Of a stretch of 64,000 nt of DNA, positions 1 to 64,000 are shown piece by piece. The position numbers were made by a program, and so were the translations under genes. Source of the DNA: an uncultured Croceitalea sp. (lineage in GTDB: Bacteria > Bacteroidota > Bacteroidia > Flavobacteriales > Flavobacteriaceae); NCBI GenBank assembly GCA_947495075.1, contig CANLXH010000001.1:1736001-1800000 (forward strand). Direction: 5' to 3'. Below the pieces are notes generated by a model, which saw only the letters and a program-made list of their open reading frames with translations, did no database searches and had not been told where the DNA came from. Each line of letters starts with the position of its first letter. Positions within the stretch are counted from its first letter, which is position 1.

Positions 1-1
1 A

Positions 2-163
2 ACCCATGACAAATCTGATGGAGGTAATGGTTGGTTTTGGTATGAAGTTACAGATTCAGAAGATGCTACCAAAATTGCAGCGATTGGAAATGGTGTAATT
101 GGATGCGCAAGCTGCCATACTATTGGAAAAGACATGGTACGTACCAAATTTCCGCTCAATTAA
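2..163 (+). CDS. cytochrome P460-like protein, C-terminal fragment
   Basis: The frame is open from the window edge to the TAA at 161-163, so only the last 53 residues are visible. They contain GWFWYEV followed by a c-type heme site C-A-S-C-H and a short tail (KDMVRTKFPLN). An aromatic strand followed by a C-terminal CxxCH and a D-x-V-x-T tail is the usual end of periplasmic cytochrome P460-family proteins, which bind one heme and can oxidise hydroxylamine or handle NO. The next gene, 23 bp downstream, is of the same family, so the two are probably cotranscribed. The family call rests on a short stretch and the N-terminus is outside the window. Confidence 0.6.
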   Translation, partial: THDKSDGGNGWFWYEVTDSEDATKIAAIGNGVIGCASCHTIGKDMVRTKFPLN

Positions 164-186
164 AATAATTTTTAAATCATATACAA

Positions 187-843
187 ATGAAGTCTACAAA
201 AGAAAATATTTTTCTTACGATTAAAAGCTTGTTCGCAATTGCGATTATAGCACTATTAACAGTCTCTTGCGCAGATAAAGCATCTGACGACTATAAAAGT
301 ATTACCTATTTTAATATGGATGCCAATGATGAATTGGTTAGACCAACAGGTTATAGAAGTTGGGTCTATGTTGGGACTCCGGTTACACCAAATGATTTAA
401 ATGATGGTAAGGCACCTTTTCCGGAAATGCACAATGTATACATTGACCCTCAAAGTTTTGACCACTACAAGAAAACTGGAAAATTCCGTGAAGGAGCTAT
501 TCTTGTTAAGGAACTGGTAAGTATTGGCTCCAAGACAGCCGTTAGTGGAAACGGTTATTTTGCAGGAGAGTTCATTGGTTTAGAAGCATCTGTTAAGAGC
601 AAAGAACATTTTCCTGACGAACCTGGTAATTGGGCTATATTTAGTTTTACCAATCCTGAAGAAGGAACGTTGAAACAAACAGCTGGAGCTTTACCAACGA
701 ACATGTGTAATGCATGTCATCAAGCAAATGCACAAGATGACTTCGTATTCACACAGTATTACCCCGTATTACGAGCGGCCAAAAATATTGGTATGGATGT
801 TAGTCCTGAAGATAATGCAAAAAGAATGACAGCAGCTAAATAA
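187..843 (+). CDS. cytochrome P460-family lipoprotein
   Basis: A 218-residue protein with an N-terminal signal ending in a lipobox-like LLTVSC (Cys28), so probably a periplasmic or outer-membrane lipoprotein. The body (about 45-170) has the P460 pattern: YRSWVYVGTPVTPN, then EMHNVYIDP and FREGAILVKELV. A single heme c site C174-N-A-C177-H178 follows, and the protein ends about 40 residues later. P460-family cytochromes bind a cross-linked or ordinary c heme and act on hydroxylamine or NO in the known cases; the substrate here is not known. It lies just behind another P460-like gene. A role in nitrogen oxide detoxification would fit the nos genes further on, but that is inference. Confidence 0.75.
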   Translation: MKSTKENIFLTIKSLFAIAIIALLTVSCADKASDDYKSITYFNMDANDELVRPTGYRSWVYVGTPVTPNDLNDGKAPFPEMHNVYIDPQSFDHYKKTGKFREGAILVKELVSIGSKTAVSGNGYFAGEFIGLEASVKSKEHFPDEPGNWAIFSFTNPEEGTLKQTAGALPTNMCNACHQANAQDDFVFTQYYPVLRAAKNIGMDVSPEDNAKRMTAAK

Positions 844-854
844 TTAAAGTATAT

Positions 855-921
855 GTAAACTGGGTTGAGTTTACTTATTAAAAGTAAAGGTATAATTAGC
901 TTTTTAAAAAGTAAACTCAAC
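855..921. repeat. long inverted repeat behind the P460 genes
   Basis: GTTGAGTTTACTT at 864-876 is exactly complementary to AAGTAAACTCAAC at 909-921, and the same strand can also pair with GTAAACT at 855-861, so two exclusive hairpins are possible. It lies between the P460 gene and the next start, where a terminator is expected, but it has no U tract. Confidence 0.5.
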
Positions 922-937
922 TCATTAAACATAAATA

Positions 938-1498
938 ATGGCTCTTATGATATCATCCTATTACCATAAAGTATTGAAGATGCAAAACTTGATTAAAGAA
1001 CATCCGGTTTTCTTTACAGTTTTGTTATTTTTTTTAGTAACATTTATTGGCTATGGGCAAGAGATTACATCGGATGTTTCCGAGAATAAGCATTCTAATA
1101 ATGGACCAGGGTTTGAGTTGGTAGTCTCCGGCGTTGTAATTTTCAACCCTGAAGCAGGGCATACAGACCCTTTAACAGAGCTTCATTTTACATACTGGAC
1201 GAGCCATACTTGGGCTTTTGGCGTTGGATATTCCTTAATCTATGAAGAAGAGGGAAGAGTTAGTCATGAAGTCGCTACTCTAGTGAGCCATAAACCTTGG
1301 CCAATATTGACTTTGAACGCAGGACCTAGTTTTGCTTTGGCAAATTCAGAAAGTGATTTTAAAGTTTCGGCATACCTAGAAGGGGAGTTGAATATTAGAA
1401 TTGGAAATAATGGGTTACATACAGGACCAGTACTTGGCACTCTGATAGGAGATGAGTTCAGGTATTTTGGTGGAATTCACTTAGGACTCGAATTTTAA
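938..1498 (+). CDS. predicted outer-membrane beta-barrel protein, unknown function
   Basis: A 186-residue protein I do not recognise by name. The ATG at 980 gives a convincing signal peptide (MQNLIKEHP, a hydrophobic stretch, then GYGQ) and may be the real start; the ATG at 938 would add 14 residues. After the signal come short alternating polar and aromatic strands (ELHFTYWTSHTWAFGVGYSL, TLNAGPSFAL, KVSAYLEGELNI) and a last strand ending in F (GGIHLGLEF). This is the usual pattern of a small eight-strand outer-membrane barrel. It stands alone between two hairpin-containing gaps. No function can be inferred. Confidence 0.55.
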   Translation: MALMISSYYHKVLKMQNLIKEHPVFFTVLLFFLVTFIGYGQEITSDVSENKHSNNGPGFELVVSGVVIFNPEAGHTDPLTELHFTYWTSHTWAFGVGYSLIYEEEGRVSHEVATLVSHKPWPILTLNAGPSFALANSESDFKVSAYLEGELNIRIGNNGLHTGPVLGTLIGDEFRYFGGIHLGLEF

Positions 1499-1632
1499 GT
1501 ATAGGAGTATTAAAAGCTAATCATACAAATCTGGTATAAATTCAGAAATACATGTTATAATAAAAATAAGAGTAGATAAACGAACAATGATAAATACCAC
1601 ATTTACAACAATTTAATAATCGTTTTAATAGA

Positions 1633-2193
1633 ATGAAAAAAATAATAGCACTCGGCGCAAGTAATAGTAAAAACTCAATTAATAAAAAATTTGCTAAATG
1701 GGCGGCACATCATATTGAAGACGCATTGGTAGAAGTGGTAGATTTAAATGATTATCAAATGCCGTTGTATAGTCCTGATTTGGAAGAAAACGAAGGAATA
1801 CCCGACATTGTAAACGAATTGAAAATTAAACTCAACACAGCCGATGGCTTTGTCATATCTTTAGCAGAATACAACGGAAATTATACAGTTGCATTTAAAA
1901 ACACTCAAGACTGGTTATCAAGAATGGGTCGTGATATTTGGGGTAGCAAACCTACTCTTTTAATGGCTACATCACCAGGCAAAATGGGTGGCAAAAGTGT
2001 ATTGGCTATTGGGAAACAAGGTTTCCCTCATATGGGGGCATCAGTAGTTACAACTTTTTCCCTACCAAGTTTCCATGAAAACTTTATTGATTCAAAAGGT
2101 ATTGTAAATGCCCATCTTTCTACTGAATTTATTATTCAATTAACGAAGTTTAATAATGTCTTAAATAAAAATTGGAGAGAAGAAAAGGTATAA
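1633..2193 (+). CDS. NAD(P)H-dependent FMN reductase family protein
   Basis: A 186-residue flavodoxin-like fold protein of the FMN_red family. The FMN phosphate loop is GASNSKNS (8-15), SLAEYNGNYT (76-85) is the segment that holds the isoalloxazine ring and ends in the family's YN-G, and ATSPGKMGG (112-120) forms the third flavin loop. Family members reduce quinones, azo dyes or chromate with NAD(P)H, usually as cytosolic dimers, and protect against redox stress. The length is normal. It is followed by a convergent gene. The substrate cannot be read from sequence. Confidence 0.85.
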   Translation: MKKIIALGASNSKNSINKKFAKWAAHHIEDALVEVVDLNDYQMPLYSPDLEENEGIPDIVNELKIKLNTADGFVISLAEYNGNYTVAFKNTQDWLSRMGRDIWGSKPTLLMATSPGKMGGKSVLAIGKQGFPHMGASVVTTFSLPSFHENFIDSKGIVNAHLSTEFIIQLTKFNNVLNKNWREEKV

Positions 2194-2478
2194 TACATAT
2201 TGATTTACAAATTGAATGATTGATTGTTTGATCGTTTGATTTTAGAAAAACCACCAAATATTAAACTAAAACAATCACTTTATCATCTTTAACTTCAGAG
2301 GTAACCGAATAAGTAGCTTTTTATTCGATTTAGCTTATATTAAAATCTCTTATAAAGATACGCAAGTCAAAAAAGAGCAATGCAGCTAAATATTTCAATA
2401 AAATCGATATAATTCTAAGGCTTTACAAATACCTAATATGATTCTCTTTATAATAAATTGCCCATATTAAAGTTCTAA
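2194..2478. other. convergent intergenic gap, nothing recognised
   Basis: This 285-bp AT-rich gap separates the FMN reductase (plus) from a USP gene (minus). I found no open frame with coding character, no operator of the type found elsewhere in the window and no strong terminator hairpin. Confidence 0.5.
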
Positions 2479-3372
2479 CTAAACTGAACTTACAGAAACC
2501 TTATCATTACTTTTCATAGTCTTAGACATACCTAACTCTGGTATTATCAATAGTGGAATCTGTGTATGAAAAGTTAGACTTTTTACTACTGGCTCACGTG
2601 TAATCTTTTCCATATAACTATGCTGGTAATTGAGCATCGCTAGTAAATGGATGTCTAACTCATTCGTAAATACTCTAAGAGTTTGTGAAATTGAATTAAG
2701 TTCGGAAACTGTATGAACAAAATGTTCAACTTCATCTAAATATTTACGCAACATGTCTAAATTAAACTGTTGTAACTCACTAAGAGTTTTTATTTCATGT
2801 TGAACATGAACAATTCGTACAGTAGCATTAAATATTATCGCTAAATCTTTTAAAGGCCGTAGTTCTGATTTTGTATAAAACCGATTAAAATCTGTAGCAA
2901 ATGCAATTTCTTTAAGATTGGTGAAATCAAAATACTGAGGAATAACTAGTACTGGGCAATCACGTATTCCTTTTAATATACGCACCGTATTATTTCCCAT
3001 AAATACTTCTTTTAAACCAGAGGCTCCTTTCGTACCAGTTACCACTATATCAATATCTTCATTTTGAACAAGTTCTTTAATTTGATCTACCAAAAGACTA
3101 AATGATGAGTGAGTCTTAAATCTATGACTGTTGATACCAAATTTGTTTGTAATACGCTCAATAGTACGCTTCAATCCATTTTTAGAATATGACTCTCCAT
3201 TAAGAATATTTTCATTTATAGAGCTTGCCATAAAACGGTTAGAAGCAATAGCTGGCGTGTAGGTATTTAATAAATGAAAAACACATTCTTCCTCTTTAAA
3301 AAGTTTAATTGCATAACTAATTGCGTTCCATGCATTCTCTGAAAAGTCTGTTGGCAAGAGTATATTTCGCAT
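2479..3372 (-). CDS. tandem universal stress protein (USP)
   Basis: A 297-residue protein with two USP domains (about 1-145 and 150-285). Domain 1 opens with MRNILLPTDFSENAWNA and has the ATP-loop pattern G113-TK-G116-9 residues-G126-N, with Asn where most USPs have Ser or Thr. Domain 2 has lost the loop and instead carries HSYMEKITREPVVK before a last strand PLLIIPE, as in the USPs at 41-49 kb. USPs bind ATP/AMP and promote survival in stasis or hypoxia. The gene has its own promoter with the shared palindromic operator (3422-3433) and a TACTTTTG -7 element, so anoxic induction is likely. Confidence 0.88.
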   Translation of the reverse strand: MRNILLPTDFSENAWNAISYAIKLFKEEECVFHLLNTYTPAIASNRFMASSINENILNGESYSKNGLKRTIERITNKFGINSHRFKTHSSFSLLVDQIKELVQNEDIDIVVTGTKGASGLKEVFMGNNTVRILKGIRDCPVLVIPQYFDFTNLKEIAFATDFNRFYTKSELRPLKDLAIIFNATVRIVHVQHEIKTLSELQQFNLDMLRKYLDEVEHFVHTVSELNSISQTLRVFTNELDIHLLAMLNYQHSYMEKITREPVVKSLTFHTQIPLLIIPELGMSKTMKSNDKVSVSSV

Positions 3373-3390
3373 TTACTTTTAGTTTATAAA

Positions 3391-3433
3391 CAAAAGTAGC
3401 ACGGTGCTTTTCGTTAAATCATGATATTTATCA
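3391..3433 (-). promoter_or_regulatory. FNR-type operator and -7 element, usp
   Basis: On the minus strand the palindrome TGAT-AAAT-ATCA (3422-3433) is followed after 27 nt by TTTG within TACTTTTG (3398-3391). It lies just ahead of the USP start at 3372. Confidence 0.85.
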
Positions 3434-3452
3434 GCTTTTAGAAGAAATACAG

Positions 3453-4142
3453 TTAAAACCCATCTGCCAATTCTTGGAGCTTTTTTGGATTAGTTATACT
3501 AATTTTTTTACCTGAAGCTTTTAACAATCCTTCTTTTTTAAACTCCGAAATTATTCTAATACAAGATTCAGTTGCTGTACCAACCACATTAGCAATATCT
3601 TCTCTAGAAAGAGTAAGTATAAGAAAGCCTTCATTATCTTCTCCAAAATTTTTACTTAGATATAAAAAAGCTTCCGCTATACGTTGCTTTACCGTCTTTT
3701 GAGACATATTTACAATGACATCATCTGCCTCTTTTAAGTCATGAGCCATATGACGAAGTACTTCTAAAGAAAAGTTAGGATTGTTATGTAATGTATTTAC
3801 AATATCATCTTTTGGAATAAAACAGACCTCCATATCGCTAATTGCAGTAGCACTTAAATTTACTTTTTCTTCTGCAATTACAGAACGCTGTCCAATAACC
3901 TCCCCTTTACTTGCAAGTTTTACAATTTGGTCTTTACCGTTTGGACTTAGTTTGGCTAGTTTTGATACACCAGAGCGAACACAATATACTCCATTAAGCC
4001 TATCCCCTTCTTTAAAAATTATGTCTCCTTTTTTAACTGTTTTGTAAATTTTTGAATCGGAAACCTTTTTCAACTCCTCTTTGTTCATGGCTCGTAATGA
4101 GTTGAACTGGCGAACGATACAATTTTCACATCTGCTTTCCAT
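3453..4142 (-). CDS. Crp/Fnr family transcriptional regulator, FNR-like
   Basis: A 229-residue regulator with a cyclic-nucleotide-type beta-roll (about 20-135), a dimer helix and a C-terminal HTH (about 150-225). N-terminal C5-x2-C8 and C107 (in MEVCFIP, aligned with Cys122 of E. coli FNR) suggest an oxygen-labile Fe-S cluster, but the third N-terminal Cys of E. coli FNR is absent, so the fourth ligand is open. The recognition helix reads GTATESCIRII: Glu192 and Arg196 match FNR Glu209 and Arg213, with Ile195 in place of Ser212. It is divergent from ccoI and shares a single operator with it, so autoregulation is likely. It is the best candidate reader of the operator found 19 times in the window. 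Confidence 0.85.
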   Translation of the reverse strand: MESRCENCIVRQFNSLRAMNKEELKKVSDSKIYKTVKKGDIIFKEGDRLNGVYCVRSGVSKLAKLSPNGKDQIVKLASKGEVIGQRSVIAEEKVNLSATAISDMEVCFIPKDDIVNTLHNNPNFSLEVLRHMAHDLKEADDVIVNMSQKTVKQRIAEAFLYLSKNFGEDNEGFLILTLSREDIANVVGTATESCIRIISEFKKEGLLKASGKKISITNPKKLQELADGF

Positions 4143-4167
4143 GATTTTATTTTTATACCTGAAGTTG

Positions 4168-4241
4168 TAAAGGTAGTTTGGGTGAGTTGATTAAAACCTG
4201 ACTTATGTCATGTTTTAAGAACTATGCACTTTACATCTTTG
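4168..4241. promoter_or_regulatory. shared divergent FNR-type operator, fnr-like / ccoI
   Basis: The palindrome TGAC-TTAT-GTCA (4199-4210) is flanked at exactly the same distance (27 nt) by TTTG at 4238-4241 for ccoI and by TTTA, within TACCTTTA, at 4175-4168 for the regulator gene. One site can therefore serve both promoters. Confidence 0.85.
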
Positions 4242-4262
4242 CAAAGGGTATAAGCATAAATT

Positions 4263-6659
4263 ATGGATGGTACTAATTGTTATCATTGCGGTGAAGACTG
4301 CGATAATTTTAGTGTTGATTTTGATGAAAAACATTTTTGTTGCCATGGATGCAAAACAGTTTATGAGATTTTCGCTGATAACGATTTATCCTATTATTAT
4401 GACTTACAAGCTGCTGCTGGAGCCACTCCTAAGGCGATTAAAGGAAAGTACGATTTTCTCGATACTGATTCTATTGTTGAAAAACTAACTGAATTTAAAG
4501 ATGATAAATTACAACTAATAAATCTCTACATCCCACATATTCATTGTAGTTCTTGTATTTGGGTTTTAGAAAACTTAAACAAACTTAATTCTTCTATTAG
4601 AAACTCACAGGTAGATTTTCCAAAGAAAACAGTACGTATATCTTACTCTTCTTCTAAGTTTTCTTTAAAAGACTTAGTACTATTATTAGCTAAGATTGGT
4701 TATGAGCCTTATATCTCATTAGATGACTACGATAACAAAAAGAAATCTGTTAATCACGAGCTAATCTATAAACTTGGAGTTGCAGGATTTGCTTTTGGTA
4801 ATGTAATGTTTCTTTCTTTTCCGGATTATTTTGATTTACCATCCAATACTCCCTCAGGAGGAGAATTCTGGCTTAATCAATACCAAGATGTTTTTCGTTG
4901 GCTCATGTTTATTTTTTCTCTTCCAGTAGTCTTTTATGCCAGTTGGGGCTATTTTAAATCTGCTTTTAAAGGACTACGCTCTAGGGTTTTAAATATTGAT
5001 GTTCCTATTGCCCTAGGAATAGTCGTACTATTTTTAAGAAGTACTATTGATATTGTCTTTGAGTTAGGACCTGGCTTCTTTGACTCTCTTACTGGACTTG
5101 TATTTTTTCTATTATTAGGTAGATTTTTTCAACAGAAAACTTATTCATTCCTCTCTTTCGAGAGAGATTATAAATCCTATTTTCCAATAGCAGTTACTGT
5201 GATAAATTCTGAAAAAGAAGAAAGAACTACTCAGATTCACGATATAAAAAAGGGAGATAGATTATTAATTAGAAATGAAGAGTTAATTCCTGTGGATGGA
5301 ATTCTTCTCAATGGTAATGCTAGAATAGATTACAGTTTTGTAACTGGAGAATCTGAACCTGTTAGAAAAAAATCTGGAGATAAAGTTTTTGCTGGTGGGA
5401 AACAGTTGAACGGTGCTATTGAAATAGAAGCATCAAAAAAAATCTCTCAAAGTTATCTCACACAATTATGGAGTAATTCGGTTTTTCAAAAAAATAAAGC
5501 GGACACGTTTCAAACGTTGACTGATAGTATTGGAAAACGATTTACCATTGTCGTATTATCAATAGCAATCATAGCAACTGCGTTTTGGTTATATCATGAA
5601 CCAAGTAAGGCTATGAATGTTTTTACAGCTGTTTTAATAATTGCTTGCCCTTGTGCAATTTCACTCGCCGCACCTTTCACTCTAGGCAATATGCTTAGAA
5701 TTTTCGGTAGAAAAAAATTCTATCTAAAAGACACACAAACTATTGAACAGTTAGCACAAATTGACACTGCAATTTTTGATAAAACTGGTACGATAACCAC
5801 GTCCAAAAAGACCATTCCTATTTATCAGGGTTCATCTCTAAATAAAGATGAAGAGCTCCTTTTAAAAAATACGCTTAGGGCTTCTAATCATATTTTAAGT
5901 AGGTCTTTGTACAGAATTCTTGACGCTAATGATATTATAACGTTAGACACTTTTGAAGAGTATCTAGGGAAAGGAATCGAAGGCACTAAAGACAATAATC
6001 ATATTAAAGTTGGTTCTTCAGATTTTGTTAGTAAAAGGAAATTCCATGAAACCATAAATACTGCTGTACACATTAGTAGTAATGACAATTATAAAGGTAA
6101 ATTTATTTTTTACAATCAATATAGAGATGGGGTATCAGAAGTATTTAAAACCATGTCTAAAAACATGAAACTAGCAATTTTGTCTGGTGATAATGAGGGT
6201 GAAAAATTAAGATTGGAAAAACTATTACCAAAACTGACACCACTCTATTTCAATAAAAAGCCAGAACATAAATTGGAGTTTATCAAATCGCTTCAAGAGA
6301 AAGACAAAAAAGTACTAATGGTTGGTGATGGATTAAATGATGCAGGAGCGCTGGCACAGAGCAACGTTGGCATTGCTATATCAGAAAATGTAAATGTGTT
6401 TTCCCCTGCTTGCGATGGTATTTTGGATGCATCTAAATTCCAACAATTGTATCAATATATCCTTGCCTCAAAAAAGGCAATGCGCATCATCAAATTGAGT
6501 TTTGTCCTATCCCTATTATATAATGTTATTGGACTCTATTTCGCTATCACAGGCCAATTAGAACCTGTTATCGCGGCCATTTTAATGCCATTGAGTTCAA
6601 TAAGTGTGGTGGCATTCGCAACTGTTATGACGAACATTTTAGGAAGGAAAATAAAATAA
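4263..6659 (+). CDS. ccoI: copper-translocating P1B-ATPase for cbb3 oxidase assembly
   Basis: A 798-residue heavy-metal P-type ATPase of the CcoI/FixI kind. The N-terminus has a Cys-rich metal site (CYHCGEDC, then FCCHGC) and an HMA domain with CSSC (about 97-100). Transmembrane helices follow, with the metal-selecting C462-P-C464 in the sixth core helix, the phosphorylated D506-KTGT loop, and VGDGLNDAGA in the hinge. It exports or loads copper needed for the CuB centre of cbb3 oxidase in the inner membrane. It is the first gene of the cco group, and its promoter shares an operator with the FNR-like gene. Confidence 0.95.
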   Translation: MDGTNCYHCGEDCDNFSVDFDEKHFCCHGCKTVYEIFADNDLSYYYDLQAAAGATPKAIKGKYDFLDTDSIVEKLTEFKDDKLQLINLYIPHIHCSSCIWVLENLNKLNSSIRNSQVDFPKKTVRISYSSSKFSLKDLVLLLAKIGYEPYISLDDYDNKKKSVNHELIYKLGVAGFAFGNVMFLSFPDYFDLPSNTPSGGEFWLNQYQDVFRWLMFIFSLPVVFYASWGYFKSAFKGLRSRVLNIDVPIALGIVVLFLRSTIDIVFELGPGFFDSLTGLVFFLLLGRFFQQKTYSFLSFERDYKSYFPIAVTVINSEKEERTTQIHDIKKGDRLLIRNEELIPVDGILLNGNARIDYSFVTGESEPVRKKSGDKVFAGGKQLNGAIEIEASKKISQSYLTQLWSNSVFQKNKADTFQTLTDSIGKRFTIVVLSIAIIATAFWLYHEPSKAMNVFTAVLIIACPCAISLAAPFTLGNMLRIFGRKKFYLKDTQTIEQLAQIDTAIFDKTGTITTSKKTIPIYQGSSLNKDEELLLKNTLRASNHILSRSLYRILDANDIITLDTFEEYLGKGIEGTKDNNHIKVGSSDFVSKRKFHETINTAVHISSNDNYKGKFIFYNQYRDGVSEVFKTMSKNMKLAILSGDNEGEKLRLEKLLPKLTPLYFNKKPEHKLEFIKSLQEKDKKVLMVGDGLNDAGALAQSNVGIAISENVNVFSPACDGILDASKFQQLYQYILASKKAMRIIKLSFVLSLLYNVIGLYFAITGQLEPVIAAILMPLSSISVVAFATVMTNILGRKIK

Positions 6660-6669
6660 TCACGGAACA

Positions 6670-6712
6670 TGACAAATGTCATATGTGAAGGGAAAACGCG
6701 GACGTAGTTTTA
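6670..6712 (+). promoter_or_regulatory. FNR-type operator and -7 element, ccoS operon
   Basis: TGAC-AAAT-GTCA (6670-6681) is followed after 27 nt by TTTA within TAGTTTTA (6705-6712), 20 bp before ccoS. The site therefore centres near -41.5 and should drive ccoS-ccoNO-ccoQ-ccoP and probably ccoGH. Confidence 0.85.
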
Positions 6713-6731
6713 CAATCAAATTCAGGTAGGT

Positions 6732-6926
6732 ATGAGCGTAATATATGTGTTATTAGCAATCAGCATTGTGGTTGCTATACTCTTTTTCATAGCATTTATT
6801 GTTTCGGTTAAAAAAGGTCAATATGACGATTCATATACGCCCTCCGTACGCATGCTTTTTGAAGATGAATTAGTCATCGAAAAATCTTCCGAAGAAATAA
6901 AAATCGATAAAAATCCAACTAAATAA
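6732..6926 (+). CDS. ccoS: cbb3 oxidase assembly protein CcoS
   Basis: A 64-residue protein with one N-terminal transmembrane helix (about 3-26), a basic KKGQYDD junction and the conserved SVRMLFEDEL segment. Length and pattern match CcoS, a small inner-membrane factor needed for cofactor insertion into cbb3 oxidase in proteobacteria. It follows ccoI by 72 bp, with its own promoter in between, and is 12 bp ahead of ccoNO. Confidence 0.88.
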   Translation: MSVIYVLLAISIVVAILFFIAFIVSVKKGQYDDSYTPSVRMLFEDELVIEKSSEEIKIDKNPTK

Positions 6927-6938
6927 ACAAGAATAACT

Positions 6939-9137
6939 ATGGAAGTACAGCAGTTCTATTACGATAATAAAATCGTAAAAAACTTCCTCTACGCAACCAT
7001 GTTTTGGGGAATTGTAGGGATGTCCGTCGGGCTCTTATTGGCCTTTATGTTTATGTTTCCAAACCTTACCGATGGTATTTCATGGTTGAGTTTTGGTCGT
7101 TTAAGACCACTTCATACCAATGCCGTCATTTTTGCATTCGTAGGTAATGCCATTTTTGCCGGAGTCTACTACTCTACTCAACGGCTATTAAAAGCTCGTA
7201 TGTTTAGTGATGTACTCAGCAAATTTAATTTCTGGGGTTGGCAAGCCATCATCGTTGCGGCGGCAATTACGCTTCCTTTGGGATATACCACCTCTAAAGA
7301 ATATGCCGAACTCGAATGGCCTATTGATATTGCCATTGCATTGGTTTGGGTAGCCTTTGGAGTAAACCTTATAGGAACCATTATCAAAAGAAGGCAACGA
7401 CATATGTATGTTGCTATTTGGTTCTATTTGGGCACTTTTGTTACGGTTGCGGTACTTCATATTTTCAATAGCTTAGAACTTCCTGTAAGTGCTTTGAAAA
7501 GTTACTCTGTCTACGCTGGGGTGCAAGATGCACTGGTACAATGGTGGTATGGTCATAATGCGGTGGCCTTCTTTTTAACCACCCCTTTTCTAGGCTTGAT
7601 GTACTACTTTGTTCCTAAAGCGGCGAACAGACCTGTCTATTCCTATAAATTATCTATTGTACACTTCTGGTCCTTGATATTCATCTACATATGGGCTGGA
7701 CCGCACCACTTGCTCTATTCTTCCCTGCCGGATTGGGCCCAGAATTTAGGAGTTGCCTTCTCTATAATGCTTATTGCGCCCTCCTGGGGTGGTATGATAA
7801 ACGGTCTGTTGACGCTCCGGGGTGCATGGGATAAAGTCCGAACAGATCCTGTTCTAAAATTTATGGTAGTTGCAATTACTGGATACGGTATGGCAACCTT
7901 TGAAGGGCCTATGTTATCCCTTAAAAATGTAAATGCCATTGCACACTTTAGCGATTGGATTATTGCCCACGTACATGTGGGTGCCTTAGCATGGAACGGT
8001 TTTCTGGCCTTTGGAATGATTTACTGGTTGGTACCTAGAATGTTTAAGACAAAACTAGCATCGAAAGGCCTTGCCAATTTCCATTTTTGGATTGGCACTT
8101 TGGGAATCATTCTATACGCTCTCCCCATGTATGTTGCAGGGTTCACCCAGGCTTTGATGTGGAAGGACTTCAATCCGGATGGGACTTTAGTCTACGGAAA
8201 CTTCTTAGAAACCGTAAGCGAAATCATGCCCATGTACTGGATGCGTGCTATAGGTGGTAGCATGTATATTATAGGTGCTTGTGTCATGGTGTATAATGTT
8301 GTGATAACTATAAGACAAGGTAACAAAGTGGAAGATGAATTAGCAGAAGCCGCCACTTTAACGAGGGTTTCTAAGAAGAGAACAGCTGGAGAGACCTATC
8401 ATACTTGGTTGGAGCGTAAACCTATTCAATTGACAATTTTAGCTACCGTAGCTATTTTAATTGGAGGTATAGTACAGATAATACCTACAATACTGGTGAA
8501 GTCAAATATTCCTACTATAACCAGCGTCAAACCGTATAGCCCTTTAGAACTTGAGGGTCGAGACCTTTACATACGTGAGGGATGTGTGGGCTGTCATTCA
8601 CAAATGGTACGCCCATTCAGGAGTGAAGTAGAACGTTATGGAGAATATTCTAAAGCTGGAGAATTTGTCTATGACCATCCATTCCTTTGGGGTAGTAAAC
8701 GTACGGGACCTGATTTGCTGAGAGTTGGCGGTAAATATTCCGATAACTGGCACTTGAACCATATGTACGACCCACAGAGTACTTCTTCGGGCTCAATAAT
8801 GCCTGCCTATCAATGGTTAGTTCGTAACGAACATGACCGTAACGGAATACAAGATAAAATGGAAGCTATGGTCGCGTTAGGTGTTCCATACACAAAAGAA
8901 GATATTGCAAATGCCATGGTCAACATGGATGCACAGGCAACGCAAATCGAAAAGAACCTGTATACAGACCCCGACTTTGCCAAAACTTACGAAGCGGACA
9001 AAAAATACGCTACTGAGAACGGTCAAGATTTTATTGAAATGAGGGATAGAGAAATCGTTTCTCTTATTGCTTATCTCCAGCGTTTAGGTACAGATATCAA
9101 AATAAAAGAAACAAACGAAACCATATCACAAAACTAA
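6939..9137 (+). CDS. ccoN: cbb3-type cytochrome c oxidase, fused subunits I and II (CcoN-CcoO)
   Basis: A 732-residue fusion. Residues 1 to about 480 form the polytopic CcoN part with the heme b and CuB histidines (RPLHTNAVIF, VQWWYGHNAVAFF, GPHHLLY, HVHVGALAWNG). A linker and one further membrane helix (about 490-515) lead to the CcoO part with heme c site C549-VG-C552-H553, followed by SQMVRPFRSE. The fused form is usual in Bacteroidetes. The enzyme reduces O2 with high affinity in the inner membrane and pumps protons. It is flanked by ccoS and ccoQ in one operon. Confidence 0.96.
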   Translation: MEVQQFYYDNKIVKNFLYATMFWGIVGMSVGLLLAFMFMFPNLTDGISWLSFGRLRPLHTNAVIFAFVGNAIFAGVYYSTQRLLKARMFSDVLSKFNFWGWQAIIVAAAITLPLGYTTSKEYAELEWPIDIAIALVWVAFGVNLIGTIIKRRQRHMYVAIWFYLGTFVTVAVLHIFNSLELPVSALKSYSVYAGVQDALVQWWYGHNAVAFFLTTPFLGLMYYFVPKAANRPVYSYKLSIVHFWSLIFIYIWAGPHHLLYSSLPDWAQNLGVAFSIMLIAPSWGGMINGLLTLRGAWDKVRTDPVLKFMVVAITGYGMATFEGPMLSLKNVNAIAHFSDWIIAHVHVGALAWNGFLAFGMIYWLVPRMFKTKLASKGLANFHFWIGTLGIILYALPMYVAGFTQALMWKDFNPDGTLVYGNFLETVSEIMPMYWMRAIGGSMYIIGACVMVYNVVITIRQGNKVEDELAEAATLTRVSKKRTAGETYHTWLERKPIQLTILATVAILIGGIVQIIPTILVKSNIPTITSVKPYSPLELEGRDLYIREGCVGCHSQMVRPFRSEVERYGEYSKAGEFVYDHPFLWGSKRTGPDLLRVGGKYSDNWHLNHMYDPQSTSSGSIMPAYQWLVRNEHDRNGIQDKMEAMVALGVPYTKEDIANAMVNMDAQATQIEKNLYTDPDFAKTYEADKKYATENGQDFIEMRDREIVSLIAYLQRLGTDIKIKETNETISQN

Positions 9138-9142
9138 AAGTC

Positions 9143-9334
9143 ATGCTAAAATTTGTAAAAGGGTATATGGAAAGCATAGAAGATGTAGCAACTTATCCTA
9201 TGATATCGCTACTTATTTTCTTCATCTTTTTTCTAATTCTGTTTTGGTGGGTATTTACAACATCAAAAGAGCATATTAAAGAAATGAGTGCAATGCCATT
9301 AGATAATGATAACCAACAAAACTTAGAGATATGA
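9143..9334 (+). CDS. ccoQ: cbb3 oxidase small subunit, CcoQ-like
   Basis: A 63-residue single-span membrane protein: a short amphipathic N-terminus (MLKFVKGYMESIEDVATYP), one long hydrophobic helix (about 22-42) and an acidic tail. Position between ccoNO and ccoP and size match CcoQ/FixQ, which stabilises the oxidase complex. Its stop overlaps the ccoP ATG (9331), indicating translational coupling. Confidence 0.75.
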   Translation: MLKFVKGYMESIEDVATYPMISLLIFFIFFLILFWWVFTTSKEHIKEMSAMPLDNDNQQNLEI

Positions 9335-10203
9335 AGAGTTCACTTTCATGGCTTAGAGTCTTAGTACTATTCTTTACCATTTTCGGATTGATGGAGTTTT
9401 TTATTGATTCAGGAGATAAGCCAGCCTTTATTGCCTACCCAATGGCACAGTTATTCTTAGTTTTTGTTTTATTTCTTCTAATAGCGATTGAATTAATACT
9501 AACTGCTATTGAAAATATAATATTTCAAGCATTAAATGAGGAGGCTAAAAAAAAATATTTGGCCTCCAAATCAGAATCAAGTGGATGGGCTTGGGGGAAA
9601 AAAACGTATCAAAAATTATTGGGTTCCAAACCTATTGAAGCTGAAAGCGAAATTATTTTAGACCACAATTATGATGGTATTAAAGAATTGGATAACAAAC
9701 TTCCACCTTGGTGGGTATATATGTTCTATGCAACCATTCTATTTGGTGTAATTTATCTATTTCGCTTCCATATCTATAACGATTACACACAAGATATGGA
9801 ATATGAACAACAAGTGGCAGCTGCACAATTAGAAATAAAAGAATACAAGAAAAATGCTAAAGATTTGGTCGATGTTACTACTGTAGAATTATTGACCGAT
9901 ATAGGAGATTTAAAGGCTGGTGAGAAAATTTTTATGTCAAACTGCGTAGCGTGCCATATGGCAGATGGGGGGGGCGGAATTGGTCCTAACCTTACCGATG
10001 AATATTGGATGTTAGGCAGCGGCATTAAAAATGTTTTTAATACTATATCTGAAGGCGGTAGAGATGGCAAAGGCATGGTTGCCTGGAAACAAATTTTAAA
10101 GCCAGCGGAAATGGCGCAAGTAGCCAGCTATATCCTTGTAGAAATCAATGGTAAAGAAGCGGCCGACCCAAAAGCAACCGAAGGAGAAGTTTGGGAGGAT
10201 TGA
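9331..10203 (+). CDS. ccoP: cbb3-type cytochrome c oxidase subunit III, mono-heme CcoP
   Basis: A 290-residue c-type cytochrome subunit. It has two N-terminal hydrophobic segments (about 7-25 and 30-52), a cytosolic stretch, a third helix at PPWWVYMFYATILFGVIYLF (about 129-148) and one periplasmic cytochrome c domain with C205-VA-C208-H209 followed by GGGIGPNLTDEYW. Only one heme motif is present, whereas proteobacterial CcoP has two. CcoP passes electrons from donor cytochromes to CcoO. It is coupled to ccoQ by a 4-bp overlap. Confidence 0.92.
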   Translation: MKSSLSWLRVLVLFFTIFGLMEFFIDSGDKPAFIAYPMAQLFLVFVLFLLIAIELILTAIENIIFQALNEEAKKKYLASKSESSGWAWGKKTYQKLLGSKPIEAESEIILDHNYDGIKELDNKLPPWWVYMFYATILFGVIYLFRFHIYNDYTQDMEYEQQVAAAQLEIKEYKKNAKDLVDVTTVELLTDIGDLKAGEKIFMSNCVACHMADGGGGIGPNLTDEYWMLGSGIKNVFNTISEGGRDGKGMVAWKQILKPAEMAQVASYILVEINGKEAADPKATEGEVWED

Positions 10204-10322
10204 AAATACGCCTAAAAAAATAGAAGAACAAGGCTCAGTTTCTATGATAGCCACAGACGCAGTAATAATTGTTCTCAACTAACTAGGAAAATTACTGGAA
10301 TAAGGATTAAGAAAGAGGTATA

Positions 10323-11741
10323 ATGGCACAAGACCAAGAAAATTTTAGAGATTCCATCGGAACCATTAATGAAGAGGGTAAGCGCGCTTGGGTATTTCCT
10401 AAAAAGCCCAGTGGTAAATTCTGGAAATATCGTAAATACGTAAGCTACTTTTTATTGGTTTTTTTGATTTCGGTTCCCTTTATCAAAATCGATGGCAATC
10501 AGTTTTTGATGTTCAATGTATTAGAACGTCGTTTCAATATTTTCGGGTTCCCCTTTTGGCCACAGGATTTTCACTTATTCGTGATTTCCATGATTATCGG
10601 GGTCATCTTTGTAGCCTTCTTTACCGTAGCTTTTGGCCGTATTTTCTGTGGATGGATGTGCCCCCAGACTATTTTTATGGAAATGATATTTAGGAGAATA
10701 GAGTTCTGGATAGACGGAGACCGCGGTGCACAAATACGTTTAAATCGGCAAAAATGGGATGCAGAAAAAATTAGAAAACGTATTACAAAATGGATGGCTT
10801 TTTTTATTATTTCCTTTTTAATCGCAAACGTGTTTTTAGCCTATCTGATAGGAAGTGATAGATTAATACAATATATAACTGATGGACCTTTACAACATAT
10901 AAGTACCTTAATGTCCTTGCTCATTTTTACTGCTGTATTCTATTTTATTTTTGCTTGGTTTAGAGAACAGGTTTGTATTATCGCTTGTCCATACGGACGC
11001 ATGCAAAGTGTACTTCTCGACAACAAATCGATTGTGGTTGCTTACGACCATATGCGTGGGGAAGGAGAAAATGGTCGAAAAAAATTTCGAAAAAATGAAG
11101 ATAGGGAAATCTTAGGTCATGGCGATTGTATAGATTGTTTTCAATGTGTAAATGTTTGCCCCACAGGAATTGACATCCGTAACGGCACTCAATTGGAATG
11201 TGTCAATTGCACTGCCTGTATTGACGAGTGCGATACCATTATGGAAAAGGTAAACCTCCCAAAAGGTTTGATTCGTTATGCAAGCGAAGACGAAATCACG
11301 AAAAAGGAGAAATTCAAATTTACACCACGCCTAAAAGGTTATACCGCAGTACTAACAATTTTGACGGGTGTTTTGGTAGGAATGTTGTTTTTAAGAAACG
11401 ATTTGGAGGCTAACATCCTTAGGCTTCCCGGGCAACTCTATGAACATAAAGAAGGGAATATCATCAGTAATGTTTACACCTATAAGTTGGTCAATAAAAC
11501 CACTAAAGATGTAAACGATGTAAGCTTTAAACTCCTCTCCCATAAAGGATTTGTAAAATTAGTAAGAAACCAAGATTTTAAAGTGCCTGCTCAAGATTTG
11601 GCGGAGGGGACTTTGTTTATTGAAATCGATAATTCGGCCATTGAAAGTGATAAAGAAAAAGTAAAAGTTGGCGTGTATAGCGGCGATAAATTAATCGAAA
11701 CAACTCGAACTGCATTTTTGGCACCGAGGAGTTATAACTAA
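10323..11741 (+). CDS. ccoG: cbb3 oxidase accessory ferredoxin-like protein CcoG
   Basis: A 472-residue membrane protein of the CcoG/RdxA/FixG family: several helices in the first 240 residues (including GWMCPQTIFMEMIFRRIE and ACPYGRMQ), then two 4Fe-4S sets C269-x2-C272-x2-C275-x3-C279 and C293-x2-C296-x2-C299-x3-C303, another helix, and an Ig-like C-terminal domain. In proteobacteria CcoG reduces Cu(II) for cbb3 assembly. It follows ccoP by 119 bp without a visible operator and is likely part of the same operon. Confidence 0.94.
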   Translation: MAQDQENFRDSIGTINEEGKRAWVFPKKPSGKFWKYRKYVSYFLLVFLISVPFIKIDGNQFLMFNVLERRFNIFGFPFWPQDFHLFVISMIIGVIFVAFFTVAFGRIFCGWMCPQTIFMEMIFRRIEFWIDGDRGAQIRLNRQKWDAEKIRKRITKWMAFFIISFLIANVFLAYLIGSDRLIQYITDGPLQHISTLMSLLIFTAVFYFIFAWFREQVCIIACPYGRMQSVLLDNKSIVVAYDHMRGEGENGRKKFRKNEDREILGHGDCIDCFQCVNVCPTGIDIRNGTQLECVNCTACIDECDTIMEKVNLPKGLIRYASEDEITKKEKFKFTPRLKGYTAVLTILTGVLVGMLFLRNDLEANILRLPGQLYEHKEGNIISNVYTYKLVNKTTKDVNDVSFKLLSHKGFVKLVRNQDFKVPAQDLAEGTLFIEIDNSAIESDKEKVKVGVYSGDKLIETTRTAFLAPRSYN

Positions 11742-11748
11742 TAGCATC

Positions 11749-12195
11749 ATGAAAATAAACTGGGGAACAGCAATTGTAATCGCATTTGTAACATTCATAA
11801 GTTTCATTCTAGTTTTTGTTGTGCTTATGAGTATGGACAATCGGGCCAATCATGATTTGGTTACCGAAGAATATTACAAGGCAGAATTGGAGTATCAAAA
11901 GGAAATCGATGCCGAAAACAATGCAAACGAAAATTCCGCCGTACTCAACATAAAGAAAACAAAACAAGGATTGCTCGTAGCGTTTCCTGAAAAGGTAGAT
12001 TTTCAGAAAGTGAAAGGAAAAATATCCCTATACAGGCCATCTAACAAACACTTGGACTTTGATTTAGAGTTAAATCTGTCCAATGCACATTTGCTCATAC
12101 CTGAGAAACGTTTGTTGGATGGTCGCTGGGATATTAAAGTGTTTTGGGAATATGAAGGAGAAACGTATTTGTATAAAGAGAGTATCACGTACTAA
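11749..12195 (+). CDS. ccoH: FixH/CcoH family protein
   Basis: A 148-residue protein with one N-terminal helix (about 6-29), then a conserved acidic NHDLVTEEYYKAELEYQKEID region and a beta-rich periplasmic domain (about 60-148). This is the FixH/CcoH pattern; the protein helps mature or stabilise cbb3 oxidase together with CcoI. It starts 7 bp after ccoG. Confidence 0.88.
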   Translation: MKINWGTAIVIAFVTFISFILVFVVLMSMDNRANHDLVTEEYYKAELEYQKEIDAENNANENSAVLNIKKTKQGLLVAFPEKVDFQKVKGKISLYRPSNKHLDFDLELNLSNAHLLIPEKRLLDGRWDIKVFWEYEGETYLYKESITY

Positions 12196-12282
12196 AAAAT
12201 AGAAACAAGAATCAAGGCAAATAGATTCCCGCCGGAGTTTATCTTGAGCAAAGACAAAGGGTGGGAATGAAACAAAATAAAC

Positions 12283-12984
12283 ATGTTACTATCAGCCATC
12301 ATACTAGGTCTAATGGGAAGTTTGCACTGTATTGGTATGTGCGGCCCCATTGCTTTTATGCTTCCGGTAGACAGAACGAATTCGTACAAGAAATTCGGGC
12401 AGGTATTTCTTTATCATTTTGGCAGGTTATTAGCCTACGGAATCATTGGCCTTGTTTTTGGTCTATTGGGCAAAGGGCTTTATGTCTTCGGAATGCAGCA
12501 AAAACTATCCATTGCCATTGGTATTTTGATGATTGTTTTAGTACTTGTTCCGTATAAAACCTTTAGCAAATACAAACTGTCTAAACCACTGTTCAAAATC
12601 ATTTCAGGCATAAAGAATCGGTTGGGGCAAGAACTAAAAAAGAAAAGGCCAGATACTTTCTTGACTATAGGATTCCTAAATGGATTCTTACCCTGCGGAC
12701 TAGTATATATGGCGCTATTTGGAGCGATTGCAATGGGCAATGCCGCTGAAGGAAGCTTATATATGATTCTCTTTGGGGTCGGTACAGTTCCGTTAATGAC
12801 CTCGGCCATTTATTTCAGTAGACTTTTAAAAGGAACTATACGCCAAAAAGTACAGAAATTGATTCCCGTTTTTGTGGTTCTTATTGGTGCTCTTTTTATA
12901 CTACGGGGTTTGGGTTTGGGTATCCCCTACCTTTCTCCAGAACCAGTTTTTGATGTAGCTTCCAGTGCTATAGAATGTCATTAG
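12283..12984 (+). CDS. TauE/UreH-like transmembrane protein of the cco cluster
   Basis: A 233-residue protein with about six hydrophobic segments. The first helix carries GSHCIGMCGPIAF-type sequence (C-x3-C, here HCIGMC at about 16-21) and a later helix has FLPCGLVY; both are typical of the UreH/cytochrome c biogenesis transmembrane family (sulfite exporter TauE/SafE-like). Members next to cco genes are thought to move copper or reducing power for oxidase assembly. It is 87 bp downstream of ccoH and in the same direction. Confidence 0.75.
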   Translation: MLLSAIILGLMGSLHCIGMCGPIAFMLPVDRTNSYKKFGQVFLYHFGRLLAYGIIGLVFGLLGKGLYVFGMQQKLSIAIGILMIVLVLVPYKTFSKYKLSKPLFKIISGIKNRLGQELKKKRPDTFLTIGFLNGFLPCGLVYMALFGAIAMGNAAEGSLYMILFGVGTVPLMTSAIYFSRLLKGTIRQKVQKLIPVFVVLIGALFILRGLGLGIPYLSPEPVFDVASSAIECH

Positions 12985-13005
12985 TAATCAAAAGATTATC
13001 ATATT

Positions 13006-13497
13006 ATGAAGCCCTTGCCCAATGATATCATTTTACGTCCCCGGTTTCAATTAGAAATCTCAGAAACCAAGGAAGAACTTTTGGAATCTTTTGAAAATGC
13101 ACAAGTTGAACCTTTTCTGGTCAAACGAATCGATGAGCATGTCTTTATCAAATTCAACGAAAAGAACAATCATTTTTGGTCTCCACAATTGCATCTTGAA
13201 ATTGATGAGATAGACAAAAAGAAAAGTAAAATCTATGGTGTTTTTGGTCCCAACCCTACCCTTTGGACTTTCTTTATGTTTCTACACTTCGGAGTCGCAA
13301 CGCTATTCATCATTTTAGGTATTTTGGCTTATTCGAGTGCCTCTTTAGACAAACCTTACGGATTGAAACTAGGTTTCATGGGGTTCTTAATAGTCACATG
13401 GTTTGTATTGTATTTCTTTGGGAGAGCCGGTAAGGAAAAAGGGAAGCCTCAAATGCAAGAATTGTATCGGTTTATGATGGACACGTTTACAAAATAA
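13006..13497 (+). CDS. two-helix membrane protein of unknown function
   Basis: A 163-residue protein with a soluble beta-rich N-terminal half (about 1-85, with FIKFNEKNNHFWSPQLHLEI) and two transmembrane helices (about 88-112 and 122-140) followed by a basic tail. I do not recognise a named family. It is the last gene of the cco group, 21 bp after the TauE-like gene, and meets nosY head-on with an 18-bp gap. A role linked to the oxidase is only inferred from position. Confidence 0.55.
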   Translation: MKPLPNDIILRPRFQLEISETKEELLESFENAQVEPFLVKRIDEHVFIKFNEKNNHFWSPQLHLEIDEIDKKKSKIYGVFGPNPTLWTFFMFLHFGVATLFIILGILAYSSASLDKPYGLKLGFMGFLIVTWFVLYFFGRAGKEKGKPQMQELYRFMMDTFTK

Positions 13498-13514
13498 GTT
13501 GGTTTCAAGTAGTA

Positions 13515-14297
13515 CTAAAAATCCTTTTTCTTTGATATAAAGACTAATCTCCAAATTGGAAGCACCGTCCATAATAGCAACATGAGCATTGATATAATCA
13601 ACCCTTGATTGGTTCCGAAGAATTGCTTGAATATGGCACCAGTATATCCTAAAAGTGCAGAAATATCGAGTTTTAAAAGAATAAGGGTACGCGATAAATC
13701 TATGGGGTTGAACATGGTCGCGGCCAAAGAAAAAGTGTCCAATGGATACTCCTTAAAAATAATGAGGGACATCAGAAACAGTCCATCGTAAATGACAGCG
13801 AGAAACAGCCAAAGTAAGACTGCGTAACCAAAACCTTTGATTTTATTTTCATTGGAAAGGGCAATATTAAAAGACAATGCCGTGAATATCATGGTCAAGA
13901 AAGCGCCTGTTACCAAAAGCAAGGCAAAATCAAAAATCGCGTCGCTTTTAAATAGTCCGTAAAGTAAAAATGGAATTCCCAGTCCTAAAACCAGGCTTAA
14001 CGTAAGAGAACCAGCAACCCCCAAATATTGCCCTAGAAATATCGAAGAACGTTTTATGGGTTGTGCTAACAGAAGCTCAATAAATTCTTTGGAGTTGTAA
14101 TAGTACATGACTCCAAAAATGGTTCCTATCAACGGCACCAAAACAATAATGATGTTCATTAAAGTGATTACTGCTTTTGATATATCGTTGTTTAAGAACA
14201 GCAGTACAAACCCCAGAATTAGGTAGAACAAAAAATATACATAGCTCCATCGGCTACGAATAAGGTCATAAAAACTATATTTTAGTATTTTAAACAT
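13515..14297 (-). CDS. nosY: ABC transporter permease NosY
   Basis: A 260-residue ABC-2 type permease with about six hydrophobic segments. The N-terminus (FKILKYSFYDLIRSRWSYVY) and the motif YYNSKEFIELLLAQPIKRSSIFLGQYLG are typical of NosY-like proteins. With NosF and NosD it forms the ABC system needed to build the copper centre of N2O reductase, perhaps by moving a sulfur species. It is the last gene of the nos operon and overlaps nosF by 8 bp. Confidence 0.9.
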   Translation of the reverse strand: MFKILKYSFYDLIRSRWSYVYFLFYLILGFVLLFLNNDISKAVITLMNIIIVLVPLIGTIFGVMYYYNSKEFIELLLAQPIKRSSIFLGQYLGVAGSLTLSLVLGLGIPFLLYGLFKSDAIFDFALLLVTGAFLTMIFTALSFNIALSNENKIKGFGYAVLLWLFLAVIYDGLFLMSLIIFKEYPLDTFSLAATMFNPIDLSRTLILLKLDISALLGYTGAIFKQFFGTNQGLIISMLMLLLWTVLPIWRLVFISKKKDF

Positions 14298-15000
14298 AGG
14301 TTGGTATGGTTGCTATCGCCGCTATGGCATGTTCCAAATCGGCTTGATTGGTCTTCGTTTTCAATTCTTCAATACTTCCTTTAAAATAGATTCTGCCCTC
14401 TAGCAGGTAAATGATTTCTTCAGCGACCTCAGCTACAAACTGCATAATATGTGATGTAATTAGAATCGTTTTTCCGTTTTCTTTTTCTTTCTGTATCAAC
14501 TCTTTAAGACTAATTAAAGAGGCAGGGTCGAGGCCCGTAGTAGGCTCATCTAAAACCAGCAAAGGGCAATCGAACATAAATGCCAAAACAAGGTTTACTT
14601 TCTGTTTGGTACCACCGGAAAGTGTAGAAAGCTTTTTGCCTAAAAACGGCTCTAGTTGAAACAGTTGGATTAATTTTTCTTCTTCGCTGTGCATTTGACG
14701 CAGGTCTTTTATCATACGGATTAGCTCTCGAACTTTTAAATTTCCTGGGAAGTTGGCTATCTGCGGTAAGTAGTTGATGTCCTTTCGGTATCTCCAATTT
14801 TTTTTGATGGACATTCCGGAAACAGCGATTGAACCTTTATTTGGAATTACCATCCCTAAGGTACTTTTTATCAAGGTTGTTTTTCCCGAGCCATTAGGAC
14901 CTAGTACCGCAAAAATTCCACCTTCATCAATATTCAAGTCAACTCCCTTAAGCACTTCATTCTTTCCAAATTTTTTATGTAGATTTTCAATTTGAATCAT
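14290..15000 (-). CDS. nosF: ABC transporter ATP-binding protein NosF
   Basis: A 236-residue ATPase with Walker A G34-PNGSGKTT-42, the signature LSGGTKQKV, Walker B LLVLDEPTTGLD and the H-loop ITSHI. It energises NosY and works with the periplasmic NosD in maturation of N2O reductase. Its start overlaps the nosD stop by 4 bp and its end overlaps nosY by 8 bp, so the three genes are translationally coupled. Confidence 0.92.
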   Translation of the reverse strand: MIQIENLHKKFGKNEVLKGVDLNIDEGGIFAVLGPNGSGKTTLIKSTLGMVIPNKGSIAVSGMSIKKNWRYRKDINYLPQIANFPGNLKVRELIRMIKDLRQMHSEEEKLIQLFQLEPFLGKKLSTLSGGTKQKVNLVLAFMFDCPLLVLDEPTTGLDPASLISLKELIQKEKENGKTILITSHIMQFVAEVAEEIIYLLEGRIYFKGSIEELKTKTNQADLEHAIAAIATIPTYV

Positions 15001-16235
15001 AGGGATTTTTTCATTAAAGGGTTGGCATCCAAAAGATTATCTGGCGTAAATACTGGTGATACTTTCTCCGAAAAATCAATGATATCCATAAATAGACTTC
15101 GTAACAAAACAATGGTCTCAGGAGTCTGATTTACAATATAAGAGAACAATTTCACTGGTCGATAGGGAACATCCCCTACCCCATTTTTATCCAAATCATA
15201 TCCAGTATAATCACTCCAATAATTCTGATTGAACACATTATCGTTTAGCTTGCCGTTGTACGAAATATCAAAGGAATTATAAAGAAAGTTATTCTTGGTA
15301 AATGTATTGGTATAACAAGCGCCAAGAACTTTTACCGCCCATCCATTCTTGATAAAATCATTGTTCTTGTATTCTATGCGATTAGAACCTTCAATGTTTA
15401 TTCCGATGGTATTTTCTTCAAATGTATTTCCACTGATTTCAGCATCGTTGATTTCTTTTAGAAGCATTCCGAAGGCAGCAGTGCCCCAATTTTTATGAAA
15501 CGTGTTTCCAATCATTTTAATCCGTTTTGAAAACATGACCGCCACTCCAGCACCATTATTTTCAAAAACATTATTCGTGTACACATCATCGTTTGAAAAC
15601 ATAAAATGCAGTCCGTACCTCAAGTTATTTGCGCTGGTATTGTTGTTGATGGTTACATGATCTGAAAATTCTAGATAAATACCATCACGAACACCTTGAA
15701 TAATATTCCGGTCTACCTCCACATTATGGGAATACCAGAGTTGGATACCGTTTCCTGAATTGTACTCATCTTGCGCATCTCCGATAATCTTGTTGTGATA
15801 TACTTTTCCGTTGTTCGATTTTTCCAAATAAATTCCAAAGAACAGCTTTTCGAGTACTACATTTTGAATAAGGTAGTTTTCACTTTTTACTACTCGAATC
15901 GCAGCGTAATCAGATGTATAGCTGGTGCCTACGTTAATGATAAACAATCCGTCGACGGTAACGTTGTCCGAAGCAATGCGAATGATTTCCCCTTTATCTT
16001 CCCCATCAATAACGGGAAAATCTTCTCCAAGCAAAGTCAAGGGTTTGTCTATTAGGATATTGAACTCTTTGTACGTTCCTTTTTTAATAAGAAGTGTATC
16101 AAAATCACTCGCCATTTTAATTCCTTCACGTACTGTTTTCACATTACAATCGGGACAAATAGTTATGGTTTTATCTTGTTGGGAAAAGCCAAAAATCACA
16201 TTAACTAGTGATAGAAAAAAGAGGAAATGTTTCAT
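14997..16235 (-). CDS. nosD: NosD, periplasmic right-handed beta-helix protein
   Basis: A 412-residue protein with a signal peptide (MKHFLFFLSLVNVIFGFSQQ) and repeated beta-helix turns from about 60 to 330 (NYLIQNVVLEKLFFGIYLE, HNVEVDRNI, NNNTSANNLRYGLHFMFSND, ENNGAGVAVMFSKRIKMIGN). Periplasmic copper-binding NosD proteins have this CASH-type repeat and are required for the CuZ centre of NosZ. It is followed directly by nosF and lies 12 bp behind the NosL-barrel fusion gene. Confidence 0.93.
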   Translation of the reverse strand: MKHFLFFLSLVNVIFGFSQQDKTITICPDCNVKTVREGIKMASDFDTLLIKKGTYKEFNILIDKPLTLLGEDFPVIDGEDKGEIIRIASDNVTVDGLFIINVGTSYTSDYAAIRVVKSENYLIQNVVLEKLFFGIYLEKSNNGKVYHNKIIGDAQDEYNSGNGIQLWYSHNVEVDRNIIQGVRDGIYLEFSDHVTINNNTSANNLRYGLHFMFSNDDVYTNNVFENNGAGVAVMFSKRIKMIGNTFHKNWGTAAFGMLLKEINDAEISGNTFEENTIGINIEGSNRIEYKNNDFIKNGWAVKVLGACYTNTFTKNNFLYNSFDISYNGKLNDNVFNQNYWSDYTGYDLDKNGVGDVPYRPVKLFSYIVNQTPETIVLLRSLFMDIIDFSEKVSPVFTPDNLLDANPLMKKSL

Positions 16236-16247
16236 TAAATACTCAAT

Positions 16248-17642
16248 TTATAATACTGTATATCTTAGGCTTGCATTAACTCCCAGGGACTCATTCATAA
16301 ATATTCCATTGTAATTCTGATAGAGCGGCGTACCAACCTCTGCACTAAAAACAAGATTGCTCTTTGGGAGTAAAATGTTTATACCCAGTGCTCCCCTTAA
16401 CAATTCTCCGCCATAATTACTAGGGTTCGCAGTAGTTACCATCATTCTATTTAAATCTGAGTCTTCCCCATTAATTTCGGCCTCGCTACTTGCGCTTAAC
16501 CGAAAGGAAGTGCTTATTACATTAGAGAAAGAATATGCAGCCCAAGAATGCAGTTGAAATAGATTACCAAATCTATAGTTTTCACTATTAGTACCTGTTC
16601 TAATGGTGCTCAATTGTTGTAAACCCCATGATATCTGTCCGATATTTCCTTTTAGCGTTCCGCCTAAGGTAAAGTCGAAGGTGCCGGAACCCAATTGCAT
16701 GGCATAGGGTAACTTAGCATTGGCCATCATTGGGGTGGCATCTCGGTTTTCAATACCTCCTATAGGAACACTGATTATTGCATTTACATGCAGGTTAAGT
16801 TTTTCTTTGGCAATAAGTCCATATAAAGTTCCAACTTTTAAATCTCCAATACCAGACGAAGAAGTTGAGAAATCACGTAGCATTGGCATACCGTTATCTA
16901 TTATCATTCTGGCAGTTAAATCCATATCTTTAGTAATATAGTTCTGCATCAATGTTAAGGTCAGTTTATCTGTGGGTGCATACATTGCGCCAAGCATATG
17001 CATCTGCATACTCATTGTCTGTGGAGCTACCATAAAGTTTTCGTAAATGGATTCATTTGAAATATCTGTGTCTCCCTGCAGGTTACCGTTCATAGTCATG
17101 TACATTGTACGCAATGATACCATTAGCCCTCCTTTAGGATGTAAATGGTCGCCCATAATTGCACTGGGAGCGTACGCATCCGGTCTATGATGTTCGTGAT
17201 GCGAATGACTAACTGAACCATATTCAGCAGAGGTAAAACTCTTCAAAAGCTCAGTCCATGTAAAAAGCTCCCCTCCTAAATCCTTTTTGGTCGACATAAC
17301 TTCCATCCTATTCTCAAATGCTGAGAGGTTTGCTCCCATAGGGCTGGGTATCGCCTTACTTTTTAAGTAATGTGCACTTTCGGCAGGTATGTAGACGGTT
17401 GTATTATAATCAGTTACTTCTAGCTTCTTAAAGCTTCTTTCATTCTTTTTTTCTACGTAATTGACCAAGCATTCAATTGCATCAAATTCCAAGGTTTTAT
17501 CAGAATTGGTAATGGCTCGTGATTTGAAGGAAGCATCCTTGATATCCATTTTACAATATGCGCATGACGAGGTCTGGGCATACCCTAAATGAATAAAAAT
17601 GGTATATACTAGTAGAATGGAAATTACTTTTATTGGTTTCAT
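16248..17642 (-). CDS. NosL domain fused to an outer-membrane barrel
   Basis: A 464-residue protein with a signal peptide (to about 22). Residues 25-145 resemble NosL: C27-AY-C30-K-M32, FDAIECLVNYV, YIPAESAHYL, IPSPMGANLSAF. After a His-rich linker (HSHHEHH, about 155-161) comes a barrel-like region with KGGLMVSLRTMYMTMNGN and Met/His-rich strands, ending in the strand SLRYTVL. NosL is a copper-delivering protein. The barrel half resembles the GDH-x-KGG outer-membrane proteins found near copper genes. The fusion could tie copper capture at the outer membrane to NosZ maturation; that is inference. It lies between the cupin and nosD in the nos operon. Confidence 0.75.
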   Translation of the reverse strand: MKPIKVISILLVYTIFIHLGYAQTSSCAYCKMDIKDASFKSRAITNSDKTLEFDAIECLVNYVEKKNERSFKKLEVTDYNTTVYIPAESAHYLKSKAIPSPMGANLSAFENRMEVMSTKKDLGGELFTWTELLKSFTSAEYGSVSHSHHEHHRPDAYAPSAIMGDHLHPKGGLMVSLRTMYMTMNGNLQGDTDISNESIYENFMVAPQTMSMQMHMLGAMYAPTDKLTLTLMQNYITKDMDLTARMIIDNGMPMLRDFSTSSSGIGDLKVGTLYGLIAKEKLNLHVNAIISVPIGGIENRDATPMMANAKLPYAMQLGSGTFDFTLGGTLKGNIGQISWGLQQLSTIRTGTNSENYRFGNLFQLHSWAAYSFSNVISTSFRLSASSEAEINGEDSDLNRMMVTTANPSNYGGELLRGALGINILLPKSNLVFSAEVGTPLYQNYNGIFMNESLGVNASLRYTVL

Positions 17643-17648
17643 AATATG

Positions 17649-17942
17649 TTATCTTACAATTAAGAATTTGGAATCTACATTGGACTTGACCCAATGTTCT
17701 GTATGTTTTGGAAAGCTAAAATGTTGGTGTTTTTGTAAATGATAAGCTTCTCCATTAATATGAAATTCAATATCTCCTTCTAAAACAATCAGTTGTGCAT
17801 CGGTGGGCGAACTGTGGTTTGGAAAAGTCGTATCCTTCGCAAGGCTTATGCTTAAAATATCATAGTTGGGCGTTTCGACTACAATTTCAACTTGTAGTTT
17901 ATCGTATTTCCGGTCCTTTATCTGATTACTTATCTCGTACAT
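17649..17942 (-). CDS. small cupin-domain protein
   Basis: A 97-residue single-domain cupin. It has the PNHSSPTDAQLIVLEGDIEFHINGE segment of motif 1 (one His, no full HxH) and HFSFPKHTEHWVKS for motif 2. Such small cupins bind a metal or small ligand or serve as sensors. It is 3 bp from the preceding PNPOx-like gene and 6 bp from the NosL fusion, so it is cotranscribed with nos genes. The role is not known. Confidence 0.7.
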   Translation of the reverse strand: MYEISNQIKDRKYDKLQVEIVVETPNYDILSISLAKDTTFPNHSSPTDAQLIVLEGDIEFHINGEAYHLQKHQHFSFPKHTEHWVKSNVDSKFLIVR

Positions 17943-17945
17943 TTT

Positions 17946-18407
17946 TTATTCTTTAGTTACTCTAGTTTTTCCTATAATATCTATAATGTTAATGCGATAT
18001 ACTATAGGCATCTGCCTTTCTTGTAATCTGATGGAGAAGTCACTAATAAACTTTGGCTTTTTACCGTTTGAGTGTTCTATTGTTGCTTGAACTCCCAGAG
18101 CAAATTTGTGCAAGTATTTTTTTGCAGTACTTCCTAAAAGTTCTTCAAATAAGCCGTGAACTTGAAGTGATTTCCAATTTTGAATCGATTGTATATTTTC
18201 TACTTGTAGCGAAATCACTTTATTATCTCGCATTGCTTCTATTTTATGTCCATTTGAAGAATAGCTTAGAATACTATTTTCTTCAATATCATAGAAATAT
18301 GTAATTGGAACAACAAAAGGGCTTTTTCCAGAAACATAACCCAAGTGTCCTAAGTAATTGTTCTTTAGCATTTCTAAACATTCTGCTGGTTCAATATCTT
18401 TAATCAT
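17946..18407 (-). CDS. FMN-binding split-barrel (PNPOx-like) protein, copy 2
   Basis: A 153-residue protein counted from the ATG at 18407 (the longer frame begins with TTG and would overlap its neighbour by 28 bp). It has the split-barrel pattern: CLEMLKNNYLGHLGYVSGKSPFVVPITYFYD, NSILSYSSNGHKIEAMRDN and VISLQVENIQSIQNWKSLQVHGLFEEL. Proteins of this family bind FMN, F420 or heme. It is clearly a paralogue of the next gene upstream, sharing the P-[FI]-[VI]-VPITY-[FY]-YD and W-K-S-[LI]-x-VHG-[LM]-FEEL blocks. Confidence 0.78.
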   Translation of the reverse strand: MIKDIEPAECLEMLKNNYLGHLGYVSGKSPFVVPITYFYDIEENSILSYSSNGHKIEAMRDNKVISLQVENIQSIQNWKSLQVHGLFEELLGSTAKKYLHKFALGVQATIEHSNGKKPKFISDFSIRLQERQMPIVYRINIIDIIGKTRVTKE

Positions 18408-18421
18408 ATCTTTCTTATCTA

Positions 18422-18871
18422 TTACATGTACCTTCCTGATACATCCCAAATTCTAATTCTATACACAATAGGATCTTTTACTGCATATTTAATGTTGGAA
18501 AATGTATCTATATCTCTTACCATTTTTTTACTCTTAGTTTCTAGAATATTTTTAATTCCCGCTCCTAATTTCTTAAGATGAAACTCCCTATCTATCACCT
18601 CCAATTCTTCAAACATACCGTGCACTAAAATTGATTTCCATTTTTTAATGGAGGTTACTTTATCTACATATAAGCAAACAGTTTTGTTTTTACGCATCCC
18701 ATCAATTTTATGACCTTCTGCCGAAAAAGCTACTATACAATTTTCCTGTTCATCATAGTAATATGTTATGGGCACGATGAAGGGGCAACCTTTTGAAATA
18801 TATCCCAGTCTTGCTAAATACTGCTCTTTAATTTCGTTAAGACTTTCTGTCTTTGATAAATATTTGGGCAT
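18422..18871 (-). CDS. FMN-binding split-barrel (PNPOx-like) protein, copy 1
   Basis: A 149-residue split-barrel protein: YLARLGYISKGCPFIVPITYYYDEQ, IVAFSAEGHKIDGMRKNKTVCLYVDKV and SIKKWKSILVHGMFEELE. It belongs to the pyridoxamine 5'-phosphate oxidase-like family with FMN or heme as possible ligand. It sits 16 bp behind nosL and 14 bp before its paralogue. In the nos operon a redox or NO-related role can be imagined, but nothing in the sequence shows it. Confidence 0.78.
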   Translation of the reverse strand: MPKYLSKTESLNEIKEQYLARLGYISKGCPFIVPITYYYDEQENCIVAFSAEGHKIDGMRKNKTVCLYVDKVTSIKKWKSILVHGMFEELEVIDREFHLKKLGAGIKNILETKSKKMVRDIDTFSNIKYAVKDPIVYRIRIWDVSGRYM

Positions 18872-18887
18872 GATTTGGGTTTTTGGA

Positions 18888-19313
18888 TTATTTAAACTTT
18901 AATCGTAGTTGTTCCCAATTATAAAGTTCTCCTTGATTACTTTTTTGAGCATATTTTGCTTCTTCAACGGTTGCGAAAGCAGTGAGAAATTCACCCATTG
19001 GACTAGGGATATTCTTGCTAATCAAATAAGTAGCTTTTGTAGCATCTATAGTTTCTCCTGGAGCATTATAGTCATTCACAAAAAACTGCGCTACAGTTGA
19101 CGTGTCAATTTTTTTTAGATGATTCAGCATACATTCTGATGCATCAAAAGCATAACTTCTTCCTTTTTTAGTCATGAACTGCGCAGCATGTTGCTTGTCT
19201 ACAATGGTCATGCTACAGAAATGACAACCATCTGCTCCGTAAGCTATGGGTTTGGGCGTATTGTTACATCCCAATAGAACAAATGCTAGAAATACAAATA
19301 CGAAGGTTTTCAT
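18888..19313 (-). CDS. nosL: NosL, copper chaperone lipoprotein
   Basis: A 141-residue lipoprotein from the ATG at 19313: hydrophobic signal and lipobox LLGC16, then C30-HF-C33-S-M35, FDASECMLNHL, and the end-block IPSPMGEFLTAF. This is the NosL copper-binding fold that delivers Cu(I) to NosZ in the periplasm. A longer frame exists up to 19418, but its first 35 residues lie inside the upstream gene and contain no signal, while the ATG at 19313 forms an ATGA overlap with that gene's stop. Confidence 0.88.
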   Translation of the reverse strand: MKTFVFVFLAFVLLGCNNTPKPIAYGADGCHFCSMTIVDKQHAAQFMTKKGRSYAFDASECMLNHLKKIDTSTVAQFFVNDYNAPGETIDATKATYLISKNIPSPMGEFLTAFATVEEAKYAQKSNQGELYNWEQLRLKFK

Positions 19314-19954
19314 GAGGTTGCGAATTTGGTTGTTTCTTTTACTCTTGTGGATTTTCCGTTTTTCCATCCAATAAAAAATGCAATAACAGTTAACATCATT
19401 CCCACAAACATCATCCATGCGCCTATTGATGGTAATGAGGTTACATCAAAATTTAACATTTTGGCATGGCCAAAAAGTGGTGGTTTATAACTCATGGGCG
19501 TACCATCCGGGTTCATTAATTTCATAATCGCATTGGGGTCTAGATTGGTACCATAGTCTACCATCCAGGCATTAAAATCATACATTCCCAAAACTCCCAG
19601 GATGCTCATTATAATAAACCAACCGATAAACCATTTGTAGCTCACTTTACCAAAGAAGCCTAACAGGCCTATTAATATTCCTAAGGTTATCATACCACCT
19701 ATCACTAAAGGAAATGTACTGAACTCCCACATTTCTTCTGGTTTGGGAAGTTTTCGCATGCCTATATAATGATTTAACCCATCAATATTCTGCAAATCAA
19801 ACTCGTTCATATCACGAATACCATCAATATGAATATTCATTCCCAAAGGTTCTGGATATTGGGGTGCCCCTAAAACAATATTCCATAAAGGGAAGGAAAA
19901 TAATCCCAATAAGAATAGAGGGCCTATTATCATTATGACACTTGCTTTTTTCAT
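19310..19954 (-). CDS. four-helix membrane protein of the nos operon
   Basis: A 214-residue protein with hydrophobic segments at about 7-30, 81-102, 106-124 and 178-198. Between the first two lies a soluble stretch with GMNIHIDGIRDMNEFDLQNIDGLNHYIGMRKL; between the last two are NPDGTPMSYKPPLFGHAKMLNFDV residues rich in Met and His. It is placed between nosZ and nosL where clade II clusters often carry a NosB-like membrane protein, but I cannot claim homology. A metal-related assembly role is plausible from the Met/His loops. Confidence 0.65.
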   Translation of the reverse strand: MKKASVIMIIGPLFLLGLFSFPLWNIVLGAPQYPEPLGMNIHIDGIRDMNEFDLQNIDGLNHYIGMRKLPKPEEMWEFSTFPLVIGGMITLGILIGLLGFFGKVSYKWFIGWFIIMSILGVLGMYDFNAWMVDYGTNLDPNAIMKLMNPDGTPMSYKPPLFGHAKMLNFDVTSLPSIGAWMMFVGMMLTVIAFFIGWKNGKSTRVKETTKFATS

Positions 19955-19977
19955 TGTTCTAGTTTAAAAAGAGTTGT

Positions 19978-20015
19978 AAAAAGCGGGCAGGTATAACTAC
20001 GCGACCCGCTTTTTT
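19978..20015 (-). terminator. hairpin terminator inside the nos operon, after nosZ
   Basis: AAAAAGCGGG pairs with CCCGCTTTTT around a 17-nt loop and is followed by a run of T or U in either reading direction. It lies between nosZ and the next gene, so part of the transcript would end after nosZ. Confidence 0.75.
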
Positions 20016-20040
20016 GAAAAGAAATAACCACTAAAAGGTT

Positions 20041-22002
20041 TTATTCTCCTAGAGTATAGGTCAACGGCACATTGGAATTTGCCGGAGATACCCTCACATA
20101 ACCTTGCATTTCTTGGTGTAAGGCCGAACAGAAATCGGTACAATAGAAAGGCCATACACCAACTTTCTTAGGTTCCCAGAGCGATGTTTTTGTTTGCCCA
20201 GGCATAACCAATAATTCAGACGTATTTTGTCCTATCATTGAGAAACCATGAGGTACATCAAAATCTTGTTCGTGGTTAGTGATATGAAAATAAACCTTAT
20301 CCCCTACCTTAACACCTTCAATATTATCTGGTGTAAAATGACTACGAATTGTAGACATATAAATATGTACCTCGTTACCCTCACGGACTACCTTAGCTTC
20401 AGATGGATTCAAAACAGCATACGGATGTTTATTTTCTGACAAACGATAGATTTTCTTTGAATTTGGTTTCAATAAATCCGCAGGACAACCTGCAGCGTAA
20501 TGGGGTTCTCCATGCGTTGGAAAATCATAAATCAACTCCATCTTATCTCCCGAAATATCATAAATCTGTGCCGAATGTTCCATTTCAGGGCCTGTGGGCA
20601 AATACCTATCCTTGGTAATCTTGTTCATAGCGACCACATATTTGCCAAATGGTTTAGCAGAGTTACCTCCAGGAATCATTAAGTGTCCTACAGAATAGTA
20701 CGTTGGTTGCCTGTCTAATACTTCCCAAGAACCCAACTTCCATTTTACCACTTCAGAAGAGATAAAGAAGGTAGTGTAGGCATTTCCTTTATCATCAAAC
20801 TCGGTATGTAAAGGACCTAAGCCTCCACTTTTTACAACTCCGGCCAAAACATCCTCAAACTTTAAAATTGGGATTCCGTACGCATCGCCATCAAATTTTT
20901 TGCCTTCAATCGCTGCAATCATATTATCAAAAGAATGTACCGTTAAATCAGCAGAAAGCTTACCATTACCAATAATATACTGACCTGTTGGGTCAACATC
21001 ACAACCGTGTGGGGATTTTGGCGTAGGCAAAAAGAATATCGCTCCTGGCACCTTAGTCGGGTCTACCGTAAGTACTTCTTTATTCATTGTAGAAGTGCCT
21101 GTATGCGTATGCTCATCATATACATTGTGTGCATATTCGGCAGGCATTTTGGTACCACCCCCATTGTTCACATATTCTTCGATTTTCTTCCAATTTATAG
21201 CAGCGATAAAATCTTTATCGTTTTGTGATGAATTTACTTCCATAAGTGTGTTCGCCTCTTCTGTATTATAGGTAGTAAAGAAGAACCAACCATGAGATTT
21301 ACCACGACCGGGGTGTGCAAGGTCATAATTAAAACCGGGCATTATTACTTGAAATTTAAGGTCAAGATGGCCATGTTCTGGGTCAACGCTAATAAAGGAC
21401 AATGCTCCTTTAAAGTTTCCTTTATACTCATTAATAGGCATATCACGTTGTGGAACAGGAACAGAAAAACGCGTTCCAGCAACCACATACTCCGTATTTT
21501 CAGTAATGAAAGAAGAGCTATGGTTCCCTGCACTATTGGGCAATTCTATAATTTCTTCTGTTTCAAAAGTACTAAGGCTTACCCTTGCGATACGCGGCGT
21601 ATTGTTCCCGTTGATAAAAATCCACCGTCCGTCCAATTCCCCATTGGTTTGAGAAATATCTGGGTGGTGTGCATCATCCCAAGGAACAAATCCAAAAGAA
21701 GTATTCAACATAGGCTTGGTCTCCTCGGAATACCCATAACCTGATGTTGGAAACTGTGAAAACACAGGAATTTCCTTGAACATTCTACCAGACGGAAGAC
21801 CATACACGGTAATATTCCCACTATAGCCACCGGACATAAAAGCGTAATACTCATCATGCTCACCGGGAGCTATATAGGCTTTTTCAGCAGCGCTTGAAGA
21901 TAATGCTCCATTAGAAGCGCTTTTATTGCCTTGATTACCACAACTACTTAGTAGTGCACTAAAGCCCAAGAGCATTAAAACGTAAAAACTATACTTTCTC
22001 AT
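20041..22002 (-). CDS. nosZ: nitrous oxide reductase NosZ (clade II type)
   Basis: A 653-residue periplasmic enzyme that reduces N2O to N2. It starts with a Sec-type signal with lipobox-like sequence (ALLSSCGN) rather than a Tat RR motif, as in clade II NosZ. Residues about 45-530 form the seven-bladed propeller with the CuZ histidines (for example DDAHHPD, DEHTHTG, HGCDVDP, LGPLHTEF, HSAQ, GEPHYA). The C-terminal cupredoxin carries CuA ligands H585, C621, C625, H629 and M632 in YCTDFCSALHQEM. It is the third gene of an operon whose promoter has the shared operator. Confidence 0.97.
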   Translation of the reverse strand: MRKYSFYVLMLLGFSALLSSCGNQGNKSASNGALSSSAAEKAYIAPGEHDEYYAFMSGGYSGNITVYGLPSGRMFKEIPVFSQFPTSGYGYSEETKPMLNTSFGFVPWDDAHHPDISQTNGELDGRWIFINGNNTPRIARVSLSTFETEEIIELPNSAGNHSSSFITENTEYVVAGTRFSVPVPQRDMPINEYKGNFKGALSFISVDPEHGHLDLKFQVIMPGFNYDLAHPGRGKSHGWFFFTTYNTEEANTLMEVNSSQNDKDFIAAINWKKIEEYVNNGGGTKMPAEYAHNVYDEHTHTGTSTMNKEVLTVDPTKVPGAIFFLPTPKSPHGCDVDPTGQYIIGNGKLSADLTVHSFDNMIAAIEGKKFDGDAYGIPILKFEDVLAGVVKSGGLGPLHTEFDDKGNAYTTFFISSEVVKWKLGSWEVLDRQPTYYSVGHLMIPGGNSAKPFGKYVVAMNKITKDRYLPTGPEMEHSAQIYDISGDKMELIYDFPTHGEPHYAAGCPADLLKPNSKKIYRLSENKHPYAVLNPSEAKVVREGNEVHIYMSTIRSHFTPDNIEGVKVGDKVYFHITNHEQDFDVPHGFSMIGQNTSELLVMPGQTKTSLWEPKKVGVWPFYCTDFCSALHQEMQGYVRVSPANSNVPLTYTLGE

Positions 22003-22036
22003 CTTTTCTATATTAAGTGATTATTTAATTGTTTAT

Positions 22037-22618
22037 TTATTCTGAAGGTGGTAGAATTACTTTGTCAACCACGTGTACGATTCCATTACCAGCTGGTATA
22101 CTTGCTATTATTTTGGCACCGCCTACATATACATCATCACCTTTTACCTCTACCATCGCATTCTTATCACTTGCTTGGCCGAGTTTCTTAAAATTCTTTA
22201 AAAAGTCTTTGGAGTAGTTGCCAGGCGTAACATGATGTTTTAAAATGTGTGCCAAATCACCTTTGTTTTCAGGCTTTAGCAAACCCTCTACAGTACCTTC
22301 GGGTAAAGCATCAAAAGCTTCATTAGTTGGTGCGAAAACCATTAAAGGTCCCGCATTTACCAAGGCATTTTCAAGTTCGGCCGCTTGTACTGCGGCTACA
22401 AGTGTAGTGTGGTCTGGAGACCCAATAGCTATTTGCAGCACATTAGCTGTAGAACCATCATCTTCAATAAAGGCTTGACCTTTTTTGACCGTTTCCGTTT
22501 TGGTTTCGCTTACCACAGGTTTTACAGTATTCTCTGTTTTAGTTCCATTTTTACAGCTGCATATAAAAAAGAGTATCAAAAATGAACCAAATACTAGTTT
22601 AAAATTGGTTGTTTTCAT
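22037..22618 (-). CDS. fasciclin-domain lipoprotein
   Basis: A 193-residue lipoprotein (lipobox ICSC at about 19-22) with one fasciclin (FAS1) domain at about 62-190: HTTLVAAVQAAELENAL, GPLMVFAPTNEAFDALPEGTVEGLL, LAHILKHHVTPGNYS and IPAGNGIVHVVDKVILPP. FAS1 domains mediate adhesion or protein contacts in the periplasm or cell surface. It lies between the cytochrome c gene and nosZ, an arrangement that suggests a scaffolding role near NosZ, but no specific function is shown. Confidence 0.88.
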   Translation of the reverse strand: MKTTNFKLVFGSFLILFFICSCKNGTKTENTVKPVVSETKTETVKKGQAFIEDDGSTANVLQIAIGSPDHTTLVAAVQAAELENALVNAGPLMVFAPTNEAFDALPEGTVEGLLKPENKGDLAHILKHHVTPGNYSKDFLKNFKKLGQASDKNAMVEVKGDDVYVGGAKIIASIPAGNGIVHVVDKVILPPSE

Positions 22619-22639
22619 ATGAATGATTTTTAGTGATAT

Positions 22640-23158
22640 CTATAGTGTTCTAAAATATTCTAAGATGGCACGGGTTTCTTCGACCGTAAGGTTTTGATTT
22701 GCCATAGCTGCACCGTTAAATTCTACCAGTAAATCTTTAGCACAGCGGTCTTGCTCCGTCATTAGCTTGGGGTCAAGAATCATATTCATAATCCATTCTG
22801 GACTTCTTCTTTTCATGATTCCTCTAGGTGATGGTCCAATAAACCGCTTATCCAGTTTATGGCAGGCCGTACAGTTGGTTTCATAGATAGATTTACCTAT
22901 AGCGACCATCTCGTCATCTATGGTTTCTGGTAAATCAATATTTTTAATTTGACCTACCCCTTTTTCATCTAAGGTGATACGTTTTGATGCTGGCACCTCA
23001 TCAGTTGCTGGTTTAGTTTCAACAGGCTTCTCGGTAGTTTTCTTTCTATCTACACTGAACCCTTCTTTTTTCTTTTCCTCTTTTCCTCCACAGCTTATCA
23101 AAAGCATGGAAAAAACAATTGCAAGACTTCTAGTAACTATTTTCATTTTAATGGTCAT
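22640..23158 (-). CDS. cytochrome c lipoprotein, first gene of the nos operon
   Basis: A 172-residue lipoprotein (lipobox LLISC23; an alternative ATG at residue 5 would also fit). A charged, Pro-rich linker (25-60) leads to a class I cytochrome c domain with C96-TA-C99-H100 and downstream RFIGPSPRGIMKRR and a Met ligand candidate near LMTEQDR or AAMANQNL. It is the probable electron donor to NosZ. As the first gene behind the operator promoter it should be strongly induced under low oxygen. Confidence 0.9.
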   Translation of the reverse strand: MTIKMKIVTRSLAIVFSMLLISCGGKEEKKKEGFSVDRKKTTEKPVETKPATDEVPASKRITLDEKGVGQIKNIDLPETIDDEMVAIGKSIYETNCTACHKLDKRFIGPSPRGIMKRRSPEWIMNMILDPKLMTEQDRCAKDLLVEFNGAAMANQNLTVEETRAILEYFRTL

Positions 23159-23173
23159 TTATAATTAACACTT

Positions 23174-23247
23174 CAAATGTATTTATCCGATTCTGTAATA
23201 AATATGACGAATGTCATATTGAGGATAAAAACATCTTTTAATCTTTG
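23174..23247. promoter_or_regulatory. shared divergent FNR-type operator, nos operon / rrf2
   Basis: TGAC-GAAT-GTCA (23205-23216) has TTTG at the same 27-nt distance on both sides: within TACATTTG (23181-23174) towards the nos operon and at 23244-23247 towards the Rrf2 gene. Confidence 0.9.
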
Positions 23248-23294
23248 ATTGTATAAAGTGGAATACTCCATACGTTTATAAAAAGCCAGTTTTT

Positions 23295-23726
23295 ATGATT
23301 TCCAATTCTTCTAAGTATGCCTTGAAGGCTATTTTATATTTAGCGGTAAATACCTCTGAAGAAGAGAAACTATTAGCTAAGAATTTAAGCGGTTTAGCTA
23401 ATGTCCCAAAAGCTTATCTTTCGAAACTGCTACAGAAATTGGTACGTCACAATCTGATATCATCAGTACGTGGACCCCATGGTGGTTTTTACCTTACTGA
23501 AGAAAACAGGAACGTACGCCTTATTGAAGTCATTAACCTTATAGATGGTATTGACCGGTTGACATCATGCATGCTCAGTCTAAATAAATGCGATGAAAAA
23601 TACCCCTGTCCTTTACATGAATCGGTGGGCGATATGAAGACAAAGTTTATAGAGAATTTAGAGAAAACCTCGATACAAGATTTAGTTGAAGATATCAAAA
23701 CGGGGAAAAGTTTTTTACCTCTGTGA
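23295..23726 (+). CDS. Rrf2 family regulator, NsrR-like
   Basis: A 143-residue winged-helix regulator: N-terminal HTH (SSKYALKAILYLA, LSGLANVPKAYLSKLLQKLV), wing SVRGPHGGFYL, and three cysteines C92, C99 and C105 placed as the [2Fe-2S] or [4Fe-4S] ligands of NsrR and IscR. NO or O2 sensing is therefore likely. It is divergent from the nos operon and shares its operator, so it may be a second, NO-dependent layer of control there. Targets cannot be told from this window. Confidence 0.85.
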   Translation: MISNSSKYALKAILYLAVNTSEEEKLLAKNLSGLANVPKAYLSKLLQKLVRHNLISSVRGPHGGFYLTEENRNVRLIEVINLIDGIDRLTSCMLSLNKCDEKYPCPLHESVGDMKTKFIENLEKTSIQDLVEDIKTGKSFLPL

Positions 23727-23752
23727 ATAAAACTCCCCTCAACACCTAGAGT

Positions 23753-23784
23753 AAAAAAGGGAACCTCCTCTAGGATTCCCTTTT
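23753..23784. terminator. bidirectional terminator between rrf2 and usp
   Basis: AAAAAGGGAA and TTCCCTTTT form a stem around a short loop between convergent genes; it has A and T runs on both sides. Confidence 0.8.
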
Positions 23785-23807
23785 AATCCCAAAATAACCT
23801 TTTGGTA

Positions 23808-24632
23808 CTAGCCTATTTTAAAGGTTACTACGGGTATTTTAGAATGATTGGCGATATCTTCGCCTATACTGCCCATGAAAAAATGGGATAAGCCCTTGCG
23901 ACCATGTGTTGTTATACCTATCAAATCGGCTGAAATACTCTCACTATAGTTAAGAATACCTTTTTCGACACTGTAATCATTATAAATTTCTACCTGTTGG
24001 CCTACATTTGTTTTTGTAAGAAATTGGTTAATTCTTTTATAGGCATCTTTATTGCTGAGAAAATTGTCTCCTGGCGTATTAATGTATACCAGTTCAAGCT
24101 CTGCCGACAGCAATTTTGCAAATTCTTTTGCTTTTTTAAAGGCCAAAAGATTATCGTCTTTAAAATCTGAAGCAAAAACAAAGCGTTCAATCTTAAAATT
24201 TTCTAACTCTTCTTTAACCACAATTACTGGAATATTTGAATATCTAACCACTTTTTCGGCATTAGAACCTATAAATATCTCTTTTAGCCCATCACTACCA
24301 TGAGACCCCATTACAATTAAATCTGCATCGTGTTTTTCAGCTACTTCATTTACTTCACTAAATACTTTAAAATGTTTAATTATTGGTGTTATGGTAATTC
24401 CTTTTAAATAGGGCTTATCTAAAAAATCTTTGAACCTTTTTTCTGCCAACTTTAGCAGAAAAACCGTTTGTTCTGGATAAAAACCTTCTGTTGAAGAAAC
24501 CAATGCATGGTTTAATTCTAACATATGAAGGGTTAAAATTTCTGAACCATGTTTTTTGGCAAGTGAAGCCGCAACCTTTATGGCGTATTCTGATTGCTCA
24601 GAAAAATCGACAGGTACTATTATTTTTTTCAT
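23808..24632 (-). CDS. tandem universal stress protein with two near-intact ATP loops
   Basis: A 274-residue protein with two USP domains. Domain 1 begins MKKIIVPVDFSEQSEYA and has GSHGSDGLKEIFIGSN as ATP loop. Domain 2 has TTHGRKGLSHFFMGS, where the first Gly is Thr but the rest of the loop is kept. This is the only USP here whose second domain still looks able to bind nucleotide. It starts 16 bp behind hemN and is probably cotranscribed with it from the operator promoter at 26028-26070. Confidence 0.9.
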   Translation of the reverse strand: MKKIIVPVDFSEQSEYAIKVAASLAKKHGSEILTLHMLELNHALVSSTEGFYPEQTVFLLKLAEKRFKDFLDKPYLKGITITPIIKHFKVFSEVNEVAEKHDADLIVMGSHGSDGLKEIFIGSNAEKVVRYSNIPVIVVKEELENFKIERFVFASDFKDDNLLAFKKAKEFAKLLSAELELVYINTPGDNFLSNKDAYKRINQFLTKTNVGQQVEIYNDYSVEKGILNYSESISADLIGITTHGRKGLSHFFMGSIGEDIANHSKIPVVTFKIG

Positions 24633-24648
24633 TGCAAGTAGGATTATA

Positions 24649-26010
24649 TTAAACCGTCATAGAAAATAACTTTGTTTCAGGTGCTTTTTGTTGTAATAGC
24701 AAGTCAAAAGCCATACAAACATTTCGTACAAAAGGCTTTCCCTTTTTTGTGATTTTTATTTGATTTTCAGTTATGCTAACTAATCCATCGGATTGCATTT
24801 CTCCTAGCTGTTTTAAGACATGATCTATTTCTGAAAAATGTAGTTTATAATCGTCCCAAGATGTTTCAAAACGACACATTAAATTCAAAATATGTCTACG
24901 GATTATTTGGTCTTTTTCAGTTAACATATGACCTCTAAAAATTGGAATAATATTATTTTCCACTAGATGCTGGTATTCTTCCAGACTCTTAACATTTTGT
25001 GCAAAACCATACCAACTATCGCTAATACTTGAAGCGCCCAAACCAATCATTAAATGCGTTTTTGAATGGGTATACCCCATAAAATTACGGTGTAAGCTGC
25101 CAGATTCCATTGACTTATACAGGCTGTCAGTTTTTAAAGCAAAATGGTCCATTCCAATTTCTTCGTAACCTACCTCTGTAAGGAACTCTTTCCCCTTTTC
25201 ATATTGCATTCGTTTTTCATCAGCTGATGGTAAATCAGCATCTTTATATCCTCGTTGCCCATTACCTTTCATCCAAGGAACATGGGCGTAGCTATAAAAT
25301 GCAAGTCGGTCCGGTGCTAGTTCTTTCGTCTTTAAAATGGTCTCTTCTACATCAGCTAAAGTCTGAAAAGGCAGTCCAAAAATAATATCATGACCTATCG
25401 AAGTATACCCTATTTTACGAGCCCAGTCCGTAACTCTTTTTACGTTTTTATATGGTTGCACACGGTGAATCGCTTTTTGAACAGTCTCATTATAATCTTG
25501 TACGCCATAGCTGACCCTTCTAAAACCAATTTCATACAATGCTTTTAAATGTTCATATGTTGTGTTGTTAGGGTGCCCTTCAAAACTAAATTCATAGCTT
25601 TTGGCTTTCTCTGAGTACCTTAGAATTCCATTAATTAAAAATTTGAGGTTTTCTGGAGAAAAGAAAGTAGGTGTTCCACCTCCAAGATGCAACTCTTTAA
25701 TTATAGGTCTTTCCGAAAAGAGATTGCGATATAATTTCCATTCCTTGAGAATAGATTTGATGTAAGGTAATTCTAAATCGTGCCTTTTGGTAATGCGTTT
25801 ATGGCAACCACAAAATGTGCACATACTTTCGCAAAATGGTAGATGGATGTATAAACTAATACCTTCTTTAGAATTACTTACATCGAAGCTTTTCTTAACA
25901 GATGCTTCCCACTTTTTACCTGAGAACGTATTTAAGTTCCAATAAGGTACCGTAGGATAACTGGTATAACGTGGTCCAGGAACATTATACTTCTGAACAA
26001 TACTGCACAT
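24649..26010 (-). CDS. hemN: oxygen-independent coproporphyrinogen III oxidase
   Basis: A 453-residue radical SAM enzyme from the ATG at 26010. It opens with SIVQKYNVPGPRYTSYP, typical of HemN, and has the cluster motif C60-ESM-C64-TF-C67-G-C69. GGGTPTFF follows, and the C-terminal HemN domain is at about 360-450. It makes protoporphyrinogen precursors for heme without O2. A longer frame reaches 26046, but the -7 element of the operator promoter lies at 26035-26028, inside that extension, so the ATG at 26010 is the start to prefer. Confidence 0.93.
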   Translation of the reverse strand: MCSIVQKYNVPGPRYTSYPTVPYWNLNTFSGKKWEASVKKSFDVSNSKEGISLYIHLPFCESMCTFCGCHKRITKRHDLELPYIKSILKEWKLYRNLFSERPIIKELHLGGGTPTFFSPENLKFLINGILRYSEKAKSYEFSFEGHPNNTTYEHLKALYEIGFRRVSYGVQDYNETVQKAIHRVQPYKNVKRVTDWARKIGYTSIGHDIIFGLPFQTLADVEETILKTKELAPDRLAFYSYAHVPWMKGNGQRGYKDADLPSADEKRMQYEKGKEFLTEVGYEEIGMDHFALKTDSLYKSMESGSLHRNFMGYTHSKTHLMIGLGASSISDSWYGFAQNVKSLEEYQHLVENNIIPIFRGHMLTEKDQIIRRHILNLMCRFETSWDDYKLHFSEIDHVLKQLGEMQSDGLVSITENQIKITKKGKPFVRNVCMAFDLLLQQKAPETKLFSMTV

Positions 26011-26027
26011 AAATCTTTTGTTTCCTA

Positions 26028-26070
26028 CAAAGCTAGAGACTACCAATAGTACAGAATATGATATAAATCA
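26028..26070 (-). promoter_or_regulatory. FNR-type operator and -7 element, hemN
   Basis: TGAT-TTAT-ATCA on the minus strand (26070-26059) is followed after 27 nt by TTTG in TAGCTTTG (26035-26028). The leader to the ATG at 26010 would be only about 10-15 nt. Confidence 0.88.
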
Positions 26071-26106
26071 TGTTCTAATTTAGAATTGCATATAAAGGAA
26101 CTCTTA

Positions 26107-26149
26107 TGATAATTGTCATTTTAAAACGTACGGTACAAGGTTAGTTTTA
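26107..26149 (+). promoter_or_regulatory. FNR-type operator and -7 element, TauE-like operon
   Basis: TGAT-AATT-GTCA (26107-26118) is followed after 27 nt by TTTA in TAGTTTTA (26142-26149), the same -7 element as the ccoS promoter. It drives the five-gene operon starting at 26167. Confidence 0.85.
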
Positions 26150-26166
26150 CACCTTAAAAACAATCA

Positions 26167-26898
26167 ATGTTAAGTCGTTATCTTCCACTGTTTATTCTCC
26201 TATCTATAGTAGCTGAAATATTAGGAACAGTAGGCGGGTTTGGTTCCTCTGTTTTTTTTGTTCCTATGGCAAGTTATTTTATGGATTTCCAGACGGTATT
26301 GGGTATTACGGCACTGTTTCATCTATCTAGTAACATTACCAAATTAGGTTTTTTTAGAAAAGGCTTTGACAAAACCTTAATGCTTTACTTAGGCATTCCT
26401 GCGATTTTATTTGTGTCTCTTGGGGCATACTTGAGCAAATATGTTAATCCTAGATGGCTTACTTTGGCTTTAGGAATTTTTCTGGTCGCTTTTGGATTAC
26501 TTTTTATTCTAAATAAAACCTTAAAAGTCGATGCTACGAAGAAAAATGCCTTTCTAGGAGGTTCTTTATCTGGTTTTTTTGCCGGATTATTAGGAACAGG
26601 CGGTGCTATACGTGGTGCAACAATGACCGCTTTTAATTTGAACAAAGAAAAATTTATAGCCACTTCGGCCATTATAGATTTGGGTATCGATTTGAGTAGA
26701 AGCGTCATTTATACCTATAACGGTTTTGTACATAAACGGGATTTATATCTCATTCCTATTTTAATAGGAGTGAGTATTGTGGGCACTTATTTTGGTAAAA
26801 AGATTTTGGATAAAATCACACAGGAGCAATTCAAGCGCTTTGTCCTGTTTCTATTAGTAGGTATTGGAGCACTCACCATCTTATTTAACCTAAAGTAA
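26167..26898 (+). CDS. TauE/SafE family membrane transporter
   Basis: A 243-residue protein with seven to eight hydrophobic segments and the family motifs GTVGGFGSSVFFVP (about 20-33) and FFAGLLGTGGAIRGATM (about 138-154), which are the two inverted half-repeats. TauE/SafE proteins export sulfite, sulfoacetate or other small anions. The substrate here is unknown. It is the first gene of an operon behind an FNR-type promoter and is 8 bp from a patatin-like gene. Confidence 0.85.
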   Translation: MLSRYLPLFILLSIVAEILGTVGGFGSSVFFVPMASYFMDFQTVLGITALFHLSSNITKLGFFRKGFDKTLMLYLGIPAILFVSLGAYLSKYVNPRWLTLALGIFLVAFGLLFILNKTLKVDATKKNAFLGGSLSGFFAGLLGTGGAIRGATMTAFNLNKEKFIATSAIIDLGIDLSRSVIYTYNGFVHKRDLYLIPILIGVSIVGTYFGKKILDKITQEQFKRFVLFLLVGIGALTILFNLK

Positions 26899-26906
26899 AA
26901 GAGGAT

Positions 26907-27701
26907 ATGGAAACAACAACTATTGGTCTGGTACTCTCGGGTGGCGGTTATCGGGGAATAGCACATGCGGGAGCCATAAAAGCTTTTGAAGAATTTGGGA
27001 TTATACCTAATCACATTTCTGGTACAAGTGCTGGGGCTGTAGTGGGTGCGCTGTACGCAGCCAACTATTCTCCAGAGGAAATCGTCTCTTTTTTTAAAAA
27101 GGTAAAGATATTTGAATTTAGCAGGTATGCACGTAAAAAACCGGGTTGGATAGATACAGATACTTTTCGGAGCTTTCTACTCTTCTATTTCCCTGAAAAT
27201 AGTTTCTCCGCACTTTATAAGAAATTGTTCGTTACTACAACAAATTTATTATCTGGAAAGGTTAACGTATTCAGTACTGGTATTTTGGTAGATGCCCTTC
27301 TTGCTTCAGCGTCTTTTCCTGGAGTCTTTTCACCCGTTATCATCGAAAATGGTTTTTATGCCGATGGTGGAATTTTAGATAATTTTCCTATTGCTCCTGT
27401 TCAAGATTGTACCCATTGCTACGGTGTTTATGTAAGTCCGGTCAGTAACATGGAAACAGCGGAGTTTAAGCATTCTTATGATGTTGTAAACCGGGCCTTA
27501 CATTTACGAATGAATGCTTCCTCTTCTGCAAAATTTTCAGAGTGTGACATGGTTATCTATCCAGAAGCGCTTAGCAAATACAACTTGTTCAATGCCAAGA
27601 ATGCCGATGAACTTTTTAAAATAGGATATTCATATACATGGGCATCTTTAGAGAGTAAAAAATCAATAATGATGGGCCTTACCAATGAAAATATCACTTA
27701 A
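26907..27701 (+). CDS. patatin-like phospholipase
   Basis: A 264-residue patatin-domain protein. It has the oxyanion loop SGGGYRG (11-17), the nucleophile elbow G39-T-S41-A-G43, and the catalytic D153-G-G. These give the Ser/Asp dyad of RssA-like bacterial patatins, which hydrolyse acyl chains of phospholipids. No signal peptide is visible, so it is probably cytosolic. It overlaps the next gene by 17 bp. Confidence 0.9.
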   Translation: METTTIGLVLSGGGYRGIAHAGAIKAFEEFGIIPNHISGTSAGAVVGALYAANYSPEEIVSFFKKVKIFEFSRYARKKPGWIDTDTFRSFLLFYFPENSFSALYKKLFVTTTNLLSGKVNVFSTGILVDALLASASFPGVFSPVIIENGFYADGGILDNFPIAPVQDCTHCYGVYVSPVSNMETAEFKHSYDVVNRALHLRMNASSSAKFSECDMVIYPEALSKYNLFNAKNADELFKIGYSYTWASLESKKSIMMGLTNENIT

Positions 27702-28506
27702 AAACCACCGTATGTTATTCATTATAGGAATCTTTATTTTAATTGCTTTACCGCTTATACTATTCTATGGGCATTATCATTTTTATCGTTCCGTAGAAAA
27801 AGAGGTCGGTATAATGTTCAATATAAATGGTAAGAAAGAAACTATCATAACAGAAAATGATTTAGAGCTGTTACCTCAGCAATTAAAGGAATACTTAACA
27901 AAAGTCGGTATTGTAGGTACCTGCAAAGATTGTAATGTAACCTTTAAGCAAGTTGGACGCATAAAAACCAGTCAAGGTAAAAAATGGACCAATTTTACCG
28001 CTACACAATACATGACCGCAACTTTGCCAAATTTTATATGGGCAGCCCGTGCATTCCCCATGTTTATCCGTGATAAAAGTTGTAATGGACAGGGAGAAGT
28101 TAAAGTGAGTTTATTAGGCTTGAAGGATATTGCAAAAACCAATGACAAAAAAACGGATAAGAGTGCATTGGTAAGATGTTTGGGCGAACTTATATTCTAC
28201 CCCATAGGTTTTTTAAGCGAAGCTATTTCCTGGAAAGTACAACCTAATAATTCGCTAAAAGCAATAGTCAAAATAGACAAAACCCAAGTAGAAGGTATTT
28301 TTTATTTTAATGACGAAGGTTTGTTACATAAATTTGAAGCGAAGCGTTATATGGACCAAACCTTAGAAGATTTTACTGGTATTGCGGAAGACTATAAACT
28401 AATAGGGGGCTTATTTATTCCTTCAAAAATGAAAGCCATTTGGAACTTAAAGGAAGGAGATTTTGAATATTACAATTCTACAATTACATATTATAATATA
28501 GATTGA
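27685..28506 (+). CDS. DUF6544-type membrane-anchored protein
   Basis: A 273-residue protein with one N-terminal helix (about 10-28) and a soluble domain. Recognisable blocks are [54 protein letters not shown], and an [13 protein letters not shown] segment. This pattern fits the family now called DUF6544, whose function is unknown; some members bind lipid-like ligands by prediction. Its start lies inside the patatin gene, so the two are coupled. Confidence 0.65.
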
Positions 28507-28510
28507 TTTT

Positions 28511-29404
28511 ATGGAGTTTATCGATTATTACAAAGTTCTTGGACTTGCGAAAAACGCTACCGAAAAAGAAATAAAATCGGCTTACAGAAAACTGGCAAGA
28601 AAATATCATCCTGATTTGAACCCAAACGATACTGAAGCTGAAAAAAAGTTTAAACAAATTAATGAAGCGAACGAGGTTTTAAGCGACCCAGAGAAACGAA
28701 AAAAATATGACCAGTATGGCAAAGACTGGCAGCATGCCGAAGAATTTGAAAAAGCGAAGGCACAAAGACAATCAAGCAGAGGTTCTAGGCAGTATCAATA
28801 CACAAGCGGTCAAGAAGGTGATTTTTCCGATTTCTTTGAATCCATGTTCGGAGGAGGGGGTTTTGGAAGGCAAGAACGTCAAGTAAAATTCAGGGGACAA
28901 GACTTTAACGCAGAATTACGCTTAAACCTGACCGATGTTATCAAAACCCATAAAAGAACGCTCACTGTTAACGGAAAAAACATTCGTATTACCATCCCTG
29001 CAGGGATTGAAGATAAGCAGACCATAAAAATAAGAGGTTATGGTGGGAAAGGCATAAATGGCGGACCAAAAGGAGATTTGTATATTACTTTTTCCTTACT
29101 AAACAATACTTCCTTTAAAAGAGAAGGTACCAATCTGTACAAAACCATCGAGATTCCATTAACTACAGCGATTCTTGGTGGTACTATTACTATTGATACG
29201 TTAGATGGGAAAGTAAAACTTACCATAAAACCGGAGACACAAAATAGCATTCTGGTAAAACTTAGGGGCAAAGGTTTTCCCTTATATAAAAAAGAAAATC
29301 AATTTGGAGACTTGTTCATTACCTATCAAATCAAGATTCCTTCAAAGTTGACCAAAGAACAGCATGAACTTTTTAAGAAATTAGAAGAAACTGGTTTAAA
29401 ATAG
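28511..29404 (+). CDS. cbpA: DnaJ-like co-chaperone CbpA
   Basis: A 297-residue J-domain protein: J domain at 5-70 with H33-P34-D35, a G/F-rich linker (about 100-125, [13 protein letters not shown]) and two C-terminal substrate-binding domains (about 130-290). It lacks the DnaJ zinc finger, which separates CbpA from DnaJ. It delivers clients to DnaK and in E. coli also binds curved DNA in stationary phase. The partner gene cbpM follows 7 bp downstream. Confidence 0.92.
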
Positions 29405-29411
29405 ATGTATT

Positions 29412-29705
29412 ATGAAAAAAGCAACGCACATACGCATACAGGAGTTTTGCGCTCATTATAATATAGAACCATCATTTGTACAACAATTACAAGAATATGA
29501 AATTGTTGAAATTGAAACTACGGACAATGAAATGATAGTTCATGAAAATGAAATACTAAAACTGGAAAAGATGGTACGGTTACATCATGAACTGGAAATT
29601 AACCTTGAAGGTTTACAAGCCATTCATCATCTTCTGGAGAAAGTGAATATGCTACAAGAAGAAATTACAACGCTTCGTAGAAAACTACATCGGTTTGAAG
29701 ATTAA
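29412..29705 (+). CDS. cbpM: CbpM, modulator of CbpA
   Basis: A 97-residue MerR-like small protein: a helix-turn region (IRIQEFCAHYNIEPSFVQQL), VHENEILKLEKMVRLHHEL and a C-terminal helix INLEGLQAIHHLLEKVNMLQEEI. This is the CbpM pattern; in E. coli CbpM binds the J domain of CbpA and inhibits it. It directly follows cbpA and ends the operon. Confidence 0.88.
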   Translation: MKKATHIRIQEFCAHYNIEPSFVQQLQEYEIVEIETTDNEMIVHENEILKLEKMVRLHHELEINLEGLQAIHHLLEKVNMLQEEITTLRRKLHRFED

Positions 29706-29803
29706 AATTCATACTCAAAACTGTTATTATGTTTTGCGCAAAAAATCCAGAATCTTTCTATTTACAATCTCTTCTTATGAGCGCATTATATCATGGCTGG
29801 CAT

Positions 29804-29833
29804 CAGGGATAAATTTCCACAGGGATAAATTTC
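29804..29833. repeat. short direct repeat
   Basis: CAGGGATAAATTTC occurs twice, at 29804-29817 and 29820-29833, in the gap between two convergent operons. No function is apparent. Confidence 0.5.
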
Positions 29834-29879
29834 ATCTGCTTTCTTTTATAGTTAATACCTCTTGAAGCAAGACATAGTA

Positions 29880-30641
29880 CTATGTTCTTATATCAAGTTC
29901 TTTCTTCAAAATATTTCTGAAGCGTGTAGCGCTCAGATAATGGTCATCCAATAATTTACCATCATGCAAAAGATTAAAAACGCCAAAGCCAGAAGGAGCC
30001 TTTTTTGCCTCTTTTACAGTGTTTATTTTAGTTATGGTTAAATCAACACCATAATCCATCGCAACATTTAATATTGCGGCAACAGACTTTTCACTCCAAG
30101 GACATTGGTCTGCATAAAGCAGATGCCAGCCTTTATACTTTGATTGTTGTTCCGTCCAGTTGTTAAATTTTGGTTTTTGTGAATTGTTGTTCCAAGTTTT
30201 TGATAGTAACTCAAACCTATCCTTTGTTTCAATCTGTTCAAAACCGTTTTTTTCAAAAAGAGTCTTATTGGCTAGCCAACCTCCTTTGCTCGTAATGACA
30301 CATAGGCCATCCATTCCTTTGGTCTTTGCTTCCTTTTCAGCATCTTCAATAAGCATAGAACCGTATCCTTTACTTCTTTCCTTTTTAGCGTATATGTACG
30401 TACAATGAATAAACATATAGTTGTCGGCATCAATGGGGCGCCATGCCTTTTTAGCCGGAACATATTCAATAAACCCAATCATTTTATCATCATCGTTTTT
30501 AAGGATTTTTATTCTTAATCCTTCTTTATGCCGTTTTTTAAGCCAATTAACTTTATCCTTGAACCCCTGCTTTTTGGTATCCTTTATGCAGAAAAGAGTT
30601 TCCTTTATTGCATTTTCCGGTGTAACTTCTACTATTTTCAT
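29880..30641 (-). CDS. GNAT acetyltransferase with C-terminal YoaP domain
   Basis: A 253-residue protein. Residues 1-150 form a GNAT fold with the acetyl-CoA loop KERSKGYGSMLIEDAEKEA. The C-terminal part (about 165-250) resembles the YoaP domain, with GWHLLYADQCPWSEKSV and a thioredoxin-like single Cys. The acceptor substrate is unknown. It is last in a minus-strand operon behind a SnoaL-like gene and a bactofilin-like gene. Confidence 0.82.
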   Translation of the reverse strand: MKIVEVTPENAIKETLFCIKDTKKQGFKDKVNWLKKRHKEGLRIKILKNDDDKMIGFIEYVPAKKAWRPIDADNYMFIHCTYIYAKKERSKGYGSMLIEDAEKEAKTKGMDGLCVITSKGGWLANKTLFEKNGFEQIETKDRFELLSKTWNNNSQKPKFNNWTEQQSKYKGWHLLYADQCPWSEKSVAAILNVAMDYGVDLTITKINTVKEAKKAPSGFGVFNLLHDGKLLDDHYLSATRFRNILKKELDIRT

Positions 30642-30651
30642 GATATTCGGA

Positions 30652-31041
30652 TTATGATTCTATAACCTTAGCGGTACGTAATATAGGGATATCCCAAGCT
30701 TCTCTGATTTTACCGTCCATAATACACCATAGAACAATGGCATCAATCTCCATTGGCTTGCCCTCTAATACCATAGTGTCCTTTACGTGAGTGATAACCA
30801 GTTCATCTCCTATTGGAGCTATAGCCATAGGGTTTACCTTAAAGGAACCACTGGTACGGTCGGCCAATTTTTTAAAGAAATCCGTTAAACCGGAGAGGCC
30901 AAAATAGTCTCCTTCAAACTCGGATAGTTCTGGATTAATATAATGCCAAACAAAATCTTCGGTCAGCAAATCAGTAGCAGTATTGGGATTCGCAGGATTA
31001 AACCTTTTTAAAATTGTGACATTTGGATGTTCTTTATTCAT
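30652..31041 (-). CDS. SnoaL-like (NTF2-fold) protein
   Basis: A 129-residue single-domain protein: FNPANPNTATDLLTEDFVWHYINPELSEFEGDYFGLSGLTDFFKKL, then a beta-sheet with VLWCIMDGKIREAWDIP. This is the NTF2/SnoaL fold, often a ligand-binding or hydrolase-like domain. No catalytic residues stand out. It starts 4 bp after the upstream gene and ends 10 bp before the GNAT gene. Confidence 0.72.
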   Translation of the reverse strand: MNKEHPNVTILKRFNPANPNTATDLLTEDFVWHYINPELSEFEGDYFGLSGLTDFFKKLADRTSGSFKVNPMAIAPIGDELVITHVKDTMVLEGKPMEIDAIVLWCIMDGKIREAWDIPILRTAKVIES

Positions 31042-31045
31042 GCTA

Positions 31046-32182
31046 TTATTCTTTAACCAGTTGCTTTTTAGAATGAATTACCTTTAAAGTCAATGCCCCG
31101 TAGGTGATTGATAGAATGATTATAGAAATTAATATGCCTACAAAAGGAATTATTGTGAGCAACCGTAATACGATAGCTAACAATAATGCTATGAACGTGA
31201 TATTCCAAAAACCCCATTTCTTTTCTTTTTTATACTTGAAATAGTACGTTAACAATAAAGCGGCAATCAAATGGCCAAGAAGAAGGCTAAATATAAATAT
31301 GACAGTTGCGAAGAGGCCTAGGGGAATACCAATAATCAGTAATAAAGCAACTATGATTAATATTGGAATACCTATTAGATACACCAATCCAAAACCAAAA
31401 CTTTTTAACAGGTTATTTTCCAGGCCTTCAACAGCATCTGAAAATGCCTTTTTAAAAAGTGCATGTAATACTAGAATTACTAAAAATGCAGATAAGACAT
31501 AGAATATCCATAACCCAAAAGAAGCTGTTCCAAGGGTAGTTAAAGATAGTTCCGACTTTTCTTCGCCAAAATCTTCATTGAATTCGGCTTTGGTATTAAC
31601 AAGGGTGTTTTTAAAATCTATTTCTCCATCGCTATTCCAATACACAACCTCATTGTAAAATTTGGCATTTGACCCAATGGTGATATCTTCCCCTATTATT
31701 TTTGAGGTTTCTCTTACAGTTCCATCAATCAGAACATCGGCTCCTTTTATCTCGAGTTTTCCAATGACATCACCTTTGATTTCAATATTTCCTGCAAAAC
31801 ATTTAAGGTTTCCTCGTATTATCGCATTCTCAGTAAGGATAACCTCCCCACCAAAAACTACTAAGTCATCTCCTATTTCTGAATCTATAGTAGCCCTACC
31901 TACCGCTATACGAAAATCATCTGCTACATAACTGTTAAGAAATAGTTCCCCTCCGGCTGCCGTTAGGTCTCCGTTAATACTATCATTGATAACAAGATTT
32001 CCTCCAGCTATGACAAGGTCTCCTAGTACTGTTCCATTTACCTTGATGGATTCTCCTGCACGATACGTATCATCCTCTTGTGTCTTATTAATAATGATAT
32101 CAGCTTGATTCTCCGTTTGCCCAAAAGAAAATATTGAGCAAAGCGCAATAAATAAAATAGTTATCGTTTTCATTAGTGCCAA
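31046..32182 (-). CDS. bactofilin-like repeat protein with C-terminal membrane domain
   Basis: A 378-residue protein: signal peptide (to about 22), then a bactofilin-like beta-helix at about 35-180 with repeated short turns (VNGTVLGDLVIAGGNLVI, INGDLTAAGGELFL, IGDDLVVFGGEVIL, IKGDVIGKLEIKGADVLI), and four to five transmembrane helices from about 212 to 365. The order, exported beta-helix then membrane domain, is known from uncharacterised envelope proteins. An ATG three codons downstream is an alternative start. It begins an operon behind an operator promoter. Confidence 0.72.
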   Translation of the reverse strand: MALMKTITILFIALCSIFSFGQTENQADIIINKTQEDDTYRAGESIKVNGTVLGDLVIAGGNLVINDSINGDLTAAGGELFLNSYVADDFRIAVGRATIDSEIGDDLVVFGGEVILTENAIIRGNLKCFAGNIEIKGDVIGKLEIKGADVLIDGTVRETSKIIGEDITIGSNAKFYNEVVYWNSDGEIDFKNTLVNTKAEFNEDFGEEKSELSLTTLGTASFGLWIFYVLSAFLVILVLHALFKKAFSDAVEGLENNLLKSFGFGLVYLIGIPILIIVALLLIIGIPLGLFATVIFIFSLLLGHLIAALLLTYYFKYKKEKKWGFWNITFIALLLAIVLRLLTIIPFVGILISIIILSITYGALTLKVIHSKKQLVKE

Positions 32183-32199
32183 ATTTTAGGATTGAGCAC

Positions 32200-32242
32200 T
32201 AAATGTACTGTCTGTCAATTACTTAAAAAATGATTTGAATCA
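32200..32242 (-). promoter_or_regulatory. FNR-type operator and -7 element, bactofilin-like operon
   Basis: TGAT-TCAA-ATCA on the minus strand (32242-32231) is followed after 27 nt by TTTA in TACATTTA (32207-32200), 18 bp before the start at 32182. Confidence 0.83.
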
Positions 32243-32306
32243 TGTTTAATCCGTTGATTATATAACTTTTATCAATAAAATGAAGTTTTTAAAATATCCA
32301 ATGTCA

Positions 32307-32576
32307 TTATTTTTGAATCCGACCGATAGCACAACTCATATATGATTTTACCTTTTTAGCCAAACTGTTTGTTTCATCCCTTACTGGGTAACCCATCTCA
32401 GAAAGTTTGAGTGCTACAAGTGTTGTCTCTTCCCTGGATATCGGTGCAAAACTAATGGCACTCTCTTCTAGGTTAATATTAAGGTTATTTATAAAATGAA
32501 GTTTGCTTAATTTTTTACGAATAGTATTTTCACAACCTCCACATTTAAGGTTTTGTATTTCCAATATTGTTTTCAT
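32307..32576 (-). CDS. HMA-type metal-binding protein
   Basis: An 89-residue protein with a heavy-metal-associated domain: KTILEIQNLKC12-GG-C15, then NNLNINLEESAISF and LSEMGYPV. The C-x2-C loop binds Cu(I) in copper chaperones such as CopZ. The tail has an extra Cys (SYMSCAIGRI). It has its own operator promoter directly downstream of the efflux ABC operon, so it may supply copper to the oxidase or NosZ when oxygen is low; that link is inference. Confidence 0.8.
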   Translation of the reverse strand: MKTILEIQNLKCGGCENTIRKKLSKLHFINNLNINLEESAISFAPISREETTLVALKLSEMGYPVRDETNSLAKKVKSYMSCAIGRIQK

Positions 32577-32607
32577 CTGTTCTTTTTTTAGGGAATACTA
32601 TATCAAA

Positions 32608-32650
32608 TAAAGGTGAAAACAAGCGGGATTATAAACAATGATTATTATCA
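32608..32650 (-). promoter_or_regulatory. FNR-type operator and -7 element, HMA protein
   Basis: TGAT-AATA-ATCA on the minus strand (32650-32639) has TTTA at the standard distance (32611-32608); the -7 element is CACCTTTA, off at one base. Confidence 0.75.
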
Positions 32651-32656
32651 TGTGTA

Positions 32657-33328
32657 TCAAATAATTTTACCATCCTCCATTTGTATAATTCTATCCGTAC
32701 GTTTTGCAAAATCTATATCGTGGGTAACCACTAAAAGCGATAGGCCTTCTTCCTCTTTTAATTGTTTAAAAATACTAAACACGTTTTCTGAGTTATGACT
32801 ATCTAAATTTCCTGTTGGCTCATCTCCCATTAATATTGTGGGGTTGTTTATCAAGGCCCTTGCAATGGCAACACGTTGTTTTTCTCCACCTGAAATTCTT
32901 GAAGCGCGTTGTTTTGCCAAGTGACCAATATGGAGCATTCTTAATTTTTCATTGGCATCATGTTCAATTTCGGCATGTGATTTATCTGCTAATTTTTTGG
33001 CTGGCAACATTACATTTTCAATAACGCTAAACTCAGATAAGAGGTAATGAAATTGAAATACAAAACCAATATTCTTATTTCTTATGCGGGAAAGCTCTTG
33101 TTGTGATTTTCCAGTTACTAGCTCATCATTTAAATATAATTTGCCCGTATAATCCGTATCCATGGTTGAAAGGATATACAACAATGTAGACTTTCCTGAC
33201 CCGGATTTGCCCATAATGGAAACAAACTCTCCTTTATTCACCCCAATCGAAATATTTTTTAATACATGAAAATCTTTTGGTTTATGAAAATGCTTATCAA
33301 TATTCTTTGTAGCTAAAACTTGAGTCAT
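32657..33328 (-). CDS. ABC transporter ATPase of the LolD/MacB type
   Basis: A 223-residue ATPase: Walker A G40-KSGSGKST-48, signature ISGGEKQRVAIARAL, Walker B LMGDEPTGNLD and H-loop VTHD. It matches the LolD/MacB subfamily that works with FtsX-type permeases in lipoprotein release or macrolide and peptide efflux. It is the third gene of an operon with a permease and an adaptor protein, 8 bp behind the permease gene. Confidence 0.9.
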   Translation of the reverse strand: MTQVLATKNIDKHFHKPKDFHVLKNISIGVNKGEFVSIMGKSGSGKSTLLYILSTMDTDYTGKLYLNDELVTGKSQQELSRIRNKNIGFVFQFHYLLSEFSVIENVMLPAKKLADKSHAEIEHDANEKLRMLHIGHLAKQRASRISGGEKQRVAIARALINNPTILMGDEPTGNLDSHNSENVFSIFKQLKEEEGLSLLVVTHDIDFAKRTDRIIQMEDGKII

Positions 33329-33336
33329 AATACAAT

Positions 33337-34599
33337 TTAAGTTCCTCTAATGATCCGTACTGGGTCTATCTTTCTTGCCTTGTTGGAAGGTAAATATCCA
33401 GCAATGAAGGTCGATAATAACGCAAATGCAATTCCGATGAGATAATAGCCTAAATTAAAGTTCACAGGATACGTGGTTATGGTAGGCAAAGCTTCAGTAT
33501 TAAAAGGAGTATTATCTATTACTACGGATAATCCAAAACCAACAAGCAAACCGAACACTCCTCCTACGGTCCCTATAAGCATTGCTTGACTCATAAATAT
33601 TAGCTGTACATCTTTGCCAGAAAATCCTGTCGCTTTTAATATGGCAATATCTTTCATTTTCTCATAAATAAGCATATTCAGAATATTGTAAATACCAAAA
33701 CCAGCAACAATTAACAAGGTAATGGAAACGGCATATGTAATAAGGTTTCTAATATTTGAACCGGTTTCAAACTGGGCATTGGCCTCATTAATGTCCGTTG
33801 CCTTAATACCATACTGTTTCTCCAACCGTACCGCCATAAAAGCCGCTTTGCCGATATCAAAAAGTTTAATATTAATATCCGTAATATAATTCTTGGCCTT
33901 ACCTAGAATACGTTGTACTGTTTTAAGATTAGCAAAACTTTGAATATTATCTATTTCGGCAATTCCACTTTGATAAATACCTACTATTTTTAGTGGGAAT
34001 ATAGCTCCCGACACCGTGCTTATCTGTACTCTATCGCCAACAGATAAAGACATCTTTTTTGCTAGCCCCGAACCTAATAAAACACCGTTATCATTATTCT
34101 TTAATGCTTCAGGGGAACCTTCAACTATATTATCGCGTATATTGGAGAGCCGTATTTCTTCCATAATATCTACCCCAACCAAATTACCTCCTAGTTCAAT
34201 AGAACCTGATAGATAGAAAATCTGAGCTCGTAACTGTGGGGTTGCTCCTTTTACATTTGCATCTTTTTTTAAATAATTTAAAATGGGTAGCGCATTATGA
34301 ATTTTGAGCTGACTCTCCTTGGGTTTTACAGAATGTACCACATTGAACGCATCTTCAAATTGTTTGTATCTAGCAATGGGCTGTTGGCTAGAAGGTTCAA
34401 TCTCATTATAGATATGAATATGCGGGGTTTGGTTTAAAATCAAGTCATCAAGCATGGTGTTAAGTCCGGTCATAAAACTGACCAATGTTATGTAAGCCCC
34501 AATACCAAAAGTAACTCCTAATGTTGCTGTTGCTGTAGACTTTATCTTAGTTAAAAGATGTGTTTTGGCGATGCTTAAAATAACTTTCCAGTTAATCAT
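33337..34599 (-). CDS. FtsX-like ABC permease
   Basis: A 420-residue permease with one N-terminal helix (about 20-45), a large periplasmic domain (about 50-285) and three C-terminal helices (about 290-400), with the conserved MLIYEKMKDIAILKATGFSGKDVQLIF block. This is the MacB_PCD plus FtsX architecture. It overlaps the adaptor gene by 4 bp and should form a tripartite exporter with the ATPase and the lipoprotein adaptor; the exported substrate is unknown. Confidence 0.9.
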   Translation of the reverse strand: MINWKVILSIAKTHLLTKIKSTATATLGVTFGIGAYITLVSFMTGLNTMLDDLILNQTPHIHIYNEIEPSSQQPIARYKQFEDAFNVVHSVKPKESQLKIHNALPILNYLKKDANVKGATPQLRAQIFYLSGSIELGGNLVGVDIMEEIRLSNIRDNIVEGSPEALKNNDNGVLLGSGLAKKMSLSVGDRVQISTVSGAIFPLKIVGIYQSGIAEIDNIQSFANLKTVQRILGKAKNYITDINIKLFDIGKAAFMAVRLEKQYGIKATDINEANAQFETGSNIRNLITYAVSITLLIVAGFGIYNILNMLIYEKMKDIAILKATGFSGKDVQLIFMSQAMLIGTVGGVFGLLVGFGLSVVIDNTPFNTEALPTITTYPVNFNLGYYLIGIAFALLSTFIAGYLPSNKARKIDPVRIIRGT

Positions 34600-35702
34600 T
34601 CTTCTGGTTTTAACAGATATGTAGTTTCATCAATACCTTCCAAAATTTCGACTTTATCCAAATTTTGAAGTCCCGTTTTAACGGCAACAAGACCAGTTTT
34701 GGTCAATACTTTGTTCCCATCTATCAAATAGGTTTTTGGTATAACCATACTGCCTTCGCGCTCAGCAATAAGTATATTTCCTTCGCCGGAAAGCCCTGGA
34801 TATAATGTTTCAGGAGGGTTATCGAATTCTGCTTCCACAGTAAAGGTTTGGGAACGTTCATCTTTTCTTGGATATATTTTGTTCACTTTAGCCTCAAAAA
34901 CTTTTGTTCCATATGCATCCAAAGTAATTAGGGCTTTTTGCCCGAGGGCCAATTTTACGATATCAACTTCATCCACCAATAGCTCTATAATGAATTTCTT
35001 TTCACTACCTACAGCAGCAAGTGGTTCCATGGTAGTTACTATTTCACCAGGTTGCTTATAAAGTGCGTATACCTTTCCGTTTATCTTACTTGATACCGTA
35101 AAATCCTTAGTGGTAATTTGTGCAGTTTTGTAATTATTGTTGGCTTGTTGCACTTTTGTTCGCAACTCATTTTGCGTGCGCTCATAGTCACTTTTCAACA
35201 ATTGTAGGTTGTTCTGTGAAAGTTCAAAAGTCAATTGTCGATTATCAAATTCGATTTTTGAGCCTATATTTTGCTCCCATAACCGTTTTTGACGATAATA
35301 ATTAATGGAATCATTTTTAAATTTAAGCTTTGCTGCAGTAATCTGGTCTTGAATACCTTTAAGTATGCCTGAACTACTGTTATAATTATCCTTTGCAAGC
35401 TGATAGGCAAGTTTTGCATTGTCGGCATTCAGTTCTGGAGTGGTATTGATGACTTGAAGAATAATGTCGCCTTTTTGTACAAGCGTTCCTTCCTCTACAA
35501 AATTTTTATCTAAAATACCCGCAATACTGGCGTATGCTTCATATAAGCTGTCTGGTTGAATTGTGACAGATGAATATACCGATTCTGTAATCGTAGTTTT
35601 TTCCGGAAGTATCTTTTCATGTTTTGAACCACAAGCTGCTATCAACAGTACACCTAGAACAGAAAACCATATTAAAATCGTGTATCGCTGCCGAACTACC
35701 AT
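34596..35702 (-). CDS. periplasmic adaptor (HlyD/MacA-like) lipoprotein
   Basis: A 368-residue membrane-fusion protein with a signal and lipobox-like IAACG. It has a barrel-sandwich half motif (YASIAGILDKNFVEEGTLVQKGDIIL), a long helical hairpin (about 110-200), the second half (GKVYALYKQPGEIVTTMEPLAAVGS) and a beta-barrel domain (IELLVDEVDIVKLALGQKALITLDAYG). It links the inner-membrane MacB-like permease to an outer-membrane channel. It starts the operon and is divergent from pfkB with a shared operator. Confidence 0.9.
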   Translation of the reverse strand: MVVRQRYTILIWFSVLGVLLIAACGSKHEKILPEKTTITESVYSSVTIQPDSLYEAYASIAGILDKNFVEEGTLVQKGDIILQVINTTPELNADNAKLAYQLAKDNYNSSSGILKGIQDQITAAKLKFKNDSINYYRQKRLWEQNIGSKIEFDNRQLTFELSQNNLQLLKSDYERTQNELRTKVQQANNNYKTAQITTKDFTVSSKINGKVYALYKQPGEIVTTMEPLAAVGSEKKFIIELLVDEVDIVKLALGQKALITLDAYGTKVFEAKVNKIYPRKDERSQTFTVEAEFDNPPETLYPGLSGEGNILIAEREGSMVIPKTYLIDGNKVLTKTGLVAVKTGLQNLDKVEILEGIDETTYLLKPEE

Positions 35703-35723
35703 AAACTATTTATTGGGTAAAAG

Positions 35724-35797
35724 CGAAGTTATCCTAGTCAAGCAAGTTAGGGAATGATAATTGTCATGATTTTAAAATTGGGAAGCCCTTAGATTTG
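35724..35797. promoter_or_regulatory. FNR-type operator between efflux operon and pfkB
   Basis: TGAT-AATT-GTCA (35755-35766) has TTTG in a perfect TAGATTTG at 35790-35797 towards pfkB. On the other side TAACTTCG at 35731-35724 matches at the same distance with one mismatch in the TTTG half, so control of the efflux operon is less certain. Confidence 0.82.
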
Positions 35798-35820
35798 GTA
35801 TAAAATAGGCTTGTTGACAA

Positions 35821-36798
35821 ATGAATAACATTATCACCCTTACCGTAAATCCAGCAGTAGATAAAAGCACTAAAGTAAAAGGTATTCGCCCAACGAGCAA
35901 ACTACGTTGTAAACGCCCCACCTATGAAGCTGGTGGAGGCGGAATAAATGTATCTCGTGTTATTAAGGAACTAGGAGGTGAATCTAAGTGTTTCTTTTTA
36001 GCTGGAGGTTCAACAGGTGGTCATTTAAAAATTTTGTTAGAAAAACAAGGAATAGAACATCAGGCTATTCCTATTCAAGGATGGACCCGTGAAAATCTTT
36101 CGGTAACAGATACTACAAACAATCAACAATACCGTTTTGGGATGCCCGGTCCACAGGTGCATGAAAAGGAATGGAAAGTTCTATTGGAAAAAGTGAAGAA
36201 CACAGTTTCAAAAGGTGATTTTTTTATAGCTAGCGGAAGTCTTTCGTCCGGTATTCCATTTGATTTCTATGCAAGACTTAGTAGTATTGTTAGCAATGTA
36301 AATGCAAAATTTGTATTGGATACTTCTGGCGAAGCCCTTAAACAGGCCGCGGAACAAGGTGCTTATCTTATAAAACCAAATTTAGGTGAACTGGCCATAC
36401 TATGTGGTGTTTCTTCAATTTCCGTAATGAACCTTGAAACTACAGTGCAACATTGCCTAGAAAAGTATCCTATTGAAATCCTTTTGGTCTCATTGGGAGC
36501 AAAAGGTGCACTAATAGCTTATGAAAATAAAATTTTGCAGTTACCCGCACCAACTGTGCATCACCAGAGTACCATAGGCGCAGGTGATAGTATGGTCGCA
36601 GGAATGGTTTATGGACTATATACCAAAAAAAGTATTGCGGATGCTACACGTTTAGGTATCGCATGTGGAACGGCTGCAACCATGACACAAGGCACCGAGC
36701 TCTGTAAAAGAAAAGACCTAGAAGAACTGTATAAATGTATGAAGCCTAAAGAGCCTAAAGAGCCTAAAGAGCCTAAAATTAAATTAATATCTGATTAA
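35821..36798 (+). CDS. pfkB: PfkB family sugar-phosphate kinase (1-/6-phosphofructokinase II type)
   Basis: A 325-residue PfkB-family kinase. It starts ITLTVNPAVDKSTKV as in PfkB and FruK. It has the GGGGINVSRVIKELGG substrate loop (about 39-54), KPNLGEL (about 189-195), and the catalytic block STIGAGDSMVAGMVYG (GAGD base). The likely reaction is phosphorylation of fructose-6-phosphate or a related sugar phosphate. The last residues consist of EPK repeats that are not part of the fold. The promoter has the shared operator, as expected for glycolysis under anoxia. Confidence 0.88.
   Translation: MNNIITLTVNPAVDKSTKVKGIRPTSKLRCKRPTYEAGGGGINVSRVIKELGGESKCFFLAGGSTGGHLKILLEKQGIEHQAIPIQGWTRENLSVTDTTNNQQYRFGMPGPQVHEKEWKVLLEKVKNTVSKGDFFIASGSLSSGIPFDFYARLSSIVSNVNAKFVLDTSGEALKQAAEQGAYLIKPNLGELAILCGVSSISVMNLETTVQHCLEKYPIEILLVSLGAKGALIAYENKILQLPAPTVHHQSTIGAGDSMVAGMVYGLYTKKSIADATRLGIACGTAATMTQGTELCKRKDLEELYKCMKPKEPKEPKEPKIKLISD
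36744..36777 (+). repeat. 9-bp tandem repeat in the pfkB tail
   Basis: The unit CCTAAAGAG is repeated about 3.7 times (36745-36777), encoding K-E-P steps at the C-terminus of PfkB. Because the unit is a multiple of 3, slippage would change the tail length without a frameshift. Confidence 0.85.
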
Positions 36799-36808
36799 AA
36801 AGCAAAAC

Positions 36809-36850
36809 TGATAAATATCATTTTTTAAGCTTCGGATATGGTATAGTTTA
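36809..36850 (+). promoter_or_regulatory. FNR-type operator ahead of a non-coding stretch
   Basis: TGAT-AAAT-ATCA (36809-36820) lies 10 bp behind the pfkB stop. A -7-like TATAGTTTA ends at 36850, one base nearer than the standard distance. No coding gene starts for another 420 bp. Confidence 0.68.
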
Positions 36851-36856
36851 GAGGTA

Positions 36857-37254
36857 TTAATAAGAAAATTGTTCTTTGAAACATAATGGTTACAAAAAAT
36901 TAGGATACTACAGCAATGTTAGTATCCTAGTGGGAAATTCAAATTAAAAATCTCGTAGACCTTTTAAGAGGTAGTCTATTAAAGCAGATTTTGATTTCTT
37001 ATTATAAGTGGACCGATTTTTTAATGAGATGAACCACAGAAGGGACTGGGATGTATAAATATTCCAGTCCCTTATATAACTTTTAATGATATAAGATTTG
37101 CGATAAGAAAATAGCAAATTGAAATAAGAGTGATGGTCGTTTATAAATTTTATTTTCAATGGATTGGCAATAATCTTTTGATTATATAAGGTGTAAGTAA
37201 ACTTAGTCACTTTGAGAAAACAGGTATGTTTATTAAACATACCTGTTTTTATTT
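36857..37254 (+). ncRNA. candidate structured non-coding RNA or long leader of DUF302/hpf
   Basis: The 475-bp gap between pfkB and the DUF302 gene has no convincing open frame. On the plus strand it holds an operator promoter, then a perfect 10-bp hairpin (TAGGATACTA/TAGTATCCTA, 36901-36929), a weaker one (36956-36978), a second perfect 10-bp hairpin (AAGGGACTGG/CCAGTCCCTT, 37040-37073) and a strong terminator (37217-37254). It matches no RNA family I know. Either a stand-alone small RNA of about 400 nt or a leader that controls the two genes behind it is possible. The 5' end is estimated from the promoter. Confidence 0.5.
37217..37254 (+). terminator. strong intrinsic terminator upstream of DUF302
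   Basis: A 15-bp perfect stem with a 3-nt loop (AACAGGTATGTTT at 37219-37231 pairs with AAACATACCTGTT at 37235-37247, extended by AA/TT outside) ends in TTTTTATTT. It lies 20 bp before the ATG of the next gene. Confidence 0.85.
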
Positions 37255-37273
37255 ATAAAAACATAAAAATGAG

Positions 37274-37663
37274 ATGAAATATTATCATGAAAAAAAACTC
37301 AAAAATCTCAGTTTCGACACGGCCATCGAAAAAACCATAGCTACTTTAAAAGCTGAAGGTTTTGGTATAATCAGTGAAATTGACATAACATCCATAATGA
37401 AACAGAAATTAAATATAGATTTTCACAATTATAAAATCTTAGGCGCCTGTAGTCCAGATTTCGCCTATAAAGCTTTACAAGCAGAAGATAAAATAGGAAC
37501 ACTATTGCCTTGTAATGTCATAGTCCAAGAAAAAGAATCAGGTATGGTAGAAGTTGCTGCAATTGACCCAATGGCATCAATGCAATCCGTAATCAACATG
37601 AAAATATTAAATGTGGCAGAAGACGTAAGCCATAAATTAGAAAAAGCTATCAATTCTTTATAA
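37274..37663 (+). CDS. DUF302 domain protein
   Basis: A 129-residue protein of the DUF302 family: SFDTAIEKTIATLKAEGFGIISEIDI, then YKILGACSPDFAYKALQAEDKIGTLLPCNVIVQE and AAIDPMASM. DUF302 proteins are small alpha/beta proteins of unknown role, common next to USP and redox genes. It starts 20 bp behind a strong terminator and is followed after 1 bp by an HPF-like gene, so the pair is probably cotranscribed. Confidence 0.85.
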   Translation: MKYYHEKKLKNLSFDTAIEKTIATLKAEGFGIISEIDITSIMKQKLNIDFHNYKILGACSPDFAYKALQAEDKIGTLLPCNVIVQEKESGMVEVAAIDPMASMQSVINMKILNVAEDVSHKLEKAINSL

Positions 37664-37664
37664 C

Positions 37665-37964
37665 ATGAAAATAAATATTCAGTACGTGCAAATGGCAACT
37701 AGTGATTCTTTAAGCCAAATTATTACCAAAAAATTAGAAAAATTATACCACAAATTCAATTGGATTATAAAAGCAGAGGTATTCTTGAAACTAGGGAATA
37801 GTACCTCACCAGAAAAACAAATTTGCGAAATCGAACTTAGTGCCCCAGGTCCAAGATTATTTGCCACTTCTACATCTACTAATTTTGAAAAAGCAGCAGT
37901 TGCTACCATCAAAGACCTTGAGCGTCAATTAAGAAAAAGAAAACAGATACTGAAGAGTCATTGA
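37665..37964 (+). CDS. hpf: short ribosome hibernation factor (HPF/RaiA family)
   Basis: A 99-residue protein: KINIQYVQMATSDSLSQIITKKLEKLYHKF, a middle strand AEVFLKLG, then ICEIELSAPGPRLFATSTSTNFEKAAVATIKDLERQLRKRK. This is the short HPF/RaiA fold that binds the 30S decoding site and silences ribosomes during stasis. It pairs with a DUF302 gene in an operon that lies inside the proposed low-oxygen regulon, in agreement with a dormancy function. Confidence 0.88.
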   Translation: MKINIQYVQMATSDSLSQIITKKLEKLYHKFNWIIKAEVFLKLGNSTSPEKQICEIELSAPGPRLFATSTSTNFEKAAVATIKDLERQLRKRKQILKSH

Positions 37965-37984
37965 TTTTGATTCTATTGCCAATT

Positions 37985-38398
37985 TTATTCTGGATAAAAA
38001 AGTAACTGGAGTTTACCAAGCATCATGAGTTCAGATTTGTTTTTTCCTGCAAATGAACTTGCAATACTAGCTGAAGTTTCTATAATCAGTTTTTTTATCT
38101 TGTCCGTAAAAATAGTCTTATGTTCTTGGTAAAAATCATTGAACTCTTTAAAACACTCAGAACCCGTTTTTTCATTCTCTAAAAGCCAGTCAAAAACAAT
38201 TTCTATTTGAAAAGCAGAATCCGTACCATATTCATCCTCAATGTCGTCTAATGGAATCCATTTCTCACGAACCATTGCTTTCAATTTGTCTATCTCCTTG
38301 GTATGCACAGAACCATCTGCCATGGAAATAGCAAAGAAAAGATTCCCTATTTTTTGATAGAATTTATTGCCTACAGTATTTGAATAAGATGTCCTCAT
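37985..38398 (-). CDS. TerB-like helical protein
   Basis: A 137-residue, all-helical protein with a TerB-like start (GNLFFAISMADGSVHTKEIDKLKAMV, about 18-43) that includes the metal-binding acidic D-G-x-x-x-x-x-E pattern. The rest is helical without further motifs. TerB domains occur in tellurite resistance and stress proteins. The promoter has the shared operator and a perfect TAAATTTG -7 element. Confidence 0.65.
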   Translation of the reverse strand: MRTSYSNTVGNKFYQKIGNLFFAISMADGSVHTKEIDKLKAMVREKWIPLDDIEDEYGTDSAFQIEIVFDWLLENEKTGSECFKEFNDFYQEHKTIFTDKIKKLIIETSASIASSFAGKNKSELMMLGKLQLLFYPE

Positions 38399-38419
38399 TG
38401 TTTATAAGATTTAATATGC

Positions 38420-38462
38420 CAAATTTATACATGAGGCTGCACTATAACTATGACAGAAATCA
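38420..38462 (-). promoter_or_regulatory. FNR-type operator and -7 element, TerB-like gene
   Basis: TGAT-TTCT-GTCA on the minus strand (38462-38451) is followed after 27 nt by TTTG in TAAATTTG (38427-38420). On the plus strand the same site is only about 14 nt before the likely -7 element (TATCTTTA, 38473-38480) of the histidine kinase gene, where it would overlap the -33 region. Confidence 0.83.
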
Positions 38463-38485
38463 GTTATTAGTTTATCTTTAAGGGT

Positions 38486-39991
38486 ATGAAAGTGTTCGAA
38501 AAAAACAGTAATATCTTCAAACTATTATCAGAAGCGGTTTCTGAGGGTATTATTGTTGTTAATGACAAACAAATGATTGTGGCTGCCAATGGGGCTGCGA
38601 ATAAAATGTTTGGTTATGCAGATGAAGAACTTATAGGTATACCTTTGGATACGCTTATTCCATCTCAACACCACAAATCACATGTCGGACATTTTAAAGG
38701 ATTTCTAAAAGGTAGTGAAAAGAGGCAAATGGGTAGCGGTCGCAACCTCTGCGGTGTAAAAAAGAACGGCAATCAATTTCCTGTAGAAGTTGGTTTAAAT
38801 CCGTTTAAACTCTATGGTAATACCTACATCATGGCCTTGATGACAGATATTACCGAAAGAAAAAAAGCTGAGGAGGAGTTAAGCCACTGGTTTCAGATTT
38901 TCAATGAATCTTTGAATGAAATCTATGTGTTCGATGCTACTACTTTTAAGTTTATTAATGTAAACCACGGTGCCCAAATAAACATTGGCTATAATCTGGA
39001 AGAATTAGGGAACATGGCTCCTGCAGACATTAAACCCAATTTTAACGAGGGTACATTTAGAAAACTAGTTGAACCCCTCGCCACTGGAAAGGAAGCAAAA
39101 ATGGAGTTCGAAACCATGCACCAACGAAAAGATGGTTCTTCCTATCCTGTAGAAGTACACTTACAACTTTCCAATATTGGTGATAGAAAGATTTTTGTTG
39201 CCATTATTTTAGACATTACAGAACGTAAAGCTTACACCGAAAATCTGGAAAGAAAAGTTGCAGAACGCACGGAACAATTGGAAGATGCCCTCGCGGCAGA
39301 AAAAGAACTTGGAGAGCTAAAAACAAAATTTCTTTCTCTAGTATCTCACGAGTTTAAAACACCTTTGAGTAGTATTTTGACATCTACAACCCTATTGTCA
39401 AAATACACTAAAACAGAACAACAGCAAAAGAGGAATAAGCATTTAAATACCATAAAAAGTAAAGTAAAGTATTTGGACAATATCCTTAATGACTTCCTTT
39501 CCGTAGAAAGGTTAGAATCTGGCAAAGTAAATTACAAATATGCTACCTTCTCGTTAAGTAAAGTAATCAACGAAGTAGTCTATGATTCTAATATGTTGTT
39601 AAAGGAAGGGCAACAAATAGCATACCCACAAGACATAGACGATATCACCCTTAATTTTGACGAAAAAATATTGGAATTAGCACTTTCCAATCTTGTCCAT
39701 AATGCCATTAAATATTCTTCTGAAAACACTAAAATTGACATTAAGGTGAGTGAAACCAAAGAATATATTTCTTTGATTATCATTGATAAGGGTATTGGGA
39801 TTCCAAAGGCAGAGCAAAAATTTATATTCGAACGCTATTTTAGGGCTGGTAACGCCTTACTGAGCCAAGGTACGGGTATTGGTTTAAACATAGCAAAACG
39901 CCATTTAGAAAATTTAGGTGGTGACATAACATTCACCAGTGTTGAAAACAAAGGCACTGAATTTAGAATTATGATTCCTCTAAATCTATAA
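38486..39991 (+). CDS. PAS-PAS sensor histidine kinase
   Basis: A 501-residue kinase without transmembrane segments, so probably cytosolic. PAS 1 is at about 8-125 (IFKLLSEAVSEGIIVVNDKQMIVAANGAANKMFGY), PAS 2 at about 130-245, a coiled segment (ENLERKVAERTEQLEDALAAEKEL), HisKA with H288 in VSHEFKTPLSS, and an ATPase with NLVHNAIKYSS, DKGIGIP and GTGIGLNIAK. The PAS domains could bind heme, flavin or another ligand; no ligand residue is evident. The partner response regulator starts 10 bp downstream. Confidence 0.93.
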   Translation: MKVFEKNSNIFKLLSEAVSEGIIVVNDKQMIVAANGAANKMFGYADEELIGIPLDTLIPSQHHKSHVGHFKGFLKGSEKRQMGSGRNLCGVKKNGNQFPVEVGLNPFKLYGNTYIMALMTDITERKKAEEELSHWFQIFNESLNEIYVFDATTFKFINVNHGAQINIGYNLEELGNMAPADIKPNFNEGTFRKLVEPLATGKEAKMEFETMHQRKDGSSYPVEVHLQLSNIGDRKIFVAIILDITERKAYTENLERKVAERTEQLEDALAAEKELGELKTKFLSLVSHEFKTPLSSILTSTTLLSKYTKTEQQQKRNKHLNTIKSKVKYLDNILNDFLSVERLESGKVNYKYATFSLSKVINEVVYDSNMLLKEGQQIAYPQDIDDITLNFDEKILELALSNLVHNAIKYSSENTKIDIKVSETKEYISLIIIDKGIGIPKAEQKFIFERYFRAGNALLSQGTGIGLNIAKRHLENLGGDITFTSVENKGTEFRIMIPLNL

Positions 39992-40001
39992 AAGCAAGGC
40001 A

Positions 40002-41054
40002 ATGAAAAAAGTACTCCTCATTGAAGACGATTTTTCCTTACGTGAAAACACTGCCGAAATATTGGAACTTTCTGGGTACAATATTACCATGGCATCAAAT
40101 GGTAAAATTGGTGTAGAACTTGCAAAAACACATATACCGGATATTATCGTGTGTGATATTATGATGCCAGAATTGGATGGTTATGGCGTGCTCCAAGAAC
40201 TATCTGCAAATGACGAAACAAAGCATATCCCTTTTATCTTTTTATCGGCCAAGACTGAACGTTCTGAAATAAGAAAAGGAATGGATTTGGGAGCAGATGA
40301 TTATTTAACCAAACCTTTTGAGGAAGAAGAGTTGTTGAGTGCATTGGAAAGTAGACTGGCAAAAGCTGAACTGCTTTCAAACATGACTGCTGCCCAATCA
40401 TTACATTCAGGAGATTCCGAAGAACAGATGCGTACATTGCATGAACTGAAGAATTTTTTTGATGACAACGGTACTATCAAAAATTTTGTCAAGGACGAAC
40501 AGATTTTTAGTGAAGGTTTACATTCTAATTCTATCTATTTATTGCTAAAAGGAGTTGTTAAGTGCTATAAAATGGATGAAGACGGTAAAGAATTGATTAC
40601 GGGGCTTTATAGCGCAGATGATTTTTTAGGTTTTACTTCTTTCATGGAAAATATCCCCTACCAAGAAACGGCTACAGCTGTAGAAGATACTGAAGTAGCA
40701 GGAATTTCAAAGTCCGAATTAAAGGATGTTTTACGTAAAAATCAAAACGTTTCTTTGGAACTAATGGAATTGTTGACCGATAACATAACCGACATTAAGC
40801 AACAACTCTTACAGATGGCCTATAGTTCTGTTAGAAGGAAAACAGCACAGACCCTTTTACAATTCTCTAAAATACTGAACAAGAAAAAAGACGAACCTAT
40901 TCGTATTTCCAGAAGCGACCTAGCTAGTGTAGCAGGCATAGCTACTGAAAGTCTTATAAGAACACTCTCCAATTTTAAAAAAGAAGGTTTAATAGAAATT
41001 GAAGGCAGAAACATTAGGATTCTGAAATTGGACGCTTTACAAGATGTTGATTAA
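40002..41054 (+). CDS. response regulator fused to a Crp/Fnr domain
   Basis: A 350-residue fusion: REC domain 1-122 with phospho-acceptor D52 (VCDIMMPELDGYG) and K in LTKPFEEEE, then a Crp-type beta-roll (about 155-265, SEGLHSNSIYLLLKGVVKCYK), and a C-terminal HTH_Crp (about 285-345). The recognition helix is VAGIATESLIRTLSNF, nearly identical to that of the FNR-like protein at 3453-4142, so both probably bind the same operator. Signal input would come from the PAS kinase next door. REC-Crp fusions are known but uncommon. Confidence 0.9.
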   Translation: MKKVLLIEDDFSLRENTAEILELSGYNITMASNGKIGVELAKTHIPDIIVCDIMMPELDGYGVLQELSANDETKHIPFIFLSAKTERSEIRKGMDLGADDYLTKPFEEEELLSALESRLAKAELLSNMTAAQSLHSGDSEEQMRTLHELKNFFDDNGTIKNFVKDEQIFSEGLHSNSIYLLLKGVVKCYKMDEDGKELITGLYSADDFLGFTSFMENIPYQETATAVEDTEVAGISKSELKDVLRKNQNVSLELMELLTDNITDIKQQLLQMAYSSVRRKTAQTLLQFSKILNKKKDEPIRISRSDLASVAGIATESLIRTLSNFKKEGLIEIEGRNIRILKLDALQDVD

Positions 41055-41082
41055 CCTACTAAAAATACGCATAATAGCTAAA

Positions 41083-41125
41083 TGATATTTATCATATTTT
41101 AAACCTATTGGCAATTTTACATTTG
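41083..41125 (+). promoter_or_regulatory. FNR-type operator and -7 element, usp
   Basis: TGAT-ATTT-ATCA (41083-41094) is followed after 27 nt by TTTG in TACATTTG (41118-41125). The predicted transcript start near 41132 rules out the GTG at 41134 as a comfortable start and supports the ATG at 41143. Confidence 0.88.
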
Positions 41126-41142
41126 TACCGATAGTGTTTATT

Positions 41143-41994
41143 ATGAGGAAGAATATACTCATCCCAACTGATTTTTCGGTAAATGCATGGAATGCTGTAA
41201 AATATGTCCAGCAATTCTTTAAACATACCAAATGTAATTTCTACCTCTTACATGTTAGTGAGATTATAAATTATCAACCCAGCACAGTATCCTATAACAA
41301 TTATGAAGCAATGGAAATAGAAGAACGTATTGTTCCTTCTAAAAAGAAGTTAAACGATATGCTTCAAAAAATTGAAATAAAATTCTCAAATATTAACCAT
41401 AATTATTACGGTATTCATGAGCACGGGTTTTTTCTGGAATCCATAAAAAAGAACATTACTGAAAAAAAGATAGAACTCATTATAATGGGAACCAAAGGTG
41501 CTAGTGGCATGCGTAAACATATAATAGGAAGTAACGCTGGTGATGTAATTACTAAAGTAAAATGCAATACATTAATTATACCCAAAGGGGTTGCATTTTC
41601 AATACCACAAGAAGTAGCTTTTCCAACAGATTATAACATCTTTTATTCTCATAAAATTTTAGAAGCCATAACAGAAATATTAGGATTATGCCAAGGTAAC
41701 ATACGCATAATGAATGTATCTAAAGCAGGCAGGCAATTAACCAATGTTCAAGAAAAAAATAAGGAATATCTTTTTGATTACCTTAATGAGATATTTCCTA
41801 AGAACAATAGTTTCCATACCATTACAAATAAAAATGTAAATTCTGCCATACAATGTTTTGTAGAGAGTAGAGATGTAGACATGGTTATTATGGTAGCCAA
41901 GAATTTAAACTTTTTACAGCAAATACTATTTGATTCCCTCGTAGAAAAAATAAGCTTTCACACCAGTGTTCCATTTTTTGTTATACATGAGTGA
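41143..41994 (+). CDS. tandem universal stress protein
   Basis: A 283-residue two-domain USP from the ATG at 41143 (MRKNILIPTDFSVNAWNA). Domain 1 has the full loop GTKGASGMRKHIIGSN. Domain 2 has lost the Gly-rich loop and ends KISFHTSVPFFVIHE; its H-x-F block is degenerate (KNLNFLQQIL). A GTG three codons upstream extends the frame but would almost coincide with the transcript start. It is the first of a USP group that follows the two-component genes. Confidence 0.87.
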   Translation: MRKNILIPTDFSVNAWNAVKYVQQFFKHTKCNFYLLHVSEIINYQPSTVSYNNYEAMEIEERIVPSKKKLNDMLQKIEIKFSNINHNYYGIHEHGFFLESIKKNITEKKIELIIMGTKGASGMRKHIIGSNAGDVITKVKCNTLIIPKGVAFSIPQEVAFPTDYNIFYSHKILEAITEILGLCQGNIRIMNVSKAGRQLTNVQEKNKEYLFDYLNEIFPKNNSFHTITNKNVNSAIQCFVESRDVDMVIMVAKNLNFLQQILFDSLVEKISFHTSVPFFVIHE

Positions 41995-42014
41995 GGACTT
42001 GCTAAATCCTTTAG

Positions 42015-42066
42015 TTGGTCAACTGACCAATATCATAGTTTATAATTGACCTCGATTATATTTTTG
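42015..42066 (+). promoter_or_regulatory. FNR-type operator with overlapping palindrome, usp
   Basis: TGAC-CAAT-ATCA (42024-42035) is followed after 27 nt by TTTG in TATTTTTG (42059-42066). A second perfect palindrome TTGGTCAACTGACCAA (42015-42030) overlaps its left half. Confidence 0.87.
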
Positions 42067-42083
42067 AACAAAATAGGACGTAT

Positions 42084-42929
42084 ATGCGAACAATAGTAAT
42101 ACCCACAGATTTTTCAGAAAATGCACTTCATGCTATACGTTATGCAATTAATCTTTTTAAATGTGAGCGGTCTCAATTCTATTTTCTTCACGCATACGCA
42201 GATGAAGTTTACGGTCCATATAGGTTAAATAGTAAAATTGATATTGATACAGAGAAAGAAAAGATAAAAAAGGAAACTCAAAGAAGGTTGGATAAATTAA
42301 TAAAACAGGTAACTGCTATTCCTCCCAATCCAAAACATACCTTTAAAAGCGTAGCTTCTTTTGATTCTTTAGTAGATGCTGTAAACGATTTTGTCAATGA
42401 AGTCAATATTGATTTGGTTATTATGGGTACTAAGGGAAAGACCGATGATAAAAAAATCACTTTTGGTAGTCATACTGTCCAAGTATTTAAATATGTGCAA
42501 TGTCCAGTGCTAGCTGTGCCAAATGAAACTGAGTTTGAACAGCCAAAAAAAATACTATTCCCAACAGATTATATGCTGCCCTACAAACGAAGAGAACTAA
42601 AGCTTTTAGATTGCCTTTGCATGGAATATAAGTCTGAAGTGTATTGTCTTTATATTTCAGATTTTGAAAATCTAAGTCAGCGCCAATTAGATAACAAACG
42701 TTTTCTAACAGAATCATTACCAAATTCCTATCTCTTTTTTGAAAGAACCCCAGTAAAGAACAAAGTCCAAGCAATTAAACAACATATAAAATTAAAGGGA
42801 ATAGATTTCTTGGTTATGGTCAATTCTAGACATTCTTTTTTAGAGGATATGCTATACCGCTCAACTGTAGATGAAATTGGACTTACAACAAAAATTCCAT
42901 TTTTGGTAATGCAAAATTTACCTAGGTAA
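42084..42929 (+). CDS. tandem universal stress protein
   Basis: A 281-residue two-domain USP (MRTIVIPTDFSENALHAIRYA). Domain 1 loop is GTKGKTDDKKITFGSH. Domain 2 carries SRHSFLEDMLYRSTVDEIGLTTKIPFLVM in place of an ATP loop. It has its own operator promoter and is followed 10 bp later by another USP gene. Confidence 0.88.
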   Translation: MRTIVIPTDFSENALHAIRYAINLFKCERSQFYFLHAYADEVYGPYRLNSKIDIDTEKEKIKKETQRRLDKLIKQVTAIPPNPKHTFKSVASFDSLVDAVNDFVNEVNIDLVIMGTKGKTDDKKITFGSHTVQVFKYVQCPVLAVPNETEFEQPKKILFPTDYMLPYKRRELKLLDCLCMEYKSEVYCLYISDFENLSQRQLDNKRFLTESLPNSYLFFERTPVKNKVQAIKQHIKLKGIDFLVMVNSRHSFLEDMLYRSTVDEIGLTTKIPFLVMQNLPR

Positions 42930-42939
42930 AACATTGATA

Positions 42940-43782
42940 ATGAAAAAGATACTCCTCCCAACAGATTTCTCAGACTATGCACTAAATGCAATTTTTACCA
43001 CTATTAAATTGTACCATAAAATACCTTGTGATTTTATTTTATTGCATACCTATAAACCCGATACCAGAAATACTATTGGCAGTAAAAGTTCTACAAGAAC
43101 AGGTATGGTATACGATTCCTTGCATGAAAATGTTATGAAAAAATTAGAGGATACTTTGGATACCATAACAAAGGTTTCCGATAATCTCCGACATAATTTT
43201 TCAATTAACGCCGTATCTGGAGATTTAGCTACTACAATAAACGAACTTATTCCAAAACATGACCTCGACTTTATTGTTATGGGGACAAAAGGGGCTACAG
43301 GCGCAAAACAGATTTTTTTAGGTAGCAATACAGTTAGAGTGCTAAAAAAGATTCGGAACTGTCCAATTTTAGCCGTTCCCGAAAAATTTAATTTTCAGTC
43401 TTTAAACAAAATTATTTTTCCCACGGAATACGCAAAATTCTTTTCAAAAGAGCAACTGAAACCATTGGTAACATTAACAGAATTATGGAGGGCGCAAGTC
43501 TTAGTTTTCCATGTTGCCCAAGAATTTAAGCTTTCGGAGCAACAAAAGGCAAATAAGGAAATCTTAAAAAATAGACTGGGCAGCATACATCATTCCTTCT
43601 ATAAAGTCACTATCCATAACACCGTAGCAGATGCCATAGATAAATTTGCCAATGAGAAGTTAGCAGATATGATATGTTTAGTGCACTACAACCACACATT
43701 CATGGAAAAATTAACTCAAGAACCGGTAGTAAAGAAAGTAGGGTTTAACACAAAAGTGCCCCTTTTAATATTACCGGAATAA
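42940..43782 (+). CDS. tandem universal stress protein
   Basis: A 280-residue two-domain USP from the ATG at 42940 (MKKILLPTDFSDYALNAIFT); the longer frame starts with TTG two codons earlier. Domain 1 loop is GTKGATGAKQIFLGSN. Domain 2 has NHTFMEKLTQEPVVKKVGFNTKVPLLILPE, the clearest copy of the family-specific block. It lies between two USP genes with 10-13 bp gaps, so the three form one transcript. Confidence 0.88.
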   Translation: MKKILLPTDFSDYALNAIFTTIKLYHKIPCDFILLHTYKPDTRNTIGSKSSTRTGMVYDSLHENVMKKLEDTLDTITKVSDNLRHNFSINAVSGDLATTINELIPKHDLDFIVMGTKGATGAKQIFLGSNTVRVLKKIRNCPILAVPEKFNFQSLNKIIFPTEYAKFFSKEQLKPLVTLTELWRAQVLVFHVAQEFKLSEQQKANKEILKNRLGSIHHSFYKVTIHNTVADAIDKFANEKLADMICLVHYNHTFMEKLTQEPVVKKVGFNTKVPLLILPE

Positions 43783-43795
43783 AAGAAATATAAAA

Positions 43796-44647
43796 ATGAT
43801 AAAAATAATAGTACCTACGGATTTTTCTGATAACGCATACCATGCTTTACGCTATGCTATTTACCTGTTTGAAAAAGAAGAATGTACATTCTACATTTTA
43901 AATGCTTTTCAAATTGGGACATCTAACCTTGAAACTATACGTAATAAAAAGCGAAATACTCGGCTATACAAAATTACCAAAGAGGCTTCAGAAAAAGGCC
44001 TAATGGAAACACTTTCGACTGTTAGAATTGAGAATGATAACCCCAAACATATTTTTAAAACAATATCAATTGCAGATTCTTTAGTAAATGTCATTGGAAA
44101 ATCTGTGCTTGACCTTGATATATATTATATTTTTATGGGTACAAAAGGGGCTAGTGGGTTAAAAAGTGTATTTCTTGGAAGTAATACCGTAAAGATTATT
44201 AGTAAAATAGATTTTTGTCCTATAGTTGCTGTACCAGCAGATTATTCTTTTGATATTCCAGATGAAATACTCTTTGCTACAGGTTTTGAACATATCTATG
44301 ATAAATACGAATTGCATCCAATGCTAGTTTTATCCAAGCTTTGGAATTCTAAAATCCGAGTCTTGCATTTAGTAGATGAAGAAAAAAAGGTAGCGCATAA
44401 AGAAACAGCAAAAAAGGTAATTGAAAAAAGATTACAGCATGTACCTTATGAGATTATTGAAATAGAGAAAAAAAATAAAGTCTCTACAGAAATTGCAAAA
44501 CTCGTAGAACAAAATGAAGATATTGGAATGGTAGCAATGATAGATTATTGGCATAGTTTTATACAGAAATTGACTAGAGAACAAGTAGTTAAGAATGTTG
44601 CTTTTAGCACCAAAGTCCCCTTTTTAGTTATGCATCTTCTAGAATAG
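43796..44647 (+). CDS. tandem universal stress protein
   Basis: A 283-residue two-domain USP (MIKIIVPTDFSDNAYHALRYA). Domain 1 has GTKGASGLKSVFLGSN. Domain 2 has WHSFIQKLTREQVVKNVAFSTKVPFLVM instead of the loop. It is the third gene of the USP transcript that begins at 42084 and meets a minus-strand gene just downstream. Confidence 0.88.
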   Translation: MIKIIVPTDFSDNAYHALRYAIYLFEKEECTFYILNAFQIGTSNLETIRNKKRNTRLYKITKEASEKGLMETLSTVRIENDNPKHIFKTISIADSLVNVIGKSVLDLDIYYIFMGTKGASGLKSVFLGSNTVKIISKIDFCPIVAVPADYSFDIPDEILFATGFEHIYDKYELHPMLVLSKLWNSKIRVLHLVDEEKKVAHKETAKKVIEKRLQHVPYEIIEIEKKNKVSTEIAKLVEQNEDIGMVAMIDYWHSFIQKLTREQVVKNVAFSTKVPFLVMHLLE

Positions 44648-44670
44648 TGTATAGGGTGTAACTAAACACT

Positions 44671-44925
44671 CTAGCTATAATCGTTTTTATATTGATGTTT
44701 ATTTTTCCCGTTTAAAATTTTTAGATTTAGAATAGGGAAACCAATACAGCTTAGCTCTCGTTTTACTCTTTCTAAAGTTTTATGAGTTGTGACATAAAAA
44801 GTGATAGTACTGGTCTCAATATCAAGGTCTAGCACGATAAGATCTAAAATTCGGTTTAGATTCCGAATAATAATAGCTTTCCCCTCGAGGGTTGAAAGAT
44901 TTTTTAACGTGGCGAATGTCCTCAT
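44671..44925 (-). CDS. small protein resembling an HMA domain without its metal cysteines
   Basis: An 84-residue alpha/beta protein: a helix (LEGKAIIIRNLNRIL), strands ILDLIVLDLDIETSTITFYV, helix TLERVKRELSCIGFPI and a basic tail. The beta-alpha-beta-beta-alpha-beta order and the L-x-x-I-G-[FY]-P end-block recall HMA domains, but the C-x2-C pair is missing; only one Cys remains. The promoter shares an operator with the ROK kinase gene. Function unknown. Confidence 0.55.
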   Translation of the reverse strand: MRTFATLKNLSTLEGKAIIIRNLNRILDLIVLDLDIETSTITFYVTTHKTLERVKRELSCIGFPILNLKILNGKNKHQYKNDYS

Positions 44926-44940
44926 AATCTTTATTTGTTA

Positions 44941-45014
44941 TAAAGTTAATCTCCTTAAATTGAGTGTAAAATGATTTCTATCAGTTAAGCGATAAAAAAT
45001 ATTCCATTGCTTTG
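44941..45014. promoter_or_regulatory. shared divergent FNR-type operator, HMA-like gene / ROK kinase
   Basis: TGAT-TTCT-ATCA (44972-44983) has TTTG at 45011-45014 towards the ROK gene and TTTA in TAACTTTA at 44948-44941 towards the small gene, both at the standard distance. Confidence 0.86.
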
Positions 45015-45038
45015 TTCATCTTCAAAAACACTATTGAA

Positions 45039-46016
45039 ATGAATGAAAATGGAATTGATATTGTACTTGCCATTGATATAGGTGGCACTTTTACTAAAAT
45101 AGGTTTAGTAGATAGGCAAGGTAATATCTTGTATAACAAAGTTTTTAAAACAAAGGCAAAAAATCCTTTTGCTGAGTATAAAGTCCTGCTCAAAAAACAA
45201 ATTAAGACTTTACTTTCTTCCACTCACACAAATCATAATATTTTGTGTATTGGTATAGGAGCTCCCAATGCTAATTATAATACGGGAATTATGGAAAATC
45301 CACCAAATTTTAGATGGGGAGAGAGTGTACCTATTAAAGAAGTTATTATGGAAATTATAGATAGACCAGTCTATATCACCAATGATGCCAATGCATCAGC
45401 GTTAGGGGAACTGTATTTTGGTATGGCAAAACAAATGAAAAACTTTGTGGTACTTACTTTAGGTACTGGCTTAGGCAGTGGAATTATAAATGAAGGAAAA
45501 TTAGTGGTTGGTGCAAACGGTATGGCTGGTGAGCTAGGTCATGTAAATGTCTATCCTAAAGGAAGGCAATGTAACTGTGGTCTTAAAGGGTGTTTGGAAA
45601 CCTATGTTTCAGTTACTGGAATAAAACGAACAGTTTTTAAGTTGTTGGCAGATAGCAATGAAGATTCTATGTTACGAAATTGGAGTTTTGACAGTTTAAC
45701 AGGTAAAGAAATATCAAAAGCTGCTTTAAACGGAGATAAAATTGCTCTGGAAGCATTTCATCTAACTGCTCAAATCTTAGGAAGTAAAATGGCAGATACA
45801 GTAGCACACCTAGAGCCAGAAGCGTTTATCTTAACCGGAGGGCTTAGTCATGCAGGAGAATTATTTTTAAAACCTTTAATTGAAAATATGGAAGCTTCTC
45901 TATTTAATGCCTACAAGGGAAAAGTAAAAGTGCTTATTTCAAAAACTCCAAGTAGTAGTGCTATTCTAGGACCAGCTGCTCTAGCATGGCAAGGTCTAGA
46001 AATAAGAGGAAATTAG
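45039..46016 (+). CDS. ROK family glucokinase-like protein
   Basis: A 325-residue ROK protein from the ATG at 45039 (NGIDIVLAIDIGGTFTKIGLVD). It has the phosphate-1 loop DIGGTFTK, catalytic TNDANASALGE, LGTGLGSGII, and the zinc motif CNCGLKGCLE. It most likely phosphorylates glucose or a related hexose in the cytosol. A longer frame starts with TTG at 45012, inside the -7 element of the operator promoter, so it can be excluded. Glycolytic induction under anoxia is consistent with the pfkB promoter. Confidence 0.88.
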   Translation: MNENGIDIVLAIDIGGTFTKIGLVDRQGNILYNKVFKTKAKNPFAEYKVLLKKQIKTLLSSTHTNHNILCIGIGAPNANYNTGIMENPPNFRWGESVPIKEVIMEIIDRPVYITNDANASALGELYFGMAKQMKNFVVLTLGTGLGSGIINEGKLVVGANGMAGELGHVNVYPKGRQCNCGLKGCLETYVSVTGIKRTVFKLLADSNEDSMLRNWSFDSLTGKEISKAALNGDKIALEAFHLTAQILGSKMADTVAHLEPEAFILTGGLSHAGELFLKPLIENMEASLFNAYKGKVKVLISKTPSSSAILGPAALAWQGLEIRGN

Positions 46017-46312
46017 TTTACTGATTTCACCGCATCTATAATTGCATTTTTCTGAAGAACTCCGGACTGTCTCCAAAGTTGTTCTCCATTTTTAAATAGT
46101 ATCACAGTCGGTACGCCTCTAACTTGAAACCTATTTGCTAATAATTGATTCTTATCTACATCTATTTTTACAATACGGACGTCATCTTTTAATTCTTGTT
46201 TAACCTCTTTTAAAATTGGCGCCAACATTTTACATGGACCACACCATTCTGCAAAAAAATCTACAAGCACAGGTGTCTCCGAAACTATTATTTTATCAAA
46301 ATTACCTTTCAT
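46013..46312 (-). CDS. trxA: thioredoxin
   Basis: A 99-residue thioredoxin with the active site W23-C24-G-P-C27, the cis-Pro region RGVPTVILFKNGE and the usual fold length. It reduces disulfides in the cytosol. It overlaps the ROK stop by 4 bp on the opposite strand. The operator at 46365-46376 lies upstream, but on this side TTTG is shifted by two bases from the standard distance, so regulation by it is doubtful. Confidence 0.92.
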   Translation of the reverse strand: MKGNFDKIIVSETPVLVDFFAEWCGPCKMLAPILKEVKQELKDDVRIVKIDVDKNQLLANRFQVRGVPTVILFKNGEQLWRQSGVLQKNAIIDAVKSVN

Positions 46313-46364
46313 CTTAGTTATTGGTTTAAAAACTGCAAATTACAAAACCTTCTTGTATGGAAAC

Positions 46365-46407
46365 TGACCAATATCATGGTTTTTAATACTGCTTAAAGTT
46401 AGTTTTG
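46365..46407 (+). promoter_or_regulatory. FNR-type operator and -7 element, usp
   Basis: TGAC-CAAT-ATCA (46365-46376) is followed after 27 nt by TTTG in TAGTTTTG (46400-46407). The operator is identical in sequence to the one at 42024-42035. Confidence 0.88.
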
Positions 46408-46437
46408 ATTACATCACTTCTTATAAAATTAAAAGCT

Positions 46438-47280
46438 ATGTTACGAGTACTGCTCCCTACAGATTTTTCAGATAATTCCTTTGAGGCTATAAAATATGCC
46501 TTGCTTGCATTTAAAGATATGGACTGTGAATTTTACCTTTTACATACCTATATGCCTCCTGTTTATCATGTAGAATATGTTGTTGGGTATCCAGAACAAA
46601 TTGGTCTTGGAGATGTTATCAAACAAAATGCAGTAAATGATTTAAATAACCTTCAAAATAAACTGAAGGAAAAGTTTAAGAACAATAGACATTCTTTTGA
46701 TGCATTTGCATGTTTGGGCACTTTAACCAACCAGGTTAATGAAATGGTAAAAGACAAAAATATAAATCTGATTGTGATGGGTACAAAAGGAGCCACGGGC
46801 GCAAGAGAGATTCTGTTTGGCACTAATACAGTCCACATCATAAAGAGAGCTAAATGTCCAGTAATTGCTATACCTCCAAACTTTGAGTATGAGGTACCCA
46901 AGGAAATTCTTTTCCCAACAGATTATGAGGTGAATTTTAAAGCTAAACCATTAAATCTATTGCTTAAAATAGCCAAGCAACATGTATCCAGTATAGAAGT
47001 GCTTCATGTATCATATGGTTATGAACTGTCTGATGCGCAAAAGAAAAATAAAGAAAAGTTGGATAAAATTTTAAAAGGCATTGCTCATCTTTTTCATGAT
47101 AAGCCAAATCAAGAAGTGATACAGGCTATCAACAACTTTCAATTAAAACATAAAATGAATTTGTTAGTAATGATACAAAACAAGCACACTTTTGTAGAAA
47201 GGTTATTTATTGAACCTATAATCAAAAAAATTGGGTTTCATATCCAAATTCCCTTTATGGTGATTCCTCATTTTAAATAA
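46438..47280 (+). CDS. tandem universal stress protein
   Basis: A 280-residue two-domain USP from the ATG at 46438 (MLRVLLPTDFSDNSFEAIKYA). A longer frame begins with TTG at 46405 within the -7 element and is excluded. Domain 1 loop is GTKGATGAREILFGTN. Domain 2 has KHTFVERLFIEPIIKKIGFHIQIPFMVIPH. Another USP gene begins 5 bp downstream. Confidence 0.88.
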   Translation: MLRVLLPTDFSDNSFEAIKYALLAFKDMDCEFYLLHTYMPPVYHVEYVVGYPEQIGLGDVIKQNAVNDLNNLQNKLKEKFKNNRHSFDAFACLGTLTNQVNEMVKDKNINLIVMGTKGATGAREILFGTNTVHIIKRAKCPVIAIPPNFEYEVPKEILFPTDYEVNFKAKPLNLLLKIAKQHVSSIEVLHVSYGYELSDAQKKNKEKLDKILKGIAHLFHDKPNQEVIQAINNFQLKHKMNLLVMIQNKHTFVERLFIEPIIKKIGFHIQIPFMVIPHFK

Positions 47281-47285
47281 TTGTT

Positions 47286-48137
47286 ATGATTAGTAATATT
47301 TTGGTGTTAACAGATTTTTCATATGATGCCTATAATGCACTTTTTTATGCAACGCAATTGTACAAACATCAAAAATGTACGTTTCATATTTTGCATGCTT
47401 ATGACCTCAATTCTGATTTTAAAGAAGAATTTAAAAGTAGTGGAAAAACCGATTTAATGCATTTTATTGATAACAGGGTGACTGAATGTCTTCAAGAAAC
47501 ACAGTATAAAATTATTAGAGATACAGAAAAGAATGCGCTACATAATTTTATTACAGTTTCCAAAAACAATTCTCTAGAAAATGCAGTTAATTATTATATA
47601 TCTCAAAACAATATAGACCTTATAGCAATTGGTACAAAAGGAAAAACTGGAGCCTTAGACATCTTCTTTGGTAGTAATACCATTAAAATGGTGAAAAACA
47701 AAATTGGTTGTCCTTTGTTATGTATTCCAAAACAAATAGATTATCGACCCATTTCACAAATAGGTTACATTACCAGCCTTAATCACAGTCCAAATCAGAA
47801 AACATTAAAAACAGTAAAATCTCTTGCATCATTTTATGAAGCAGTACTACACCTAGTTCATGTTTCAGAAGATAGTCCCATCAATACAAATCAAAAAAAC
47901 AACAAGGTATTACTAGAAAAGGATTTCAAAAATACTTGTCTAAAATACCATAACATTCCGCGAGAAAAATCCATAGCAAAAACGGTTGCTAAGTTTGCTG
48001 AAAAAATTGGTATAAGCATTTTGGTTATATCCTATTATCCTCACTATTTTCTGGATAAACTTTTTAGGGAGCCTGTTGCGTTAGATTTAAGTTTCTATAC
48101 AGAAACTCCCTTGCTAATTCTTCCTATTCAAGAATGA
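47286..48137 (+). CDS. tandem universal stress protein
   Basis: A 283-residue two-domain USP (MISNILVLTDFSYDAYNALFYA). Domain 1 loop is GTKGKTGALDIFFGSN; domain 2 has PHYFLDKLFREPVALDLSFYTETPLLILPI. It is transcribed with the USP before it. Its stop codon (48135-48137) forms the first bases of the operator of the next gene. Confidence 0.87.
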   Translation: MISNILVLTDFSYDAYNALFYATQLYKHQKCTFHILHAYDLNSDFKEEFKSSGKTDLMHFIDNRVTECLQETQYKIIRDTEKNALHNFITVSKNNSLENAVNYYISQNNIDLIAIGTKGKTGALDIFFGSNTIKMVKNKIGCPLLCIPKQIDYRPISQIGYITSLNHSPNQKTLKTVKSLASFYEAVLHLVHVSEDSPINTNQKNNKVLLEKDFKNTCLKYHNIPREKSIAKTVAKFAEKIGISILVISYYPHYFLDKLFREPVALDLSFYTETPLLILPIQE

Positions 48138-48177
48138 CAATTATCATTTGATAAGGTTTTTCGGTGTCTTATTTTTA
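48135..48177 (+). promoter_or_regulatory. FNR-type operator overlapping a stop codon, usp
   Basis: TGAC-AATT-ATCA (48135-48146) starts with the TGA stop of the upstream USP gene. TTTA in TATTTTTA (48170-48177) follows after 27 nt. Confidence 0.85.
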
Positions 48178-48200
48178 TCTCGTAATCAAAATATATTAGC

Positions 48201-49049
48201 ATGAATAAAAGAATATTATTACCTACTGATTATTCAAAAAATGCTCTCAATTCTATAAGATACGCTCTAGATTTATACAAAGATGTGCGTTGTGATTTTT
48301 ATTTCTTAAACGCCTTTCATGCATCAGGATATTCTTTGGACAGTTTAATGGTGGCCGAGTCTGGTGAACGCCATTATGAAGCAGCAAAATTAGAGTCTAC
48401 AGAAGGAATGAAACGTCTCATGGAAATCTTACGCTTACATCCAGAAAATGATAAGCACAAATTTCATACTATCTGTACTTTTAATTCTCTTTTAGTAGCT
48501 ATAGAAGAAGTTTTAAAGGCAAAAGATATAGATATTATTGTCATGGGTACCAAAGGAATTACAGATGCGACAAATGCAATTTTAGGAACCAATACTGTAG
48601 GTGTTATGGAAAAAATAACACAATGTCCTGTAATAGCAGTTCCAGCTAGCTATAGCTATTCCCCACCTAAGGAAATTGTTTTCCCGACTGATTACAAAAC
48701 TGTTTTTAGAAGAAAAGAACTTAATTATATGTTTGAAATAGCCAAGATGCATAGTTGCAGTATTAGAGTTCTCCATATTGAAAAACGTAACAACCTAAAT
48801 GCTGCCCAGGAAAACAATAAAGCATTGTTGGAAGATATGATGCAAGGTCTTGATTTCAGTTTTCATACATTGACAAAAGTAAAAGTGAGCCAAGGTATAG
48901 AAGCTTTTTTTAAAAGTCGTGGCAGTGATATGATTGCCTTTTTAAATAGAAAGCATCGTTTTTTCAGTAGTATTCTATCTAATCCGTTAGTTAAAGAAAT
49001 TGGTTATGATAGTGAGATTCCCATTTTAGTTCTAAAAGATAATTCTTAA
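48201..49049 (+). CDS. tandem universal stress protein
   Basis: A 282-residue two-domain USP (MNKRILLPTDYSKNALNSIRYA). Domain 1 loop is GTKGITDATNAILGTN. Domain 2 has KHRFFSSILSNPLVKEIGYDSEIPILVLKD. It has its own operator promoter and is followed 43 bp later by a small gene in the same direction, probably in the same transcript. Confidence 0.87.
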   Translation: MNKRILLPTDYSKNALNSIRYALDLYKDVRCDFYFLNAFHASGYSLDSLMVAESGERHYEAAKLESTEGMKRLMEILRLHPENDKHKFHTICTFNSLLVAIEEVLKAKDIDIIVMGTKGITDATNAILGTNTVGVMEKITQCPVIAVPASYSYSPPKEIVFPTDYKTVFRRKELNYMFEIAKMHSCSIRVLHIEKRNNLNAAQENNKALLEDMMQGLDFSFHTLTKVKVSQGIEAFFKSRGSDMIAFLNRKHRFFSSILSNPLVKEIGYDSEIPILVLKDNS

Positions 49050-49092
49050 TCTAAAAAATGTTTTGAGAAAGACTTGTTAAACTCGTTGAAAT

Positions 49093-49509
49093 ATGAAAAA
49101 AATTGGAATATGGCTTGACAAAGAAAAAGCACATATCGTAATCCTAAAAAACGATTATGAATATTTTGAGACAGTATTTTCAAAGTTAGATTTTTTTAAT
49201 CCAAAAGGAGGCTCAGGAACTAAATTCAAAGGAGGACCACAAGATGTGGTTCAGGACAGTAAGTATTTAGAAAGAGAAAAGCATCAGCTAAAGAAATACT
49301 TTGATAAAATTGTCAAAAAAGTCTTAGACGCAGATACATTGGTACTTTTTGGTCCAGCTGGAACAAATGAAAAGCTTAATAAAGAACTACAATTATCTTA
49401 TCCAGAACTAGCAGCTAAAATAAAGGCTGTAATTAAAGCAGATAGTATGACCCATAATCAAGTTAAAGCTCTTATACGCAATTTCTACAGAATCAAAAAC
49501 CAAGTATAA
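49093..49509 (+). CDS. conserved small protein, possibly eRF1/host-attachment-like fold
   Basis: A 138-residue protein: N-terminal GIWLDKEKAHIVILKND strand pair, a Gly-rich loop (PKGGSGTKFKGGPQD), a helix EREKHQLKKYFDKIVKKVLDADTLVLFGPAG and a C-terminal helix AVIKADSMTHNQVKALIRNFY. The order, RNase H-like strand pair then VLFGPAG loop, resembles the eRF1-domain-related and host-attachment families, which often sit among stress genes. I cannot confirm it. It follows the last USP gene and may be cotranscribed. Confidence 0.5.
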   Translation: MKKIGIWLDKEKAHIVILKNDYEYFETVFSKLDFFNPKGGSGTKFKGGPQDVVQDSKYLEREKHQLKKYFDKIVKKVLDADTLVLFGPAGTNEKLNKELQLSYPELAAKIKAVIKADSMTHNQVKALIRNFYRIKNQV

Positions 49510-49621
49510 GAACCTGTTTAACTCTTTAATAGAATCCAATTAGCTAATATTTTTTAGTTTATCCTGAACTACAACTACTAAAAACTATCGAAGTAGAAAT
49601 CAATCTTTAAAAATCATCCTC

Positions 49622-50461
49622 ATGAAGTATGAAACTACAGGAATTCTAAAGTCATCGGGAGAAAGAGCAAAATTTTCAATTGATAAACTCCATAGTTCAC
49701 TTAAACATAGCGGGGCTAATGAAAACCTCATAAATCGGATAATAAATACCATTGGCAACGAATTATATGAGGGTATTTCAACAAAAGAAATATACAATCG
49801 TGCATTTACACTGTTAAAGCAAAAGAAATCGGTTTTTGCTTCCAAATACAAATTGAAAAAAGCTATCTATGAATTAGGTCCCACAGGTTTCCCATTTGAA
49901 AAATTTGTGGCAGCTATTTTAGAATTTTCAGGATACAATGTGCAACTAAATCAAAATATATCTGGAATTTGTGTATCTCATGAAATAGATATAATTGCTG
50001 AGAGGAATAAAAAAATAAGTATTATCGAATGTAAGTTTCATGGAGAAGAAGGACGCAATTGCAATGTAAAAATACCCCTGTATATTAACTCACGATATAA
50101 TGATGTTATAGTCCATTGGGAGAATAAAAAGGAAAAGGGAAGAATTGAAAATGGTTGGGTTGTTACCAATACACGATTTACAAAAGATGCCATACAGTAT
50201 GGAGAATGTGCAGGATTGTACCTGCTGAGTTGGGATTATCCAAAAAATGATGGGTTAAAAGAGCGAATAGATAGATTAAGACTCTATCCCATAACTGTTT
50301 CTACTTTATTGACCAATAGAGAAAAACATTTTCTACTAAGCAGGGATATCGTTTTGTGTAGACAACTTATAGGTGATAAATTTTTTCTCGACCATTTAAA
50401 GGTTTCCGAGGAACGAAAAGAAAAAATATACAGCGAGTTAGGCCAATTATGTAATCCCTAA
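49622..50461 (+). CDS. ATP-cone domain fused to a Mrr-like nuclease
   Basis: A 279-residue protein. The N-terminal ATP-cone (about 5-90: LKSSGERAKFSIDKLHSSLKHS, TKEIYNRAFTLL) is the nucleotide-sensing domain known from ribonucleotide reductase and NrdR. Then comes a restriction-endonuclease-like domain with FEKFVAAILEFSGYNV, D123, and E136-C-K138 in IIECKFH, the PD-(D/E)xK core of Mrr. DNA cleavage controlled by ATP/dATP levels is a reasonable guess. It is followed after 2 bp by an MBL RNase gene, so they are cotranscribed. It is not next to a methylase or a restriction locus. Confidence 0.75.
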   Translation: MKYETTGILKSSGERAKFSIDKLHSSLKHSGANENLINRIINTIGNELYEGISTKEIYNRAFTLLKQKKSVFASKYKLKKAIYELGPTGFPFEKFVAAILEFSGYNVQLNQNISGICVSHEIDIIAERNKKISIIECKFHGEEGRNCNVKIPLYINSRYNDVIVHWENKKEKGRIENGWVVTNTRFTKDAIQYGECAGLYLLSWDYPKNDGLKERIDRLRLYPITVSTLLTNREKHFLLSRDIVLCRQLIGDKFFLDHLKVSEERKEKIYSELGQLCNP

Positions 50462-50463
50462 TT

Positions 50464-51837
50464 ATGAATAGAATTAAAATTCACTTTTTAGGTGCTGCAG
50501 GAACGGTAACAGGATCTAAGACATATTTAGAGACTTCGGAGCTAAATATTATGGTCGACTGCGGTATGTTCCAAGGGTTAAAAGAACTACGGAAGATGAA
50601 TTGGAGACCGCTGCCCATAGACGTTCCTAAAATTGATTTTGTCTTACTAACCCATGGTCACCTAGATCATACTGGATATCTCCCCAGGCTACTAAAAGAG
50701 GGGTTTAATGGAAAAATAATAGGAACGTCTCCCACCTTGGCAATTACTGAAATTATATTAAGAGATAGTGCTAAAATACATGAAGAAGAGGCAGAAAAAG
50801 CTAATACCGAGGGGTTTTCCAAGCATGATCCAGCGTTGCCATTTTATAACTTAAAAGATGCAGAAACAACATTTAATTTTTTTGAAGCACAGGAACTTGA
50901 ACAATGGAAACAACTTTCAAAAAATATCAAGTTACGATTTGTATACAATGGGCATATCATAGGCTCCTGTTTTATAGAGCTCGAAATTTTTGGAAAGCTT
51001 TTTGTTTTTTCTGGAGATATTGGTAGACAGAAAGATTATCTATTAGATTCCCCAAAATTTCCAGAGTGGGCAGATTATGTATTTATGGAAAGTACTTATG
51101 GTCATAAATTACATCCAAAAGAGGATATTACTGATTTGTTAACCACTCTTATTAAAGAAACTATTACTAATAGAGGTAATCTTATTATTCCTTCTTTTGC
51201 CGTAGAACGGCTTCAATCACTAATGTATGTGTTATGGAAACTTTATCGTCAGAATAATATTCCTAACATTCCCATTTTTGTAGACAGCCCGATGGGAAAC
51301 AATGTGCTTAGTGTTTTTCAACGCTTTCCAAAATGGCATAAACTATCTTTAGATGAGTACCACGCAATGTGCAATCATATTAATATCATAAGTTCTTATG
51401 CAGATACCTGGAAAACCATAGATGACCCAAGACCAAAAATTATAATAGCGGGTAGTGGAATGGTAACTGGAGGAAGGGTTTTGACGTATTTAAAACAACT
51501 AATGAGCATCCCTACCACAACCATTCTATTAGTAGGTTATCAGGTTGAAGGAACTCGAGGCAGACTATTATTGGAAGGTACACATGAGCTCAAAATATAT
51601 GGGAAACATCTTTCTGTAAAGGCCACAGTAAAACATCTAGAAAGTCTTTCAGCTCATGCAGACCAAGCAGAGCTTATCCATTGGTTAAGTGGTATAAAAA
51701 ATATTCCTGAACTCATTTTTCTAATACATGGTGAACTTACCGCTTTAAATAGTTTACGTGTTAAAATAAAGGATACTTTCGGTTGGAAGGTGAGCATTCC
51801 TTTCTTATCTGAGGAAGCCGAGATTTTAATACCCTAA
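50464..51837 (+). CDS. metallo-beta-lactamase/beta-CASP RNase
   Basis: A 457-residue protein: MBL fold with H64-G-H66-L-D68-H69, a beta-CASP domain (about 180-370, with FMESTYGH and the Ser/Asp-rich VDSPMG) and a C-terminal RMMBL domain with SAHADQAELIHWL. This matches bacterial homologues of CPSF73, which are mRNA endo- or exonucleases. The cytosolic target is unknown. It follows the ATP-cone nuclease by 2 bp and lies among low-oxygen-regulon genes, so RNA turnover in dormancy is possible. Confidence 0.88.
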   Translation: MNRIKIHFLGAAGTVTGSKTYLETSELNIMVDCGMFQGLKELRKMNWRPLPIDVPKIDFVLLTHGHLDHTGYLPRLLKEGFNGKIIGTSPTLAITEIILRDSAKIHEEEAEKANTEGFSKHDPALPFYNLKDAETTFNFFEAQELEQWKQLSKNIKLRFVYNGHIIGSCFIELEIFGKLFVFSGDIGRQKDYLLDSPKFPEWADYVFMESTYGHKLHPKEDITDLLTTLIKETITNRGNLIIPSFAVERLQSLMYVLWKLYRQNNIPNIPIFVDSPMGNNVLSVFQRFPKWHKLSLDEYHAMCNHINIISSYADTWKTIDDPRPKIIIAGSGMVTGGRVLTYLKQLMSIPTTTILLVGYQVEGTRGRLLLEGTHELKIYGKHLSVKATVKHLESLSAHADQAELIHWLSGIKNIPELIFLIHGELTALNSLRVKIKDTFGWKVSIPFLSEEAEILIP

Positions 51838-51843
51838 TCAACC

Positions 51844-51886
51844 TGATTTATATCATTTTATAATGAATAGGCTACACTTATCTTGA
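51844..51886 (+). promoter_or_regulatory. FNR-type operator, coiled-coil gene (weak -7)
   Basis: TGAT-TTAT-ATCA (51844-51855) lies 6 bp behind the RNase stop. The -7 region reads TATCTTGA, matching only partly at the standard distance. Confidence 0.65.
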
Positions 51887-51945
51887 AATGGTTTTGAAAT
51901 TCATTAAAATTTAATTTCAAATTAATAAACTTAACCCTATTTGAT

Positions 51946-52377
51946 ATGAAAAACACCTACTCATCACAAACTCAAAATAAAAAAATAGAAGAACTGCATT
52001 ACGAATTACAAGATTGGAAATCTAACTTACATTTCATTAAAGATGAAATCAAGTTCATTAATCAACTACTTAATTCCTATGTTTTTCAACCAAACACACC
52101 GAATCTTTTTGAACGACTACAGGATTATCAACACCGTTTAAAAAAAATAAAAAAAAGCAAAACAGAATTACAGAAAGCTATTGCTCAACATGAAAATAAT
52201 TTAGGTGGCATGATCGAGTGCACCGATGAATACTGCGACTTACAGTATTATAAAAAACACGATACTCTTAAAACTAAAATAGTAGATTCCATTATAAGGT
52301 TTAAGGATCTTAAATCAGAAATATTCAACTATGCAGGTGGTATTTTAAAAAAAAGAAAACCAGTGTCCGACAATTAA
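51946..52377 (+). CDS. coiled-coil protein, paralogue of the gene behind Hsp20
   Basis: A 143-residue helical protein rich in Lys, Glu and Gln, with no signal. KIEELHYELQDWKSNLHFIKDEIKFINQLLNSYVF matches the corresponding W-x-x-x-L-x-FIK-[DE]-E-x-x-F-[IL]-N-x-L segment of the protein at 52991-53446. The rest is coiled coil (ERLQDYQHRLKKIKKSKTELQKAIAQHENNL). I do not recognise a family. It has an operator upstream and lies just before hsp20. Confidence 0.6.
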   Translation: MKNTYSSQTQNKKIEELHYELQDWKSNLHFIKDEIKFINQLLNSYVFQPNTPNLFERLQDYQHRLKKIKKSKTELQKAIAQHENNLGGMIECTDEYCDLQYYKKHDTLKTKIVDSIIRFKDLKSEIFNYAGGILKKRKPVSDN

Positions 52378-52392
52378 AAAAAGAGGTTAAAC

Positions 52393-52435
52393 TGATTTTG
52401 GTCATTTTTAAAAACTAAGGAACAGCATACTTTTA
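52393..52435 (+). promoter_or_regulatory. FNR-type operator and -7 element, hsp20
   Basis: TGAT-TTTG-GTCA (52393-52404) is followed after 27 nt by TTTA in TACTTTTA (52428-52435), 40 bp before hsp20. Confidence 0.85.
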
Positions 52436-52475
52436 TAGGAGAAAATGAAACAATATTAACCCAAAAATCAACACT

Positions 52476-52916
52476 ATGTCACTTATTAAATTTAATAAAA
52501 ACAAATTTCCATTCAATAACAGCTTAGGGGATTTTTTTGATCGTGATTTCCTTTTGGATGACGACTTTTTCAACTTAGAAAAGTCAACTCCAGCAATAAA
52601 CGTAAAGGAACATGATTCAGATTTTGAAATTGAATTGGCATCACCTGGTTTTAACAAAAAGGATTTTGAAATTACCATGAAAGATGATGTGCTTGAAGTT
52701 TCAGCCCAAAAAAGTGAAGAAGAGGAAGAACAGGAGGAAGATTATATGCGAAAAGAATTTAATTATCGCTCCTTTAGAAGGTCATTACAATTACCTAAAA
52801 CGGTAGATGACACCAAAGATGTAAAGGCAACCTATAAAAATGGAATCCTTAAACTACAACTTTATAAAAAAGAAAGTAGTAAAGAAAAAAATAAAAGAAA
52901 AATTGAAGTGGTTTAA
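52476..52916 (+). CDS. small heat shock protein Hsp20
   Basis: A 146-residue alpha-crystallin family protein: a short N-terminal arm with FFDRDFLLDDDFF, the alpha-crystallin domain (about 38-130: AINVKEHDSDFEIELASPGFNKKDFEI, DVLEVSAQ, SFRRSLQLP, YKNGILKLQL) and a basic tail. It holds unfolded proteins during stress. The operator promoter upstream ties it to low oxygen; mycobacterial HspX is a known functional parallel. Confidence 0.93.
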   Translation: MSLIKFNKNKFPFNNSLGDFFDRDFLLDDDFFNLEKSTPAINVKEHDSDFEIELASPGFNKKDFEITMKDDVLEVSAQKSEEEEEQEEDYMRKEFNYRSFRRSLQLPKTVDDTKDVKATYKNGILKLQLYKKESSKEKNKRKIEVV

Positions 52917-52924
52917 ACTTGTCT

Positions 52925-52966
52925 AATCGGCAAATGACCTCATATATCCATTTGCCGATTTTTTTA
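52925..52966 (+). terminator. strong intrinsic terminator after hsp20
   Basis: AATCGGCAAATG (52925-52936) pairs perfectly with CATTTGCCGATT (52949-52960), and the stem is followed by a run of T. It lies inside the 5' extension of the next open frame, so that gene must start further down, at the ATG at 52991. Confidence 0.9.
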
Positions 52967-52990
52967 ATCTATTCTGATACACATAAGAAA

Positions 52991-53446
52991 ATGACATCTC
53001 ATAATTACATAGAATGGTTTGATGCAACGGAGATGTATGAACATTCCAAAGTATGGTTTTCAGAACTCTCTTTTATCAAAGAAGAGCAGAGTTTCTTAAA
53101 TAATCTAATTTGGTTTTTTGCTATAAAACCATTAAGCAAAAAAGAATTTAAAGAGTTAGATGACTTTAAAATTACCATTAATCAAAAACAAGTGTTGCAA
53201 ATTTTAAAGCGGGTTCAAAAACATATGAATCAACTTGAAATCATGCTAGATGATGTAAATCAGCTCAAAATGGAACGAGCTTATAGAGAAACACATAAAA
53301 AACTGTATTCGGAAGTCAATGAATGTCTACTAGATTTTAGAAATGCTAAACAAAAAGGATTTTCGAATTTAACCTCTATACTCAGAAAAGATAAAAAAAT
53401 GGCTTTAGGAAATCCTGATTATAAGCTCAGGAAAATAAAAAATTAA
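52991..53446 (+). CDS. coiled-coil protein, paralogue of the gene before hsp20
   Basis: A 151-residue protein from the ATG at 52991. The longer TTG-initiated frame (52919) would run through a perfect terminator and is rejected. The segment HSKVWFSELSFIKEEQSFLNNLIWFFAIKPLSKKEF corresponds to the same region of the gene at 51946. A helical KQVLQILKRVQKHMNQLEIMLDDV stretch and basic C-terminus follow. No family recognised. It begins a short transcript with the lipoprotein gene 4 bp downstream. Confidence 0.6.
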   Translation: MTSHNYIEWFDATEMYEHSKVWFSELSFIKEEQSFLNNLIWFFAIKPLSKKEFKELDDFKITINQKQVLQILKRVQKHMNQLEIMLDDVNQLKMERAYRETHKKLYSEVNECLLDFRNAKQKGFSNLTSILRKDKKMALGNPDYKLRKIKN

Positions 53447-53450
53447 TATT

Positions 53451-54104
53451 ATGAAAAAATTAACGTCTGGTTTCATAGTAATATTCTTATTGTACAGCTG
53501 CTCTTCAGTTCATCTTGTTAGTAATTGGAAGGATCCAAATACTGTCTTATTCCATGCTAATAAAGTACTTATAGTTGGTATGACAGATAACGAAGAAGTC
53601 CGTGAAGATTTTGAAAGCAAACTAAAAGCAGTTTTTGAGGAACGAAATGTCGAAGCCATGCGAAGTATAGATCTTTTTGATGTTGAATTTACTTCGTCGG
53701 AACAATCAGAAAAAGAACTTTCTGATGTTGAGCAACAGTTACTGAACAAAGACTTTGACGCTATACTTTTTACAAAAATTGTAGGTTCTGAGGATAAGAA
53801 AACTCTTAGAACCGAACTTTCCAAAGTAGAGAATTTTTTTAGTGACGACTATTTAGAACATCAAGGCATCTACTATGAAGATGATTATTACGAAACTTTT
53901 AAAGTTTTCCATGCTGAGACTGCCTTGTACTGCATTTGTGTTGGAAAGGAACGCCAAACAATATGGAAAGCAGGAATTCATATCACTGACCCTAAAAACT
54001 TTAGAAAAACGGTAGATGAATATGTGAAACTTGTAATTATAGCAATGGAAGAGCAGGATTTAATTTTTTATAAAACTAAAGAACATGAAGTTACTGGTCT
54101 ATAG
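53451..54104 (+). CDS. lipoprotein of unknown function
   Basis: A 217-residue lipoprotein with signal and lipobox LLYSC (Cys16). The body begins VHLVSNWKDPNTVLFHANKVLIVGMTDNEEVREDFESKL and has ILFTKIVGSEDK and TIWKAGIHITDPKNF. This order (S-x-W-K/D start, then a beta-alpha fold) recalls DUF4136-type lipoproteins, but I cannot assign it firmly. Its end overlaps the D-lactate dehydrogenase start by 20 bp, so the two are coupled. Confidence 0.6.
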   Translation: MKKLTSGFIVIFLLYSCSSVHLVSNWKDPNTVLFHANKVLIVGMTDNEEVREDFESKLKAVFEERNVEAMRSIDLFDVEFTSSEQSEKELSDVEQQLLNKDFDAILFTKIVGSEDKKTLRTELSKVENFFSDDYLEHQGIYYEDDYYETFKVFHAETALYCICVGKERQTIWKAGIHITDPKNFRKTVDEYVKLVIIAMEEQDLIFYKTKEHEVTGL

Positions 54105-55092
54105 TGCCAAAGAATTTGAAATTCCATTTTTAAGTAAGGCCAATAAAGATGTTCATACTATAACCTATACTAAAGATGCCTTAGACTTTGAAACCGCTAT
54201 CCAAGCACTAAATTTTAAGGCAATCTCAATTTTTTCAGGAGATGATGCCAGCTCCGTTGTCCTAGAAAAACTGTGGGATATGGGGGTAAGATATATACTT
54301 ACACGATCCACGGGTTTCAATAACATACGTATTAAACCGGCATATCAACTTGGGTTTAAAGTGGCAAACGTTCCTAATTATTCTCCTCATGCCATAGCAG
54401 AACATTCTATTGCGCTACTTTTATCTTTAGCAAGAAAAATTACTTTGGCTAACAGTCAAGTTCACAATTACAATTTTTTGTTGGACAATTTAATGGGGGT
54501 TAATCTACATGGTAAAACAATTGGTATTATCGGAACGGGTAATATTGGTTCCGTAATGTGTAAAATCATGAACGGTTTTGGTTGTAAAATCTTAGCGAAT
54601 GATCTTAAACCAAACTATGATTTAGTAGAGTTTTGTGGCGTTAAATATACAAGTTTGGAAAACCTTTGCAGAAAATCGGATATCATTACATTACACATTC
54701 CTTTATCTTATGACAATCATCAACTCATTAATGAAAAGCGGTTAGGATGGATGAAAAAGGGAGCCATACTTATTAATACATCAAGAGGAGCTATCGTTGA
54801 ACATAAAGCGTTGCTAAAAGCCCTAGAAACAAAACAATTAGGTGCCTACGGTGCAGATGTATACGAGAAAGAAAAAGGGATTTTCTTTAAAGATAATTCT
54901 AGTTCTGGTTTAAAAGATGAACAGCTTAAAAAACTATTATCATTCTCTAATGTGATACTTACTCCGCATCAAGCATTTGTTACAGAAGAAGCTTTAGAAA
55001 GGATTGCTGAAATTACTATACAAAACTTAAATGAATTTGAAAAAGGTAAGACCTGCAAAAACGAACTGGGCTATGAAACCTTGATATTATAG
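54085..55092 (+). CDS. ldhA: D-lactate dehydrogenase (2-hydroxyacid dehydrogenase)
   Basis: A 335-residue NAD-dependent D-2-hydroxyacid dehydrogenase: substrate domain with RSTGFNNI and PNYSPHAIAEHSIAL, NAD loop GIIGTGNIGSVM, INTSRGAIVEHKALL (catalytic Arg), and H in LTPHQAFVTEEA. The likely reaction is pyruvate to D-lactate, the fermentative branch, in line with its place in a low-oxygen cluster. The ldhA label is based on resemblance to fermentative D-LDH; other 2-hydroxyacids are possible. It overlaps the cls-like gene tail-to-tail by 6 bp. Confidence 0.88.
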   Translation: MKLLVYSAKEFEIPFLSKANKDVHTITYTKDALDFETAIQALNFKAISIFSGDDASSVVLEKLWDMGVRYILTRSTGFNNIRIKPAYQLGFKVANVPNYSPHAIAEHSIALLLSLARKITLANSQVHNYNFLLDNLMGVNLHGKTIGIIGTGNIGSVMCKIMNGFGCKILANDLKPNYDLVEFCGVKYTSLENLCRKSDIITLHIPLSYDNHQLINEKRLGWMKKGAILINTSRGAIVEHKALLKALETKQLGAYGADVYEKEKGIFFKDNSSSGLKDEQLKKLLSFSNVILTPHQAFVTEEALERIAEITIQNLNEFEKGKTCKNELGYETLIL

Positions 55093-56493
55093 AATTGGGC
55101 TAAAAATCTTCCCAAAGCCTTCTTTCAATTTTTCAGTATAAGGTCGCTGTAAATATTCCTCATAAGAGAGCATTCTGCTAATATGTATATCCTTTAAAAA
55201 ATCTTCTTTCAATGCCATTGCAGTTGATTTATCATAAATGATGGCATTTACTTCATAGTTCTGTTCAAAGCTACGGTCGTCCAAATTAGCAGTGCCGATT
55301 GTTGAAATTTCGTCATCACTTACAATAATTTTACTATGTAAAAAACCATCCGGGAATAGATAGATTTTAATACCAGAATTAAGCAGCGATTCAAAATAAG
55401 AACGCACACACCACCCCACAATTTTACTATCGGTCTTTTCAGAAATCATCAATCGTACATCAACTCCACTAAGAGCTGAAGTTTGTAGTGCTTGTTTAAT
55501 TGCTTGTCCAGGAATAATATACGGGTTTGTTATATAGAGGTAATCTTTTGCCTGATTAATGATAGTGAAATAGGTTTGTTCTAACGATGGAAAATCATCA
55601 TCTGGACCACCGGAAACTATTTGCACAAGGGTATTGGCTACAGTAAGATTAGCTATTTTAGACAATACAACAGGCCGTATTGTCTTTTGACTTACTAAAT
55701 ACCAATCCATAGCAAAAACATGGTCTAGCTGGTGCGCAGCATCTCCTTCCAGTCTAAGGTGCATGTCATGCCAATTTCCTAAAACAGTATCTCCTTTTAA
55801 GTATTTATCCGAAATATTTATCCCTCCCGTAAATGCAATTTCACCATCGATTACAATTATTTTTCGATGGTTTCTATAATTTAAAGAGGAAAGAAACCTA
55901 CCAAATTTAAAGGGAAGAAATGGATAGTACTCCACCCCTATTTCTTTCAATTTTTTGAGATAAGATTTACTTAATGAAAAACTTCCTATACTATCATATA
56001 TCATTCTAACTTTTACACCGCCGTTTATTTTTTTCTTGAATAATGATAATAACCGATTGGCAAGTTCTCCTTCTTCAAAAATATAGTATTGAAGATGTAT
56101 TTGAATCTTAGCCTTATCCAACGCTATAAAAATTGATTCGAAAGTGGTTTTTCCATCCTTAAGTAATTGTACGTTATTATTGCTTGTCGGATGGAAAAAA
56201 GAGTTTTTATATACAAGTTTCATCAGTTTTTTATGCACCTCACTTGTTTCAAAATCTATTTTAAAAAAAGGCTGTGGAAAATATATAGAAGCTTCTTTCT
56301 TTAATTGCATTAATTTATTTTTCCTTCTATTTCTTCCCAATAACAAATACAATAATATTCCACCAATGGGTATTGTAAAAATAGCTAAGAGCCAAGACAA
56401 AGATTTTGAAGGTTTTGCACCGTATAATAAAATTCGGATTACAATAGATATTCCTATGACTATATATATGATAGTGAAAATCGTTATCCACAC
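55087..56493 (-). CDS. cls: cardiolipin synthase (phospholipase D family)
   Basis: A 468-residue protein: two N-terminal helices (about 3-25 and 33-52), then two PLD domains with HKD motifs, NHRKIIVIDGEIAFTGG (H-x-K-x4-D) in the first and LHSKIIVSDDEISTIGTANLD in the second, plus DDRSFEQNYE. This is the Cls architecture that joins two phosphatidylglycerol molecules to cardiolipin in the inner membrane. It lies behind tonB with a 42-bp gap and may share its operator promoter. Confidence 0.9.
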   Translation of the reverse strand: MWITIFTIIYIVIGISIVIRILLYGAKPSKSLSWLLAIFTIPIGGILLYLLLGRNRRKNKLMQLKKEASIYFPQPFFKIDFETSEVHKKLMKLVYKNSFFHPTSNNNVQLLKDGKTTFESIFIALDKAKIQIHLQYYIFEEGELANRLLSLFKKKINGGVKVRMIYDSIGSFSLSKSYLKKLKEIGVEYYPFLPFKFGRFLSSLNYRNHRKIIVIDGEIAFTGGINISDKYLKGDTVLGNWHDMHLRLEGDAAHQLDHVFAMDWYLVSQKTIRPVVLSKIANLTVANTLVQIVSGGPDDDFPSLEQTYFTIINQAKDYLYITNPYIIPGQAIKQALQTSALSGVDVRLMISEKTDSKIVGWCVRSYFESLLNSGIKIYLFPDGFLHSKIIVSDDEISTIGTANLDDRSFEQNYEVNAIIYDKSTAMALKEDFLKDIHISRMLSYEEYLQRPYTEKLKEGFGKIFSPIL

Positions 56494-56535
56494 AGAACTA
56501 TTTTTAAGAAAGACTTTCGATAATTGTTAATAAAG

Positions 56536-57264
56536 CTACATCATCAGCTTAAAATTAACAGGTATGCTATAAGGCACATTCACCGCTATTCCACGTTGTT
56601 TGCCAGGAATCATTTGAGGTAAAGAAGCCATAATCCTTTTAGCTTCTTGTTCCAACAATTTATCTGGTCCTCTAGTTTTAATACTAGTAACATGTCCATT
56701 ACTGTTTATAATAAACTGTACATATACCTTTCCTTGAATACCCATCTCTAAAGCAATTGGAGGGTATTTAAAGTTTTCCTTAATATGTTCTTGAACTTTT
56801 TTTTGAAAACAAACTCTTTTGTCAGCATTGGTGCCATTTTCACAACCTGGGAAAATAGGTACATCTTCAATAACCGCAAAGGGAACGGTAATTTCTTCTT
56901 CTACCTCTTCCATCGAAACATCATCAACTAAAAGGACAGGAGCATCTATAGAAGCTTCTTGATCTGTTTCTGTACTTTGTATGATTGTTTCTTCAATCTC
57001 TTCAGTATCCTCAACAACTTCGATAATTGTAGGGGCGGAAGGTGGCAGAGTTGGTGGAGGGGGTGTGACTTCTTTTGTTATTGGAACTTCTTCATCTAGA
57101 TCTGGTTCCATTGTGTGAGCAATAATAGCTTCACTAATAGAAGTATCATAACTTTTCAACTCTAGTGCTCTCCAAGTCAGAAATAGAACCAGTGCAAGTC
57201 CAATTACAAAGTAGAGTCCGCTATTCTTATTTAAATCTGCTTTTGGATTTTTTTTTGGTTTCAT
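56536..57264 (-). CDS. energy transducer TonB
   Basis: A 242-residue TonB-like protein: one N-terminal helix (about 16-35), a Pro-rich and acidic linker (EVTPPPPTLPPSAP, about 65-78), and a C-terminal TonB domain (about 150-242: CFQKKVQEHIKENFKYPPIALEMGIQGKVYVQFIINSNGHV). A CxxxK insert (PGCENGTNADKRVCF) is typical of Bacteroidetes TonB. It transfers energy from the proton gradient to outer-membrane receptors. The upstream region has the operator. Confidence 0.9.
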   Translation of the reverse strand: MKPKKNPKADLNKNSGLYFVIGLALVLFLTWRALELKSYDTSISEAIIAHTMEPDLDEEVPITKEVTPPPPTLPPSAPTIIEVVEDTEEIEETIIQSTETDQEASIDAPVLLVDDVSMEEVEEEITVPFAVIEDVPIFPGCENGTNADKRVCFQKKVQEHIKENFKYPPIALEMGIQGKVYVQFIINSNGHVTSIKTRGPDKLLEQEAKRIMASLPQMIPGKQRGIAVNVPYSIPVNFKLMM

Positions 57265-57283
57265 AACCTTCTGATTTTACATC

Positions 57284-57326
57284 TGAAGGTAAATGAAAGA
57301 GGTAGTTTAGACTATGACATTGGTCA
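57284..57326 (-). promoter_or_regulatory. FNR-type operator, tonB (imperfect -7)
   Basis: TGAC-CAAT-GTCA on the minus strand (57326-57315) is followed after 27 nt by TTCA in TACCTTCA (57291-57284), one mismatch from the TTTR consensus. The flanks resemble those of the operator at 42024. Confidence 0.72.
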
Positions 57327-57367
57327 GTTAAAACATCATTTGCAACCATGTTAAATAAATCACTGCC

Positions 57368-57490
57368 CTATAAGTGACGTTCATAGTAATGCTTACCCAA
57401 AGTTGGAAATTCTTGGTGAAGAAGACGAGACAAACGACCTTTCAATTTCTTTACCATAACACTTATACTTAAAGAAGGAGGGTATAGAAA
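57368..57490 (-). pseudogene. remnant of an IS200/IS605-type transposase
   Basis: On the minus strand a short frame reads PPSLSISVMVKKLKGRLSRL-L-H-Q-E-F-P-T-L-G and ends at a stop after 37 codons from 57481. PPSxSxSxxVxxLKGRxSR-L-[LH]-x-EFP is the conserved middle of Y1 transposases of the IS200/IS605 family. No catalytic HUH or Tyr part is left and no inverted ends were found. It lies in the gap between tonB and the Nramp-like gene. Confidence 0.65.
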
Positions 57491-57532
57491 CTAATTAGAT
57501 TAAAAATATATACAATTTATTATTCTATTTGG

Positions 57533-58810
57533 TCACGAAAAAAAACTAATCAGCCCAATTACACCATTATAAGAAATAACGCAAGAAAAAAATAAAGCAC
57601 CTATTAAGCTTATATTAATAAGTAGATTAGTTTTATATAATGCTCTTGCTTTTTTCGTATTAATTAAAAGCAGTACTCCTATAATAACTAATGGTAATAT
57701 AAAAACATTAAATACTTGAGATACGATTTGCATTTCTATTGGATTTGCTCCAAAAACAGGAACAATCAAAGCGAACAAACAAGCTATAAAAGTTATTATT
57801 TTAAATTGACGCGAAGTAGTGTCTAGTTTGCCAGATTGGTAATCTGCGACTAATATAGGTGCAATTAGTATGCAAGGAAATATTGAAGATAAACCGGCAC
57901 TTAAGGTTCCGAAAAAGAAAAGTGTAAGTGCAAATTTTCCTGCAACTGGCTCTAATACCCCAACCATGTCTATAACCTTGGTTACGGGTTGCCCATTCTG
58001 AAATAGTGCACCGCAAGCGACAGCCATAATTGTAGCACTTATGAAAAAGACCAAAAACGCTGCGATAATGGCATCTTTTTTTTGTTGTTTTAGATTTTTA
58101 ATTGTCCATCCTTTTCCTTGGACGAATAATGGTCTAGATAGAAAAGTTGCTGCTGCCATAGTCGTACCTACAAAGGCAGCCACCATCATTTTTCCACCTT
58201 TTACATCAGGGATAGAAGGAATTAATCCTTTTGCAACTTCTACAGGCAAAGGATATACCATAAAAAGGGAAATAAGAAAAGAGAAGGCCATTATGGCAAC
58301 AAAAACAACTAAAATTTTCTCGAAAAATGTGTACTTGCCCACCATTAAAAGTCCGTACATAATCGCAATAACTACTATAGCAATTGCTAAAACTACTTCG
58401 TACTGGTAATTACCAACTACTGGCAGATAGATGTGAATTATTTCAAAGATGATATTGGACGAAATTCCTAAAATCCCCATCAGAGAGTTCCATTGTCCAA
58501 AAGAGATTCCAATGATGATAAGTATGGCTATAAGTTTGCCATATTTTAGATGTTTTTTGAATGCATACAAAGCAGTTTCGCCAGTAAGCAAAGCATAATT
58601 ACCGTATACATACATTAAAACACCTGAAAAAAAACAACTTAAAAGTAGTACCCATAAAAGTTGCATACCAAAAGTACTGCCGGCAACAATCATTGAAGTG
58701 ACACTACCTGTTCCAATGGTATAGCCGATTGCAAAAATGCCAGGTCCGAATGCTAAAATAACCGCAAGTAGTTTCTTAAACAATGACTTACTTACGGTTG
58801 AATTATCCAC
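57533..58810 (-). CDS. Nramp-like transporter in the KDG operon
   Basis: A 425-residue protein with eleven to twelve hydrophobic segments. The first helix has GPGIFAIGYTIGTGSVTSMIVAG, resembling the Nramp helix-1 motif but without the DPGN of manganese or iron transporters; the sixth-helix region reads MMVAAFVGTTMAAATFLSR, again without the MPH triplet. It therefore belongs to the Nramp superfamily with altered metal-binding residues. It follows kdgA by 4 bp, so a sugar-acid substrate is suspected, not shown. Confidence 0.72.
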   Translation of the reverse strand: MDNSTVSKSLFKKLLAVILAFGPGIFAIGYTIGTGSVTSMIVAGSTFGMQLLWVLLLSCFFSGVLMYVYGNYALLTGETALYAFKKHLKYGKLIAILIIIGISFGQWNSLMGILGISSNIIFEIIHIYLPVVGNYQYEVVLAIAIVVIAIMYGLLMVGKYTFFEKILVVFVAIMAFSFLISLFMVYPLPVEVAKGLIPSIPDVKGGKMMVAAFVGTTMAAATFLSRPLFVQGKGWTIKNLKQQKKDAIIAAFLVFFISATIMAVACGALFQNGQPVTKVIDMVGVLEPVAGKFALTLFFFGTLSAGLSSIFPCILIAPILVADYQSGKLDTTSRQFKIITFIACLFALIVPVFGANPIEMQIVSQVFNVFILPLVIIGVLLLINTKKARALYKTNLLINISLIGALFFSCVISYNGVIGLISFFS

Positions 58811-58814
58811 TTAC

Positions 58815-59483
58815 TTATCCTCTAAGGTTAGCTATAGTTGTTAAGGTAGCACGTACTTTTTCTTCAAGTCCTTGAAAGTCCTTTGTTGCTAGTATTTCTT
58901 TGCTAATAAGTTTAGAACCCATACCAACACAAGTAACCCCAGCATCAAACCAGCTTTTAAGGTTGCTTTCTTCTGTGCTTACTCCTCCTGTTGGCATTAT
59001 ACTCGTCCATGGTTGTGGACCTTTTATTGCTTTTACAAAACCAGGGCCATATGTTGACCCAGGAAATAACTTAACTATTTCGCAGCCCAATTCTTCTGCC
59101 TTATTTATTTCTGTTAAGGAACCACATCCTGGAGACCACAATACTTTACGTCTATTACAAACAATTGCAATGTCCTCTCTAAGAGACGGAGTAACAATAA
59201 AATTAGCTCCCATTTGCATGAAAAGTGACGCTGCTCCAGCATCTGTAATAGATCCTACACCTATAATCATTCCTGGCAATGCGCTAAGAGCATACTTATT
59301 AAGTTCTAAAAATACTTCATACGCAAAATCACCACGTGCCGTAAACTCCATTAAGCGCGAGCCTCCATCATAACATGCTTTAAGTACTTGTTTACCCAAT
59401 TCAATATCTGGGTGATAAAATAATGGTACCATTCCATTATTCTTCATTACTCCTGCAACTTCTATTCTTGAATATTGTGCCAT
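58815..59483 (-). CDS. KDG/KDPG aldolase
   Basis: A 222-residue class I aldolase of the Eda family: GMVPLFYHPDIELGKQVLKACYDGGSRLMEFTARGD at the start (with Glu in the EFT position), GVGSITDAGAASLFMQMGANFIVTPS, and the Schiff-base Lys in EIVKLFPGS. It splits KDPG into pyruvate and glyceraldehyde-3-phosphate. It lies 8 bp behind the KDG kinase gene and 4 bp before the Nramp-like gene, so the operon performs the lower part of alginate or pectin degradation. Confidence 0.92.
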   Translation of the reverse strand: MAQYSRIEVAGVMKNNGMVPLFYHPDIELGKQVLKACYDGGSRLMEFTARGDFAYEVFLELNKYALSALPGMIIGVGSITDAGAASLFMQMGANFIVTPSLREDIAIVCNRRKVLWSPGCGSLTEINKAEELGCEIVKLFPGSTYGPGFVKAIKGPQPWTSIMPTGGVSTEESNLKSWFDAGVTCVGMGSKLISKEILATKDFQGLEEKVRATLTTIANLRG

Positions 59484-59491
59484 CTTAATAG

Positions 59492-60532
59492 TTATCTTGC
59501 TACTCTTCCAGAAGCATCTCCACTCATTAACTTTTCAACTTCCGCTACTGTGGCCAAGTTTGCATCTCCTTTAATGGTGTGTTTTAAACATGAAGCTGCT
59601 ACTGCAAAATTCAAAGCGTTCTGATCATCTTCTGGGTATTTTAAAAGACCGTAAATTAAACCGCCCATAAAAGAATCTCCCCCACCTACTCTATCCACAA
59701 TATCAGTAATCTGATACTCCGGAGATTTAAACATTTTTTTACCATCATAAAGTACCCCAGCCCAACTATTATGTGAAGCCGATATGGATCCTCTTAACGT
59801 CGTAATTACTTTTTTAGCTCGAGGAAATCTTTTCATCATTTGCTCACATACAGACAAAAAAGCTTCGGCTTTAACATGTTCACCTTGTGTGGTAATGTCT
59901 AAACCTTCTGGCTTAATGCCAAAATGCTTTTCTGCATCTTCTTCATTCCCTAATACAATATCACAATAAGAAGTCAATTCAGTCATAATAGCTTCTCTAT
60001 CACCGCCATACTTCCAAAGTTTTGCTCGGTAATTTAAATCTGTTGAAATAGTAACACCCATTTCGCTAGCTACCTTAACAGCTTCAAGACAAGCATCTGC
60101 AGCTCCTTGGGAGATTGCTGGAGTAATGCCGGTCCAATGAAACCATTCCACTCCTTTAAAAACTGACTTCCAATCTACCATTCCCTTCTGTATTTCAGCA
60201 ATAGCAGAGTGTGCACGATCATAAACTACTTTACTCCCTCTGCTTACGGCTCCAGTTTCCAAAAAATAAATTCCTAGACGATCTCCACCATAGATAATTT
60301 TATCCGTGCCAACACCTCTTTTCCGCATTTCCATTAAAGCACACTCGCCAATATCATTCTTAGGTAATCTTGTTACAAAATCTACTGGAACTCCATAATT
60401 TGCTAATGAGACAGCCACATTTGACTCGCCTCCACCATAAACAACATCAAAGCTAGTGGTTTGCGAAAACCTTAAAAAACCAGGAGGTGCTAATCGTAAC
60501 ATAATCTCTCCGAAGGTTACAACTTTTTTCAT
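59492..60532 (-). CDS. kdgK: 2-keto-3-deoxygluconate kinase (PfkB family)
   Basis: A 346-residue sugar kinase: start VVTFGEIMLRLAPPGFLRFSQ, substrate segment YGGGESNVAVSLANYG, DLNYRAKLWKY and the catalytic VDRVGGGDSFMGGLIYG (GGGD base). Length and start agree with KDG kinases of Flavobacteria. It converts KDG to KDPG, the substrate of the aldolase next door. It is the second gene of the operon, 40 bp behind the SDR. Confidence 0.9.
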   Translation of the reverse strand: MKKVVTFGEIMLRLAPPGFLRFSQTTSFDVVYGGGESNVAVSLANYGVPVDFVTRLPKNDIGECALMEMRKRGVGTDKIIYGGDRLGIYFLETGAVSRGSKVVYDRAHSAIAEIQKGMVDWKSVFKGVEWFHWTGITPAISQGAADACLEAVKVASEMGVTISTDLNYRAKLWKYGGDREAIMTELTSYCDIVLGNEEDAEKHFGIKPEGLDITTQGEHVKAEAFLSVCEQMMKRFPRAKKVITTLRGSISASHNSWAGVLYDGKKMFKSPEYQITDIVDRVGGGDSFMGGLIYGLLKYPEDDQNALNFAVAASCLKHTIKGDANLATVAEVEKLMSGDASGRVAR

Positions 60533-60572
60533 TTTGTACTATATTATTTTGATTGCTATTATTTTCCTCTTT

Positions 60573-61328
60573 TTAACTAAAAGCCAATCCCCCATTAATA
60601 TCGATGTTATTACCGGTTACAAAAGAAGCTTCATCAGAACCCAAATAAGCTACCAAATCTGCAACTTCTTCTGCACCCCCTTCTCTTCTTAATGGAGTTC
60701 CTGAGGCTACTTTGGTTCTAACTTCATCCTTAGTAAAATCATCATGGAATTTTGTGCCTATTAACCCAGGACACAGCGCATTTACTCTTATGCCTTTTGG
60801 TCCAAGTTCTTTTGCCATTGCCCTTGTGAAAGTAGTAACAGCACCTTTTGAAGAAGCGTACAATGCTGAACCTCCCCCTCCTCCATCCCTTGCAGCTTGG
60901 GAAGATAAATTTATAATTGATGCGCCTTTAGGCATTAAAGGTTCAAAAGCCTGAGATACGAATACCGTAGATTTAAAATTAACATTCATTACAAGGTTAT
61001 AAAAGTCTTCATCAAATTCTTGTAATGTCTTTCTAGCAAAAAGCCCTCCAGCATTATTTACCAAAATATGAACTTGTTCACCAAATGCTTCAACTGTTTG
61101 GTCTTTTAATTTTTTAATATCATCAAGGTTTGAAGCATCGGCTTTAACTGCAATAGCTTTTTGTCCTAAAGACTTTATTGTTTTAACTGTTTCAATGGCT
61201 CCTGCCTCTGTATTAAAATAGTTAACAACAACATTAGCTCCCTCTTTGGCTAATTTTATAGCTATCGCTCGCCCAATATCTCTTGAACCTCCTGTAACTA
61301 CTGCTATTTTTCCTTCTAGTTTACCCAT
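60573..61328 (-). CDS. SDR family oxidoreductase, probable DEH/uronate reductase
   Basis: A 251-residue short-chain dehydrogenase: TGGSRDIGRAIA (NAD(P) loop, 12-23), NNAGG, catalytic Ser in INLSSQAARDGGGGGSALYASSKGA with Y-x3-K, and the C-terminal GNNIDINGG. It resembles reductases that turn 4-deoxy-5-hexoseulose uronate (DEH, from alginate) into KDG, and its place ahead of kdgK and kdgA supports that. It starts 18 bp behind a truncated SDR. Confidence 0.85.
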   Translation of the reverse strand: MGKLEGKIAVVTGGSRDIGRAIAIKLAKEGANVVVNYFNTEAGAIETVKTIKSLGQKAIAVKADASNLDDIKKLKDQTVEAFGEQVHILVNNAGGLFARKTLQEFDEDFYNLVMNVNFKSTVFVSQAFEPLMPKGASIINLSSQAARDGGGGGSALYASSKGAVTTFTRAMAKELGPKGIRVNALCPGLIGTKFHDDFTKDEVRTKVASGTPLRREGGAEEVADLVAYLGSDEASFVTGNNIDINGGLAFS

Positions 61329-61346
61329 TATATATTTTGTATGCTT

Positions 61347-61781
61347 TTATATTCCTAAAGCTTGTCCTCCACCAATTTGAATAGTTTCTGCCGTTATAAA
61401 AGATGCGTCTTTACTTGCTAAGAAAGAAATAACCCCTGCAACATCTTCTGGTTGTCCTAATCTTCCAAGCATAATATTGTTCGCCCATGAGGCAAAAACC
61501 TCCGGTTTAGTAGCTTTTATTTGTGCATGAAAAGGAGTATCAATTGTCCCTGGAGATACGGCATTCGCTCTTATACCATATTCTGCTAAATCCTTTGCCA
61601 AGGCTCTTGTGATAGCATGAACACCAGCTTTTGATGTCCCATAAATACCTGCGCCAGGACCACCAGCAGTCCATCCCGCATTTGAAGTATAATTTATGAT
61701 AGAAGGATGTTCTCCTTTTTTAAGGAATGGAATCGCTTGAAGTTGTCTAAAACAATTTTCACTTATAGTAGTCTTCTCTTC
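61347..61781 (-). pseudogene. truncated SDR oxidoreductase, N-terminal half missing
   Basis: The frame is open from 61781 (just inside a TAA at 61782-61784) to the stop at 61347. It encodes about the last 135 residues of an SDR: FRQLQAIPFLKKGEHPSIINY-T-S, the active site Y-GTS-K, ALAKDLAEYGIRANAVSPGTIDTPF, and FITAETIQIGGG. The Rossmann glycine motif and NNAG are gone. Homology stops near 61755, where the sequence of a PLD-like gene begins on the other strand. It is a relic unless it is translated from an internal start. Confidence 0.8.
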
Positions 61782-62213
61782 TTAATGCTGTTCTTGGCAT
61801 TATTCTTTACTACAAGAAACAATACATATCTTTTTGCCTTGGTACTTCCAATCCTTTTATTTGGAGTTTCAAGAATTTTAAGAAACAGGATTCAGACGAA
61901 GAGAATATTCCATTACAACTACACATCCCTATTCCCCTTTAAGGTTTTTGTAACTCCTGACTCCAATAGAATTAATAATATGTTTATTCATGGTAAAATA
62001 TATATCATAGATGGCCATACCGCATATCTCGGCTCACTCAACTTTACCGAAAGCGGTACAAAGTATAACTACGAAACTAGAATAAGGATAACGGAATTAG
62101 AAGCCGTAAAAAAAATTGATAAGGAATTCGATGAGCTATTTCATAATCCTGAAATGGCATTTTTTAGTGTTCAGAAATGGGGTAGCTATTTATATCAGGA
62201 GCCGATAAACTAA
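61707..62213 (+). pseudogene. C-terminal part of a PLD-domain protein, 5' end lost or replaced
   Basis: The open frame encodes 168 residues: two hydrophobic segments (about 22-35 and 40-53), then TPDSNRINNMFIHGKIYIIDGHTAYLGSLNFTESGTKYNYETR with a single HKD motif (H-G-K-x4-D). A functional PLD enzyme needs two HKD motifs or a dimer. The first about 15-20 codons run antisense through the SDR relic, so the original N-terminus was cut off at the same junction. An intact membrane-anchored half-PLD is possible but less likely. Confidence 0.65.
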
Positions 62214-62285
62214 ATGTCTAAATGTAAGTTGTTTTGGCCTAATATATACAATATTGGCGTCTTTCAATAGTATTTTGTATGATTC

Positions 62286-62322
62286 AATAAAAAGACCCAC
62301 CGTAGCAGCGATGGGCCTTTTC
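62286..62322 (-). terminator. terminator behind the TonB-dependent receptor
   Basis: On the minus strand AAAAGGCCCATCG pairs with CGGTGGGTCTTTT (two G-U pairs) around a 6-nt loop and a T run follows. It lies 23 bp behind the receptor stop. Confidence 0.82.
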
Positions 62323-62344
62323 AACTTATGAAAGTCAATACAAA

Positions 62345-64000
62345 TTAGAACGAATAACGCACACCAAATTGCGCTTGCCATCTGGCACTATTTATACCAG
62401 CATCGAAAATGTTCCAGGCCTCTCCATTGGTGGGTGCTTGAAAAGAAAAAGTTGGTGTTGTTCCATCAGCTTGAAAGCCTTGAAAACCAATCAAAGAGCT
62501 ATTTCCCCTATTATTGACAATATATCGTCTGCCCCAATCTTTATTCAGAAAATTAGTGAAATTGAAAATATCCAAACTGAATTTCAAATCATGCTTCTTA
62601 CCATTTTTACGTTTGATAAAAAAGCTCTGTTCTATTTTTAAATCAAGAACACTTTCAAAAGGTGTTCTGGCACCATTTCGCTCGGCGTACTGTCCTCTTC
62701 GTTCAGATAAATAATCATCCCCTTCAATGAAACTATTTAAGGCAGCCCATTGTTCGGCAGCTGTTTCACCAGCACCAATTACATCATCGCCATTGAAATC
62801 GGTATCCACGAGTACAATATCGCTCTGGTTAGCTGGTACGAAAATTAGATTTCTATTTTCACTATTACCAGGGTTATCATTATTCAAAGCACCTTGGTCA
62901 TTATATACATAAGAATAACGCTGACCAGATTGACCATTATAAAATAAAGATATTAAGGTCTCAGTAAACTTGAACTCCTTGTTCCAAGAAAGCAGGCCAG
63001 TAAATCTTGATCCTGTGTCAAATTGAGAAATCTGAGGATCTCCAGGAAAGTTTCTACCATTAATACTATGGAATCGCTTCCAGTTATCAGAATTAATAAA
63101 CTCAGTACCGTCGATGATAGACCTAGCTCTTGTAAAGTTATAAGAAGCACTAGCGTTCAGATTTTTACCAAAACGTTTTTGTAATTGAAACGAAGTACTG
63201 AATGTACTTCCTTTACTAGTATTAGTCATCAGCGTGATAAAATTGTAGTTTGGGTCAATAAAATCACCGCTGAAAATAGGTCTGTTATCAGGTGTTCCAG
63301 TTAACGTTCCGGTAGGGTTTCGCTCCCTGTTCACATTCTGAACCAACAAATTGTTCAAAGTTTTGGTATACTGGACATCGATTAAAGCAAAAAGGCCAGA
63401 TTCGAACGTTTTCTCATAAGAAAGGTTGGTCTTGAATACTTGCGGAAACTTAAAATTCTCAGCAAAAATATCCACATCACCGGATGGGTTGGTGTCGTTA
63501 AAATTTTGATTGTTCACATCTGGATTCAAAGGAATACCACCTGCTCCAGGAGGGGCAAAACCAGAACCATTAAACTCTGCTGTAAAGCCCGAGGATAAAC
63601 CATTCCTAAGGTAAACCCCACCTGGCCATACAAAAGGCACTCTACTGGTAAAAATACCTGCACCCCCTCTTAGTTTTGATAAACCATCTCCTTTAATGTC
63701 ATATTCAAATCCAAGTCTAGGGCTAACTAAAATCTGACTTTTAGGTAATCTACTGGCTTCAGCTCCTTCCAAATCATATCCTGCGGCTTCCAAAAGGGGT
63801 ATGGTGTTCGTGTTAAAGTCATCATTGATTAGAGGTGCGTCATCACCAAAAATAGGCACGTCAAATCGAAGGCCTCCAGTTATCTTAAACTTTTCGTTCA
63901 ACTGAATTTCATCTTGAACATAAAAAGCTAATTGAGCTGCGTTGAAATTGGCAGAAGCAGAAATTGCATCATCTCCAATTTCTGTGTTTCCTACGGTATG
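62345..64000 (-). CDS. TonB-dependent receptor, Oar-like (5' end beyond the window)
   Basis: The minus-strand frame is open from the window edge to the stop at 62345, giving 551 visible codons of a large outer-membrane receptor. Visible are barrel strands such as LAFYVQDEIQLNEKFKITGGLRFDVP, LVSPRLGFEYDIKGDGLSKLRGGAGIF, VFKTNLSYEKTFESGLFALIDVQYT, and a last strand WQAQFGVRYSF with C-terminal Phe. The order and the Oar-type strands point to the Oar-like TonB-dependent receptors with a carboxypeptidase-regulatory N-terminal domain, which is outside the window. The substrate is unknown; no SusD gene is nearby. Confidence 0.85.
   Translation of the reverse strand, partial: HTVGNTEIGDDAISASANFNAAQLAFYVQDEIQLNEKFKITGGLRFDVPIFGDDAPLINDDFNTNTIPLLEAAGYDLEGAEASRLPKSQILVSPRLGFEYDIKGDGLSKLRGGAGIFTSRVPFVWPGGVYLRNGLSSGFTAEFNGSGFAPPGAGGIPLNPDVNNQNFNDTNPSGDVDIFAENFKFPQVFKTNLSYEKTFESGLFALIDVQYTKTLNNLLVQNVNRERNPTGTLTGTPDNRPIFSGDFIDPNYNFITLMTNTSKGSTFSTSFQLQKRFGKNLNASASYNFTRARSIIDGTEFINSDNWKRFHSINGRNFPGDPQISQFDTGSRFTGLLSWNKEFKFTETLISLFYNGQSGQRYSYVYNDQGALNNDNPGNSENRNLIFVPANQSDIVLVDTDFNGDDVIGAGETAAEQWAALNSFIEGDDYLSERRGQYAERNGARTPFESVLDLKIEQSFFIKRKNGKKHDLKFSLDIFNFTNFLNKDWGRRYIVNNRGNSSLIGFQGFQADGTTPTFSFQAPTNGEAWNIFDAGINSARWQAQFGVRYSF

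Follow-up and report, generated by a model that had tools for sequence, protein, structure and literature searches.

We identified a probable operator, [AC]TGAY-N4-RTCAT, that stands at one fixed distance from the promoter box upstream of low-oxygen genes in the window, the whole 64,000-nucleotide stretch of uncultured Croceitalea sp. DNA that we analyzed. The best overall explanation, to which we give a probability of about 80%, is a class II low-oxygen operator shared by two regulators encoded in the same gene island, an FNR-type protein and a receiver-CRP fusion. A CRP/FNR-type regulator would activate low-oxygen genes from position -41.5 at Bacteroidota promoters, and both island regulators would act on the common operator. 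We observed the sites and how they are spaced, their enrichment across the family, the clustering of genes and regulators in one place, residues that do not vary, and the co-occurrence of sites with regulators, and from these we infer the steps of binding, sensing, activation, and expression. Our literature search found no published description of such a flavobacterial operator or two-regulator system.

Operator consensus and promoter spacing

The window contains 21 exact TGAY-N4-RTCA dyads, versus 4.10 expected (standard deviation, 2.14; maximum, 10; 100 shuffles), and 19 of them are intergenic, the number reported in the first-pass annotation. A TTTR tetramer follows at a gap of 27 nt, or 33.5 bp from the dyad center, in 19 of the 42 directions, also as reported, while the runner-up gap accounts for 4 of 42. 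The longer box TAnnTTTR occurs at this gap in 15 of 42 directions and at most once at every other gap scanned (5 to 59 nt), and dyads with one mismatch had a box at gap 27 in none of 151 directions in the window. The other two dyads, at 53251 and 54711, are within ORFs and lack a box, and we dropped them. At -12 and -11, bases that were not part of the selection, T occurs in 16 of 19 and A in 18 of 19 promoters. An in-frame start lies 11 to 43 nt past the predicted transcription start in 18 of 19 directions, with the starts of five genes re-chosen by hand, in frame.

The classical FNR site is TTGAT-N4-ATCAA, and class II sites are centered at -41.5, where the bound regulator activates by contacting RNA polymerase. 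The outer base here had been described as relaxed, which the counts contradict: the 5' outer base is A in 12 sites and C in 7 (T in none of the 19), and the 3' outer base, likewise outside the selection, is T in 17 of 19. The operator is thus [AC]TGAY-N4-RTCAT, not TTGAT, and T is also rare as the 5' outer base in relatives (1 of 36 sites in the FNR-only set and 4 of 44 in the fusion-only set). The promoter layout comprises the dyad at -47 to -36, a T tract at -33 to -30, and TAnnTTTR at -12 to -5. This numbering follows a published transcription start map of Flavobacterium psychrophilum, which places a TAnnTTTG box at -12 to -5; combined with the gap of 27 nt, it predicts a dyad center of -41.5, the class II position that the first-pass annotation had proposed.

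The promoter architecture is family-wide. Pattern searches, run without a weight matrix, gave 2,674 matches in 199 Flavobacteriaceae genomes, whereas reversing the pattern gave 100, and the matches peaked sharply at a single gap. In 59 genomes, our own included, the same gap gave 565 matches versus 22 for the reversed pattern and 44.9 and 49.5 per gap on its two sides. Equal numbers of hits in control sequence, which would have argued against the operator, were therefore not seen, either in the source genome or in its relatives. In 149 genomes of other classes, there were mostly 0 to 2 matches, the highest count being 8. With one mismatch allowed, the source genome gave 46 matches versus 32 in the control; 28 of these carry the mismatch, 8 in the window and 20 outside, and we make no claim for the 20 because their count is only that of background.

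The number of matches followed regulator content in the 59 genomes (any regulator versus neither, P = 9e-9). The median was 1 match per genome with neither regulator (0 to 3; n = 17), 8.5 with the FNR-type gene only (n = 30), and 21 with both (n = 9); the three fusion-only genomes had 7, 15, and 24. The count of 53 in G032 is inflated by near-identical repeated promoters. Three genomes counted as carrying the FNR-type gene had few matches, G027 (1 match; its FNR-type match begins at residue 35), G033 (2), and G054 (0). These data bear on whether the dyads could be bound by another family, such as the Rrf2 protein encoded at 23295, or reflect a habit of AT-rich intergenic sequence. The Rrf2 gene does lie in the island and is itself under one site, but the shuffles, reversed pattern, and shifted gaps oppose a chance origin, site number tracks CRP-type regulators, and the -41.5 position fits activation, making this explanation very improbable.

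Sites in the window and their predicted target genes

An operator at 3422..3433 (minus strand; box TACTTTTG, 3398-3391) is predicted to drive a USP gene (2479-3372). The dyad at 4199..4210 is shared, with box CATCTTTG (4234-4241) predicted to drive ccoI on the plus strand and box TACCTTTA (4175-4168) predicted to drive the FNR-type gene itself on the minus strand; its counterpart has TTTR both ways in all six relatives with an FNR-type gene that were read. The operator at 6670..6681 (plus; box TAGTTTTA, 6705-6712) is predicted to drive ccoNO with a 222-nt leader, and eight of eight relatives read there have the site. The predicted targets in this region are ccoI, a fused ccoNO, ccoP, ccoG, ccoH, and a DsbD-like gene (4263..12984, plus). 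A second shared dyad, at 23205..23216, has box TACATTTG (23181-23174) on the minus side, predicted to drive cytochrome c and nos genes, and box AATCTTTG (23240-23247) on the plus side, predicted to drive the Rrf2 gene. The minus site is kept in G002 and G034 and precedes a nosZ cluster of the Sec-dependent type (13515..23158, minus), in which names other than nosZ were assigned by reading. The hemN gene (24649..26046, minus) is the predicted target of the operator at 26059..26070 (minus; box TAGCTTTG, 26035-26028), which six of six relatives read there have, and a TauE-patatin-DUF6544-DnaJ run that of 26107..26118 (plus; box TAGTTTTA, 26142-26149).

The operators at 32231..32242 (box TACATTTA, 32207-32200), 32639..32650 (box CACCTTTA, 32615-32608), and 38451..38462 (box TAAATTTG, 38427-38420), all on the minus strand, are predicted to drive ORF 31046-32182, a small HMA-domain ORF of 89 amino acids (32307..32576, minus), and ORF 37985-38398, respectively. 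On the plus strand, the dyad at 35755..35766 (box TAGATTTG, 35790-35797) is predicted to drive pfkB. USP genes are the predicted targets of four plus-strand operators: 41083..41094 (box TACATTTG, 41118-41125), for the USP gene directly 3' of the receiver-CRP gene, a site kept in G014, G018, and G034; 42024..42035 (box TATTTTTG, 42059-42066), for a USP run; 46365..46376 (box TAGTTTTG, 46400-46407); and 48135..48146 (box TATTTTTA, 48170-48177), for a single USP. The shared dyad at 44972..44983 is predicted to drive a ROK kinase on the plus side (box TTGCTTTG, 45007-45014) and a small ORF of 84 amino acids on the minus side (44671..44925; box TAACTTTA, 44948-44941), for which a Pfam search gave no match. 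The operator at 52393..52404 (plus; box TACTTTTA, 52428-52435) is predicted to drive hsp20. Prediction from the motif thus includes small genes missed by a length cutoff.

Four directions had been listed as fitting less well, and they do: the minus side of the 35755..35766 dyad (TAACTTCG), which faces HlyD-ABC genes; 36809..36820 (plus), where TTTA is one base off and the nearest gene, DUF302, is 418 nt away; 51844..51855 (plus; box TATCTTGA), predicted to drive ORF 51946-52377; and 57315..57326 (minus; box TACCTTCA, 57291-57284), predicted to drive TonB.

The sites very probably make up a low-oxygen CRP/FNR class II regulon. The first-pass annotation had named cbb3, nos, hemN, USPs, hsp20, pfkB, a ROK kinase, and tonB as a coherent low-oxygen set within 54 kb; the list and its coherence hold, and the packing applies to the source genome (15 of its 18 full matches fall inside 49 kb), but packing varies among genomes, whereas the promoter class is family-wide. 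In a study of F. psychrophilum under oxygen limitation, cbb3 was strongly increased and heme synthesis genes were also increased (PMC9723704). The fixed-spacing motif offers a ready prediction of low-oxygen regulons for flavobacterial genomes.

The two candidate regulators in the island

The FNR-type gene (3453..4142, minus) encodes 229 amino acids with the domain pair of FNR, cNMP-type (PF00027; 1.3e-19) and HTH_Crp (PF13545; 1.8e-16). The cysteine quartet of Escherichia coli FNR is C20, C23, C29, and C122. The island protein has four invariant cysteines, C5, C8, C54, and C107; in an alignment with FNR chain 9qlt, C5 pairs with C20, C8 with C23, and C107 with C122, while the C29 position is Asn and C54 stands opposite Ala. 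With Asn at that position and C54 elsewhere, we call the protein FNR-type rather than FNR, and NCBIfam Fnr models scored below their cutoff (best, NF008365; 119.4 bits versus 228). The FNR recognition helix carries E209 and R213; the corresponding E191 and R195 (alignment A1, start Met left out), in the helix TATESCIR, are invariant in 14 of 14 rows. A structure prediction from one sequence as input had a mean pLDDT of 47. We strongly expect this protein to bind the operator. It probably holds an oxygen-labile Fe-S cluster, for which we slightly favor C54 as a ligand, and with it would activate its own gene and ccoI through the one shared dyad.

The source genome has three PF13545 matches, and the two above the cutoff are both inside the island. 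The earlier reading of an FNR regulon is supported as to a CRP/FNR-type class II regulon and amended as to a single FNR, as there are at least two CRP-type candidates. The second is a response regulator (40002..41054, plus) with receiver, cNMP-type, and HTH_Crp domains and with D52 invariant in 12 of 12 sequences. FixJ consists of a receiver and a LuxR-type HTH, so the fusion is not a FixJ by its domains. FixK is a CRP module that lacks the cluster cysteines and uses the FNR operator; the five fusion proteins read have one to three scattered cysteines each. The helix of the fusion, IATESLIR, matches that of the FNR-type protein, and the fusion likely binds the same operator.

The neighboring histidine kinase (38486..39991, plus) has HisKA and HATPase_c domains and a first PAS domain that is FixL/DosP-like (best solved matches, DosP and FixL; about 5e-14). 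Its H66 and R86 align with the proximal His and distal Arg of FixL/DosP heme binding. By sequence, it has the PAS with His and Arg and the kinase domain of a FixL-type protein, although it scored below the cutoff of the NCBIfam FixL model (NF041777; 99.7 bits versus 850). It is quite likely that this PAS senses oxygen via heme. The kinase would then phosphorylate the neighboring fusion, so that two proteins would do the work of a FixL-FixJ-FixK chain. The heme His is missing from the kinase of fusion-only genome G029, and among 10 kinases from relatives, 2 have another residue in place of the distal Arg. An alignable heme PAS was not found in three kinases (G008, the second of G018, and a partial one of G029), nor a kinase beside the second fusion of G014. 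A scan of named genomes returned mostly unrelated receivers, and in 14 of 80 loci the match spanned most of the fusion; 13 of 13 kinases adjoining these 14 fusions keep the heme His, the distal Arg is replaced in 6 of the 13, and full sites lie beside 5 of the 14 fusions (L159, L160, L161, L162, and L171).

Possible regulator exchange and known systems

We weighed whether the FNR-type protein could be sole owner of the operator, with the fusion binding elsewhere and merely sitting in the island. The recurrence of the FNR-type gene and shared dyad in six of six relatives read, the median of 8.5 sites in 30 genomes without the fusion, and a difference in the spacer, whose first base is A in 31 of 36 FNR-only sites versus 18 of 44 fusion-only sites, all fit this explanation. 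However, G014 (100% complete), G034 (99%), and G029 (88%) carry 24, 15, and 7 sites without an FNR-type match, and neither the outer base nor the box of these sites differs from those elsewhere. The sites in G014 and G034 precede ccoNO, ccoI, and hemN, and the four-cysteine pattern is absent from the 13 of 15 PF13545 matches read in these three genomes. The agreement of the recognition helices also argues against sole ownership, which we consider unlikely. A tree separates the FNR-type proteins from the fusions with moderate support (83/93 and 93/84). Its fusion side also includes one further CRP protein each from G014 and G034, and its FNR side includes the tandem paralogues. Other CRP paralogues may be additional binders in FNR-only genomes.

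The converse, that control here rests mainly with the fusion and the FNR-type protein has a secondary role or one limited to its own locus, draws on the 11 of 19 intergenic dyads from 35.7 kb onward, in the neighborhood of the USP, kinase, and fusion genes. Yet the same-genus genomes G001, G003, G004, and G006 have the FNR-type gene and sites at cco, USP, and, where read, hemN genes, with no full-length fusion match found, and we hold this explanation to be decidedly unlikely. We retain the reading in which both regulators share the operator. If it is true, two oxygen sensors meet at one operator and one has apparently replaced the other in some lineages, a natural experiment on regulator exchange without operator rewriting. 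The odds are about even for the full combination in Flavobacteriaceae of one promoter-locked operator, two independent sensors, a new ligand set C-x2-C-x45-C-x52-C in the FNR-type protein, and a one-step FixL-to-CRP system able to take over the entire regulon in lineages that lost that protein, with the regulon of the source genome packed into a single island beside both regulators.

The system resembles proteobacterial FNR/FnrN class II promoters in its CRP/FNR fold, dyad with a 4-bp spacer, -41.5 center, targets (cbb3, hemN, and nos), and regulator gene under its own operator. It differs in having A or C rather than T as the outer base, a Bacteroidota -33/-7 promoter, and an invariant cysteine at 54 with the third ligand position absent. 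The heme-kinase and Fe-S branches of rhizobial hFixL-FxkR-FixK and FnrN meet at the anaerobox and control cbb3 (PMC7888657); two branches are likewise predicted to meet at one operator here, but the rhizobial kinase branch has three proteins, whereas receiver and CRP output are joined here, in another phylum. In Caulobacterales, FixLJ-FixK is reported to take over existing FNR sites once the Fe-S protein FnrN has been lost (PMC4999443). A FixL-type branch may similarly replace a lost Fe-S protein here, but the candidate substitute, in G014, G034, and G029, is the receiver-CRP fusion. HcpR2 of Bacteroides and others (PMC1274295) shares the superfamily, in part the phylum, and recognition residues that covary with the motif; it differs in its motif (GTAAC-N4-GTTAC), its hcp targets, and its lack of the FNR cysteine motif.

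A dyad at a fixed distance from the promoter box

Exact copies of the TGAY-N4-RTCA dyad numbered 21 in the window, where 4.10 would be expected (at least 21 in 0 of 100 shuffles), and 19 of the 21 were intergenic. Of 42 directions, 19 had TTTR starting exactly 27 nt past the dyad, which is 33.5 bp from the dyad centre (runner-up gap, 4), and the fuller TAnnTTTR box occurred at this gap in 15 of 42 directions and in at most one at every other gap. These counts match the 19 dyads with fixed promoter spacing described in the first-pass annotation. None of the 151 directions of one-mismatch dyads in the window had a box at gap 27; dyad, box and spacing thus occur as a unit.

In Flavobacterium psychrophilum, a published map of transcription start sites (PMC9723704) locates the box, TAnnTTTG there, at -12 to -5. 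Transferred to our sites, this position puts TA at -12/-11, a run rich in T at -33 to -30 and the dyad centre at -41.5, which reproduces the earlier placement of the centre near -41.5. At positions that had not been selected for, the 19 window sites had T (16/19) and A (18/19) at -12/-11 and T directly after the dyad (17/19); within the run, T made up 57 to 84% per position. The base before the dyad was A in 12 sites, C in 7 and T in none, unlike the outer T of the E. coli-type TTGAT. The outer base had been called relaxed but instead shows a definite preference.

A genome-wide search for the spacing had been proposed; run as a pattern search, dyad-N27-TTTR gave 33 matches in 3.73 Mb, against 9 for the reversed pattern; the 64-kb window accounts for 19 of the 33. 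With TAnnTTTR there were 18 matches, 15 of them in the window within 49 kb (p = 3e-24, assuming uniform placement). At the three sites outside the window (loci L001, L030 and L008), the distances from the first base of the dyad to the start codon were 62, 70 and 96 nt, and the genes, named by reading, were an OxyR-like LysR, a metallo-beta-lactamase-fold protein and one without an assigned function. The L008 site resembles one in a relative (G001, C1:203450). Clustering varied among relatives: in G003 a 33-kb stretch contained 8 of the 11 matches, in G034 a 67-kb stretch contained 10 of the 15, and those of G024 were dispersed.

Genes at the predicted promoters

An in-frame start codon lay 11 to 43 nt past the predicted start point in 18 of 19 directions; for hemN, the ORF at 31046, the universal stress protein (USP) genes at 41134 and 46405 and the ROK gene, we chose the next in-frame ATG by hand over the listed start. 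The single exception was ccoNO, at 222 nt. Two directions first seemed geneless, and a closer look revealed small minus-strand ORFs at the right distance, discovered solely through the predicted promoters that point at them: an 89-aa HMA-domain ORF (32307-32576; PF00403, 1.9e-7) and an 84-aa ORF with no Pfam match (44671-44925).

The families listed in the first-pass annotation (cbb3, nos, hemN, USPs, hsp20, pfkB, ROK and tonB) were found among the targets. The cbb3 families were fused CcoNO, CcoI, CcoP, CcoG and CcoH, and the others included Sec-dependent NosZ, HemN, PfkB, ROK, Hsp20, DnaJ and TonB. A Usp domain was present in all five USPs scanned, and four more were named by reading. In F. 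psychrophilum, oxygen limitation strongly induced cbb3 and also raised haem-synthesis genes; the main text of that paper (PMC9723704) contains neither "Fnr" nor "Crp".

CcoN and CcoO form one fused protein (6939-9137; NCBIfam NF011053). In the stress part of the island, the region holding the sites and both regulators, an ATP-cone/Mrr-type protein lies beside a beta-CASP metallo-RNase (49622-51837), a pair that also adjoins USP genes in G034 (L130). Two similar adjacent small ORFs in the nos cluster (17946-18871) overlap by 28 bases and look, by reading only, flavin or pyridoxine-oxidase-like.

Spread and conservation of the sites

Carrying the search into related Flavobacteriaceae, as had also been proposed, gave 565 matches at the correct gap in 59 genomes (our own and 58 relatives) against 22 for the reversed pattern; when the box was shifted, eight smaller gaps summed to 359 (44.9 per gap) and eight larger ones to 396 (49.5 per gap). 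Across 199 family genomes, our own included, there were 2674 matches against 100 reversed, with at least one in 177 and at least five in 150. The 28 genomes marked as same class but other order had 139 matches against 15 reversed, and 149 genomes of other classes mostly had 0 to 2. The architecture is therefore mainly confined to the family. This promoter class is real, functional-looking and widely conserved, and it most likely belongs to CRP/FNR class II, itself known.

We read 20 stretches from nine relatives. A site lay upstream of ccoNO in 8/8 genomes, of ccoI in 8/8 (with TTTR lacking TA, as in the window), of hemN in 6/6 where that gene was read, of the cytochrome c-nos genes in 2/2 (G002 and G034), and of the USP gene following the nearest fusion relative in 3/3 (G014, G018 and G034). 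Kept sites include those of G014 and G034, both without the FNR-type protein. The G032 stretch had none of these genes. In the window and in all six relatives whose FNR-type gene was read, one dyad lay between this gene (or its tandem paralogue) and ccoI with TTTR at 27 nt both ways, making it a single operator at -41.5 of two divergent promoters, where two polymerases would probably need to alternate.

Two probable regulators for one operator

Two of three PF13545 matches in our genome exceeded the cut-off, both in the island: the FNR-type protein (3453-4142, minus strand) and a receiver-cNMP-HTH_Crp fusion (40002-41054, plus strand). The third, on contig C3, scored 21.8 bits, below cut-off. 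We grouped the 59 genomes by an FNR-type match (best E about 3e-46 or lower) and a full-length fusion match. Genomes with neither (n = 17) had a median of 1 site match (range, 0 to 3), FNR-type-only genomes (n = 30) 8.5 (0 to 22) and genomes with both (n = 9) 21 (12 to 53); the three fusion-only genomes had 24, 15 and 7. Match number differed between genomes with any regulator and with neither (p = 9e-9). The count of 53, from G032, is inflated by near-identical operator-promoter copies within 3 kb (C1:589168, 590456 and 591717), and G054, G027 and G033 had only 0, 1 and 2 matches despite an FNR-type match.

In the FNR-type protein, C5, C8, C54 and C107 were invariant in 30/30 rows (our own and the best 29 relatives by score). 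Its best-scoring solved match was 2gau, another CRP/FNR-family protein. In an alignment with the solved FNR chain 9qlt, three of the four cysteines coincide with known ligand cysteines of FNR; at the place of the third FNR ligand this protein has Asn, and the invariant C54 stands where FNR has Ala. The natural guess would be a candidate Fe-S-type cluster with C54 as ligand; a single-sequence structure model was too poor for judging C54. The recognition helix keeps the Glu and Arg, with Ile at the position whose Ser reads the outer T in FNR of E. coli, a change that would fit the changed outer base. Such co-variation of residue and motif is described for other residues in Rodionov et al. (PMC1274295). 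Tandem FNR-type paralogues (L124:6796-7527 in G003, L137:17516-18211 in G004 and L139:6997-7710 in G006) share 30 to 34% identity with the FNR-type gene, carry an altered recognition helix (SPEYIIN or a close variant), lack the complete cysteine set, and branch within the FNR-type part of the tree.

The first PAS domain of the kinase beside the fusion (38486-39991, plus strand) had DosP and FixL as best solved relatives (about 5e-14), and H66 and R86 align with the haem His and distal Arg. Among 14 kinase rows beside fusions in our genome and relatives, 10 kept the His, and 8 of these the Arg; the main G029 kinase lacked the His, and an alignable haem PAS was missing in three (G008, the second of G018 and the partial second of G029). 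No kinase was found beside the second G014 fusion within the stretch read. The fusion receiver kept D9, D52 and K104 in 12/12. With a FixL-like PAS bearing the His and these receiver residues kept, the pair looks like a candidate FixL plus fused FixJ-FixK.

The predicted recognition helices of the two regulators agree: TATESxIR occurred in 28/30 FNR-type rows, and the fusions kept Glu and Arg in 12/12 and ATE[ST]xIR in 8/12. We compared 44 sites from fusion-only and 36 from FNR-only genomes (15 loci each); outer base and box agreed, unselected positions included, and the spacer contained more A in the FNR-only sites. Of the 15 PF13545 matches in fusion-only genomes, 13 were read, and all of these lacked the four-cysteine pattern (the other two were weak, in G029); one, L148 of G014, had several cysteines at other spacings and a different helix. 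No description of a flavobacterial FNR operator or of the kinase-fusion pair appeared among the titles and abstract openings listed by full-text searches. Of what is new here, three points stand out: a family-wide operator, an altered set of cysteines, and two probable oxygen sensors that may share one operator, with apparent replacement of one by the other in some lineages.

The best named relative of the fusion, at 69%, came from an uncultured Aquimarina sp., from which we infer Flavobacteriaceae as the family of our genome. Named records with fusions comprised Aquimarina, Salinimicrobium, Flavobacterium sp. 7A, Jiulongibacter, Mucilaginibacter, Arcticibacter, Sphingobacterium and metagenome genomes. 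Among their 14 fusions, no kinase was found adjoining that of L167; the 13 adjoining kinases all kept the haem His, and 7 kept the distal Arg.
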